Of a DNA stretch of 64,000 nucleotides, positions 1 through 64,000 are shown one piece after another. Below the pieces are notes generated by a model. That model searched no databases. It saw only the letters and a program-made list of their open reading frames with translations, and was not told the origin of the DNA. A program made the translations under genes and the position numbers. Source of the stretch: Climacium dendroides. Lineage: Eukaryota > Streptophyta > Bryopsida > Hypnales > Climaciaceae. Location of the stretch: positions 28,267,029 to 28,331,028 of the forward strand of contig OX467083.1 of NCBI GenBank assembly GCA_950106755.1. The letters run 5' to 3'. The first letter of the stretch is position 1, and every line of letters begins with the position of its first letter.

Positions 1-94
1 ATTTGGCTATGGGGTCAAATGAGATACCCAAAAGAAGAATAAATAAATAAATAAATAAAAAATCGTCAATTCGACAATGTAGACTTGACCTCAC

Positions 95-3000
95 CTGCCA
101 CGAGTAAGAGCAACGTTCGTTCTGCGTTCATCATCCACGAACCCGATCCTCCCGGACTGATTTGCCCGAACAGCAGAGAAGATGATAATATCTGTTTCTT
201 TGCCCTGAAATCCATCAATCGACCTCACCTCAACATCCAAGACGTTTGCACCTGCAGCTTCTGCACCATAGATTGAGTCACTTCGGCACATTTGGTCTTT
301 GATGAAGGACACTTGGCCACTATAAGGAGAGATCACCCCTACAGTAATGGGCTGCGAGAAAGATCGTGCTTCTTTAAACTCTGCACAAACTGTCGGAAAA
401 CAATACTCAGAATAGGCCCTGTTCCTCAAACAAAAAGCCATGTCTTCTTCTCAAATAGTGTTGCTAAGCACATGTTCGAACAAAAGAAATCGCTTTCATT
501 GGTTTGGTCTGCAGATATTAAAGCTAAATATGTTTATTCTTTGCTACTCTCCCAGGTTATATCTTTAAGTTGAATTACCAGAGTCATGAACACGTCTAAT
601 CAAATGAAGAACGAGCTCGGCCTCAAGGACATTTTTCTTGCTGGAACCCGCATTTACTTCTGTACCGTCACCAATATCAATAAAAGCATAAGATCCAAAT
701 GTGTCCTTCTGGTACGCAAGTTGTCCATAATTCTCCTTAAGAACGTTATCACCATTCTTCAACTTGCGATTGTAGAACTGTTTGTTAGGGAAAGCACTGA
801 TTGCTGGATGCATACGGTACTGCACCTCTAAAAGCCGGCATGGATGCCCCAAGGATTGCAGCCTCTCAAAGAGACTACGCGCATACCCATGTTTCTGCGC
901 AAGCTGACCAAACCAATTGAAAAAGTAAGGCTACGTGAAAATCAAAAGCATAAGAAGAATCAATACCATTTCTATCTAGGATTCAGTCTACATTCACTGC
1001 AAGAAATATTAATCGTACGCAGGATAAGGCAAAATACCCAAGTGTCCTATCCACTTTGGAGGAAAATTTCACCTGACTCATCACGGTTGCTGGTAGCTGT
1101 TTCTGATCTCCAACGAGGACAAGCTGTTTGACATCTTTCATTTGCAAGACAATAGTGCTTTCCGCCTCGACCAATTGCGCAGCTTCATCGATAATCACAC
1201 AGGAGAATGGCACGCCTAGCTTCATTATCCTCAGTGCCGCGGAAGACACCGTGCTGAATACAAGGCTGGCACTTTCCAAACACTCTGCTTCCACCCATTC
1301 AAATGATGTAGCTGCTAGTTCTGGGAAAATTGGGGCTTCAGACTTAGCTGTCAGCAGTTCAAGAAGGTTCTGAGATTCCTTCAAGAACTTTTCGCTATAT
1401 AGATCGGAAGATTCAAACTTCGTTCCCTGTTCCTTGTGTGCATTCGGGGAGAATTGAGGAATATCACCGTCATCATTAATTAGACAGATTGTTTCAATAT
1501 TCTCCTCTGGTTCACATGTATATTCCCATTTTTCACCATCGTTGCGTCCCTCAATCGCAAGAAGTCCAAAAAGCTTACGTATGGAACATGACACTGCCTT
1601 GATCAATTTCATCCTTCGAATACTGAGGTGAGGAGTGGGGAGATGGTTGCAGAGCACTTCACCATGAGCAATGATCTTCAGCCCAAAGTTTCGTAGTACA
1701 AGACGATCGAGAATTCGTTTTTCAACTGGGACATCCAGTGTGGATTCCGTGACATCCTGCAACTGCATCAGAAACGTTACGCACAGGGCTGCCCATCCAC
1801 GGTCGGGATGAAGAGCTGCCAAAAGACGTTTCACCCTGACTGGCAAAAAAATGGTCTCCAACGCACTTCCCTCTACTGCAAGGCGATCTTCACTACCTAG
1901 CATGACAATGTCGCCAAGACGCAAGGGTGTGCAACAACGAGATTGACCGTCAGAACTTGAAGCGTGTACAGAATCCCTACAAAAATGCGCCGGCTGAGAA
2001 TCTTCCACGTCTTGCTGCTTTTGAACCAGAAATCTTCGTGCAGCCTCGTTCACAGCTGTGTTAGTCGGAGCACAGACCAGGATGCGCGTGCTGGTACATA
2101 CCAGAGGAGATAGCATGGCTGTCAAGGTCGATGTTTTACCTACAGGCAGGAGACACGTTGACAGTCATTCAATAAGGAGGATAGAGGATAAAGGATACTA
2201 TGTAGGAGTGTGACTTTTGAGAAATCAATATAGAGTTGTGGAGGGATCAGTTTGGGTACAAGAGTCAAATCTTTATCACTATTTAAAAATTTCTTGTGCA
2301 CTTTCAAAGTGGGAGATTGTAGGTCACTATAAGTGACATTTGACAACCCCATTTCAATTCAAAGATCAGTGGGCATAGACATTTATAGAAGTCATGCTTA
2401 CACCACTTGCTATAAACCCAACTCATGTGTAAGAAAACATGAGTTGGGGTTGGTACCAGGGGTTGTACAGGAGAGATCAGGTCCCTACCATTTTAGGATC
2501 CTCTCTCTTAAGAGATGCAATAATTGTAACAACGCCTCAAAGGAAGAAATGTAACAGATTTCACAGACAAAACTTCACCTGTGCCAGGAGGACCTTGAAT
2601 GAGATCCACACTGAAACCTTGCTCTTTACTCAATTGCTTGGCGATGAAACTTTGAACAGCTTCAGCTTGTGAGAGATTGAGTCGACGGACCTTGTTGCAA
2701 TACACTTGCAGTTTGGACTGCTCAGCTGCATCCAGTGCAGGAGTCTTTGCTGACTCAATGAACTGCCAAGTGATTCAAAACGTGGCAGGGTTCACAAACA
2801 ACAAAAAAAGTTCTTCAAAACTCATCATCCGCCAGATGTCAGCAATATGTCGCTTTAGGATGTAGCTTACAGGTTTGCGAGCAGTGGCTATCAATATGGG
2901 GTGAAATAGAGGATTCTTATTAGCAAGTAGGGCAAGCATGACCTGGCTAAACGTCTATGGCCATTAATCTTTCAATGAAATGTTTGTCTATTGTCACTTA

Positions 3001-4974
3001 CAGCACCCTGCATCCCCCCACTTAAGGATTGCATAAAAAATTCATACATAGTGATAAAATTTGATCCCAGCAGATTTGGCTCCTATACCCAAAGTGATAT
3101 CTCCACAATTCTACGCTTATCTCCCCCAAACAAGACTTCTAGATGTGCTTAAAGTGACGCAAAAATATCACCTTATCCGATTCACGAACATGGGGATAAA
3201 CGGTGCTTAGCCCTTTCAGTACGACAAATTCTTCTCAATGGACCAACATGAAGTTACCTGAGGAGGTTCCTGATAAGTGGCGATATATTCTGCCAGAGGT
3301 GTGTTTGCAGGCTGATGAAGGGAGTCCCATATCCGTTGACATGTAACGATGCTTTCCAGCCTAACAGCATACCAGATCTGGTCTTCTCGCACTATCTCCT
3401 TATACACTGGTCCGTGAGTGGTGGCGTATATTATAACCTCAAACGATGACCCGGACATCTGTCCTCCCTGCACAACTCCTAAAGTGCAACATGCACCAGT
3501 TTGGGTCAATAATTCTCCTGGGCTCTGCGGTGAGAAGGTGGCAAGAAGCACAATGTCGGAAGCGGCTGGACGATACGTTTTCGTCTGTTTGGAGCACCTG
3601 AATGTGTCCTTCTCAATTTTGCAGTTGATTCTCCGTAAACCGCTTTTTAATTTGCTGATTTGTCGTACATCGGTGTCAACCGTGATCCCTGTACATGCCA
3701 TGTCCGAAATCTTCAACAAATTCTGTTGAATCTGTGCACGGGTCTCTTCCAACAGCCACTGGCTGAGAAGCTCCATGTAGGACTCCACCGTGCTGTGTCG
3801 AAGTGGGATCGGCAATATCTGAAAAAACATACGCATTAGATTATACACCATTTTACGAATTTCCACCCAAATGGCTAGAATAGAAATTTCTTGGCTAATT
3901 TCATTATTAAAGGTGCTTCTGGGAGCAATTAGCCATAAGTGTAGGATTTGCAAAAAAAATGTGAAAGTGAACCAAAAGATGTATTAAATATAATAAGTAG
4001 CTGCAGATTCATTCAAAAATCCAGAACATACTACCAAACGTAAAGGCTGAAGTAATTTCGCTAACTTCGAAGAAACTAATCATCATGGCTGCTATGGTCG
4101 CGGAGAATAAAACACTGCGGAATGAAATCAACCTGATAGGACGTAGCAGCGAATGCCAGGGATTTCCAAATTGTGCCAGAGAAGCCAAATTTTTGCAAGA
4201 ATCTTTGCAAAGTGGCTAGAATATTCAACCAAACATGGCTATCATAAGCTAAGGCTGTTGAAATCATGCGAATTTTGAAAACATCAGAACATCAATGCCT
4301 GAGATTAAAGAGCGCGGAGAAGTAGAAGAACAGAAATCAACAGGGAATGCCAGAGTAATTCCGCTCACTTTGAAAGAACATCACAACATGAGATTATGGA
4401 CCACGGAGATGAAGAAGAACAATGCGGAACAAAATTAATTGAGAATTCCAGAGGTATCGATTTTCCACGCCTTTACCTCGTCTGGAGACCGAGCCGCTAA
4501 CAAATCCCGGATACTCCATATCAAAACGCGGCCCAGAAGCTCCTGCTTGCACAGAAACTCATGGCCCTGAAACCGCTTCTCCGACTCCCTGTCCACAATC
4601 TCGGGCTCTTTACTCGCAATCCCCTCTCTCTCTGCTTTCGAAATCTTCGCCAGTTGCCAGTTCGTCGGCCGATCCACCACTTGCACAGGAATCTCCCCTC
4701 CGTACTGCCGCAACACCCAGAGTCTCTTATTGTCCAAAGAGTACCAGCTGCCATTGTACTCAATCACACGAATTCGAGGTATTTCCGGAACCCGGACTTC
4801 ATCGAAATTCAAAGCCCGATACAAACTCTGCACCGATTCATCGCTGCGCGGTCGCGACACGACGCCATCATCCCCGACGGCTTTGGTCCTAGGCGCCCCC
4901 CGCTGGAAGAAAAACGGAATCTTCTCCTCGGTGTGATTGATGCACTTCGCTTCCATCCACTGAACCTCACCCAT
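95..4974 (-). CDS. Sen1/senataxin-like superfamily 1 RNA/DNA helicase, 3' end outside window
   Basis: Six exons on the minus strand, joined by GT-AG introns with consistent phase: 4974-4477, 3818-3258, 2762-2579, 2139-1073, 903-579 and 380-95, about 973 codons, ending at a donor at 94/93 so that the last exon(s) lie beyond base 1. Exon 1 ends in a WSIRDLL segment and exon 2 has the family's LLEETRAQI and VTCQRIWDSL segments. Walker A (QGPPGTGKT) is split by the phase-1 intron 2578-2140. DEAAQ lies near residue 732, GDQKQLPATV near 758, QYRMHP in exon 5, and GFQGKE and RRTNVALTRGR in exon 6. The roughly 310-residue spacer between Walker A and DEAAQ is typical of Sen1-type proteins. These unwind RNA or RNA:DNA hybrids in the nucleus during transcription termination. 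The start is the ATG at 4974, the first in frame. Oddity: exon 1 carries a WYSLDNKRLWVLR segment upstream of the helicase homology. The exon 2/3 junction is the least certain. Confidence 0.9.
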
Positions 4975-7900
4975 GATCAATGCAAAGCCAAACCTCGAAA
5001 TGCAAAGCCACAGAGGAAAATTGGCAAGCTATGGAGGCCAATGACAAGACATTGTATGGAAAAATGAGGCGAAACAGGGGGAATTAAGTCCGTGACGAAG
5101 GCGAGAAACAGCAAAACAATGCACCACGGATTGCACTGACAATCTACAACATCGAATTAACTTGATACAGGGAAGAAGGGAAGAGCTTGAAGCCTGTGAG
5201 GCGAGCCAGGGAGAAGAAGCGTGCCTCGAAAGAAATTGGATGAATGAAGTTATATGGATGAATAAGATGCAATTGGCGGCGCTTTCATTGCAGCGCGGAG
5301 TGGATGTGACTGTACATCACTGGTGGGGCCCCATGCGAGCGATTGGTTACGAGTACTTAATTAACTTATACAAAGGAATGAATTAGTGAGTAATGATGGA
5401 ACCTAACCCGGGTTTATTCCCTAAATGTCCTCACTCATGCGGTTGATTTGAAGTTTTGGGAAGATGTATTATAAATAGCAACTTAGAGAAATTGTTTGGT
5501 ATTCCCTTGTAAATAATAGTGGTAGGTTTTAGATTTCGAATAAAATATGTGGTTAGATTTATTATTGGTGTCACCAACATAGTTGTGAACAACATTTATA
5601 TTTGTAAATACATATTTCTTTATGAAAAAAACTTCATCCCAAATATTGTCAATTTTACGTTTAATTTTCTGTACATAGATTTATTAACATAAAATTAAAA
5701 AAATTGCTTTTCTTTGAAAAATCAATTAATTAACTTGAACTTCATTTTATATTTGTTTTTTATTTATTAAAAAATATTTTTTGTTTAGAACATTTTGTTT
5801 ATAGAATGTTAATTCTAAATAGATGTGGAATTCTTTTGTTCAATTTTTAATGAATTATCACAAGAAACAAGGAAATTTTAGAGGAGAGTTGGATGAGAAA
5901 TGCATTGTTTAGTCATAGTTGATGGTATGTGTTTTGCCAAAAAAAATGCTTTTGGAATGCATAAGGGTTCAAGTAAGAAGTTGTAAACAAGTTTGCATGA
6001 TCTTTAACGCAATCAAAACACTAAAATAAATTTACTTCATAGATTTTAATGATAAAATTTACTTTAAATTTTCTATCATATAATATTAGTTTTTATTTTA
6101 TGATTTCTAAATTTAAATAATCATATAAATATATAATTATATATTAATAAAATTATAAGATTTACAACAAATTGAAAGGTGCAATTCAACTTCATTTAGA
6201 GCATATATAATATATTTTCATTAAATTATTGCAAGTTTAGTTCAATATTACTACAAAATAAAATGTTAAAATGTTAAAAATTTTGAACATCTAGCAAGTG
6301 TCATCTTTCAACTATCCATCATTTAAATCTAGTTTAAATTTAAATTTTTCTCTCAAATAGAATATCTTCTGTATAGATAGATAGAAATTCAAGATGAATT
6401 TCAAATATTCAAATGTATTAAGGGCATTCAAAGAATTTTCTTATAATCTTTACGTATAAATTTAAACCATGAAGTTGATGGTAATTTCTAAAAAACTTAG
6501 AAGAATGTATTCAATGCATCTTTATTTTGAAAATTATATATATATGACATAGATTCCTATGAATCTAATGAATTAAGGCTTTGTGTTGCTCCACATAACC
6601 TTCAATAATTGTATTACAAGTAAAAAAGATTGCTCTTTATTTTATATTTATCTTTATAAAAAGAATTCCATTGGTTCCAATAGAGGAAGATACATTGCAC
6701 ACACATACACAATTTTTATTTTGTTTCTTTTATATTTTTCCACTATTGTTACTACTAACCAAAGTTTTATATTTCAATTCAAGTAAATTCTCTTTAAATG
6801 ATATAAATACCATTGACAAAATTAATTAAATTTTAATAGTGGATAAAAAGTCTTATTGACATCACTTGAAATCCAAATCAACAAATCCAAATCATTTTTT
6901 TATAATTTCAATATTCTAAATGTATCTACAAGTAATGGTTTATTAAAAGTGTTTCACTAACATTACTATTAGGCACTAGTTTGGCACTATTTGGCTAAAT
7001 AACTATTAAAGTAGAAAAGAAGATTCAACATCTATTTTCAAATTTATTATAATTCCAACTTTAGGAAATTCAATTTGTTATAAATTTGACTACTCACCTC
7101 ATGCACAAGTCTCTCACAAAGCTTAAGGTTTGGAGAGATGAGAAGACAAATTCTTTATACAAGTGTAGTGGTAAGAAGTAAAACAACCCATGTATGATAT
7201 ATAAATTAGAATTTGTAGGAGCTCAACCGCTCATAGTCAAGTCAAAAACAAGAATTGTATTCAAAGTATAATTTCAAACCTCATTTAGACATAGTAAATT
7301 AATATCTTTAAAAAACTTTGAACTAAGTTAATGTAAAAAATCAAGTTAATTTCATGTGGAAAAACTAGTAGAAGTTATGGAAAAAGTTTAGAAAGGGGTT
7401 GGAAGGGACATTTTCTTTGATATTTTCGTTGACATTTTGAATTTTGTCCATAAATTCTTTTTAGGAGGCTCAAAATCACAAACGGGTTCTTGGAGATGAA
7501 ATTTATCTTGATTCTCGATTTTTTCTAGTTCAAATAATTTTTTAAAAATTATTCTACTATGCCAATATGAAGTTTGAAATTCTACCTTCCTTCCTTTTGA
7601 CAATTGCAATGAGCAATCAAATTCTCATATTTAGATTATTCCCTACCCTTTGAAGATTCATAATGGAAAATGGATTTTATTAGTACATAAAACCACCCCT
7701 CCACACTTTGTTCTCACCAAATGTCATTAAGCTAATTCTTTCATTTCTCCATCAAAAGCTTTCTTGGTGCTAGATGGTCACAAGAAATTATTTTGGGGGC
7801 CTTGCAAAAAACAAGGTAGCTGCACTTCACAAGCTCAATTTTCTATGAAAAAATGTTTAAAATGGTGTTGCTTCTTCCTATTTTTTTTCCTAGACAAGTT

Positions 7901-8588
7901 GGCTACATGCTTGAAAATTTTCACATCATTTGGAATTGTATAACATATAGGAAAAAAATAGTAAGTAGAAAGAAGTAAAAAATGATTCAAAATTCGAAAT
8001 CGTTAAGAATTTAGTTATGGAATTGAAAAATGCCAATCCCAATGGTTGAAATATTGTAATAAACAATCTACATCCTATGATTTTATTTTTTTCAAAAAAA
8101 TATTGAAAAATGAGTGAGATAAAAGATTTTAAAGTAGAGAATCCATAACTGCCCGCAAACAGAAACTCCTCATAACTTTCATCTCATTGATCAAAATGGA
8201 ATGATTTAGAGCATTTTGCACATATAGAACTCTAGAAAACCATTTTCAGATTTTTGTTTTTGAAAAATGTGATTTTTTTTTATCTACCCAGCCTACATGG
8301 TCAAGGAAAAAAGTAACATATTTGGTTATAACTTTTTACTCATATTTCCAAATGTCATGAAATTTAGTGCGTATGAAAGATATTTCTTGTCCCCACCTTT
8401 TGTTAAAATTTCAGCCTAAGATATGCAAATCTCTAATCACATGTACCTGCCTAAAATTTCTATGTTGCCAAAAAATGCATGTATGGTCCTTTAGGGGTTA
8501 ATTCCCTTGCATATAAACAAATAATTTCTTCAATTCATTATTTTATTGGTAAAATTTGTATTCAACAAGTTGTAGTGGCACTTCAAAT
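4975..8588. other. Gene-free AT-rich intergenic DNA
   Basis: No supported gene. The first few hundred bases (about 4975-5400) are more GC-rich and should contain the 5' leader and promoter of the minus-strand helicase. The rest is low-complexity AT-rich DNA with only short chance ORFs. It ends at the target site of the retrotransposon. Confidence 0.6.
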
Positions 8589-8593
8589 GTGAG

Positions 8594-9197
8594 TGTAAGG
8601 TAACTTAAGATGATGGATGGATGAATGAAATCTTCTAATCACATGTGGCAGTGTGTAAGCAGAGGATGAGAGGAGTCAGACAACTCCCAGTTGAGGATGG
8701 ATGCACTGGAGTCAAACCGCTCCAGATTGAGAACATGTGCACTGGAGTTAGACAGCTCCATATTTAGTGCACTGGAGTCAGACTGCTCCAGATTGAGAAC
8801 ATGTGCACTGGAGTTAGACAGCTCCATATTTAGTGCACTGGAGTCAGACCGCTCCAAATTGAGAACATGTGTACAAGAGTTAGACAACTCAAGATGAGGT
8901 GCACTAGAAGTAGATTACTATGCCGTATTTAGATGGTAATAAAATATCTTTACTCTAGATATAGGAGTAAAAGGATAGAAGGATAGAAAGATCTATGAAT
9001 TAGATCTAAATTTGGAATAGAAAGTAAAAAGGACTTGAGATAGACTCTAGTTCCTTTGGAAAGGAAATAGTATAGAAAGGCTCGGGGGTGAGAAGGTGCG
9101 ACACTTCTTGAGTGATCTCTTCTCTATGGTTGGGTGGTGAGCCTTATTATATTAATTATTTGAGAGTTGGTGGCAAACCTGTAGGAGGTTTGTTACA
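8594..9197 (+). repeat. 5' LTR (604 bp)
   Basis: Begins TGTAAGGTAACTTAAG after target duplication GTGAG and ends GGTTTGTTACA, two bases before the primer-binding site. The first half is a minisatellite built on about 36-bp units of the form CACTGGAGT-(T/C)AGAC-NGCTCCA, each able to form a small hairpin (TGGAG/CTCCA). Apparent ORFs on both strands here are repeat artefacts. Confidence 0.95.
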
Positions 9198-9199
9198 AG

Positions 9200-9211
9200 T
9201 GGTATCAAAGC
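9200..9211 (+). promoter_or_regulatory. Primer-binding site (initiator tRNA-Met)
   Basis: TGGTATCAAAGC, two bases after the 5' LTR, closely matches the usual plant primer-binding site TGGTATCAGAGC for tRNA-iMet. It primes minus-strand synthesis. Confidence 0.85.
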
Positions 9212-9217
9212 GAGGTT

Positions 9218-11412
9218 ATGGATCCTATTGAGGGTTTGGAAGAGAGGATTGTGAGAGCAGTGATGGTAGCATTGAGGGGGGTCCAAGGTTCTATACAAGC
9301 GGGAGCTCCACCTCTTCCTAGGGAGGCTCCTCCAGACACCCCACGCCCTCCTTCATCTTCACCATCTAATTCAAGAGAGGTAGAGTCCAATTCAACATCT
9401 ATTTTGAGGGGTTCTGGTCATAGACGAGTTGATATTTTGGAGGACTTGAAGAGGTATCCTTTCAAGTCTTGTTTTGGAGGAAGGAATTGCAAGCCCGAAG
9501 AAGTCAAATCTTTTATTTCCATATTGGAGGACTTCTTCACTTCAAGTTACCAAGATGATGACAAGATCAAGGCCACAGTGATTTGTCTTCAAGACAAAGC
9601 TCGTGCGTGGTATGACAATTTGAAGAGCAATCGGGAGAATCGTGGTCTTCAACCTCTGTCGACTTGGAGCACCTTCAAGCAGCAATTATGGAGAAGACAT
9701 GCGTCAAGGACTCTATGACTTGAAACAAGGAAGTTTGTCTGTCACCCAATACAAGTCAAAGTTTGATTTGCATATTGTCTATTTTCCTAATTGGGGTGAA
9801 AGTGATAGAGTTGAGTTCTTTGTTCGTAACTTAAAGGATTCAATCAGATTTAAAGTCAGTGCTTATCATCCAAAGACTCTAGATGATGCTTATGGTTTGG
9901 CTATGAACTTTGAGAGAGAGGTTAATAGCAAGTTGGAAAGGAATAAGAGTCAATTAGGAAAAAGGTCCTCAGAGTTCAATCGGTCTGCTAATCAAAACTT
10001 TAAGTCTTTGAAGTTATCTCATGGTTCTAATCCTTCTCAAGGTTCCAAGTTCAACCCAGGACAAAGGGGTGCCATGTTGAGCAAAGAAGAGCAAGAGGAG
10101 CATGTAAAGAAAGGTCTATGTTTTAGGTGTCATAAGCTAGGACATCGAAGCTTCGAGTGTCCATCCTCCAAGAAGAAGACAGCAGCACTAGAGGTGGAGC
10201 AAGATGATGATGATGTATCTGATGGAGAGCCAAGTAAGGATGCAGTCCTAACTATCTCAACTGCTATTATGAACATGGAAGTGGAGAAAGATCCAACGGT
10301 GCTCCAGATCAAAGGCTTCCTGAACTCTTCTTTCTCTTCCATGATTCTTATTGATTCTGGTAGCACTCATAATATGATGTCAACTTCATTTGCTCACAAG
10401 CTAGGACTTCCTTTAGTTCCTATCAAACCTTGCTCAGTTTGGTTACCAAACAACCAAACAAGTTCTATCACTCACCGTATGTTGAAGGTTCCTGTGAACA
10501 TTCAAGGTGTGGATACTGAGGTAGACTTTGAAGTTTGGAATGGAGCACGATATGAGGTGATACTGGGGATGGCGTGGCTAAAGCAAGTGGATGCATGGAT
10601 TGCATGCAAGGAGGGAGCAGTCCATGGAAAGCTTCATAATGATAAACCTTTTTCCATAAGAGATTTAAAGAGTGGTTATCATCAAATTCGAATTAAAGAA
10701 TCTGACATTGCGAAAACAGGTTTTAGATCACGTTTAGGTCATTATGAGTACGTTGTAATGCCTTTTGGGCTTACAAATGGTCCTGCTACATTTATGACTT
10801 TGATGAATTCATTATTTCGTAATCATTTAGGTAAATTTGTACTAGTATTCATGGATGATATTCTTATATATTCTAAGAATGTAGAAGAACCTAAGAAACA
10901 TTTTAAACAAGTTTTTGAAATTCTGAGAGCAAATAAATTATATGCTAAGTTAAGTAAGTGTGCTTTTTTTACATCTCGTATTGAATTTCTTGGTCACATC
11001 ATTTCGGATGAGGGAATCTCAGTAGATCCTAAGAAGGTCAAAGTAGTTGTTGAGTGGCCAATACCAAAAGATAAGAGTGAGGTGAGAAGTTTCCTAGGTC
11101 TTGCAAGCTATTATAGAAGATTTGTCAAAGGATTTTCAAAAAAAGTTGCTCCTATGACCAATTTGTTGAAAGGCAAGGGTAATGTGATAGATTGGACTGC
11201 TGAGTGTGACTTGAGTTTCCAGACATTGAAGTCAGTATTAACTCAAACTCCCGTTTTGACCATTATGGATCCCTTGAAAGGAAACATAATCTTGTGTATC
11301 GACGCTAGTGATTTAGCTATTGGTGCAGTTTTGATGCAAGATAAAAAGATAGTTGCATATGAATCTCGTAAATTGAATTCTGTTGAGTTAAATTATCCAA
11401 TACATGAGAAGG
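9218..11412 (+). pseudogene. Chromovirus gag-protease-partial reverse transcriptase
   Basis: Gag starts at the ATG at 9218 and is interrupted by a frameshift between about 9690 and 9718; the homology resumes in the next frame (QGLYDLKQGS) and runs on to 11412. Visible parts are a capsid-like region, a CCHC zinc knuckle (CFRCHKLGHRSFEC, 10119-10160), a retropepsin active site (LIDSGSTHN, about 10347), a reverse-transcriptase palm with GYHQIRI and FMDD (about 10850), connection motifs (FLGHII, SFLGLASYYRRF) and the first RNase H aspartate (CIDAS). Protease is fused almost directly to FSIRDLKSGYHQ. The roughly 150-200 residues normally between them, including the conserved N-terminal fingers of reverse transcriptase, are missing, so no active polymerase is expected. 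Confidence 0.9.
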
Positions 11413-12269
11413 TGCGACACTCCTTGAGTGATCTCTTCTCTATGGTTGGGTGGTGAGCCTTATTATATTAATTATTTGAGAGTTGGTGGCAAACCTGTGG
11501 GAGGTTTGTTACAAGTGGTATCATAATATGTACTCATAATGATCTAAACGTACTCATAATGACCTAAACGTGATCTAAAACCTGTTTTCGCAATGTCAGA
11601 TTCTTTAATTCGAATTTGATGATAACCACTCTTTAAATCTCTTATGGAAAAAGGTTTACCGTTGTGAAGCTTTCCATGGACTGCTCCCTCCTTGCATGCA
11701 ATCCATACATCCACTTGCTTTAGCCACACCATCCTCAGTATCACCTCATATCATGCTCCATTCCAAACTTCAAAGTCTACCTCAGTATCCACACCTTGAA
11801 TGTTCACAGGAACCTTCAACATACGGTGAGTGATAGAACTTGTTTGGTTGTTTGGTAACCAAACTGAGCAAGGTTTGATAGGAACTAAAGGAAGTCCTAG
11901 CTTGTGAGCAAATGAAGTTGACATCATATTATGAGTGCTACCAGAATCAATAAGAATCATGGAAGAGAAAGAAGAGTTCAGGAAGCCTTTGATCTGGAGC
12001 ACCGTTGGATCTTTCTCCACTTCCATGTTCATAATAGCAGTTGAGATAGTTAGGACTGCATCCTTACTTGGCTCTCCATCAGATACATCATCATCATCTT
12101 GCTCCACCTCTAGTGCTGCTGTCTTCTTCTTGGAGGATGGACACTCGAAGCTTCGATGTCCTGGCTTATGACACCTAAAGCATAGACCTTTCTTTACATG
12201 CTCCTCTTGCTCTTCTTTGCTCAACATGGCACCCCTTTGTCCTGGGTTGAACTTGGAACCTTGAGAAGG
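11405..12269. repeat. Chimeric self-insertion in pol: LTR tail plus inverted gag-RT piece
   Basis: Pol is interrupted after HEK and resumes at ELLVVIHSLKVW (12270). The inserted DNA has two parts. Bases 11405-11523 copy the last part of the LTR plus the first 8 bases of the primer-binding site, matching 9089-9207. About 11530-12269 is the reverse complement of about 10036-10755 of the same element (zinc knuckle, protease and start of RT on the minus strand). Both outer junctions share TGAGAAGG, which occurs in pol, in the LTR and in antisense gag. A 20-bp segment (GTACTCATAATG...) is duplicated at the inner junction. This looks like template switching during reverse transcription. Confidence 0.9.
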
Positions 12270-13984
12270 AACTACTTGTAGTCATTCATTCTTTGAAGGT
12301 TTGGAGACATTGTTTACTAGGAGTAAGGTTTAAGATAGAAACAGATCATCAGTCTTTGAAATATTTATCAACTCAATCGAATTTGAGTAGAAGACAGTGT
12401 AGGTGGATGGAATTGTTACAAGAGTTTGATTTTGACATAGAATATGTTAAAGGTAAGGAAAATGTGGTTGCTGGTGCTCTTTCTAGAAGACCGCTAGCAA
12501 ATGCTATATCATACATCAGAAATTCTTTGATGGATGAGATCAAAATTCATTATCCTAATGATGATTCCTTTAGAATTCCATTTGAGAGTCTATCTAAGGA
12601 AGCTAGAACTGTGAACGAAATCGATAAGTTTAAGTCTTTTGAATTGAAAGACGAAGTTCTATATTATAATGGTAGAGTTTGTATTCCCAAAATTGGAGAA
12701 TATAGACTCAACATTATGAATAATCTTCATGATATCCCAATAGCAGGCCATCCAGGTTTCCAAAAGACCTATATGGCAGTCAAGCATCATTATTATTGGC
12801 CAGGAATGAAAAAAGATGTCAAAGACTATGTTGAAAGATGCTTGAAATGTCAAGTCTCTAAGTCTGAACAAGTGAAGAGTCCTGGATTGTTGCAACCTCT
12901 TAGTGTCTCTAATTTAAAATTTGAATCAGTCAGTATGGATTTTATTGTTGGATTGCCTAAGACTCGAAGTAACTTTGATAGTATCATGGTGGTTGTAGAT
13001 AGACTAACCAAGATAGCTCATTTTATTCCTACAGTTACTACTGTAACTGCGTATGGAGTAGCTGAGTTATTTATGAGAGAGATCTTCAAACACCATGGAA
13101 TTCCGCATGAGATTATAAGTGATAGAGATCGTAAGTTTGTGAGTGAATTTTGGACTACACTTTTCAAATTGTGTGGGACCAAAATTAAGTTGAGTACTGC
13201 ATATCATCTTGAGAGTGATGGACAGACTGAAAGAACTAATAGGACTCTTGAGGATATATTGAGAATGTATGTTGGTAAGAAACAACACTCGTGGGATAAG
13301 TAGTTGCATATGATTGAGTTTGCTTACAATGATCACATTCATAGTAGTATTGGGGTAAGTCCATTCTATGTTTTGTATAGTCAAGAATGTAGAACTCCCA
13401 TTACACTCTCTACTTCTACTATTAGATTTGAAAGCATTAATAACATGATTAAAGAAATGAATGAAATTAGAGAGTTGGCAAAGTTGGCTATGAAAAGTGC
13501 TCAGGATAGAGCTAAACATTATGCTGATAAAAAAAGACTTTTTTGTGAATTTGAAGTAGGTGATAAAGTATTTTTAAAGGTAGCTCCAAAGAGATCTGGA
13601 CTTAAGTTTGGTAAGTCAAGGAAGTTATCACCTCGGTTTTGTGGGCCTTTTGAGATTGTGAAGAGAATAGGACAAGTTGCTTATAAACTGAGATTACCTG
13701 AAGATTGGCAGATACATGATGTATTTCATATAAGTTTGTTGAGAAAGTATGTATCGGATCCTAGTCATATTCTACCTGATCTTCCAAAAGTTGCTCCTGA
13801 GGGAGAACTACTTGCTCAACCTGAGAAGATTTTGAAGATGGAGAATCAACAGCTAAGGAATAAGACATTCCGTAGATTCTATGTGAAGTGGAAGGATTAT
13901 TCGGAAGAAGAAGCTTCTTGGGAAAGGGAAGTTGATTTCAGGAGGGATTATCCTGACTTTGTCATTGAGGACAATGACTTTTAA
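12270..13984 (+). pseudogene. Chromovirus RNase H end, integrase and chromodomain
   Basis: Downstream part of pol. It starts with the RNase H/connection segment (TDHQSLKYL, GKENVVAGALSRR), then the integrase HHCC zinc-binding region (HPGFQKTYMAVKHHYYW followed by CLKCQ) and the DDE core (MDFIVGLP, ISDRDRKF, LSTAYHLESDGQTER). An in-frame TAG at 13301-13303 interrupts the core shortly after the catalytic glutamate region; the frame then stays open to TAA at 13982. The C-terminal tail ends in a chromodomain-like segment (RRFYVKWKDYSEEEASWERE, about 13868-13930), the feature that defines chromoviruses and guides integration to modified chromatin. Confidence 0.9.
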
Positions 13985-13985
13985 T

Positions 13986-13997
13986 GGAAGGGGGAGA
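13986..13997 (+). promoter_or_regulatory. Polypurine tract
   Basis: GGAAGGGGGAGA immediately before the 3' LTR, expected to prime plus-strand DNA synthesis. Confidence 0.85.
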
Positions 13998-13998
13998 T

Positions 13999-14638
13999 TG
14001 TAAGGTAACTTAAGATGATGGATGGATGAATGAAATCTTCTAATCACATGTGGCAGTGTGTAAGCAGAGGATGAGAGGAGTCAGACAACTCCCAGTTGAG
14101 GATGGATGCACTGGAGTCAGACAACTTCCAGTTGAGGATGGATGCACTGGAGTCAAACCGCTCCAGATTGAGAACATGTGCACTGGAGTTAGACAGCTCC
14201 ATATTTAGTGCACTGGAGTCAGACTGCTCCAGATTGAGAACATGTGCACTGGAGTTAGACAGCTCCATATTTAGTGCACTGGAGTCAGACCGCTCCAAAT
14301 TGAGAACATGTGTACAAGAGTTAGACAACTCAAGATGAGGTGCACTAGAAGTAGATTACTATGCCGTATTTAGATGGTAATAAAATATCTTTACTCTAGA
14401 TATAGGAGTAAAAGGATAGAAGGATAGAAAGATCTATGAATTAGATCTAAATTTGGAATAGAAAGTAAAAAGGACTTGAGATAGACTCTAGTTCCTTTGG
14501 AAAGGAAATAGTATAGAAAGGCTCGGGGGTGAGAAGGTGCGACACTTCTTGAGTGATCTCTTCTCTATGGTTGGGTGGTGAGCCTTATTATATTAATTAT
14601 TTGAGAGTTGGTGGCAAACCTGTGGGAGGTTTGTTACA
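13999..14638 (+). repeat. 3' LTR (640 bp)
   Basis: Same as the 5' LTR except for one extra 36-bp minisatellite unit near base 14110-14145 and one substitution near the end (CTGTGGGAGG against CTGTAGGAGG). It is followed by the target duplication GTGAG. Confidence 0.95.
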
Positions 14639-14643
14639 GTGAG

Positions 14644-16352
14644 GTTAGTGATCTTTTTGTAATCTATTGATTAAATCCTAAAGAAATTTTACTCTTTCTT
14701 ACACCACATTGGTCCCACAAATAATTTCAATTGACTATGAACTACATTGTTTTAATTGTGGCCCAAAATATTGTTTAATAAGCAAAATTTTAGCCTTCTT
14801 ATGTTTTCATTTTTTTAATGAAGCCATTTATATCCAACAATCTAGTTAAATTTCGAATTTTGTTTTATTATTTTTAATTTTTATCAACTTTATATAAGCA
14901 AATTTTAATTAGATGCAAGTTTGACTGCCTCCAAAGTGAACCAACCTATCATGCACATTGCAACTTTAGATACATGCAAAAATTTGAATGAAATTGTATG
15001 GATGTGGCAATAGTCCCAATGGTCAAAGTTTAAATATCTTCTAGTTTTTAAAAAAATTCCTAAATTTGTGTACATTATTGTGCATGCAATATTAGGTAAT
15101 TTTCTCAAACAAATTCTTTTTCTTTGAAAGGTATTCAATTGTGTCCAAATATACACATTGAAAACATATTTTGTAGAATCAATGCTTGGTGTAATCACTT
15201 CATAGTTTGGATTTTTAAATAATAAATGTTTTATATAAATGTTAGGGGGCATATATTTTGTACATGAATGCTCAATGTTTAATGGTTGGAATCAATGTTC
15301 TATCATCTTTAGGCTCCATTACATCAACAAATGATGAAGAAAGTTTTGAACTTGTTCAAACTAATGAACTCAGGTATTGTGTGGCCTTTCTCAACTTGTC
15401 ATCATTATTAGAGTAAATAAATATGAATAAACACATGCATATAGCATACAATTATAAACCTTTCCATCTATGCAAATTTCTTATTAAAAACAATTTAAAT
15501 ATGTAGAGGTTTTTATTGCAACGATTACATGTGTAATAAACATGCACTAATAAAACACTCTATGCAAAGAATAGTTGTGAGTGTAAGAACATGTATTGTA
15601 TGTGAGCTTTTAAGATTTTGAACCAGTTGCATAAGATGGGGCTTAATTTTGTTCATCACATATTGTTCCCAAATGCTACATAAACTTAGCCATTCTTTGA
15701 TTTAATAGCTAGATCTATTAAAGTGGTAGTTCTAAAGGTATGTTCATACTTGTGTTAAAGGGGGCAAAAGTTGGTAGCTAAAAGCATTGGTATTTACACT
15801 TGCAGTCATGGCTAAATATCGAGCCTACGTGGATGCTCACCTGGCAGGAAGTAAAAGCAGTAGTTAGGAGCTCATTATAGAGGACTACCGCAAGCATTAC
15901 AGAGGAGATGCCGGGTTTTACATAAAACATACAACTTGGCAAAATGTAGATTTTAAGCACTTGTGACCAATGTTAATTAATGGTGGAGGAAACGGACGAT
16001 TAACAAAGAGCAGTGCATGTGCTTTACCAACTACCGTCTAAAAATTGAAAGAACCCCAAACTTCAAACTAACATACAACCAAGAATACAAAAGTGAAATT
16101 GGAAGACAGCGACAAGATGCATTGGACTTGCAACTATAAACTTTTGTGACCTCTTCACATATTCCACCACCCTCCGAGCTCTACCATCCCTTGTATTAGT
16201 ACAATCAATCATTGTCGATTACTCAGTGAACTACAATTAGGTACGGATCGGTGACCTGCAACACTTCTGTGGAATTTTTGATCCACCTCATGTGCTAGTT
16301 TGCATTGTCATTGTGGTCCTATAAATGACGTTGTATTAGTTATTGTAGAAAC
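14644..16352. other. Gene-free AT-rich intergenic DNA
   Basis: I see no coding homology, RNA gene or clear repeat here, only short chance ORFs. Confidence 0.5.
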
Positions 16353-18033
16353 ATGGAGAACTTACTAGATGCTTCAGTTTATGGCGTAGTGGGTAGAAGT
16401 CAGCCACTTCTAGCGCCAGGTACGTAGGTTCCTCATTTGACATCATGAAGATTATTCGATTTGAGATTTGTACCTGTACAAAACAAACAAGCACTTTGAT
16501 GCTACAATAAGTTTTTGCTCAAAGAAATTTCAATGAGTAGTTTAGGGTGGGTGTGTTCAAGTACCGTCTTGATTGCCAACAATAGTGCAGCATCTCTTGC
16601 AACATCAACTGTTCCTTCACAAAGTCCTGCACCACTACTAGAAAATTCAAATTTTTTGTTGATTTGGATGTGTTGATCATCAACACTTTTTTGTTGATAT
16701 GGATAGAAATCTTTTGATTTGAACAGAAATCAATAGAAAAGTGTTGATGATCAACACGTCCAAATCAACAAAACATCTAAATTTTCTAGTAGTGCACCAT
16801 GACCAAGTACAACAATTCAATCAAATCATGCAAAGCGTGCCAAAAAAGACCGTGGGCCTAATTGGTTGCCCCAGGAAGTTATGGCATTGATAAATGCGAA
16901 GAAAAAAATGTTTCTAGAAGAATTTGACATTGTTGATGTCCGTGACCTAATGAATGCAAATTTCACAAAATGGCAACGAGTTAGTATAGAAGTCATGAAT
17001 TGTGGTTTTTCACCATGTCCACGCGACGCAACTACATGCAAGACAAAATGGAATCAAATAGTACCTAAGTACAAGCAAATTGTTGATTATTTTGCTCAAA
17101 TTGGCAGAAATAGAGTAGAGTATTGGAATCTTATTGTAGCAGAATAGAAGACCAAAGGACTGTCAAGATCTTTTTCACAAAATATCTTCTACAGTATACA
17201 CGAATGGTTTGGCAATAGACCTAGTATGCACCCCCCATACTCGTGATCTTCTTTCCCATGACGACGACAACTACCGCAATCATCAACTACCGACTACAAA
17301 GCCTGAAGAAGTAGAAGATAGCGAGCAGAACAATGAAGACCCGATGGATATAGCTACACAAGTAGAAAGACAGTACTACTCTAGCACGAGGACACCGATT
17401 GGCAAAGAAGTGGACCTATAGACACTAGATTAGGAGCTTCAAAACCTGTGAAGACTGGCGCCTGTAATGCAAGGCAACGAACTGCACTTCTTGTTGAGGT
17501 GACGCCGCATGTCATTAACTCTAGCGACACATCTAAGTGCAACATTAAACGTCGTGCATACAACATTGTAGTAAAGAGAAAAAAGTTTGTCTAGTCATAC
17601 TCTCATAGCCAAAGCCACACAAGCCAGTGGCAATGTTTTAGCAGGGCAGATGCAAGAAATAGCTGAAACCAATAAGGATCTTGAGCGATCCAAGATCGAA
17701 GTCCAATTGAAGTTGTTTGCTGAACAAATGTAGTATCAATGGGAGAAAGACCTCCAACCTCATGAGAGTAGTGTGATTGCCAATGAAAATGCTAGGCTAG
17801 CGATAATAAAGCAAGGAAAAGTTGTTCAATGTTTGGCTCAGTTATCATTTGTATTAAGTATGGGTTTGCGTCTTCCAATTGGAAGAACAACAGAAAATGA
17901 GCCACAGATGGCCACTCTCCAAAAGAGCACGGTGCCACCAGGTGATCCTCTTGTCTTACAGAAATTCTGACAACAAGACAATGCTGCCACTATAGGCGAC
18001 AAGCCTACTCTAGATCTGAATGAAGTGAATTGA
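16353..18033 (+). pseudogene. Trihelix/Myb-like DNA-binding protein, decayed
   Basis: A probable exon 1 begins at ATG 16353 (MENLLDAS...) and ends at a GTACGT donor at 16419. A second exon encodes a KRAKKDRGPNW lead-in and a trihelix-like domain with regularly placed tryptophans and a CKTKWNQIVPKYKQI helix (about 16850-17130), then an FSQNIFYSIHEWFG segment, an acidic stretch, a glutamine-rich helix and a C-terminal LDLNEVN, which resembles an EAR repression motif. Such proteins bind DNA in the nucleus; similar proteins also accompany PIF/Harbinger transposases. It is broken by TGA near 16800, TAG at 17146, a frameshift in a C-run near 17230, later stops, and a CACTA MITE in exon 2. Whether it was a host gene or transposon ORF1 is unclear. 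Confidence 0.65.
16633..16794. mobile_element. CACTA-type MITE, 162 bp
   Basis: Terminal inverted repeats begin CACTACTAGAAAATT at both ends. The flanking 3-bp target duplication is CAC (16630-16632 and 16795-16797). Almost the whole element is an inverted repeat (TTGATTTGGA...TGTTGATCATCAACAC). It encodes no protein and lies inside the coding exon of the decayed trihelix gene. Confidence 0.9.
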
Positions 18034-18364
18034 AGCTCATCCTCCACCTGTGTGTTAGTATAGTAGCCGTTAGTGATGCAAAACTTTCTTTGAAAGTAGT
18101 CTTGCAAAATGCAAAGTTGTACTAAGAATACTCTATTGAAATGAAATTGTGGTGCACTTCATGTTCAATGTCCATAGTATTGTCAAATTGGAATGAACTG
18201 CTATTACTTTTCACCCAAAAAATTTTTTAAAAAATTTAAATATAAAAATGTTTGGAAATCATCACCTCCTTTTCTCACATAGCAATGTTTTGTTGAAGCG
18301 CTAAGAAGACCTCTAGTTGCTTCCATTTCTCACAGCCCTCCGCAAAAGCATAGTCATCTCAAAC

Positions 18365-20238
18365 CAACGGTGCTAGAGTGTGAGCAGGGAGCAACGAGCG
18401 TTGAGCAACCAACAATTAGATTTGAGCGCTCATTGTGAAGAATTTTACTAAAAATAAACATGTCAGAGTAATAAATAGGGTTGTCAAATCTAAATATAGA
18501 AATGTCAGAAACCAAAAATAAAAAAATAAATCCAAGAAATTGTAATTTTTTTATTGAAAATAATGAATTTTACATTCAAATGTTGCATCAATGGGCATGA
18601 ATGAAGACTAGCATTTTCCACAAGTAGATGATTTTTCAACCATAGATTTGATGAATGAATGAGCTTCATTCATGTCATCCATTCATCATCCATCCTCCCA
18701 AAATTTTCTTTACATATTTGTAATATGTCTTAAAAAAATGAACTTTTTTCCTTGTAAAAATAACAATTTACAATTTTTTTGAAGTTTGTATTGTTGACTT
18801 TAAAACTTTGTTAACTAATCTGAGCTTGGTTGTGTTTTTTGTAACTAAGGTAGAAGCACCCATAACCGTAAAATAAGGGGTTTGGGATATATTGTTGATT
18901 AATAGACATCCAAAAAATCACTGAATTGTACTTAGAAGAGAAAAAGAATTTCAATGCATTTTTTAATTTATTTTTTGGATATTGTGAGAATAAGTTTTGA
19001 ATTTTTAAAAGAGCCGATTGTACATTGACTTAAAACCACCACTTACGTTAAATTTTTAGATGAGGTACATTCCTGCAATTACATCTTCCTACTCCCCAAG
19101 ATTTTCCAAGATTTAAGGAAGTGATGGTTATAGGTAAAGTAACAGTTATGGGTGAGGCTACTTTAAGAAACTCTTAGAAGGTTCATTTAGAGATATGTAA
19201 CAATCAATTGTATAATGTTGTTTCATTATAATAAGTTTTCCTTAGAATGTAGTAGCATTTTCAAGATTCATTTGTAGAATTGTAACATTTCTCCCTGCAA
19301 TGTTTTTCAACGGTGCTAGAGTGTGAACGGGGAGCAACGAGCGATTAGATTTGAACGCTCACTGTGAGGAATTTTACTAAAAATAGACATGTCAGAGTAA
19401 TAAATAGGGTTGTCAAATCTAAATATAGAAATGTCAGAAACCAAAAATAAAAAAATAAATCCAAGAAATTGTAATTTTTTTATTGAAAATAATGAATTTT
19501 ACATTCAAATGTTGCATCAATGGGCATGAATGAAGACTAGCATTTCCCACAAGTAGATGATTTTTCAACCATAGATTTGATGAATGAATGAGCTTCATTC
19601 ATATCATCCATTCATCATCCATCCTCCCAAAATTTTCTTTACATATTTGTAATATGTCTTTAAAAAAATGAACTTTTTTCCTTGTAAAAATAACAATTTA
19701 CAATTTTTTTGAAGTTTGCATTGTTGATCTTAAAACTTTGTTAACTAATCTGAGCTTGGTTGTGTTTTTTGTAACTAAGGTAGAAGCACCCATAATTGTC
19801 AAAATAAGGGGTTTGGGATATATTGTTGATTAATAGACATCCAAAAAATTATTGAATTGTACTTAGAAGAGAAAAAGAATTTCAATGCATTTTTTAATTT
19901 ATTTTTTGGACACTGTGAGAATAAGTTTTGAATTTTTAAAAGAGCTGATTGTACATTGACTTAAAACCACCACTTACGTTAAATTTTTAGATGAGGTACA
20001 TTCCTGCAATTACATCTTCCTACTCCCCAAGATTTTCCAAGATTTAAGGAAGTGATGGTTATAGGTAAAGTAACAATTATGGGTGAGGCTACTTTAAGAA
20101 ACTCTTAGAAGGTTCATTTAGAGATATGTAACAATCAATTGTATAATGTTGTTTCATTATAATAAGTTTTCCTTAGAATGTAGTAGCATTTTCAAGATTC
20201 ATTTGTAGAATTGTAACATTTCTTCCTGCAATGTTTTT
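18365..20238 (+). repeat. Tandem duplication of a 943-bp non-coding unit
   Basis: Copy 1 is 18365-19307 and copy 2 is 19308 to about 20238. Both start CAACGGTGCTAGAGTGTGA and end CCTGCAATGTTTTT. Copies are highly similar, with scattered substitutions and a deletion of about 14 bp near the start of copy 2. No ORF of note is conserved between them. Confidence 0.9.
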
Positions 20239-20445
20239 TTGGCTAAATTTAGCCTTTTTTAATGTATTTTTGTTATGTTTATGGTTTTACAAATCATTTC
20301 AGTTGTTTGTAAGTTGCTACAAACTATTTCCACCTTAAACTAATTAGGATTTAGCATACATGTCAACTACTTCAATGGGCCATTCTATATCCACTTCTAA
20401 ACAAAAGTAGTTTTTCAACCTAGTACTACAAGATGAATATACATC

Positions 20446-21901
20446 TTATAGACTGCTACCTACAAGAAGTAGCTTCACCTCATCAAAGCTCAAACTTGGT
20501 ACATGTATGTACTTATTGTCCTCAAAATTTGCCTTGCAAATGAACCTAAAGACATAATACAAATGCTTGCAGTTCACTCAAGATTTCCTACTACCAAGTG
20601 CAATTGTACTCATGGTGATGAAGTCTTTGCAGGTACAAGCAAGAAAGTCTGAAATTGTGACTCGTTAGACCTTCTAGTTGGAAAAGATGCCGGACAATAG
20701 AGTTATCACTCTACCATAGCTAGGATATGGAATAACGACTACGGATTGAATGACAGCTTTTAGATTTCGTGCTGTCTCCCATTTGTTGCAGTGGTCAATT
20801 GTCGGTGCATTAGGATTACGTCGTATGGTCCTACCCAATCGCCTTATCGGGTGCATATCACCATCAGATGGTTGAAAATTGCTATCTGGCTGTTTTGAGT
20901 GAAGAAAAGACACACCTCCATCTGTACTCTCTTCATTAAAGAGATGGAGCATAAGAACATTGCTTCATTTAGTTCCTCAGTTTGTAATTGAAATCCTGCT
21001 TCCTCTAGAGAAAGGATCTCTGATTTGGTGAGATGTGTTCCACATGCAATAGGCCATACATTTGGCAAAGGAGGCTAGTCGTGAACCCACTTGATCTTAG
21101 AGCCTCCTGCACAATGCATAAGGTCATCTGTACAAAACCAAAAATCAAAGTTGATGATGGCCTTGGTTCCATATTCTGTCATGCGGCCGTTGTAGGTAGG
21201 TGCTGCTATTCCACTCTTACTTTACTTGTTTATCTTGGTCCCACATTTCTTCTTCATCCCAACTTGAACTCTATGACAAGTCTTTCCTTCCTTTTTGCAT
21301 CTAGCAATGTGCCACAAAGTAGGGTTGTAGTTTGTTTCAAGTACCTTAGTGTGCTTGGTTGCCCTTCCTCTGTCAACATTGGTGTCGGCGTTGGCATTGA
21401 TGCGCCTGGTTCAGTGCATGCTCTAGTTGACCGAATCTAAACTTTGGGTGCAGAAAAGTTCACTGTATTGTGGCGGTGAGAATCACTATCTGACCTAGGT
21501 GGTAAGTTTAGTTTGCGTTTTAAATAACCAAATACTTCTTCCCCTTCCAAGTGGGGGAATTCTTGTGGTGAATAGACAAGCATTTGGTAATTTAGCAATA
21601 GCCTCAGCAAAGTTTGCTGGATTTCCGGTTTGTCTTGCAACTCGTAGGCGAAGTTCATCTAAGTGGGGACCAGTCCAGATGCATACCCTTGAAGGTATGC
21701 CCTTGGAGGTATCTTGAATAGCATGATTGTAGATGTGACTTGAAGTCCTTGAGAATCAAATAGCTCTTCTTCCACCCATAGAGACGACAACTCTAAATTG
21801 AAGCGTACATTGAGAATCAAAGTAGATACCCATGCACTACCGCCATCGCTATAAGAAAAAGAAATTGGAATGCTGGACTTGTCACCACAAACAAGTGCCA
21901 T
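20446..21901 (-). pseudogene. SWIM-zinc-finger (Mutator-like) transposase, internally deleted copy
   Basis: The N-terminal part (ATG 21901 to about 21437) matches the start of the copy at 54631 (VRFNLELSSLWVEEE against VRFKFVESSIYVEEE) and then the later LEGEEVFGYLKRKLNLP segment (against LEGEKIFGSTKRKLDVP). The C-terminal part (about 21090-20446) has VWPIACGTH...EILSLEEAGFQLQ, IRRNPNAPT..HCNKWETARNLK and a SWIM zinc finger (CTCKDF...VNCKHLYYV), ending at TAA 20446-20448. The central catalytic region present in the second copy is absent. Several stops and frameshifts are present. It is divergent from, and about 460 bp from, the plus-strand ParB/methylase-like gene. Confidence 0.75.
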
Positions 21902-23958
21902 GTCCATATTGGAATGTGTATACAATCTATAAATTCCTACAGACTGTCATTGCTTACATGGAACTATTGGTAGGATCCCAAAAGTTTCTAGCGAGAATAG
22001 GTAAAAGACAAAGAGGTAGTGGACATGGATTTGACTCTTTTTATATAGAATTTTGGTAATTTGGAATTTGGAATTTGGAATTTGAATTGAAGGCTCCATA
22101 TTTAAAGATTTAATGCATGGCCAATAATTGAATTTTTTAAATTTAGTTACCAATACCCAATCTTTGGAATAATGAATTGTACATAGCGCCACTTTCACAT
22201 TGAAGGGTGATTAGAAGGGTCCAAATGGAGGCCTCTTCCAATGTAGTGGTGGTATATTCAAATGTGAGAGTGATTATGAAGCAGTTGAGTGAAGAATGGA
22301 TGATCTTATTGACCATTTATATCCTGGTTAGTAGATGTTTTATTTGGAGAAGTTATAATGAATTGGATGAGAATACATTCATTAGACTTGAAGAGTGCTA
22401 TATATCGGAGAGATTGCGGTATTGCTAATGAAAAAGTCCAGTTCGCTTTCTTGGATTTTTTGGTTGGAGGGATGCTGAAGGGTTCTCATAGAACGAGATG
22501 TAAAGCAGGACTTCGCTTCTCTAGCAAAAAACAGCTAGAAAGATCGAAGATGTTTAGGCGCTTACAAAAATCCAATGGTGATGAAATTAGTAGCATTGTT
22601 CGGACCTTGTCGTATGAGGATGATGGGATTGAAAATGCACCTTTTGAATATGAGTTTAGTTTGATACAAAATAGTGAAGGAATGGATATTGCCAAGCTTG
22701 ACACTATTGATGAAACTGAAGTGGACGCATGCCAACCAAGTATGCTAGAGAAGAACATGTCCCTAGTGATCAGCGCAGAGTTGGTAAGTTTATGTATTCA
22801 TTGGTAGGATTGGAGCCATTAGATTGTGAGGAGTTAATTGTATGTGTTGAATATTTTTTGTTAGAGGTGAATTTGACACCAAACTTCATTTCATGTATTT
22901 TGAGAAGACGATTCCAACGGTATATAACACGCAAAAAATGGAGCATTTTTGAATGTTCTACGGCCTAAAAACTAATTCAGCATCTTGGAATCTTCTCTAA
23001 AATCTTCAGAATCGGCTGATTTTTCAGCCAAATCTTGCCCAAATATTTGTAGAAGACTTTGCCGATTTTTGTAAAATTTCTTGTAACTTCAAAAAATCTG
23101 GAAAAAATTGGGGTTACTTTTGAGGTTATAATCTATGTGCTCCAAAAAAATTGGACCAAAAATCTATGAAATCGCAGATTTTATTAGAAAGATTCCCTTG
23201 GCCTAAATCTACCAATCTCTTCCTTCTCCATTGCTTGAAACCATCTTTTTGAAACCTAAGAACAACTCCATGGGTTGATCTTTGGCTTGCTTTGGTATAG
23301 TTATTTTCCTTCTCCATTGCTGTGTTTTGGCTTAGGGTTGCTTCCAAAATGAACTTACAGAGTGGCATGCTATGCAAGGATGGAGAGGCACACGGCGACG
23401 GTGGAGAGGGTGTCTCCGACACCATTAAAGGCGGCAATGCGGTGGAAGTTCAAGTTCCTACAAATCCTCAAGAGGTGCCATTTCTGAACACCCCTTTTTC
23501 AGGTTGTAAACTTGACCTCGTTGACGAGGTCACTTTTTCAGGGATTTAAGAGATTACTCAAACGGTTCCGGTTTTCATGTATGATTTTCAGAAGATTGCA
23601 ATTTCAGGGTTTGAAATGTGACCTCGTTGACGAGGTCACATTCTTGGGTTCTTTATAGTCTTACGAAGACGATTTCTAATTTTGATGCATAATTTCAAAT
23701 TCTTTCTACAAGTTGTTGAATTAGATTGGAAAACGTGACCTTGTCAACGAGGTCACTTTTTCGAGATTTTTGAAATCACTAAGATAATTTCAGTTTAAGA
23801 TTTAGATTTTGCTTTCTCTCGTAAGGTTTGCTGAATTAGATTGCAAAATGTGACTTCGTCAACGAGGTCACTTTTTCGAGATTTTTGAAATCACTAAGAT
23901 AATTTCAATTTAGGATTTAGATTTTACTTTCTCTCGTAAGGTTTGCTGAATTAGATTG

Positions 23959-24730
23959 CACTAGTAGAAAAACAATGACCATGTCAACAAAAAATTAACA
24001 AAAAAGTGTTGAGGGTGTTTGTACCCGTGGTCGCGTTGTCTTGGACAATACCTAACAAAAAACTGTTGTTCATTTTGTTATGGTGGTCAAATAAGAAAAA
24101 TAATAATATTAATTCATTTTTAAATTTGCTCAATGAATGACTGTCACATGCAAAGCCAAGAACCAACCCAGTACAAACTGCTATGTAGGCAAAAAATAAC
24201 ACATATAAATGACCAAAAATTAGACTTTACAATTTAATTACAAGAAAGCTAGAATTTACAATTAATTTAGGAGACAAGTTTCATAGGCCTAAGTATTTAG
24301 TGATAGAGGAGAGGTGACTTTAGTGATAGAAGATTAAAGGAGACAATCTCTTTATAGAAATGGGGTGGTAGGAGATAAAACAAACCATATGGGATATGTG
24401 AATTAAGACTATGAATGATTCATGTATCCCATATGGTTTGTTTTGACCTTTTATCACTCCATTTGTATAAAGAGCTTGTCTTTTCCTCTCTTATGTCATC
24501 AAAATCACCTCTCTTACATCACTAGTGTATAAGAGGTTGTCTTCTTCAGAAAGAAGTGTTAACTTTTTTGTTGATGTGGATGTTGTACTATTTAAAGCAA
24601 CAAAAATTCAATGCCCATTTTGTTAGCTTGTTCAAATGAATTGAAAAATTGTTAAAACGGTCAATACAGTATCCCAGTCAACAAAAATTTATTAAATTTT
24701 TGTTGACTTGGACACCATTTTCCAATAGTG
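23959..24730. mobile_element. Non-autonomous CACTA element, 772 bp
   Basis: The left end is CACTAGTAGAAAAACAATG and the right end is the inverse of CACTATTGGAAAATGG. The target duplication is TTG (23956-23958 and 24731-24733). It interrupts one unit of the palindrome array exactly between TTAGATTG and CAAAATG. It has no coding capacity. Confidence 0.88.
24297..24526. repeat. Inverted repeat of about 230 bp nested in the CACTA element
   Basis: Arms of about 100 bp centred on base 24410 (for example CAAACCATATGGGATA on the left against TATCCCATATGGTTTG on the right). It is either the CACTA element's own fold or a smaller MITE nested in it. Confidence 0.7.
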
Positions 24731-27667
24731 TTGCAAAATGTGACCTCGTCAACGAGGTCACTTTTCCGAGATTTCTGAAATCACTAAGACCATTTCAGTT
24801 TAGGATTCAGATTTTGCTTTTTCTCGTAAGGTTTATTGAATTAGATTGCAAAATGTGACCTCGTCAACGAGGTCACTTTTCCAAGGGTTTAGAGAGGTGA
24901 CAAAAATAATTTAGTTTTCATTTTAGGCTTCAGTTTTCTCAAAGAGATTGTTGAAATGGATTGCAAAATGTGACTTTATTAACGAGGTCACTTTTCCAAG
25001 GGTTTAGAGAGATGTCAAAGATAGTTTAATTTTCATATTAGGCTTCAGTTTTTTCTAAGAGACTACTGAAATGGATTGCAAAATGTGACCTCGTTAACGA
25101 GGTCACTTTTCCAAGGGTTTAGAGAGGTGACAAAGATAGTTTAACTTTTCATTTTAGGCTTTAGTTTTCTCTAAGAGACTACTGAAATGGATTGCAAAAT
25201 ATGACCTCGTTAACGAGGTCACTTTTCCAAGGGTTTAGAGAGGTGACAAAGATAGTTTAATTTTCATTTTAGGCTTCCATTTTCTGTAAGAGACTGCTAA
25301 AATGAATTGCAAAATGTGACCTCGTTAACGGGGTCACTTTTTCAAGGGTTTAGAGAGATAACAAAGATAGTTCAATTCTAATTTTAGGCTTCGGTTTTCT
25401 CTAAGAGACTGCTGAAATGGATTGCAAAATGTGACCTCGTCAACGAGGTCATTTTTTCAGGGTTTAAAGGGATTACTAAGAGAATTCAGTTTTCACTTTA
25501 GGCTTCATTTCTTTGCCTTCTCACTACTGAAATACATTGGAAAAAGTAGCCTCGTTGACAAGGCTTCTTTCTTCGGATTTTTCAGGGATCACTTACATAG
25601 TTCAGTTTTCACTTTAGCCTTCATTGTTCTTTCTTTACACTATTGAAATACATTGGCAAAACAGACCTCGTTAACAAGGTCACTTCTACCAATGTATTCT
25701 AAACACTCACTTAGAGAATCTAAACTTAAGTATGAGGTTCAAAATGTATTTTTCCGATGGTTGCTTTGGGCTGAAAATGTAACCTCGTTAACACGGTCAC
25801 TATTTAGGCTGATTTTTAATAAAGATGTAAAAAATACTTATTCTTGTTTTTTCAAAATAGAGCTTTATGGACATCGATGGAGGACTTCCACAAATGGAGC
25901 GTTTGGAGCTAGTCACCAATGATGATTCTTAGCTTGTAGTTGGCAATCCTCAGGTTAGATGCATTTCTATTTATTTTTGTATGATAAATTTTATGATTGA
26001 TTTTGTATTACAGTTGTCGTTGTATTTGTTTTCATTTCCATGACTTCTTAATGTTAACTATAACTTGGGTTCAATTTTCTATTGATTGTAGGTTGACAGC
26101 ACCATTGATATTCAAAGTGCTGATCAAGTTTTTGAAGGGCGAACGATAGATGAGGTGGAAGTGAATGTGCGAAATGATCAGAAATTGGACTCCAATGCAG
26201 TCATCAATAGCATGCTCTTCAATGGTGGTGGTTTAGGATCTCGATTTGATATTCCTTTCTACAGGATGCTTAGGCTTCTATTGGTTTGTCCTCTCCTCCA
26301 AAGTCAAGTGAAACGATTGGAGGCTCAGTTTGTTCATGGATATTGACAAGGTGATCGTGTACTTTACGTGTTAACAACAAATGACAAGGGAGCTTCCAAG
26401 TTAGTGACACTTGAGATCGTAGAGACGTGGGATGAACACTGAATACACGAGAATGACCAATTTGAGTGTTGGTTGAATTCTCAACCAACCATCTCACACT
26501 TGTCAAATCACATATTTTTCGTATGGGATGGCAATCACAAATTGGCGGCTTGGTATGCTTGCATTCACAGAATGCATCGTCATGACCGCAAGTGGCATTT
26601 GCCTGTTGATTATATCGGTTATTGGTGTCCGAAGGTCGTACATGCATTCTATTGGAGGCTATGAATGACATCAATTGGTGAGTTCCAATGTTTGTTAAAT
26701 CAATATTTATTTTATTTTACCACTTCTTCAATTGTATTGTAATATTCTATGTTTTCACATTCATTCATCTTACATTCTATTTTCATTGATATTTGCAGAT
26801 CTACAGAGCACTCCCATGTCAAAAGCAACTTGGTTCAACAATTGCATAGAATGAGTACCTATGACAACTTGCAAATGGAAGAGTTCAAGGGGCTTCTAAG
26901 TGATGAAGATTACAAGAAATGTGAGGCCAGAAAGCTACCAGGTGCTTGGTATCCATTGACATCTCCCATCTTCATACAATTCCTTTATCTGGTGAGTATC
27001 TTTTGTTTGTAATACTTTTTCATTCAATTGTTGTGATTTGTAAAATTCATTTTATACTGATTTCAAGTTCATGTTTTTCATGTGTAGCAAGAAATTGTTA
27101 CTGTTTCAGATGTGGCTGTGCGAACTTACTATGAGAAGACACGGTTGAAAAAATGAACTCCAAAGGGTGTTCATGAGGCCATAACTCAAGCCACCACTGC
27201 AGCTATCAAAGGATTTTGAACGGAGTTTGATAAACAATCCGCCATTGCAAATCCAAAAAATGGCATTGGATTCCTAGAAGAGGTATATTATTATGCCTAC
27301 TTGCTTTTTTTATTTATATGATTATTTTTGGACTTGATTTTTACTATACTTATGTCTTTTCAAATTTTAGATTAACTTGCATTAGAGCACCAACAAGAAG
27401 CCCGAGATGTCTTTGGAGAAACTTCAAAGGATTTCTACATGCCAAGTTCAACCAAACCACAAGGTTCGTTGGCTTAGGTGGTGGAATTCAAGTGAGACTT
27501 CTAGGGAGGGTTTCAGATTCCCCGCCCTCGATTTCAACACAATGACCTTAGAGACTTGGCTCTATAAGGCCTCATTTTGGGTTGAGGTATATAATCAACT
27601 TTTTTTTTCATTCATATGAAAAAATTTACGTTTTACAAGTTTATAAATATTTTGATTTTTATCTTAT

Positions 27668-27979
27668 AGTTGTACCATACCAAAAAGTGGTAAGAAGGAA
27701 ACGTAGTCAAAATTCACTGTGGTTCTTTTCTCTACAATTCTGTACATGTTGTTAACTACAGCTGCAGCCTTCCTTTTCAATTTTTGAATTGAATTTTTGG
27801 AATTTCATAGCATATAATACCTTTCCAATGGTATATTACATGTCATCAAATTTCAAAAATTGAGTTAGAAAATGAAAAAAAAAAATTGCAGTAATAGTCA
27901 ACAGCATGTACAACATTGTGGAGAAAAAAACTACAATGAATTTTGATTGTGGGTCTTTTTACCATATTTTGGTATAGTA
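27668..27979. mobile_element. Inverted-repeat MITE in the methylase-like gene
   Basis: Ends read GTACCATACCAAAA and, inverted, GTACTATACCAAAA. Inner arms also pair (TCAAAATTCA/TGAATTTTGA and TGTACATGTTGTTAAC against GTCAACAGCATGTACA). It occupies the place where the front half of the methylase domain is expected. Confidence 0.7.
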
Positions 27980-28993
27980 CTAGTAAAATTGTATTTGTCA
28001 AATACTAATTGTCATACTTGTTTATCCCTTGTAGTCACAACACTTTCGGATCCTCTTATTTGTACGAAGACAATGGGAGGAAACATCGGTGGAATCCAAA
28101 TTTTCTATCAGTATAAACCAACAACTTAGTGATGCAGGTACAGACCTTGAAGAAGTTGACCTTCTCCACAACTATACCTCCTTGCAGACTCAGCTCATAA
28201 ATGGTTCAATTCCGTGGAGAGGTGCCCGTGAGAAAGATCCTCTATTTGTACAGCTACTAATCAAGGCATCTTCAAAACCTGGTGATGTGGTATTGGATTG
28301 TTTTGCATCTACAGGTACCTTTCATTAGTCATTACTTTTTATTATTGAAACCATATAATTTTTACATTGTATGTAATATATTTGGTGCAACTGATGACAT
28401 TGCATTCAACAAACAGGGGCCTCTATTCATGCATGCCGCAACATTGGACGTCATTTGGTGACCTTGGAGAGCGATAGTGAGATTTTTGAAGGTCTTCTTC
28501 AACCTTTGATCATCCTTTCTACTTCTACTACCACCGTCCAAACTAAGCGGCTTTTGCCTATAATGTTGGATGATTTTGATGACGATGACATTGTCAAGCC
28601 TTCTACAAGGCCTCGAAAAAAAACGTTGTTGTAAGTAAGTTTGTTGATGCTTTTAGGCATGTGTTTATTTTCTTTTATTCTGCAATGTCTTTTAATTTAT
28701 TCAAAGTTTCTAATTATTTAATCATTGCATCTTGTAGAGGCAATTTTCTCAAGCATTTGGTGCTCTCGCCTTCTCCTAGTCCAAAGAGTTTGCCATGTTA
28801 CATTGAGACTCTAGCGACATCTATAGCAGAGGCTCCATCACCCATTTCTATTGCCAAACATCGTTCATACAATATTGTTGTCAAGAAGTTTTTAGACCTT
28901 GAAGCAAATGTTGAGACACCAAGGCTTACATATAGTGATAGTAGTGAAGCTAGTGATCATTCTTCTCCCATATGTGGCATTGGGTCAAATTGA

Positions 28994-29783
28994 TTTTGTT
29001 CTAAAGATTGTTGTTGTTACTTGATTTTCTAATGTCATATTGTGAGACTAAAAAGGTCACTACATTCTTGCACTTTACCATATTCTTAAGTTATTTTGCA
29101 TTTTGGTGATCTTTAAAGTGGTAGTGAAAAGGGCATCTACTTCAAGAGATAATGGTTACTGTTGTCAATTAGTAGAAATTTTTTTGGATTGAATCTATTT
29201 CTTTCTATTAGCAATATGGTACTTCTCTTTGATGAAAACATGTAATTAGAAATAGTAAATGTTGGTGTTAGCATAAAAATAAATTTGGTGAACTTTACAA
29301 ATGCTTGAAAAGAATTGTGAATTTTAATTAGAAATGGTATCTTCACCCTAAAATGGTTTTAGAATACCATATAAGTATAGGTCCTTAACTTAAAAAATCC
29401 CACTTAAACCTTGGATTTAAAATACTTGATAAATGACATTTATCTAAAACAAATGATTTTATAGTTCAAATCATTGATTAATCATCCAAACTCATTTTCA
29501 TCCAATGTCATGAACAAATGTATTTCATTCAATAAAGTCAACTAAAAAATAATGCATCCAACTCTGTTCATCTCCATTCATCTCCATTCATCTCTATTCA
29601 TCCTCTTTGAGTGCATCTATAGTTTTATGCTTTTATAATAAATCATAGACCAAAAATCCTTATGGTAAAAAATTATAGGTTTTCCACAAAATTTCAAAAA
29701 ATTCTCAATGCTCAACACTCATTGCTCATTGCTCAACGCTCAACACTCATCGCTCCTTGCTCATACTTTAGCAACCCTGCATC
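28994..29783. other. Gene-free spacer
   Basis: Nothing recognisable apart from a short CTCCATTCAT tandem run near 29570-29600 and a run of GCTCAACACTCATTGCTC-type repeats at about 29706-29765, just beyond the end of the Harbinger fragment. Confidence 0.5.
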
Positions 29784-30704
29784 TCAAACTACTTCCCCAG
29801 CGTCCAAAATTACAGCTTGATCATCTTCGTTGTGGTCATTCAAACCCTCTATGCAAAGGACTTGTAGAAGTGTCTCCAAGTCATCATGTGATTGGCCCAA
29901 GAGCATGTTGTGAAGAATAGCACAACATGTTATGACATCTGATAAAAAGGTGACCTACAAATCTGATTTAACTAGAAGTTCTCGAAAGGTCTGCTTCAAA
30001 ATGCCAAAGGCATTTTCCACAACACCACATCCTCAACGAAGCTTTCTATTAAAAAGAGTGTCGACTATGGGCAAATTTCCATGTCCTCTGTGTGGCACTA
30101 TAAGCCAAGGTAGTAAGGGATATCTGGAATCTGGCCATGCGATTTCAGACCTCAAGGACATGTTAATGGCTTCCACTACGTCCCGCATTACCGATGAGAC
30201 AATACTTTTTCCTCTAGCAAACATTTGGCTGCAAATAAACAAGCTTGCACCATGAGTAAGTTTAAACAATGTGCAAGCAACTCAAACAAGCACTAAAATA
30301 GACAAGCGGTACTTGGTATCTTTCCATTGAACTCTTGGTTTCAAAATTTCTGCTAAGTTGTAAATAGTGAACTTTGTCATGCGGAACATTGCGATCCATT
30401 TCTCGTTGTCATATTGGTCCAACAAAAAATAAGAGAACCACGTTGTCGATCTTGACTTCACCAGATCATCTTCAAGGAGATTGAAAACATTGCTCAATCT
30501 AAAGGTATGTAGGGCAGCCCATGTCACGGTTTCAATGTTGAAAGATGGTTCATCTGATGTCTCCGTAATAAGTTCTAGAGAATTCTCAGTATCCTCATCC
30601 ATGTCAAGATGAGGAGGATCAAATGCCCGATTAGTGGACATCAGTAGGAGAAGGATAGTCGAGGCTACAGCCATCAACTCCAATGAAGAAGCAAGGAAGT
30701 CCAT
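29784..30704 (-). pseudogene. PIF/Harbinger (HARBI1-like) transposase with core deleted
   Basis: Minus strand. The N-terminal FRMTKFTIYNLAEIL segment and KLTHGASLFICSQMFARGKS helix-turn-helix region are typical of Harbinger transposases, as is the following IAWPDS. The sequence then jumps to YPLLPWLIVPH and, after a frameshift, to VVENAFGILKQTFREL and CCAILHNMLLG, which come from the far end of the catalytic domain. The part between, with the first catalytic aspartates, is missing; the jump falls at DS, which occurs on both sides in this family. The stop is TGA at 29784. Terminal inverted repeats were not found. Confidence 0.8.
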
Positions 30705-33700
30705 GGCCGATGTTCTTCAAAACTGCAAAGCATTACATTCCACAAAAAATGTGGAGAAGTTAAATGTGGGAAGGGGATAGGAAAATACCACTCAAAAAGC
30801 GTGGAAGGAATTTTTGTCAAGGAACAGGAAATGTCACTAGTACACCTAAACGTGCAGCAATACAAGAAATTCAAAGATAGGGTTAGAAATCACTTGGAGT
30901 TTGAAGTAGAAGCTCTCGGATGACAATGAAAAAAGAATGTTACTAAAGACAACATAGTAGAAGAACCTCCTTTGCAACAAAAAATTTGTGCTGACTTGAG
31001 TACGTGAATTTGCAAGGCAAACAAACAAAAGTAACATGGCGGCAATTGAGATTCTCAAAATTGCCAAAATCCTAACTAATAAAACCCAAAAAGAAGATGG
31101 TCCTCCTTTCCTCCGTAGCTATTATAAGATCAAAAATTCAAAACAAAACAAATTGAAGACACGACATTGCATTCAGATAGAAACACGGCAGTGGGGCAAA
31201 CACTATGTACCTTTGATGCCTCTACACAATCTAGAAGTTGAAGTAGCTCAAAATCTCGTGAACATTAACACCCACTTCAACTGTCCAAGTGATTTCTGAC
31301 TCCATCAAGCTCAGTTGTGCATTCTTCAGAAACTCCAATTGATTCTAAAGAAAACAAGCTATACTTCAAAGATAAAACTATGAGAACTCTGAGGACATTT
31401 CGAGAATGAAGTCGCTCCTCAATTTTTTCAACTTGGAAGACGACAGGCAAGAAAAAAGGAAGCTGAAAGCAAACAGCTAAGGACACGACAGCTTTAGGGG
31501 CCCACCTCCCAAAACCTTTACTTATGAACCCTGTCAAGTGTGACCACTCCATCAGGATAGTGTTGTCAAGTCCATCGTGGCAAATTTTTTAAGAAAAAAT
31601 AAGGTTAATATGTAAACAGGAGCTCTTTTAACCACGACCGTCATCCTTTCGCATTTCTCGGAGAGGCTTGGTGAAAATCCTAAGCAGCAAAATAGAAATC
31701 CTTTTTTTGTCCTGCCGTTGTTATCCTTTAAGATTACCCTCGCCCTAAGCCCAAGTGTGACTATACCTTAAGTCTTCTAATCCTTGTTTGTTGGAAGTTG
31801 ACTACACAAGTTATTTTCAAAATTTGACTTATGCTCTTCAAGTTGAAAAAAAAATGCATGAAATACCTATACAAGAAAAAACAAACTAAGGATATCTTTA
31901 CTCTACCTCATAAAAGATCAAGCTTTGTGAAATAAGCACAAATAGTGGCAATATTATTGACAATAAAACTCCTCTTTATATGAATTCTTCTTCATATGAC
32001 TCCTCATATGAGCGGCTTCATATCAAACAAAATGCACTTAAAGACAATAGAGTTGACATCATAGCTCTTCCACCTCCAAGTGCCTTCACTTATGACAGAA
32101 ATACAAATAACAATAAGATTAAAAAAACAAAATAGTGGGAAGAACACAACAAAAGAAAGATAAAAATGATGAATTGAAAGTTGATGAAGACAACAACCAA
32201 TGGAAACATTGGGATGATTTGTCATAGATGACATTTTTAGATTATTCATCTACTATGCAATGAGCCACACAATATTGGGTACCCACGCATCTTATTATTA
32301 GGGGTGTGCAATTTAAGACATATCTACCATGCTATCTTTAAATTCTTTAACAAGCTTCTATCATAATTAGAATAATCTTCTTCAATCTATATAGTAGTAT
32401 TGGCTATATTAGTGTTGTCCAAGTTTTTTGTTCTTTTGTATACAAAATTTTACAATGTCATCTTTATGTAAATTTTTGCCTCAATAACATACAAGGAAGT
32501 CACTCTTTTGTATTTGGGAAATGATATGAGATCTTTGGATATTTTAAAGAGGGATATATATAATTAGCATATTTACATAATATCATAGGCTATTCTCATA
32601 ATATTTTGTGAATGTTTTCAAAATGAATAGTAACCAGATTTTTTCTAAAATATATATAATTTAATCTCTAAAGAATAAACAATATTATGTCTTTGATAAC
32701 ACTTAGTTTTCTAAGTGAATGCCAATGAATTCTTGTGGAAAACACATTAGAAAACCAAGTGCATAAAAAATATTGAATAATAGTAATTTAAACCTAAGTT
32801 GTAGAACACCAAAAACTTGCTCCAAAGACCAAATAGTGATATTTTATACCTAGCCTTATTAAAGATTATAATATAACACATATTTGACCATCATGCACAT
32901 AGATTTTATTTTTTGAAAAATATTTTATCATATTTTATGCAATACTTACAAAATTAAAAAAATTTACATATATCCTAGTTATCAATTTTGAAAAATTCAC
33001 CACAATCCATCCATCCATTAAGATAGGTTTTTTGTTGTTTTGTTTTATTTTATTTGTTTGTTGAGATCTCCCAAACTGTGCATCCCCTATTCACGTTCTT
33101 GGTATCATCAAAAAGATCTCAACAAGAAGGATGCATGGGCTTTGTTTCATGGCATTTGAATCTATGGTGAAAAAGTTATTGAGTTCTAAAGTTTTTATGA
33201 ATGAAAAAATTAGAAAATTACTTTTACATTTTATTTTGATTGTGGCAACAACATAAGACACATTAGTGACTATTGAATCCATAGTTCAATAAACATCCAA
33301 TAGTCACAAAATGCAAGGATTGAGTTGAGTTACATTGTTACTGAAAAGCTACTATACTTGAACATTGTTAAAAATGGCCTTATTCGTTAAAATGAGACAA
33401 TTTGCACATTTTGACACTACAACCCTAAACCAGTTATAGTGATTTATCCTTGAGTCGAGGATAAGATGAACCTGCAACCTTTGGGAAATCAAAGGTTTTT
33501 ATATATATTAATACATTGAAATCTCAACTTACTAAATAGTCTTAAAATTGAACAGTTATTATGATTTATCTTCGAGTCGAAGATAAAAATGAGACTACCA
33601 AAAGTCTCAATATAACGAATATGGCCTTAAAATATAAACCCTGAAGCTCGAGATTGAAACTCTCTAATAAAGTATTTATACAACTAAAACCATGCAAAAT

Positions 33701-35620
33701 AAGGATAAGGATTTTAATTAGAATATAAGGATTCTAATCCTCAAATTTGATATACATTGTGTTGTTGGAAGTCAAAAAGAAATTCCAAATTCTCTATGCA
33801 TACAATTTTTTAACATTGCATGAATAAATTATCAATTTTCACAATGTTGAAAACAAAATTTTCTTAAATAAACGTACACATATCAGGTATAAATATATAA
33901 AGGCCAATTTCAAAAATTGGTTGTAATTTGGTGTAGTTCCCATATCAACACTTTTCAATTCCATTCATTCATATACTAGCCACATGTACTCTACAATATT
34001 TTTTAGGCACTTTTAATATTAAGAAGTGTTACTTCAAACAATGAAGACAATGCAACCTCCCAAATGTCAACACCTAAAATATTGACATGAATGGGGAAAG
34101 AAGACAATCAAAGAAAGCCATTGGAAGAGGTCATTGAACAAGTGACATTATATGACTTTACCATTATGGTTGTAGTTAGGAAAAAAAATTGAGCATGTGC
34201 CCACGCTTCATACGTGGGGTTGTTATTATCAATAATTGGTGTTCTACTCCTAAGAACATTGGAGTCGAAGTTTTCAACTTTTACTTTAGCATATATTTTT
34301 TTCATTTTAATTGCTAAGAAATTCATATTTCTCCATCCAAATCTTAGTTAGTTTATGCATAATTACAATAAGTAGTGATTAAGATAAAGTCTAGGCAACA
34401 CTCATGCCCCTCAAGAACTTCACATGGACCCAAAAAATGAACAACCTCATAATTTATGCCAACCCCACAAAAATTGTTCAAAGTTATTTTTTTCTTGATG
34501 CATACAACTTGTTGTGAAGAGGATGAAGGAACAATGCTCAAAGAAAAATGCCCAATAGAGGGTGCATGAACAATCCTTTTAAACATATCTCTTGATCAAT
34601 GTAGAAGTTAAATATTACAATCAATATTACTCCCATTGCTCTAAAATGTTTCAAGAGCTTCAAACATAAATTGCCACTTCTTTTCCACACCATATCCATA
34701 TGGAATCTAACATATTTATGTTGAAACAAGGTAGGAAGTCCATTGTGGGCCACTCATTTAATCACTATTCATAATTCCATGATTTGGATTCACAAAAAAA
34801 ATTAGCAAAAGAACAACAAACTAAGGAATATTCCACAATTATTTTGATCAATTCATCTTTAAAAAAATACCTTACAATTAATAAATGTTAAAAGCAAAAG
34901 CAAATAGCTTCCCATTGTGAGAGACTAATCTAGGATATAATATGTCTCTTCGATTCCTACACAATTCCAACCCTTTTAAACCACATGCTGTTGTCCATTG
35001 AATTTTCAACACAATTTTCAACACAATTCTAACCCTCTGAACCCCAATTTCACACTACATTAGAAAGAAAGAGAGTGATATCATAAAAGGTGAATTTGGT
35101 TCCTAGACTGAGAATCCCAACTGGTCTGGGCTCCATAATCGGTCTGCCTACCTTACATACAACTTCAAAACGAAGTCAATGGCACCGTATGAAGATTGCA
35201 ACCTAAGCTTCAAGCTTCACACCCAGGATTTGATGAGTGAAACTTTTGATGAATTGCAGGGAGGCATCGGGGCAACGTTCTTACCGCCGCAGGATTTCTT
35301 AAAACCGTAACCAGGTAAGCCCTCATTAAAACAACTTATTAAAATGTGAAACACGAATTACAATAAGTGGAACTCCTGGAACCCAATGGCATCGTAAAAC
35401 CAAGCTTCAAGCTTCTTACTTAGATGTCAGAATCTGTTGAGTGAAACTTCTGCAGTCCTCATCCACTACCAAGGCGACGTTTCGTGTAGAGCGAGATCTC
35501 GAGGACATAAAGACTGCTGGTAAGGGCAGTCCGGTTATACAAGAGTATCACTGTATCACGGTTCCTCTGTCAAAACAATAAACTCGTCTGCGTACTGGCC
35601 ATGATAGGCGTGGACTCATG

Positions 35621-35764
35621 CGCTTGAGTGCAGTCCAAGCCTTGTACCTGCAGTCCCCCGACAATTCGTCTATCAGGAATGGGTAACCACCGACGAGAAA
35701 CCGGCTACGGAGAAGATGGACTTGCCCTTACCAGCAGGTACAAGGCTTGGACTGTATTCAAGCG
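35621..35764. repeat. Inverted repeat, 33-bp arms
   Basis: The left arm 35621-35652 contains CAGTCCAAGCCTTGTACCTG and the right arm 35732-35764 contains its near-exact inverse. The loop is about 80 bp. Function is unknown. Confidence 0.75.
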
Positions 35765-35989
35765 TAGTTTTCTTGTCCATCTCCTCCTTCATGACGCAGG
35801 TCAACGGAAGATATCACTTCTTCGCCTTCGTCACAGCAAGTTCCGCCGATAGTCACTTGGACTCAGGATTCCGTCAAAGATCCTCGAGACAGAACATGAA
35901 GGCAAATTTCGCATAACAGCATCTGTCTCCATTTTCAGGGAAGCATGGATGGTCTTTTCGGAAATGCCGCGAAGTCATCGAATAGGAAA

Positions 35990-36058
35990 CGGCAACGAAG
36001 GACTACCCTTTAGGCTACATTTGAGAGCAACAATTCATGAAGGAATCCTTCGTTGCCG
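35990..36058. repeat. Perfect 13-bp inverted repeat downstream of H1
   Basis: CGGCAACGAAGGA at 35990-36002 pairs with TCCTTCGTTGCCG at 36046-36058, 221-291 bases past the H1 stop. It could fold in the H1 3' transcript but does not resemble the short histone 3' stem-loop. Confidence 0.7.
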
Positions 36059-36278
36059 GTTCAGGGTTCCTTCATAACCACAACGCATGCAATGAGATGA
36101 GATACTGCGTGCATTTGGACAAGCCAACCCCACAGCAAACACATGCTTACATGCATCTTAAGACAGAAATTCCAAGCCCCGTTCACCAACCCCATCGAAC
36201 CCTTTCAAGACATTGAGCATTCCTCCAAAATGGTGGTGTTCAGAAACACCAGTTCAGTAGTGACCACAGGCAAAGATC

Positions 36279-37392
36279 TCACTTCTTCGCTTTCTTCGCA
36301 GAAGCTTTCGCCGAGGGAGACTTCGCCGCAGACTTCGGCGCCTTCGCCTTCACGGTCTTCGGACCCTTCTTCGGCGTCACCATCTTGCGCACAGTCGGAG
36401 GCTTCCGACCTGCCGCGGGCTTCTTCGCCGCCACCGCGGGAGCGGCCTTCTTCGCGGGAGCTGCAGCTTTCGCCTTCTTCACCACTGGGGCCGTCTTCTT
36501 CGCAGGAGCCGCAACTTTGGCTTTCTTAGCTGGGGGCGCACTCGTCTTACCCACGGCCTTGCGCTTCGCCACCGTAGCGGGCTTCGCCACCTTAGTCGCC
36601 TTCGCACCAGCGACCTTGGACTTGGCAACAGTCGTCCCGGCACTCTTGCTCTTCACTCGACCGGCAGGCGACGGCTTCTTGACGACCTTCGCCTTCGGCG
36701 CCACCTTCGCGGCTGCTTTGGGAGCACTGGGAGCCTTGGCCACCTTGGCGGGCTTCTTCAGCTCGTCGGACAGCTTGAACGAGTTCTTCACCTTCACCAG
36801 CTTCCCCGCCTTCGTCAAGTTCCGCAATTGGACCGTCAGCATCTTCTTGAAGTTCGGGGGCAGACTAGTTTTGTACTTGTCCTCCAAGTACTTCGCGATG
36901 GCATACGCGCTAGAACCCGTTCGCTCCTTCAGTGCGCCGATCGCCTCCACCACCATCTGCCACCATCCACAACGTCAAAATTCATCACCGCAAACGTCAT
37001 CCAAGATGACAACCCTCGAAGCCCTTCCTACTATACGAAAGAACCACGACCACATTGATACCCATAACCACAGAAAACAACCCCCAACCAGCAAAGTTAT
37101 CAAGAAACATATACATTCGCGAAGAGCACGACACCCGGACTGAAGCACTTACCACGAGGTAGGACGGGTGCAACGCCTGTGCCTTGGGAGCCTTCGGTTT
37201 CGCCACCTTCTCCTTCGGAACCTTCACAGCCTTTTCCTTGGGAACCTTCACCGCCTTCGGCTTCTTCTCCACGGGGGTCTTGGCCACCCTAGAACTCCTC
37301 ACCTTCGCAGGCTTCTCGTCCGCCTTCACTTCCTCCACGGACTCATCAGCAGGCACGGGGTCGACCACAGGGGTGGAGTCGGAAGCGGCCAT
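36279..37392 (-). CDS. Linker histone H1
   Basis: Two exons on the minus strand: 37392-37153 (ATG, 80 codons) and 36956-36279 (225 codons plus TGA), with a GTAAGT donor and a GGTGGCAG acceptor in phase 0, giving about 305 residues. The N-terminal tail is acidic then lysine/proline-rich. The winged-helix globular domain starts at HPSYLV in exon 1 and continues with GSSAYAIAKYLEDKYK, LTVQLRNLTKAGKLV and NSFKLSDE. The long C-terminal tail is made of Lys/Ala/Pro repeats (KKA, PAKK, AAAP types). It binds linker DNA at the nucleosome entry/exit site and compacts chromatin. The intron inside the start of the globular domain and the tail composition fit plant H1. GC content is far above its surroundings. 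No damage was seen. The antisense frames are mirror ORFs of the biased codons. Confidence 0.95.
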
Positions 37393-37687
37393 AACAACAA
37401 CACACGAATACCAACAACAAACCCTAAAACCAAACCCTGAAACTGGCTCAGACAGCAAAGGCACCGGGAAACAGTTCCCGCAGACCACAAGAGACAGAAG
37501 TGAAATCCACACACAATTCAAACCTCAAGCATGCACAAAACAAACCCACGCTATCAACAACCACGGAAACCTGGAAACCCGTCCACAGAAACGCGCCCAA
37601 CCACGAGAAACAGACTCCAAGAAGGAGTGGGTAGCAGAATCACAAAAGCGCAGAGCCGACAATCAATCAATGGACTGTGAGCAACTG

Positions 37688-37694
37688 TATATAT
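37688..37694 (-). promoter_or_regulatory. Probable TATA box of histone H1
   Basis: Minus strand GCATATATACAG, about 295 bases upstream of the H1 ATG, leaving a 5' leader of roughly 260 bases. The upstream side (37700-37772) carries runs of GAGC repeats in a GC-rich stretch. Confidence 0.55.
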
Positions 37695-37799
37695 GCAGCA
37701 AGCGAGCGAGCGAGCGACCACCGAGGCGAGAGCAGCAAACGAGGGGTAAGCTGAGCGAGCGAGCGAGCGCGAGGGCGATGGTGAGGAATGGGGTTAGGA

Positions 37800-40700
37800 G
37801 GAGCGTCTCCCGAGACAAGGACTGCAGGCACATAGGCACGCCAGTCTTCCCTTTCCCGCTCCCGCCCTCCCTTTGCTAGATTTGAATTGCGCGCGTACTC
37901 CCGCATTTGAATTTCTCGATCCCCAGCCGCTGGAATGTCCTGGTCGCAAGGATCAAGCGACAGGTACCCCTCTTTGCGAGCACGGCGTTCCTCACCCTGA
38001 GAACGTGGCATCTCTACGCTCCCGTAACACGTCTTGTCCAAGCACATGGGTACAACCTCTTCCAACGAAAGCCCCCTTGTCACATTCATATGAATTTTCA
38101 TGTTTGGACTTCGGTACCATATTAGGTGAGATTTTTGTATGAACTTCTTCAAATTCTAATAACTTCAATTTATTAAAATAAAAAATTATATATAGAGATA
38201 TTTTTTTATAAAACTATAATTTTTTTGAAGTTGGAAGTTTCAAAAAGGACACTACAATTGCCAATCATCGTGAAAGTAGTATGTAATGCAACATTGCAAT
38301 GAAAGTCATGTAAATGTCATATGACAATTACAAAAGTTCTTTTTAGATGTATAATTTTAGGTTTATATGCACCAAATATCATAGTGCAATTAGTGTAGGC
38401 AACAACTTTGTTATTGTTTTCAGAAGATAAAGAAAAACAAACTAAGAGCATCCTATATGTATTAAAATTGACCCAACAAAGTCATTATTAACTAGTGTTT
38501 GCAATGAAATTAAAATTTGAAAGTACAACATTGGAAGTGCATCGAAAATTACTTAAGCCCTACAATCCCAAAGTTCCTATGGGGAATTCTTAGGATTTTA
38601 GGTAGGTTTGTGTAATCTCAATTTTTGACATGATTTTTAAAATTTTATTTGAAAATAAGAAAATCAAATCAGCTTTCTGGAAATATAATTTTTATTTCAA
38701 TAGTTATGCCACCATAAGTCCAAAAAACAACTTGAGGGATAGCCCCCCCTAAAATTGCAAAAGATTGAATTGTTTTAATTTTTAATTTTATTCTCAAAAG
38801 ATTATATTTTTTTCCTATATTTTAAGCTTTAATTCATTCTATTTTGACTAGTGATGAGAAAGCTATGGACAATTTTTGTTTTGGGGGGCAATCTAAACAT
38901 TTTCTTGAAAAAATAAATTATAGAATTCATTTTTGAATGCAATTTTTAAAACATCTATACTATCAAAGTTTCTGAAATTTTTCCACACATTTTTATACCA
39001 GTGTATACAAGATCCTATGGTTAGATATATAAGAAAAACAATTTTTAAAGTTTTTTTCTTTGCAATAGAAGTGGCAATTTTGAGTAGATTTTGATGATAA
39101 AAAGGCCTTGGGACTTCAGGGATTAATATGGATATAAAGTATGTTGATTTGCATATTGCATAACTAAAATAAAGCCCATTAAAGTATGTTCAAAAGACAA
39201 AATTGTAGAAGCTACAACAAATCAAGTTTAAAAAGAAATCATGCAAATGGCACTGAAAATGTGGTGTGCCATGTGCATGTTTTTTGTTTTTTTTATCATT
39301 GTTAGTCGTACTTGGAAAATTTAGATTGGCAAGATATAGGGGCATTGTTTCTTTGACAATAAATTATTTTTTGCCCTACCTGAGTAACTCAATATTTTGC
39401 CCTCTAAAATTGGAAGTGTCCATTTTGATAAGCCCAAATGCAATGGCTCTAGTTGTGTTTAGATTTTCTAAGGATAAAATTTCAAAATGTGTGCATTCCA
39501 TTTTTAACATAAATATTTCATTATATGTAATTTAAAAAATGATTCTAAATCCTTAGAGCAAGTTGTATCCTCTATGACCACGGTTTTAGGGCATGGGGTT
39601 TAAGTTTCAACAAAATAATTATATTCACCAATGTTAACAATTGAGAGCATTTCAAGATCCCATAATTTCCTAGTACTTAGGCTTATTTGTATGAAATCCA
39701 TCAATTTAAAAAAAATAGGGAAACTTTTAATTGTACATAATGCAACTAAAAGAGAATTTTCACAAGAGATTTCTAAACCTAGATTCACCAAGGAATTTTA
39801 AAATGTCACTACATTACATTAATCTTCTTGAAGCAACTTCTAAAATAGGATTTAGAGATCTTGGGACCAAGGGTAACTCTAGCAATTACTATATCCTAAA
39901 AATGGTGAGCTTTTCCACCACATCAACCCTTGGGCTCAATAAAATCCCTATTATTGGATTTGGAATGGAAAAGCGACCCCTAGTAAATGTTTCAACACCC
40001 ATCCCTGATATTCAAACATGCACTACCACGTTCTAAGGTTTACATCAAATTTATACTATTTGTGTGCCTAGGCATTGTTCATTTAGACTTCCAAGCAATG
40101 AATCTTTTTTAAGTGTCTATTGGATGTGTTCTTGAAAGATAGACCAACAAACATGACATAAAACACAATTTTTAGTCAAATGGCCAAATGAACTTTTTAG
40201 GACAAAAATTCATAGTTTAAGTTTATTAATTTTACTCTAAATATCAGTTCATGCCATTTTCAAAAATATAAAATTCATGGAAATTTGACATTCTTAGCAA
40301 AAGTTATGACGTGATGAAGTTTAGCCTTTATACAACCATTCAAACTTCATTCATCATTTTCTATTGATTCCTAAATTCAATTTGACTTGACATTTTTTCT
40401 ACAATCTTAAGTAGATATTCACTATCTAAATCCTAAGTTTGGACTTAAATGGATGGATTTTATTTAAGTTCATCCACTCTTCATTCCAAACTTCTTCAAT
40501 CAATATTCTCTATGTTTTTAAGTATTTTTCAAAGTTTTATTTAGCTTTAGACATCTATAGTCTTCTTCTATGAGATTCTAAATGATCTACGTTTCTTTTT
40601 TGACTATTTTTAAAGTGTTTGGAAACCTTTGGACTTATTCTACAAATTTTTAAGATTAAACTTAAAAATAAATTTAACTTTAGTGGTTTGAATCTAACTT

Positions 40701-41166
40701 ATAGTTTGGCTAAGGTTTTAAGTTGCTAATTAAATAAATTAAAGGAAAGGAGGAGGATTTAGTAACTTACTTCATTTATGAAGTGATTAAAGACACCTTC
40801 AAATCCATTTTCATTTGCCATTTTTGCCTTCCAATGAATTTTGCTCACCACTTAATGTTTTTGGATTTTTGATACAAAGTGTGAAGTTACACTACTTTCA
40901 ATTCAATTCAAAGTTTTCCTTCCTTTCTTTTCTTTTGTTATTCTTCCTTTTCCTTCCAAGTCTATTCTATTCAATTATTGCTATTTTACTAATTATTTTG
41001 AAATAGTCTATTTGTTCCAAATTTCAAGAAAATAATTGACAATATAAGATTCTTCCCTCCTATTCAAGTCGATAATTTCCTTGTCCAAATTCTAATGGCT
41101 ACCTAGCTTCCTTGGAGATTTCTACTTAATCTTTTTTTTATTGCTAACCTCCCTATACTAATTGCT
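37800..41166. other. Gene-free region upstream of H1
   Basis: The first 300 bases are GC-rich and probably belong to the H1 upstream region. The rest is AT-rich DNA without recognisable coding sequence. Confidence 0.5.
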
Positions 41167-41440
41167 ATAATGGCACATTTAACTATTTTTGGACTTTTGA
41201 AAGTCCAAAATTAATATTGGTCATCCAAAGAAAAAAAATTGATCATCCAAAGATAATGCAAAACATCGAGTGATCAATGCAAAACATCGAGAGATCAATG
41301 CAAAACATCGAGAGATCAATGCAAAACATCGGGAGATCTACAAAAACATCGAGAGATCTCTTGATGTTATTATGCAAAATCTCATGACGTTTTGTCCAGA
41401 ATTCAGTGAATAGTCCAAAAATAGTTAAATGTGGCATTAT
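41167..41440. mobile_element. MITE with TIR ATAATGGCACATTTAACTAT and internal 21-bp satellite
   Basis: Ends ATAATGGCACATTTAACTAT and its near inverse (ATAGTTAAATGTGGCATTAT). The interior holds about five copies of a 21-bp unit, ATCGAGAGATCAATGCAAAAC, at about 41245-41355. There is no ORF of its own. Confidence 0.75.
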
Positions 41441-41445
41441 AAGAG

Positions 41446-41642
41446 AAGGTGTTTTAAGTGAGTTTTTAAATATAGTTTTAGATATAAGATTATAAGTGAT
41501 GACCTTTAAGGAGATTTTTAGTGAAATTTTACTATAAACACGTGTATAATTTTTACTAAGTTTTTACTAAAAATCTCCTTAAAGATCATTATTTATAATC
41601 TTATGTCTAAGATTATACTTAAAAACTCACTTAAAATACCTT
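41446..41642. mobile_element. Second inverted-repeat MITE, adjacent
   Basis: Starts AAGGTGTTTTAAGTGAGTTT and ends in its inverse with few mismatches. Arms of about 85 bp include AAGGAGATTTTTAGT/ACTAAAAATCTCCTT. It begins 5 bases after the preceding element. Confidence 0.8.
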
Positions 41643-41649
41643 TTTCTAT

Positions 41650-44560
41650 TGTAGTTAATCCAATACCGTGGTTCTTTCTCCTACCATCGCATCTATAGTC
41701 TCAATGTCTAAAAACTCTTCATTACTTTGGCAACGATGGATGTTATTGATCTTAGGTTCTTGATTGTTCACTAAGACCTTGAAATCTCCTACATTTTAAA
41801 TATGTTTGTGATTTTTTTTCTCTTTTCTAACTCTTTTCCCTCTAAACTTTTAAAACTTCTCTTATTAGACCCCAATGTTTAAAATATAGGCTTACTGAAA
41901 TATGAACTAGACTTGCTTCATACATTTGACTTGCTTATGCACTAGACCCTACTCTCAAGCTTGATTTAGCTTGTAGCACCAATGTCATTGGCCGCCACTT
42001 ATCCCGGTCAACACCTCATTTTTGCTTTTTCAGACGTGTTGTTCCCCTCCTCTTTGTTGGGCTGGTTGCCTACTTTGAAATCTAGATATTAGAATGTTGG
42101 AATAATTATATATTTTTTTTCTTCCCTATGGGGCTAACTAAAAGATTGTTAAAAATTGGAATCTTAGAGATGGAATTAACTTTAGGCCACTAAATTTTGG
42201 AACTAAACTTTGGTACTAAGAACCCATGTTTTAGAACTAAACTTTAGAAGTCAAATGTGGAATTCAAGCTTGGATAAACTTGGCTATTTTTTGAGAATTT
42301 TGGAAGTTTTTTTGTTCTACATTAAGGGGGTCAAAGCTTCATTGTCTTAGGGGTGCTGGAAATATTTTTACATAACTAAGACTTTAAGGATTTAAAGCTT
42401 AGCCACTATTTTAAACTTTAACATAAAATCTAGATACTTCAAAGACAAACAAAGTTCAAAGCTTTGTTGCCTTGGGGTGTTTTTGTCAATACTTCTAACA
42501 AATCAAGACTTAGAAGTTCAAAGCTTTGCTATTTGTATAGGAAATAAGTCACCTATAAATAAATTTAAGCAAAGAACATGTGGCACAAAATAATTAGTGT
42601 ACACAAATTAGTACAAATAAGTACACAACACATGGTACAACACAAATTAGTACAAATGGGTCAATACAATTAAGTTAGTGTATAAGGTAGATCACCTATT
42701 ATTATACAAATTTATATTTTGGATACTTTGAAGAAGCTATTTGTTAGCTTCCATATTTTTCAAAGATTGAAAAGTTTGAGAGAAGTCAATTGCAAAAAAA
42801 TGAAAATATTCTAAAAAAAAATGAATTTTCTATGATTTTTCAAAGCTAAAATGTTAAAGTGTGGATAGACTTTTGTTGAAGCATAGGTAGGCATTTGTTA
42901 AAGTGTGGATTGATGTGTCCGCTCCCCAAGTGCATTGCCATTATGATAAAAGGTTGCTAAGATTGTGGTGATGGATGGACTACTTATGCAAATGAAAGTT
43001 TTTTGTAGGTGGCAAACTTGGGTGGATGGTGGTATTGGCAACGACGCTAGCGTGCGAGCCTAGAGCGGCGAGCTTGTGAGCGCGAGCATGGAGCTTGTGA
43101 GCCTAGAGCCCCCAATTTATTTTTTGGGACAAACTTTAAAAAAAAAAAAATTTGTCCCAAGTGTTTCCAAAAATAGATGAAAATTTACTAAATATAGTAA
43201 GTTTTGGGACCTATGACCACTTTCCCTATGACCGTGGATTTCCAAAAAAAAATTCTTGCTTTAAAAATTTCCATTTCCTGTAATGAAAAAGCCGTTAAAA
43301 ATTGTTGCTAGTTCAACACATTCATCACCCATTGCAAGTGCTCCTTTTTATACAATTATAAATTATTGATAGAATACTGTATAATAATTTAGCAAAAACA
43401 ATACTCACAAAAATAATGGTGGGTTTCATATAGCCTCCACTGTAGGGGTTCTACATCAACTCTAAATACTAAGCTCAATTTAGGGATCACACCATCTAGC
43501 ATAAGTTTAGGCCTCACGGGATTCGAACCCGGGCCTTCAGCTTAACAACTTCAAGTCTCATGAACTTCTCGCAAATATACCCCAACCTAAAGGAGTGATC
43601 ACTTTAATTGAAAAACAAAATATAAAATAAAGTTTAGGGTTCATGCCCGAAACAAACATGAATGAAACAAATGAAGAAGATAAATTTCAGAAGATAAATT
43701 TTAAAAACTGAATTTAGAGAAACAATTAACAAGTGGAATATAATGAAAATAGATAAAAGAAGTTCAAGGGGATAAAATTTGAAGAAAAAAGAGAAAAAAA
43801 AATGGGAAAAAAATGTGGAAGATGTCTTCCACAATAACATAAATAGTAATGGGAAAAAATATAGAAAGTAATATAGAAACATAAAAAAAATAATGGACTA
43901 CAATGGCAAAATAATGGGAGAAATATGGAACAAAATGGACGAAAAGTAGAATTAGAATGTACATAAATGAAAATAACCAAAATACTAAAGGAAAATAAAA
44001 TGGCATTCGATTTAGGAGGAAAGAATCCTTCCATGTCAGTACGAAACTCAATACATTGTTCACTCATTACAGAATGTCATGGACTTCTTGCCAATATATC
44101 CCAAACTAGGAGAGTAATCACTACTCTAAAAAAATGGGGGGTGGAAGATGTCCTTTAGGAAAATATAAATCGTACGAGAAAAATGTAAAAGAAATCAAGA
44201 AGCATTCATAAAAAAATTTGAAAGATAACATAAACAAAGGAAACAAATTTGAAAAACTAAAAAAAATGAACTACAATTGCAAAAAAGAAAAAAAAGAAAG
44301 AAAAAGGTAATTTTTTGAAAACTAAAAACAAAAAACAAAAAAAAATTTCATGATCATGTATTTGTTATTGAAGTAGGGATCACTGATGCAAGTCTTGGCC
44401 ATTCATACCTTCTCAATTTTGAACATATAAATAATGATCCATACTTGAAACTTCATGAATGCATAAACCATTTCTATTTCAAACTCTTCAAAGCATTTCA
44501 AAGCAGTCTAATTGTAAATTAATACAATATGATCAAGTACATATAAAAATGATGTTATGC
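41650..44560. other. Gene-free AT- and purine-rich DNA
   Basis: No supported gene. 43.6-44.35 kb is strongly A-rich on the plus strand, which produces long hydrophobic antisense ORFs that are not credible genes. A repeated AGCTTGTGAGC motif occurs near 43070-43105. Confidence 0.5.
43511..43592 (-). repeat. tRNA-like fragment / possible SINE head
   Basis: Minus-strand GGGTTCGAATCC (43519-43530) is a good pol III B box / T-loop, flanked by pairing CCCGG and CCGTG sequences. The upstream half does not give a complete cloverleaf. A diverged copy of the neighbouring sequence (TCATGGACTTCTTGCC) is at about 44078. It is probably a tRNA-derived repeat, not a working tRNA. Confidence 0.35.
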
Positions 44561-45514
44561 CTATTCCGGAACAGTGATGATCCTTGCTCGAACTAGAAGA
44601 AACTTCAACTCATTGAAGCTGTAAGTAGGTGCGTGAATGAACTTGTCATCATGAATGTCCACTTTGCAGAAGTATCGGTATAGGTAATACAAATGTTTAC
44701 AATTCACATATTGCTGACGACCACCAATAGTAGAAACAGACATATTTACAAAGTCCGGGCATGTGCAAGTTGGAAACATACCCATTGTAATTCGATAAAC
44801 ATGTCTATCAAGGTCTGTTCCGGTCTCTAGCGACACAATAGCACCTAGTCCCGGGAAAGGAAGCAACGACACACCAATTATTTGGCCTTTGATGTTGCCA
44901 GCACTCTTCCACTTATTTCGTTGTTCCGTTGTTGGTGTATTTGTAATTCGCCGTATACTTCAGTTGTTTCTAACCATCAGATACACATCTGCATTCTCTG
45001 GTGTTGGTTGATCATACAACATACTTTCAAATATCTTCGACATGCTGAAGAGTCAACGTGGCGACAAAATAGGACGTTCTTGGAGACGAAAACTTGCATG
45101 TTGTAGCAACAATGTTTCATCTCGATTGAGGTTTGTCCCCGTCAAAACAGGCCATACTTCTAGCACTTCGGGCCAATCTATAACCCACTTGCGCTTGGTT
45201 CCTTTCACACAACGTTCAATGTCATCCCCACAGAACCAAAAATTTGCTTGTACCTCTCGCTTACTCCCATAATCTTCTTTTCTCCCACGATAAGTAGAAG
45301 CTGGTGTTCCATTTCGCCTCCTTGCAATTTTTGCAGTGCACTTGATATTTGACCTATATTGTTGAGCTTGACACTTTGCATTTGATTTGTAACTGATCCT
45401 TGTAATGTGCCACTTTGATGTATCATAGTCACTTTCAAATGCATTTGTCACATGTTATGAATTGCTTACCTCTGGCTGTTTCCCCTTACTTTGCATAGAC
45501 ATTGTTGGGGCCAT

Positions 45515-47809
45515 CACTACAACAAAAGCAGTGTTTTATGACTGCAAAATATGACTGCAGTGAGTCGTAAAATAAAAAAATATGACTCACGCAGAAATCA
45601 CTATAGATGACTCGGAATATGACTGACTCCAATCGTTTAAAAGCAGTCGCTTCAGACATCAGTCATATTGGTAGTCATATGGGTTGAGGGGTATAAATAT
45701 CCATTTTTAGCCATAGTATGTCAACTAGGCGTATACTTTGACTATCATAGGGGGATTTTGACTTTTTCTTAGATTGCCTAGGCAAATAAAAAAATCCTAC
45801 GTGAAATACGACTATGTCAAGTCATATTTTTTGATGATGTGGAATATGACTGCGATGGGTCATATTTTTGATGACGTGGAATATGACTGCGATGGGTTAT
45901 ATTTTTGATGATGTGGAATATGACTGTGGTGAGTTATATTTTTTGATGATGTAGAATATGACTATGGTGAGTCATATTTTTTGATGACATGGAATATGAC
46001 TGTGGTGAGTCATATTTTTTGATGACATAGAATATGATTGTGGTTAGTCATATTTTGCAGTAACATGAATATGACTGCGGACAGTCATATTTTGTAGTAA
46101 CATGAAATATGACTGCAATGAGTTATATTTTTTGGTTACATGGAATATAATTAGGGTGAGTCATATTTTGCAATAATGTGGAATATGACTGCAGTGAGTC
46201 ATATTCTTGTTAATGTGAAAAATGATTCTAATGAGTCATATTTTTGAATGATGTAGAATACGACTCTCGTCAGTGATATTATTAATTACAATCACATTTT
46301 TAATGCATTTTAAATGGATATGATATGTAACTATCATACATCAAGATGATTTGACAATTGAATAAAAAGTCTCATGCAATTAAAAATGAATACATAATAT
46401 ATGATTTTAGAGATGTATGAGAGATAATCATATTAAAGAAGGAAAATGCAAGAACAAATACAACTATCTTCATTGACATTTATTAGTCATTAATACAAAA
46501 TATATATATCACAATGAATCATTCACACAATCCAATAAGGCCTACAATCCTTACAATAATGTGAAGATGCCTTCATTGGGTTGAAAGTAGCCTCCAATGT
46601 CTTTGTTTCAACTTTTGGTGCCTGCATATACAATTAAAGAAATGAGAGGTTAATTTTTAGTGATTGAACAACAAAGCTCAACCTTCAAAGGCTTATAACA
46701 ACACAAAATATGTAGCTCAAGTTTAGGATAGGAAGAATAAGATTGATGATGGCCTAAACAAGAAAAAAAAGATAAGTATTAATAAATAACAAGAAGTAAA
46801 AGTTAAGATGCAACAAGAAATAAGAAGCAACAACTAAGCAACAACTAAGACACATCAAGAAATAAGAAACAACAACTAAGATACAACAAGAAACAAGAAA
46901 TAACAACTAAAATACAACAAAAAATAAGAAACAACAACTAAAACGCAAGAAGAAACACAAAACAAGAAACAACAACTAAGACACAACATAAAGTAACAAT
47001 TAAGGCACAAGAGGAAATAAGAAGCAACAACTAAGATACAAGAAAAAACAAAAAGCACCAACTAAGACATAACAAGAAACAACAAGAAATGAGAGTGTAG
47101 ATGCAACAAGAAAAAATAAGAAGCAAGAACTACAAAATAAGAACTAAAAAGAAGAAAGAGTTCAAATGCAAGAGTTCAAATGCAAGAGAAAAAAAGAATT
47201 TAGATGCAACAATAAGAAGCAAGAAACATGAAGTAAAGAACAACAAGAAACAAGAGTTGAGATGCAACAAAAAGCAACAACAAATGAGAGCTAAGAGACA
47301 ATAGAAGGTAAGGAAGAAGAACCACAAGAAGTGACGGCTAAGGTTTCAAAATCCTAAAAAGTGGCGGCTAGGGTTCTAAAACTCTAAAAAAATAATGGCT
47401 AGGATCTCAAAACACTAAAAAAGTGGTGACTAGGATTCAAAATCTGAAAAAGTAGGTGACTAGGATTTCAAAATTTTAAATGATGGCTTATTTATATATT
47501 TTTTAGAATTTCCCGTATTTATCTTGAATTGCCCAAAACAAAAAAAAATTCACTACTATGAAAATATAATTGATAATATGACTCAACGTTCCCAAACATG
47601 TTCCCTACGTTCCCTATGAAGTACTTTGGTATTCCTAATGGCCGTATAGTATATACTTGTAAAGTACAAGGCGTAAAAATGACTGGTAGTCATATTTTGC
47701 AGTCATATTTTTCCCCAAAGTGTTGGCCTTCAAGAATATGACTGCAAGCAGTTGCTAGTCATCCTCAGTCATAATTCTGCAGTCATAAAACACTGCCATT
47801 GTTGTAGTG
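45515..47809. mobile_element. Non-autonomous CACTA element, 2,295 bp
   Basis: Both ends start CACTACAACAA and continue GCAGTGTTTTATGACTGCA. The target duplication is CAT (45512-45514 and 47810-47812). It sits in an exon of the minus-strand transposase; removing it restores the reading frame (...VRTRSNM|APTMSMQ). The interior has subterminal tandem repeats (45790-46270) and an A-rich CAACAAGAAA-type stretch (46790-47320), both non-coding. No transposase is present. Confidence 0.92.
45790..46270 (+). repeat. Tandem 37-39-bp repeats, subterminal in CACTA element
   Basis: About 12 diverging copies of GAATATGACTGCGATGGGTC followed by ATATTTTTTGATGATGTG. Subterminal repeats of this kind are binding sites for the element's own transposase proteins in known CACTA elements. 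Isolated copies also occur at the far right end (about 47690-47760). Confidence 0.8.
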
Positions 47810-48499
47810 CATATTGGATCTTGTTCGCACACGAGGGTGAGAGAAATTGATTTTATCTAGACGATGTGAATCTCCTGCATCGCCAATGGGAACATCCAAC
47901 TTCCTCTTTGTGCTCCCAAAAATCTTTTCTCCTTCCAAATGCGGTATGCGAGTTCCAACACCTTCAACTTCTGGTAATGTGTTAAGTGCCTCTACCATTT
48001 TTGGGGGGTCTCCACTTCGTCTTGCAGCTCTTAACTTCAACTCCCCTTTCGATGGACCAGAGTCACAAGAATGTCCTTTCAAATAAGATCGATAGTTTGT
48101 CATTTGCATCCATGCCTGAATACTATCATCGCAAGTGGCATCAAACAAATTGTTCCCTCAATTTCCGGACATTTGAAGCCATTTGTTATGAACCATTTCG
48201 GACAAATTGCATGAAGGCATCTCTGCCATCTCCTCCAAATTCAAATCCTCCAAATCCATCAAAAAATTGAAACATTTTTAATTAATGAATATCATAAATT
48301 CCGGTTAATAGCAATATTGATTTGCAACAAAATAAAATTCAAAAAATTCATTATAGACTAAGAACATTCCATATTAATATAAATAATATAAAATTTACTA
48401 CTCTACAAATGGGTATTGAAACAACTGCCTAACCTACTTGACTTCATCGACTTATAATCATTTATTTATGTTGTTCCAAATTACTTAAAAAACAATTCT

Positions 48500-48597
48500 A
48501 TGACCTAAAATGGGAGTACCGCTTGATGGTACCTCCATCACCGTCAGACATGACGGTGTTTTATGTACCATCAACCGGTACCCCCATTTTAGGTCAT
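48500..48597. repeat. 98-bp foldback element, copy 1
   Basis: Starts ATGACCTAAAATGGG and ends CCCATTTTAGGTCAT; nearly the whole 98 bp folds on itself. It belongs to a family with copies at 57136, 58803 and 60025 of identical length. It lies in an intron of the minus-strand transposase. Confidence 0.85.
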
Positions 48598-49961
48598 TGC
48601 AAGCTCCCAAAGAATAAATAGACATTCATATTGAAGTCTATGTTTCTTATGAATTCTTACTTTCAACTCATGCATGCATACTTTAAGCCCAAAATGAACA
48701 ATATCATTTCATGAAATTATAATATTGAAGAGAAAGTAAAATTGAACAATTCAAATAACATGAGCACTTACCATTTGCATGAATCCTCCCCATTGTCGAT
48801 ATCTAAAATGCCAAAATACAAGCCAGTGGTCCAAATGGTGAAGTGCATCTTCTATAGCTGCTCCAGATGATAACCACCATGATTGAATTGCAAGATAACA
48901 TGTCTCAGCCTCTTCCATAGTCTTCGAATCTTTATATTGCTTGTATAGTGTATTATGTTGATGTTGTAAGGCTTCCTTGATGTACTTTTGTGTGTGTTTC
49001 TGAAGAGAAGTACTCCAATGCAACAAGCAAGTCCATTCCCGATTCTCCATTTTCTCATGGGCCAAACCACTACCATAAACAATTCAAACTACATTCCAAT
49101 TGGCCATAGCGCCATCTGCCATAAAACCCTTACAGTTTGGATGATCAACTCTGTGTTTTGACATGACCGCATTCAAACACCGCCAAAATTGCACTTGAAT
49201 TTCTGTATCTTCGGATTGCATATTGCATGTTGAAATGGTCATCACTTTTTTTGTACTGTGGATCATATACATGGCAAGCTATTGTGGTCCACTCCTTTAC
49301 GTGCTTCACATGGTCAAACATCATCCACCCATTTTGAAGATCATCTCCGGGTTGCATGCACCTAATGAGGTCGACTCCACTTCCAGATCCTTTGGTGAGC
49401 ATCTTGAAAATGTACACCTTCTCCTTGCCTTGCCCAGGGAAGACGCTATCGTGTATAAATTCGAACTTTGACTCCTTCTTCATCATCATTATATTGTTGA
49501 TGACACCTCCTCGATTGTTTGAGCGAAATGAAGAGATCACGTTCCGTATATTTGGACTACTCAAATACTGAAAGTGATCCATAACCTCTTCAAGTTCCTC
49601 ACCTTTCAACATCTTCTTCTCTCCTTCTCCATTGTGAAATAGAAAGTTTGTTAAGAACTCTTTGCTAGTAGAAAGAGCTATTGCAGAGTTTGTTGTTTGT
49701 TGGTGTCTTTGCCACTTGCTCTGCAATGAGTTCACATATTTTTCTGCAGAATCTCTATATGCACCCTTTGCTACAGGGTGAGTATGATCTCCTAAGTGAA
49801 TAGCGGCCCTACTCATCTTCTGGTTATCACTGTACGTGTAATACATCCTAGCATCGCATGTATTAAGACAAATAGATGTTATTTTGCAGACCTTGCAAAC
49901 TAGAGTACAATCTTTAGGAGGACTATCTCCTACTGCAAAAAGAAAGGTTGTATAACTAGTT

Positions 49962-52900
49962 TGTGGGAATGTGATCCCACATGCTAGGCCCAGAACACTA
50001 GCATTTGACGGGAAATCTCGAAAATTATTCCTTTAAAAAGGAAAGTTTTTAGGTTCTCATAGGAATTTAGAAAAATTCAGGAATACCGGATCTCCGGATC
50101 CGGAAAAATTCCATTAGGTATAAAAACCTAATTCCGGAACCCTAGAAAGTTCCGGAAATCGGATGACGGCGCCAGCCCTAAGAGTCGGAAACCGGATTCG
50201 TACTAGGGTTAGGTTTTTGCCGCCAAAACTTGTTTCGTACTTTCATCCGACCGTCAGTCCGTTTGGCCAGTATAAGAGGAGAACTGTAGCCGGTGGAAGA
50301 CACGAGTGCTTCCTTATTTTCTTACATCTGCGTTTTTCCACCTTCCCAACTTTTAGAGAATTCCGGTAGAGTGAGGGACTATGTGAGTTGTGATCGTGCA
50401 GGGGGAACCGGAGTGAATTTTTGTGAGCAAAAGGGGTAGAGAGAGATTGTGCGAGGTTTTTCTGTGAGTGTGATGGCTTCTAGGGCGAGCCGGCGCAAGT
50501 TGAAAGACCTACTAGAAGACTTGGATGAAGAGATGCCACCGCCACCGCCACCGCCGAGGACAATTCCGGTGATGAAGGTGGTGCCGGAAATTCCAACTGA
50601 GGAGGACTGGCTAGAGCGCTTGCGATGGAACCTCACCAACATGGGGTGTGAGGGTTTGTTGGATGTTCCTTGGGGCATCCGAGAGGAGAGTTTAGTGTCT
50701 GACCTACTTCGTCTGGAAAGCGGTATCTTGGATACCACCCTTTGGGCGAAGCCAAAACTGTGGACAATCAACGTGTGGAGGGCCGTCTACAAGCTCCGGA
50801 TGGCGCTGGACAAGGTCATGGAGAAGAACTAGGAGTGCATGGAGGGCGAATTCCGGGCGCCGGCCAATCCGAAGGAGGGTCACCAGGTTTCCGACCTAGT
50901 GAATCCGGAGTATCGGGATGTGGTAGCGTTTCTCAACCCTATCCTCCATCCAACCAAGCCAAGGCGAGTAGTAGCCAAGGTGGCTTCCGCCATCCTAGAG
51001 AGTCTTCAAGGTAAAATGATGATGGATTGGGCTTCTGTCATCCATGAATTGATAGGAGACCTTGTGCGTTCCCTCTGGCAGGGGAAGAAGGGTGGGAGCC
51101 CTCTTCCGGCTTACATCTCCCACTTGTACTCCCAACACTCCTTGTTCAAGGCGGACGAGGAAATTACCTATCAGGAGCTAGTTCAGTTCCAGCAGTATGG
51201 AGGAGAAGAACCTTCTCCCCGAGACGGACCGGATGATGAGGAGACAGATGACGAGGAACCGCCCATTCCTCTAGCGAAGAGGCCACGGCGGAATAGGACT
51301 CCATCAACAAGGCCAACGAAGGATCCTCCCGCGCCGGAGCCAATGGAGGAGGAAGTTCCGGACTGAAAGGAAGAAACCGGACCTGCTCCGCAAGAAGCCC
51401 GACCTTCTCCACAAGAGGTTGGACTGGTGCAGGTGCAAGTAGATCCCGCTCAGACCGAGGCCGGACCCTCCCGGACCAAACTTACGGAGGCAAAGGAGGG
51501 AGAGAGAAGCGAACTCCAATTAGGGGGATTGCCGATGGAAGATATTGCGAAAATGGCCCAACACATCGTATGGCGGGCGGACGATCTTATGAAGGTTCTC
51601 TACAACTATGAGGAGACCCTCAAATGGGTGTGTCGGAAGATAGCACTGACCGATCAGAACACCATCTTCCGGAGGACGAACACGTTGGTGGTGGCGGAGA
51701 AGCAGAACGCCTTTTTGATAGAGGAGCAAAAGCGGTTGGTAACGGAGTTGGGTGCTTTACGAGTAGAGAAACAAACCTTGCTGGATCGAATCCAAGAATC
51801 AGAATCCAAGTGCGTCAGATTGGAGAGTGATCTACGCACCGCCCAAGAGACGGCCAGAGTCATAGGAGAGGACCATCGCTGGCAGATAGCGGCACTGTGC
51901 CAGGGTGTGGTCCGGCTCCGGAGTTCCTTGGAAGTGCCGGCGGACTGCATCAACAAAGCTCGGTTGTTCGAGGTTAACTTCGACGCAGCCGCCAGCTCGA
52001 GTCGGGTATCCATTATCATATGTTTACTAGAGTAGGCGAGACGGATGGACGCCTTTCGGGCCAAAATGTGGGATATGATGGAGTATTTGGCTCCTGTAGA
52101 GTCAGATCCGGTAACTCCTTCTTCCCCTTCTGCCTAGACCTTAGTGGTTCCGGAAGGTAATGATTCGGAACCTATCGTTACAGAAGTATTACCGGTGGTA
52201 CCTGCTGGTCCGGAACTTTCACCACTGCCGGGGAGACCAGAAGGAGTGGATTGGGGTGCGGTGGTACCCCAAGGTAGTGAGGACCTCCTTTCGGTGACCC
52301 CACTCATTGACCTTACGGATATTCCTACGGAGATTCACGGGGGCCGGACGGTACAGTCTTCTCCCCGTCACAAAAGACCCAAAAGGATTCTCGGGGAAGT
52401 CCGGAAGTTCCGATAGTCAGAATCCGGAGTGTAGACAGAGACACCAATATCGTGGAGGTCCCGAGATGGGGAGCAAGGGGTCCGGATTTGTTTTCTCCAA
52501 GGAGTAGCCGGAAGCAGATCAATTTGAACTCGTTGAAGGAACTTACTCCTCCCACGGATAAGGATCCACAAGAATAGTGGGCAGTAGTGTATATATTAGC
52601 GACAATACCGGAGTTCGGCCATCAAAAGCCGGAAAAATAAGATCTAGGAGATTACTGGAAATCTAGTGGTCCAGTAGGAATGTTTTGTGGGATTTTTAGG
52701 ATGATGTTAGTTTTAGTATAAGTTAGGTTTTGCTGGACCTTTGTGGTCATTCACATCCGTCCCATTATTTTCAGCTTGTATCTTTTTGAGCCTAATTCAA
52801 GTGTCTGGAGGTTTCCATTCTCTTACTTTTTGTATCCGGTACATGCTTGTGGGGGGTGGGGGTCCATTCGTGCTTTTCCGGATGCTGAGAACTTGAGTAG

Positions 52901-53655
52901 CAAGAGTCGACTTCGTGAGTGGTTTCCGGACGTCATTAACTTGATGGGGAGATCGACCGGATTGTTCCAACAGTAGTGTTAGTGTACTACCGCTTGGATG
53001 CCGGTATAGCCTAAGGATAGGATACGACCTTAAATGTAAGGGTATCTGAGAGGCTGCTAGCAACTTCCGTGTACGGGAGTTTGCAAGACGTGCCCAAATT
53101 CCAGATGCCGGAATTCTCTATAGACAGAGTCAAAGCCCCGACGTAATGCCAAGAGAGTGCGAGGATATCCACCCGGTCGACGGGAGGCTCAGTGTCAGGG
53201 TAATGCTAGAATGTTGTTGTAGTCCTTGACCGTCTCTGCGTGACCTGGTCCGGTAAGCATTCTGGATTTGTGAGGTGACGGAACAGTAGGATACTTCCGG
53301 TCTCTGAAGTGTTAGTTTAGTATCAATATTAGAGAGAAAGAGAGAGTGTTTTCGGACACGATAAGCATTCGGACGGTGGATTTGGCCACTCGTCACCTAA
53401 ACCCAGGGATTCCGGAAGGAGCAACTAAACGGTTTCCGGACTTTTCCGGAATCCACCCGGCACTAGTGGCTGGGCTGGATCGGACCTGTAGTCCGGATTA
53501 TTAAGAAGGAGAGAAAGTGAATGCTTAGGTCGAGTTAGCCTATGAATCTGTAAACCTCAAGTCCTCGTGGGAACGATTCCGGAGCGGTTTACTCTAAGTG
53601 GGCCTTTGGTGAGAATTAAGGGCTAACTGGAGGAATACTGGTCCGACTAATCACT
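49962..53655 (+). mobile_element. GC-rich 3.7-kb insertion in the transposase intron
   Basis: Begins TGTGGGAATGTGATCCCACA, an LTR-like palindromic start, and ends within about 15 bases of the exon edge at 53662. Composition changes abruptly from AT-rich to GC-rich, with a very high density of CCGGA/TCCGG. It contains one long plus-strand ORF relic and a TATAAGAGG about 200 bases upstream of its ATG. I could not find a second LTR, a primer-binding site or a target duplication, so the class is uncertain: an LTR-retrotransposon derivative, or a gene-carrying insertion. Confidence 0.55.
50473..52416 (+). pseudogene. Coiled-coil gag-like / plant-mobile-domain-like protein relic
   Basis: A single reading frame of about 647 codons from ATG 50473 with only four stops and no frameshift: TAG 50830, TGA 51364, TAG 52033 and TAG 52135. 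Layout: basic N-terminus; a poly-proline run (MPPPPPPP); a globular part with WLERLRWNLTNMG and a helical SPLPAYISHLYSQHSLFKADE region; an acidic and proline-rich linker; a long coiled coil (about 51650-51870, EKQNAFLIEEQKRLVTEL); a proline/serine-rich tail ending in basic RHKRPKR. I do not recognise the family with certainty; the layout resembles gag-like proteins of large plant retroelement derivatives. No protease, RT or integrase is present. Confidence 0.5.
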
Positions 53656-54631
53656 ACACACTCCACTCTGTTTCGTTGCGCTTAGAAGCCTTCTTCAAGT
53701 AATCACACTTTGGGTTTAAGCAAGCAAGATGACCAGCGCAATGTAACTTACGGAATTTCAAGTTGTCGGAGTTGTGAATATTTGTTGTCTCCAACTTGCA
53801 CCACGGATGTCCATCATACCGCTTGTCCATTCCTTCTAAGTTCTTTGCCGCAGACGAAGAAGCCGATGACTGGTATGGAGGCAATTTTAAGATAACATCT
53901 CCGTTGAATACTGGTGGCAAAAACTACACGCGATGGTGCTTCATGTTGTTCAGTTCCATTGATGACAATTCGTTTCTGGATCGGTGCATGCTAGCTAGCC
54001 TCCTCAAACACTCCATTATACTCACTCGGTCAACAATATCTGGGTGTAAAGGAGGACGCAAGAAAAGAGACTGGGAAGGACTATTGACTGGAGCGCTAAA
54101 CAAGTCCCCAGAAACTTTTTTCTCCGATGTAGTTGCCAAAAGGCATGGCTGCAATTGAAGCATCAAATTTGGAGACTCTCCTTCCGATTCACTTGATAAT
54201 TCTATGATAGAATGTAATTTCTTGAGTTTCACTGGACGAAGTGGTGCAAGCTTTAGAACGTCTGACAGCCCTTCACGAGGTGAACTCGGTGAAACTATGC
54301 GTGTGGTGTATGGCATATCTACTATTGATGTATTCGATTGTCGACTAGGAATCTCAGTTGATGGAGCTAATAGGGACAAAGGGAGACCGTAAACCCTATA
54401 GTTACCGGAAGCAAGGTACCAACAATGTCCTTGCTCTTCCACAGATGCCTCAATAGGAACAGACTGCAACAATTCACCTGATTCTAACATCTTCTCTTCT
54501 TCAACATAGATAGAAGACTCCACAAATTTGAAACGGACATGCAATAGGTGACTAAAAATACGAGCACTCCCATTCTCAGCAACCGAAAATACAAAAGGAA
54601 CTTCATGACCATCCATTCGAATGCAAGCCAT

Positions 54632-55369
54632 GATGACAATGTGTGTACAAGAAAAATTAAAAGATTGCTAATTGGCAGTTCTGTATTATAGAAGAAAAAT
54701 TGAAGTTTGGGGAGCACAATACATATGTCCGTTACAATTACCATCAATAATGGAAGAAGACAAGATGCAGAAGTAGTTGGCTTTAGCTTTATTATTATTA
54801 GTTGTTACTTATACTGACTATTCTATAAGCGCCGTCTAAGACTTCTAGTAGCACCTTCAAAAAGAATAGCATTGAATTATGACGGCTGTGTTAGTGAAAA
54901 TCTAAGTTTGAGCCAGAATTTTTTTTGAAAAACAGCCATCATTCCCTGCCAAACATAGCAAGCTCCAAAATTGAATTTCTTTATATAAGGCCTAGTAATC
55001 TATAGCCTTACACATTTGTTTACCAAACACATCTAATAATTACTGATAGATCCTTGAAGGCCTAAAACTACAAAAGACCCATCAATTTGAATATAGAATT
55101 AAGGGGCAAAGGTCTGTCACAGTCATATTTAGATTACTAAAGGCTTTTCCATAAATTTTGACGGCTACCTATACAAGTTGTCAGGCTTCTTTGATTTTGA
55201 ATTGTATAGGCGGCTATTGTAGAATCCTACTCTACAATAATATAAAATATTGTCTACGACAAGTGCTTTCTTGTGCATAAGTACTTGCCATAGTCCACAA
55301 GCATAGTCTCTTCATTGTAGTCTTAGTATCCTAGCACTTGCTCTTGAGAGTAATAGGTTACATGCTCCA
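54632..55369. promoter_or_regulatory. Divergent intergenic region between transposase and ParB/methylase-like genes
   Basis: About 740 bp separates the two start codons. The equivalent region in the first copy (21902-22357) is about 460 bp. It is AT-rich, and no specific promoter element can be asserted. The conserved head-to-head arrangement suggests shared control. Confidence 0.4.
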
Positions 55370-57135
55370 TTGTCTGCCTTCATGCTTGCTGTGAACATTA
55401 GGTCTCTGTTGACCGCTCCTGAAAAGGCAAAGACTCGTAAGAAGCGTAGTTTTCTATATTTTTCTTCTTCTAAGGCACTCAAGAGATCTAGAATGATGAA
55501 GGGAAAGAAAGTAGTGTCTAAGATAGGTCAGTCGTCACCTGGTGCTCTTCGTAAGTCACTGCACTTTGAAGGAAGAGGAACTAGCAAAGAAGAGGATGCA
55601 AGAGGCAACAACTTGGAGACGGTGCTGGAATTTAATGAGCAATCTACTTGCGCACAGCATCTATCAGAGGAAGAAGTCATTGGTATTGTAAGCATATATC
55701 TTTCTATTTCTTCAAGTATCAATGCATTTCTTTAGAGATTTCTTTCAATTCTTTCTTTCTTTCTTATGACATAGAACTTGTTGGTGTCTTTGCCACTTGC
55801 TCTGCAATTGAGAAGAGAGTATTAGCATTCAATGGTACTCGCACTATTTTGTGTCTGTAAAATGTCTGCATTAAGGTAGGGTGCTCGAACTCCAACTATG
55901 CATTTAGAATCGCCCCTGTAAATGGTATTGGAATGGACTGGAGGTGGTTTTTGAATTGACCTTCATTGTCATGAAATGAATCAAGAAAATTACTATTTAT
56001 TATTGCAAGAGCCAATCAATCTCCTTTCTTTCCTCATTTCTTATTAAAAGTTGCAGTGAGCACTTTATGAAAGACCTAGAATCACAAATAGGGACCTACT
56101 ACGCATCTCGTTTGGAAATTCATAACTAATTAAAAAATGATCCAAAAAATATGAAACAACTTGGGTTAGATGCCAATTCTTCTTTTCTTTCAAGTAAAAT
56201 TGATTCAAAAATATATTGAGCAATTTTAACTGCAGAAAATTCAGTTCTAGTGCTTAGATGGTCGATTTATGGACCAACTACCTTACATTCACTATTAGTT
56301 GGAAGGTGTGGTTCCACACAGAAGTAGATCCTCTTCATATTTGAGAGTAATTTTCGTTGTCATGGTCTATAGGATGTGTGCATGCATGGCTCCTCAAGTG
56401 GCTTTGAGGTCATGCTTTGGCTTTACCGTAAGATAAGCCATTTGCAATCTTGCCAAAGAGAAATCATCCTGTTATAATTAGTATATGCGGTTGGCAAAGT
56501 ATTTTTAGGCAATGCGCTGCCATTCTCTCTGGGCTTCCACTTGATTTGCACAATTCTTCAAAAGTGAGCATGAAAATTTGTTTCTATTTTCAAATACCAC
56601 CTCATCAACATAAAAATAGAAATCCTATGAACTGGCATTCTAGAATAGCAAGTTCCAAATTCTTTATCCCGAAACTTTTGGAACATGCCTTGTACTGCGC
56701 TAGAGAGATGTGGTACCTCTTTCACTACATGTGCAGCCTGTTGAAATTCTGTCTCTATAACTTTGGTGCGGTACTTCTTTCACTCGATGTGTAGATTGTT
56801 AAGTCTTTTTTTTGTGTGACAATTGGGTTTTGATTTGAAGCAAATGTCAAATCAACAGCGTGAAGGCGAAGTGGGCAACATGCGGACAAGGCAAGGACAT
56901 GTGCTTCAAGAAAATTCCATGGAGTCTGAGGAAGAGAGCCTTCCAAAGCCGAACGTTGTCTCCCAACATCAACCTGCACACGAAGTACAGGTAAGTTATT
57001 TCTCCTTATCATCAACCTGTGAATTTGAGGGTCAATAGTCGAAGGACTTCGTAGCACTAGAAAATCATATTGAATCTGATCAAGGAATCTGATTCACCGT
57101 AGTGACCACCTGCAGAACGATTCGACTTTTAGTTG

Positions 57136-57233
57136 ATGACCCATTTTGGGGGTAGCGTGAGCCACCCCAAAAACCATCGGTGGGTCCGACAATGGTTTTG
57201 GGGGTCGCTCATGCTACCCCAGAAATCGGTCAT
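57136..57233. repeat. 98-bp foldback element, copy 2
   Basis: ATGACCCATTTTGGGGGTAG ... GGTCAT. It contains the inner ACCATCGGTGGGTCCGACAA palindrome. No target duplication is evident. Confidence 0.88.
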
Positions 57234-57302
57234 CGTACTTGTCTTGTCGGGATTCATTTTCTTAGAAGTTGTAGCAACTGGACTTTTCGGGGACTCTCTG
57301 GC

Positions 57303-57638
57303 TTCAAGAATGCGTTTCCCCAGGCATGGTTGTCATAACAGATAGCATACTGTTCACATGCAAATCTGAGATACCCGCTGACAAAACAACAAAGGCTGCC
57401 AGCCTTCGGACCCCCATAACTTTCTCAAAATTGATCCAAATCGGGAATATCAAATGTTTTTTGGCATCTACAAAAAATTTGCATGCCAAAAAACATATAA
57501 TATGCCCGTTTTGAATCATTTTTGACAAAGTTATGGGGGTCCAAACATTGGCAGCCTTTATTGTTCCGTCAGCGGGTATCTCAGATTCGCTTGTGAACAA
57601 TAATTTGTTGTCTGTTATGACAACCATGGATTCTTGAT
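57303..57638. mobile_element. Inverted-repeat MITE, about 335 bp
   Basis: Outer arms are TCAAGAAT...ATGGTTGTCATAACAGAT and their inverse (ATCTGTTATGACAACCAT...ATTCTTGA). The inner arms match over more than 100 bp (GAGATACCCGCTGACAAAAC; GGACCCCCATAACTTT). It lies in the intron of the ParB/methylase-like gene. Confidence 0.85.
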
Positions 57639-58802
57639 CCAAAGATTTCAGGGATCCTTCCTTTGTCAGGTTCTTCACGCGCTTCTGTGATCTAGAGATT
57701 CTTGAAAAAAGAATAATGTATTTTTGGAAGACTTCGAGGGAGTTAGTTAATAGTTGCTTTGCTGCCTTTTTGAAGATCATATGCTGTGTTTCTTGATCAT
57801 GATTGTGTGAGGCTGTTAGATCACATTGATTTTACTTTGTTACCAAGGATGTTTAGGAAGGTCGCTGAAACTTTTTGGAAAGGTGTCTCTTGTAGATCGA
57901 ATGCGAAGCAGAGCTATGCACTCAATAATATTGTAGAACAAATTGGAAATGGGAAGGAGAGCTATGCATTCAATGGGAAGCTGTAGAACAAATGGGAAAT
58001 GGGAGGTAGAGTTGTAAAAAGAATGGGAAATGGGAAGTAGAGCTGTGCACTCAATTATTGATCAATAGTGATTACTTCCTAAGTAATTCAAGTGGTTTAA
58101 GAATGATTAACTCAGCATTGATGAAAGCTTAATGAAGTAGTTTTACTCCATAGTAGTTCTCAGTGGAATCTTTTAGAGAGCTCGCGCTAGAGCTTGGTTG
58201 CAAATACTGAACTTCAAAAAGTCAGAGAGATCAACGATGATAGTCTTTCGGTAACATCAATTTGCGGTAAAATTAATTTGCGGCTATCAGGACTTGTCTC
58301 CCACAAATCATGGCATACTTGAAACAATTTGCATGAAGCGAGACAATAAATTCCAGCCATCTCATGGACCTTCACATTTGCATCTTGGGATGCATTAAAT
58401 ATCAGTCTTAGTTGTCTAGAACCTGTGAGAGATACTCTTGTTTGATCCTACAAGATTTCTATCCCTTCTCCCGGTTTTTGCTTGGTGCCGTACCAGATGG
58501 CGTTAACATCGTTAAAATTTTTTTTCTTCTCCAAAGTCTGTGAGTTCCAGCATGGGCGAATAGATCAAGATTTGTGAGCTAGACATAGATATGTGAGCTA
58601 CCGAGCCACATGATTGAGCCAGATAATCAAGCGAATTCGGAATTAGGATGACTGAGATAGGTGATCGAGTTGAATAGAAATTAGTCAGGTAGAATAAAAA
58701 AGTTGTTATTTCCTAGGAAGTCCATGTGAGCAGGATAACTACAAAATAATACCCTCTTTGCAATCCCAAACAAAAAGCAACGTTTTAAATTTTTCAGTGT
58801 CG

Positions 58803-58900
58803 ATGACCGATTTTGGAGGTAGCGCGAGCTACACTCGAAACCACCGTCGGACCCGACGGTGGTTTTGAGGGTAGCTTGCACTACCCCCAAAATCGGTTAT
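58803..58900. repeat. 98-bp foldback element, copy 3
   Basis: ATGACCGATTTTGGAGGTAG ... ATCGGTTAT. The inner ACCACCGTCGG/CCGACGGTGGT is a perfect palindrome. Confidence 0.88.
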
Positions 58901-59352
58901 TGACAAAGATGTGTTGCGTAGCTGCTTTTGTGTCTCCGAAGGTTCAACTCCCTAATCTCTAGACCGCGCTACGAATGTTCAGTTCTTCAGTCTCTCTGAA
59001 GCTTCGAAGTCTCTTCGATGGTTTCATGAACTTATCGCAAATTTACTCCCTCGAATCTTGCTTTGCTCCAAATCTCAGATAACTCTACGATGTTGTAGTC
59101 TTCTTAAGCCTTAGATTAGTCTCCAAACCTGCTTTGCTCGGAAAAGTCTTTGGAATCTTAAGTAGTATGTAACTGCCACGTTTTTGTACTCAGAGTAGTT
59201 CATTGGAAATTTGGAATCTCAAATTCCTCATGCTAGATTTCATAAATTTTGTTCCACTTTACTTCATTATTGGATGATCGAATACCCATTTTGGTTTTGA
59301 TTGAGTTCTAGTTTTAGGAAGTTTGAGTCTCAAGGTTGATTTATTTTGATTA

Positions 59353-59480
59353 CACTAGTAGAAAACGTAGGAATTTCAACAGAATTCTGTTGTTTCGGTC
59401 TCGTTGTTTTGGTCACTGAACAACAGATTTCTGTTAATTTCAACAAAAATCTGTTGAAATTCTTGCATTTTCTACTAGTG
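59353..59480. mobile_element. CACTA-type MITE, 128 bp
   Basis: Ends CACTAGTAGAAAACG and inverse. Target duplication TTA (59350-59352, 59481-59483). The interior is an inverted repeat around GGAATTTCAACAGAATTCTG. Confidence 0.92.
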
Positions 59481-60024
59481 TTAAGTTTGAGCTTGATTAA
59501 GTTTAAATGTATTTAAAGAATTTTTTAGTATAAATTTGGATATGATTACATATATTTGAATAAGTGTAATTAGGTTTGATTAGGTTTAAGTTTGAATAGG
59601 TTTGAGATTGATTCTTTTTAAGTTCTAAGAAGGTCCAACTTCGTAAATTATCTATAAAGTTCATTTTTTGTTTTTTTTATTAGAATCAAGATTTCCATTG
59701 GATAGTCAATTTCTGCACTGATTCAATCAATTTTTTTATAGAAAAATTTAGTTTTATTTGATTATTTAAAGGGTTTAGGATAAGCCAACAGTCACCTAGA
59801 TAGTTGTCAGTATACATGTTTTGGCAAGCATGTTTGACTAGACTGATGACTAGCGCGAGCAATATTTATTGTTTTGCTAAAATGTGTGTAAGTCAAGATA
59901 AATGGGTGTCAATTTTTCGGATATATACCCTTGGGGCTTGTGAAGGACGGAAGAAGAAGGAAAATTATTTTAAATAGTAATATTTCTCTAAAATTGACCA
60001 TTATCTTGAACAGGTTTTTTATAG

Positions 60025-60122
60025 ATGACCTATTTTAGGGGTAGCGCAAGCCACCCCTAAAACCACCGTTGGGTCCGACAATGGTTTTGGGGGTGTCTTA
60101 CGTTACCCCCAAAACAGGTCAT
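60025..60122. repeat. 98-bp foldback element, copy 4
   Basis: ATGACCTATTTTAGGGGTAG ... AACAGGTCAT, with the inner ACCACCGTTGGGTCCGACAA palindrome. Confidence 0.88.
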
Positions 60123-63100
60123 TACCAATGGACTATGTAGATATTGTTAAAATTCTGCGACCTTAGGTGATTGATTATCTTAAGTTAATGTTCTCCATGC
60201 GGGCATTTACTTTCAAAAATTACTTACAAAATTTATAGTTAGAGTTTTCTTATTAAGCCAATCACTTAGAAAGTTTAATTACACAATTTTGTTCTTGTAC
60301 ATAGGTCATTGAGAGATCTATAATATGTTCATTTATTTGACCATTGTCTACATAGTAGGAGTATTAGCAACAAAGAATTTATGATAGTAATGACATGCAT
60401 GAAATAATCATAGATAAATTTTTAAAATGATTTTTAAAGCCCATTCGAATATGATAATATTTTGAATGAATTATGTAATGAAATTTGTAGATGATGACCG
60501 AGAATATCATAATGTTAATATTGATTGATATTTATTGATTGAGGTTAAAAATTACTCTCAAGTAGTGTAAGTTGAAGATTCATGCTTTGCAATCTTTCAA
60601 TTGGAGAATTTATTGTGTTTGTTCTTGAAAGACGTTTATTTTATTTAAATTGTGATTATAATCCTTTCTGTTTTTTATTGGCATTGCATTTTTAAAATTG
60701 AAGACTAATATACACTTTGGTGTTATTTGTTTATGGAATAGGGCCTTGAAAATTTGGGGCAACCATCTACTTTGAACTTACCAATTGTTGGTGGGGAAGA
60801 GGTGGTAGTGATTAGCGAGTCCTTGCCTAGAATTCCTGCATCAGGAAATGTTCAAATCAACATTGGTACTTCTACTCATGTGGACCATGACATGGTAAGC
60901 CTTGGAGATGTATCAATTGTCAATAATAGTCTTTTAGCGTTTGGGCCTATGGCTTTTGCAAGTCATGTAGCTGAGGATAATCGTAAGCGAAAGAGGCAGC
61001 CAGTATTTTCTTCAGAGAGTTCTAGTACAGAATATAGCACTTCGTGCTATTCACAGGTCTCAGTTACTAGTCCTCAATTCGAGGAATACTGTGATTGTGC
61101 ATGTAGTGTGGCAGTCAACAGACATGAGGTGGTTTTCATTCACCTTACTTCTGACTCAGAAAGTGATGTGCAAGTGGATTGATTTTAAAATTCATGATAC
61201 ATCATACTTCTTGGGAATGTAATTGAATATTTCTAGTATCACTTGTGTTTTCTTCTAAATGTTTGAAAGATTGAGTTCATGAATTATGTATTATTTATAA
61301 TCTTTGCTTCAAAATGTCTTGAATTGCACATGTGTACGCATTTGTTTAATGGTATTCATTTGTTTTGGTTATCAAATTATGATGTAATGTTTTTTTTTCT
61401 AATATTCAATGTAGATGGAGGAATCGCCTTTGAACTTGACTGAAGAAGTGCAATTGTTTCAGATACCAGGGACAGATGAGTCTGAGCAACCCAAAATAGG
61501 CGGTCAAGATGAAGGGGATATTGCAATTCCAGAGATTGAAGAGGAAGAAGATAAGGAGCTCCTAGAAGATGACCTCCGTCGTCTGCAGAAAGTTGATTCA
61601 GTGGCAACTATTGCAAGTCTTCGAATAAGACCCGAGAAACTATCCCGAATGCGCATTCCCTTTTGTAGGCTGGTGGCTATGCCTATGGTAAGGCCGACTC
61701 TTTCCTCTGATATATTGAAATTGGAACAAGAGTTCGTGTTTGGGTATCGCGAAGGAGCGGCAATATTCTACGTGTCTACTACGAATGAGGCAGGAGAGAG
61801 TTCTGAATTCTCGACCGAAGAGATGAATAGTTGGGATTCTCTATGGAAGAAAGCAAACAAAGATTTTGTGGAGTACCTTGAGTCTATGCCTAAGTTGAAA
61901 TACATGAAGAATATGAAATTCTTCATTTGTGATGGCAACCACTGCCTTCTTGCTTGGATGAACCACATTAAGAAGAAACACATGTTGGATCCAAATTGGC
62001 ACTATGAAGTGGATAGCATAGTGTTGGAAACTAAAGGAAGGATTGAGCTCACCATGCAAGTTATGCATGACATAAACAAGTGAGTATTTGTTTTTTATAC
62101 ATTTTGACTTTTTTCCTTATGACTCTCGTCATTTTTTCTAATTAAAACGTCATGTCCAGTAATGTGTACAACAAGAAATTTACTTGTTTTGCTGAATATT
62201 GAAATTTTGACATAAATTGCAGGTCCACGGAGGACTCTCACGTAAAGGCCAATTTGGTCCATACCTTGTATTGTGTCTAGAAGTATGGTCTTCTACCCAT
62301 GGAGAGGTTTATTGAGATGTTATGGCCGTCCGAGAGAAAACGGTGTATTACCCAGCCAGGGAAGAAGCATTGGTATTCAATGCCTTCTGAGGTTTTTACT
62401 TCTTTTGTTTTTCGGGTGAGAAATTGATAGTGTCACATTTTTATGTTCTTGTAGTTGAATATATAACATTGCTATGATTTCTTTGTTGCTTATTTAAATG
62501 TGCGTACTAAAAAATTTGTAAAAATTGAATCTATGTATTGTATTGTAGCAAGAGATAGCACAAGCTGCTGATAAAGCAGTTCGCACATATAATGAGACTA
62601 CACCAGACGAGGAGAAGAGTAATGAAGGAGTTGCTAATGCCATGCGATCTCCTGCTAAAGACAAGGCAACTAAGTTGCAGTCCAAAATGGGAAAGCTTTT
62701 GGCCGTGGCAAACCCTGCTTTTGGGCCTACATTTCTCCAAGAGGTAAATTGCACTTTCCATGATCATGAGTTGTATGTGCTTTTTGCTTATTGTGTTTTC
62801 TGGGTTTTATTTACGTGTTTCAATGTGTTTTGGCAGATTGAAAAGCATTACACCAGAAATGAGATTCTGGAGATGACACTTGAGAAACTACAATTGATTG
62901 CGACGTCAAGTTATCGCCACTTCAGAAGATTAAATGCTTGTAGTGGTGGAATACTTCTGATGCTTCTCGTGTTGCAAGGAGATTTCCAATTAAACTAGCT
63001 CCGGAAGATAAGCTTAATCCAATCCTGAACAAGTTCGGATGGTGGGGAGGGGTAAGTCAACTACAATCAAGGAATTATTTTATTATTCGTGACTTGGAAT

Positions 63101-63544
63101 TTTTCAAATCAAAAAATTATATAATGTGTAAAATTATTTTTTATCCAATTATTGAAAACTTTCTTTCATGGCCTATTAATTCAAATTGCAGAAGCAGCTG
63201 TGAAGTTCTTCGAAGATGTTGTACGAAAGGATGGCCTTCAAATCAACATGAACACAATCCCTGCTGTAGAGACCCTTGAGGAGTACATTGAAGGGTGGAG
63301 AATTAGACTTTGGGATCAAGCCTTTGGACCTACCCTAAAAAGGGGTATTGGTTTCAAGAAGTCAGCCAACTTTTCTACATATGAGGGCTCAGAAGAGGCC
63401 GTGAGAAGAGTTATATTTAGATATGATTAGAATCTTGTCATTATGACTTGCTTAATTGATTGCATATCATTACATATTCATTGTTTACTTTATGATTATA
63501 TTGGCTATTCAAAAATGTTCAAGTTTGTTGAAATGTCTTGAGTT

Positions 63545-63640
63545 AACCAAAATTGAAGGTATTCTGAGGTTCTTAAAAAACCACCGTCGGGTCCAACGAG
63601 GGTTTTTTAGGTAGCTCATAGTACCCTTAGTAATGGTTAT
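63545..63640. repeat. Foldback element, diverged copy 5
   Basis: It keeps the inner AACCACCGTCGGGTCC and the right arm GTAGCTCATAGTACCC...GGTTAT. The left arm is degraded. Confidence 0.7.
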
Positions 63641-64000
63641 GAGAAGATATTATTCAGGATATAAATTTGTTTTGTAACTTCTCTTTTAATGTTTTAAATC
63701 TAGACATGCCTTCATTTTATATTCTTACCATTTTGTATTAGTGAAATTTTGAAAAAGAAGTTATCAATTAAATATATGCTTTCTTAGTTGTAATCTTAAT
63801 TTTGGGTTTTGTTTTCTGTCAGGTACTTCAAGCATGAGCTTGTTCAAAAGAATGCTATGGTTTGTTCAGAACTTCCTCCATTCTTACCCACTTGGTTAGA
63901 TCATAGCTCGCCTAATTGCATGTACACCACGTCCCAGCTTCGTCAGTTTACAACTGCACATCTCACTGGGGGAGCATGGTATTTGGATTGTCCCATTACA

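Follow-up and report, generated by a model that had tools for sequence, protein, structure and literature searches.

Does a DNA transposon of Climacium dendroides carry its own DNA methyltransferase, and does the element mark itself with it? The question arose from the 64,000-nucleotide stretch analyzed herein (hereafter the window), in which a sequence-only reading had recognized two loci with the same head-to-head pair in the same orientation, namely a minus-strand transposase and a plus-strand ParB-like gene. As listed in Table 1, both loci were confirmed.

Table 1. Features of the two element copies in the window (rc, reverse complement).
Feature	Position	Strand	Remarks
Copy 1, whole element	18365-29779		11,415 bp; no transposase core; in-frame stops in accessory gene
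Copy 1, left target-site duplication	18355-18364		CATCTCAAAC; 10 bp identical at both ends; no third occurrence in the window
Copy 1, right target-site duplication	29780-29789		CATCTCAAAC
Copy 1, left terminal inverted repeat	18365-18404	+	CAACGGTGCTAGAGTGTGAGC.. versus right end (rc) CAGGGTTGCTAAAGTATGAGC..
Copy 1, right terminal inverted repeat	29740-29779	-	pairs imperfectly with left end
Copy 1, transposase remnant	20347-21946	-	N-terminus 21946-21662; C-terminal part 21755-21440; SWIM-like finger ~20664-20449
Copy 1, possible 5' accessory exon	22313-22804	+	FSSKKQLERSKM; weak local match to 55307-55732
Copy 1, 115-bp tandem array	23497-25692	+	palindrome GTGACCTCGTyAACGAGGTCAC; precedes ParB exon
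Copy 1, ParB-like exon E1	26092-26670	+	WDGNHKLAAW; in-frame stops
Copy 1, exons E2-E4	26799-27586	+	E2 ~26799-26991; E3 ~27088-27282 (two stops); E4 ~27373-27586; ends by eye
Copy 1, methylase exon E8	28035-28325	+	ends in motif I VVLDCFASTG
Copy 1, methylase exon E9	28416-28590	+	ASIHACRNIGRHLVTLESD
Copy 1, last exon E10	28751-28954	+	35% identity to element B E10, E 2e-4
Copy 2, left end to window edge	43039-64000		nested insert inside; left end CAACGACGCTAGCGTGCGAGC, common to other family members
Copy 2, presumed left target site	43029-43038		GTGGTATTGG
Copy 2, transposase gene	44564-54667	-	N-terminus 54667-53657; DDE exon ~49960-48754
Copy 2, transposase, C-terminal side		-	parts 48157-47786 and 45454-45056; SWIM-like finger exon 44959-44564
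Copy 2, possible 5' accessory exon	55307-55732	+	weak match to copy 1
Copy 2, family-specific palindrome, unit a	57127-57233		further units 58798-58905, 60017-60122; weaker 63544-63639
Copy 2, exon E0, upstream of ParB exon	60742-61179	+	counterparts in elements A, B and C
Copy 2, ParB-like exon E1	61415-62080	+	CDGNHCLLAW; genome-search query
Copy 2, exons E2-E4	62224-63051	+	E2 stop at 62278; E4 frameshift ~62945
Copy 2, exon E5 and start of E6	63192-64000	+	E6, E6b and E7 continue beyond window (L043)

Two defective copies of one transposon family

The plus-strand genes aligned over the ParB-like exon E1 (copy 2 61415-62080 versus copy 1 26155-26616; 39% identity, E 3e-29) and likewise over exons E2, E3 and E4, and their minus-strand partners aligned at the N-terminus (21662-21946 in copy 1 versus 53927-54667 in copy 2) and near the C-terminus (21440-21658 versus 47786-48157), with scores of 89 and 119 against a shuffle maximum of 58 (n = 20). 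The possible 5' exons gave a local score of 48, which three of 20 shuffles exceeded (49, 49 and 52), and this match is thus weak. An identity of 39% would fit transposition and an old duplication alike, and it was the genome search that pointed to transposition. The ParB exon yielded 1030 candidates (150 scored) and the transposase exon 1992, of which 133 copies were scored. At least 80 of these 133 DDE (transposase) copies had a head-to-head upstream ParB exon at a median distance of 6.5 kb, against a mean of 0.58 and a maximum of 4 pairs upon random placement of the exons. As to whether most copies of the two genes occur apart, the transposase side thus argued against it, but on the ParB side at least 80 of 254 exons were paired, counted among the transposase matches listed.

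Both elements proposed in the sequence-only reading exist, but they proved larger than proposed, starting at 18365 and 43039, the second extending past the window end. The ends of copy 1 were located only once genome copies had revealed the right terminus; a blind terminal-repeat search on copy 1 yielded nothing bearing a target duplication. Members of the family range from ~11 to 15.5 kb and have CA...TG termini, and the terminal inverted repeats are imperfect, with 15-16 of 28 positions matching ungapped. Target duplications of 9-10 bp, one of them mismatched, flanked six of the seven elements with both ends read (10/10 bp identical in copy 1, element B, L083 and L084, 9/10 in L086 and 9/9 in L087), and none was found at the seventh, L085. 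For copy 2, the 11.5 kb following the window end showed no second copy of the presumed left target site. The terminal repeats and target duplications, together with the pairing, upheld the view that the two genes travel as one unit: both window loci belong to a single family of DNA transposons.

This family is large (hundreds of copies), and many members are near-identical. At least 39 other copies begin no more than 5 bp from the left terminus of element B (86-99% identical; 40 of 285 candidates scored), and at its right terminus at least 30 others end within 10 bp (40 of 2427 scored). Because the latter are 96-99% identical, the family probably moved recently. Both window copies are nevertheless defective, since copy 1 has in-frame stops and no transposase core (no match to the DDE exon), and copy 2 has a stop and a frameshift in the accessory gene, an insert of ~3.7 kb in the transposase gene (at about 50.0-53.65 kb, as judged against element A) and a methylase exon E7 that breaks off beyond the window.

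Transposase and ParB-like exons

The partner described earlier as a SWIM-finger transposase does show the C-x-C..C-x-H pattern (here C-x-C..CKH) in both copies. In copy 1 it lies at 20664-20449 and is interrupted by an in-frame stop; in copy 2 it lies at 44767. Pfam SWIM, however, stayed below its cut-off in the copy 1 stretch joined across the stop (E 0.18) and in the element B exon (PF04434, 13.9 bits, E 0.04; cut-off 19.6), and the 504-aa transposase exon of element B matched no Pfam family at E ≤ 1, the MULE profile included. The gene is transposase-like with a SWIM-like finger, its DDE type being read from the sequence without a profile match.

The ParB-like domain fared similarly. The DGNH motif is present in both copies, and CDGNH in 20 of the 22 E1 rows covering the motif position, but no Pfam ParB family matched any of 23 E1 exon sequences; DUF1015 was matched by seven of these (best E 0.024). 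A PHROG search gave no ParB match, the two AlphaFold (AF2) predictions of this part had mean pLDDT values of 38 and 45, and Foldseek on these low-confidence models returned no match at E ≤ 0.001. The putative label ParB-like therefore refers to the DGNHR motif and its spacing only, without profile or fold support. In public sequence, the E1 profile found at least 825 proteins at E ≤ 1 among 7988 scored, the best 120 of which were exon-sized and without a Pfam domain. A 561-aa stitched query had one protein relative (P0001, 339 aa), and for a 946-aa chimeric query no protein relative was found.

A methylase-derived module without the catalytic motif

The C-terminal N4/N6 methylase module predicted for copy 1 was borne out when E8 and E9 were joined, which raised the score against Pfam N6_N4_Mtase (PF01555; cut-off 26.7) from 25.0 bits (E8 alone, E 2.1e-5) to 37.0 bits. 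Element C also exceeded the cut-off (28.0 bits), element B (15.6) and L051 (16.7) fell below it, and PHROG methyltransferases matched the module down to 1.3e-8. These profile matches identify the module as an N6/N4 methylase derivative. No methylase exon was visible in six of 14 windows sampled downstream of E1. In an exon-by-exon PF01555 search of the whole genome, none of the 88 candidates reached E ≤ 0.001; the own exons of the family were missed as well, so that an intron-split methylase could escape this search and little weight attaches to it.

In the profile alignment to DpnA, DCQEN lay over DPPYN and DCTASTG over DPFMGSG. In all 13 copies read, related copies included, the DPPY of motif IV was replaced by D-x-[QP]-[ED]; the first D was kept, the Y position was D or E, and the canonical (D/N/S)PP(Y/F/W) occurred in none. 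The FxGxG of motif I was reduced in 11 of 11 copies (DCTASTG, DCTVSTG, DCTAATG, DCTAAIG, DNTGATG or DCFASTG). Since elements C and L048 have DNTGATG and 11 of 12 E9 copies keep the acidic residue in the ALE/TLE that follows motif I (ALK in element A), the domain may still bind SAM. Median dN/dS values were 0.15 for E1 and 0.22 for E9, with 0.28 for E7 and 0.24 for E8 from only five and nine pairs, respectively, which indicates, as far as substitution patterns go, that the accessory exons evolve under constraint despite the lost catalytic motif. The active bacterial-type methylase suggested earlier as a self-marking device was not supported by this comparison: because catalytic DPPY is replaced in every copy read and the SAM motif I is degenerate, self-marking by methylation appears unlikely.

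Palindromes in the non-coding middle

A ~100-bp palindrome was detected at 35 genomic positions, and for 29 of them a listed family exon is no more than 6 kb away: 25 precede a listed ParB exon by 1.0-4.4 kb, and the other four have a listed transposase exon at up to 6 kb. In element C this palindrome, a candidate binding site, is weak (z -4.1); copy 1 lacks it and has a different one in its tandem array. The 115-bp array was not found in element B or in the covered parts of elements A and C, and 14-mers occurring at least four times were confined to copy 1 (115-bp units) and copy 2 (~38-bp units, transposase part). A general role of tandem arrays as a binding platform was rejected, as no 14-mer reached four occurrences in element B or in the covered parts of A and C.

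Proposed function of the accessory protein

We consider it fairly probable that the accessory gene encodes a DNA-binding pseudo-methylase, which reads the element's own sites and helps its expression or transposition without methyl-marking. Such a protein would bind DNA and recognize the ~100-bp palindromes in the non-coding middle, methylation not being its way of marking, and would keep the element expressed or assemble it for transposition, by analogy with VANC for VANDAL. A more specific version, to which we give rather low credence, has the dead methylase and the ParB-type module form a sequence reader that loads on parS-like intronic palindromes, spreads or bridges along the element, blocks silencing and co-evolves with its sites, the palindromes of copy 1 being different from those of the A and B subfamilies. 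If true, a partition-like machine would have been turned into a sequence-specific anti-silencing system.

The assembly role in the pseudo-methylase reading overlaps with another account, in which the protein is a structural or regulatory transposase partner (in the transpososome or as a helper, like mudrB of MuDR) and not an anti-silencing factor. Partition-type ParB proteins bridge DNA and the divergent pairing is fixed, both in keeping with such a partner, as are the extra ORFs of several Mutator-like elements described in the passages of PMC6446971; the present observations, however, fit anti-silencing equally, and we rate this account as possible but on the unlikely side. Active self-marking, in which the protein would methylate its own element (N4C or N6A) through a non-canonical motif IV as a protection from silencing or a transposition mark, is doubtful to a greater degree. 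The domain is methylase-derived and constrained, it keeps the first motif IV D as well as most ALE/TLE acidic residues, and such a role is proposed for algal relatives (PMC12477816); against it stand the uniform loss of DPPY, including its Y, the reduced FxGxG and, with small weight, the empty PF01555 genome search. Least probable is a captured passenger in the Pack-MULE style, functionless for the element: both window copies are broken and in-frame stops occur in 11 of the 40 E1 copies read, but the gene is kept across subfamilies ~57-69% identical in E1, with dN/dS well below 1, a fixed arrangement and the many public relatives.

For the favored pseudo-methylase reading, the prediction is that the methylase part is now a non-catalytic reader, and the palindromes offer a direct binding-site test. 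A published but little-studied class of accessory genes is now tied to a family with near-identical copies and defined ends, and if the non-catalytic reading also holds in algae, the idea of a self-methylating transposon needs revision.

Comparison with known systems

The idea has a precedent, as a ParB-methylase accessory gene opposite a transposase is already published from algae. For green and red algae, the cases reportedly go back to Iyer et al. 2011 (pmid 21507349) and Petroll et al. 2025. They are cited in the passages of PMC12477816, which describe a ParB-like/N4-N6 methyltransferase accessory gene opposite the transposase of Ectocarpus Sola1-1_Ec32. Like that element, the Climacium family is a large DNA transposon with an opposite-strand accessory gene having a ParB-like and a methylase-derived domain, located within one element as judged from the copies with both termini (copy 1 and B) and the head-to-head pairs. 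Sola elements make 4-bp target duplications; the Climacium family, in contrast, has 9-10-bp ones and a transposase with a SWIM-like finger. The Climacium family has also lost motif IV in all copies read and has a family-specific palindrome.

The VANDAL/VANC system of Arabidopsis likewise combines transposase and accessory genes with repeated non-coding motifs, and there DNA binding by VANC was demonstrated, whereas binding by the Climacium protein is presumed; VANC has DUF1985/DUF287, with no ParB or methylase part mentioned in the passages of these sources (PMC5735166, PMC10398659). DUF1985 gave no match in the subset of accessory exons scanned. Mutator-like elements, according to the passages of PMC6446971, have 8-11-bp duplications, terminal repeats, a SWIM finger in many clades and, in some, a second ORF that is sometimes antisense; the duplication length of the Climacium family fits this range in six of seven elements, but its transposase exon has no Pfam match and its terminal repeats are imperfect. 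Finally, bdelloid rotifer N4CMT and the Marchantia 4mC methylase are, as the Climacium module appears to be, bacterial-type amino-methylases in a eukaryote; those two are active host enzymes in the passages of PMC8885841, whereas the module described here is element-borne and motif-degenerate.

The two loci as members of one transposon family

The sequence-only reading held that both loci carry the same head-to-head gene pair, namely a minus-strand SWIM-finger transposase gene and a divergent plus-strand gene with ParB-like and methylase parts (here, the accessory gene), and it proposed a plant transposon with a methylase of its own. A comparison of open frames bore out the pair. The ParB-like exon (E1) of copy 2 matched that of copy 1 with 39% identity (E 3e-29), the plus-strand chain of matches continued through E2, E3, and E4, and the minus-strand partners were similar near both protein ends, with scores of 89 and 119 (shuffle maximum 58, n = 20) and no match of the transposase core in copy 1. 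Since no DNA-level match between the loci passed E 1e-3, their split is old. E1 and E3 of copy 1 contain in-frame stops. In copy 2 a single stop (62278) and a shift of frame near 62945 were seen, and ~3.7 kb of inserted DNA interrupts its transposase gene.

In the 412.6 Mb genome (window, G000:C2:28267029-28331028), the ParB exon of copy 2 retrieved 1030 candidates, of which the 150 scored all had E <= 1.3e-77, and the transposase exon retrieved 1992, of which the 133 scored all had E < 1e-115. Three elements were fetched: A (L031+L032) and C (L035+L036), both covered in part, and B (L033+L034, left side L037). A query with the right end of B turned up 30 further copies at 96-99% identity, all with their ends no more than 10 bp from one point, and the remaining matches were to a flanking repeat (40 of 2427 candidates scored). 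The left-end query found 39 (40 of 285 scored), which started at exactly the predicted base in 26 cases, within 3 bp in 12, and 5 bp inside in one. Target duplications in five further copies were perfect over 10 bp in two, 9/10 in one, and perfect over 9 bp in one. The fifth, L085, had none, and its left flank was identical to that of another copy, L084, at 396 of 401 positions, which together suggest segmental duplication or recombination between elements. L084 and L085 lie ~0.3 Mb apart in opposite orientation.

The family ends located copy 1, whose flanking word occurs nowhere else in the window; the right end of copy 2 was not found in 11.5 kb past the window. The two loci thus belong to one transposon family, which is mobile as a unit and present in many near-identical copies.

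Features of the window and of element B
Feature	Position	Strand	Remarks
Copy 1	18365-29779		CATCTCAAAC on both sides
Copy 2	from 43039		right end beyond window
Element B			15,492 bp; ATTTGTTCAC on both sides
E1, copy 1 (matched part)	26155-26616	plus	
E1, copy 2	61415-62080	plus	
Fold-back repeats	27664-27988; 57325-57628		~300 bp, within introns of both accessory genes
Tandem duplication	18396-20240		930-bp unit, pieces 93-99% identical, 3' side of copy 1 transposase remnant
Arrays, copy 2	45800-47300		between transposase exons; ~38-bp tandem units with AATATGACT palindromes; CAACAACTAAGA-rich low-complexity array
Insert, copy 2	50000-53650		partly GC-rich (about 50%); splits transposase gene
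Second GC-rich stretch	36-38 kb		
Ty3-type retrotransposon	8591-14650		with chromodomain
Arms in Ty3-type element	10031-10754; 11547-12270		724 bp each, 99% complementary; inverted duplication inside coding part
Helicase-like open frame	983-2164	minus	superfamily 1, Pfam AAA_11, E 6.5e-30; may belong to the host

Pairing of the transposase and accessory genes

The two genes had also been proposed to travel together, and on the transposase side this was confirmed. In the first lists, 60 of 150 ParB copies had a head-to-head neighbor from the set of 133 transposase copies no more than 12 kb upstream, where random placement gave a mean of 0.37 (maximum 3 in 200); four cases were arranged differently. 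With a second ParB subfamily added (254 ParB copies), at least 80 of the 133 transposase copies were paired head to head with a ParB exon (median 6.5 kb), as compared with 0.58 by chance (maximum 4 in 300), and seven stood in other arrangements (random mean 1.6); these counts are lower bounds for both lists. Among eight copies drawn at random from the 53 unpaired transposase copies, four had a head-to-head ParB exon at 4.2-9.2 kb, one had a same-strand ParB exon, and three had none in the stretch read. Most transposase copies are therefore paired, and for ParB copies the paired share is at least 80 of 254.

Structure of the two genes

The accessory gene is ordered as an acidic N-terminal part, ParB-like E1, E2-E5, E6 with a lysine/glutamate-rich stretch, methylase-derived E7-E9, and E10, with splicing of E0-E10 as predicted from sequence. 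Counterparts of E0 to E10 are present in A, B, and C; the frame is open at each exon in C, A has one in-frame stop in E6, and B has one inside E6, between the parts named E6 and E6b. The transposase, probably of DDE type as judged by eye, is open over all 594 codons fetched in C, has two in-frame stops near the N-terminus in B, and exceeds 700 open codons in many genome copies.

In a 23-row alignment of E1, CDGNH occurred in 20 of the 22 rows covering the motif, with VRPTL..LE..F..GY and FYVSTTNE conserved ahead of it; the other two rows had DGNY (L005) and DDNH (L073). The motif of copy 1 is WDGNH. We take this layout to resemble the ParB/sulfiredoxin arrangement, and it is on this motif that the label ParB-like is tentatively based, as profile and fold tests gave no confirming match to ParB. 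Seven of the 23 E1 sequences weakly matched DUF1015, presumably a ParB/sulfiredoxin-like family.

Methylase-derived domain

The proposed element-encoded methylase held good in profile similarity, but not in its catalytic motifs. PF01555 scored above cut-off in copy 1 (37.0 bits) and in C (28.0 bits, covering positions 24-218 of the 221 in the profile), and 15.6 and 16.7 bits in B and the L051 type; a genome search with PF01555 gave no match at E<=0.001, missing also the family's own exons. Among PDB entries, the copy 1 tail scored best against DpnA, MboIIA, and CcrM, and the family profile aligned VDLILFDCQENLPV to VDAIITDPPYNISV and VLDCTASTGASITAC to VLDPFMGSGTTGLAC of DpnA (E 9e-5 for the whole alignment, with just 8.3 bits for its first segment). 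At motif IV, DPPY was found in none of the 13 copies read, several being close relatives, which instead had DCQEN (A, B, copy 2, L044, L045, L049, L052), DLQEN (C, L048), DYQEN (L057), DCPEN (L051, L056), or DIPDG (L090, the only one of six fetched copy 1-subfamily loci in which this exon was seen). FxGxG was absent from motif I in all 11 copies. Of 14 regions fetched downstream of diverse E1 copies, eight carried E7, and the other six had no methylase exon over the length read.

Median dN/dS, from pairs with 0.05<dS<1.5 and stop codons skipped, was 0.15 for E1 (115 pairs), 0.17 for E2 (45), 0.28 for E7 (5), 0.24 for E8 (9), 0.22 for E9 (21), and 0.32 for E10 (33). Such low values indicate that the methylase-derived domain is constrained though its catalytic motif is gone.

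Family-specific palindrome

Between the genes, upstream of E0, A, B, and copy 2 have two or three palindromes of ~100 bp each, with folding z between -8.8 and -15.9 when compared with simple base shuffles; self-complementarity in B is 92% over 102 bp, and C has a weak form (z -4.1). All but one of the six A-to-B matches in this region are such palindromes. Copy 1 has in their place a 115-bp tandem array with a different palindrome. A 121-bp query from copy 2 hit 35 genome places, 25 of them 1.0-4.4 kb and one 23.7 kb upstream of a listed E1; a listed transposase exon was within 6 kb of four and about 20 kb from two, and three were near neither. Because the search skips very common words, these 35 places leave room for diverged copies elsewhere.

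Possible role and comparison with known systems

The accessory protein would bind the element's own non-coding DNA and thereby support its expression or transposition. VANDAL elements encode VANC proteins, which are described as binding repeated motifs in non-coding parts and undoing silencing (PMC5735166, PMC10398659). Methylation of the element by the accessory protein itself is less likely: the PF01555 similarity is in its favor, but the catalytic motifs are lost. Binding and support by the accessory protein is our preferred reading.

A gene with ParB-like and N4/N6 methyltransferase parts, on the opposite strand to a transposase, has been published for Sola1-1_Ec32 of Ectocarpus, in a paper that also cites green and red algal cases (PMC12477816). 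In the literature, mostly at the level of titles and abstracts, no further ParB-methylase gene in a transposon was recognised besides the algal cases. Mariner elements that carry a methylase are reported in PMC3627910. As far as the algal elements are described in PMC12477816, the Climacium family differs from them in its transposase and target duplication, in having lost motif IV in every copy read, and in the presence of the palindromes.
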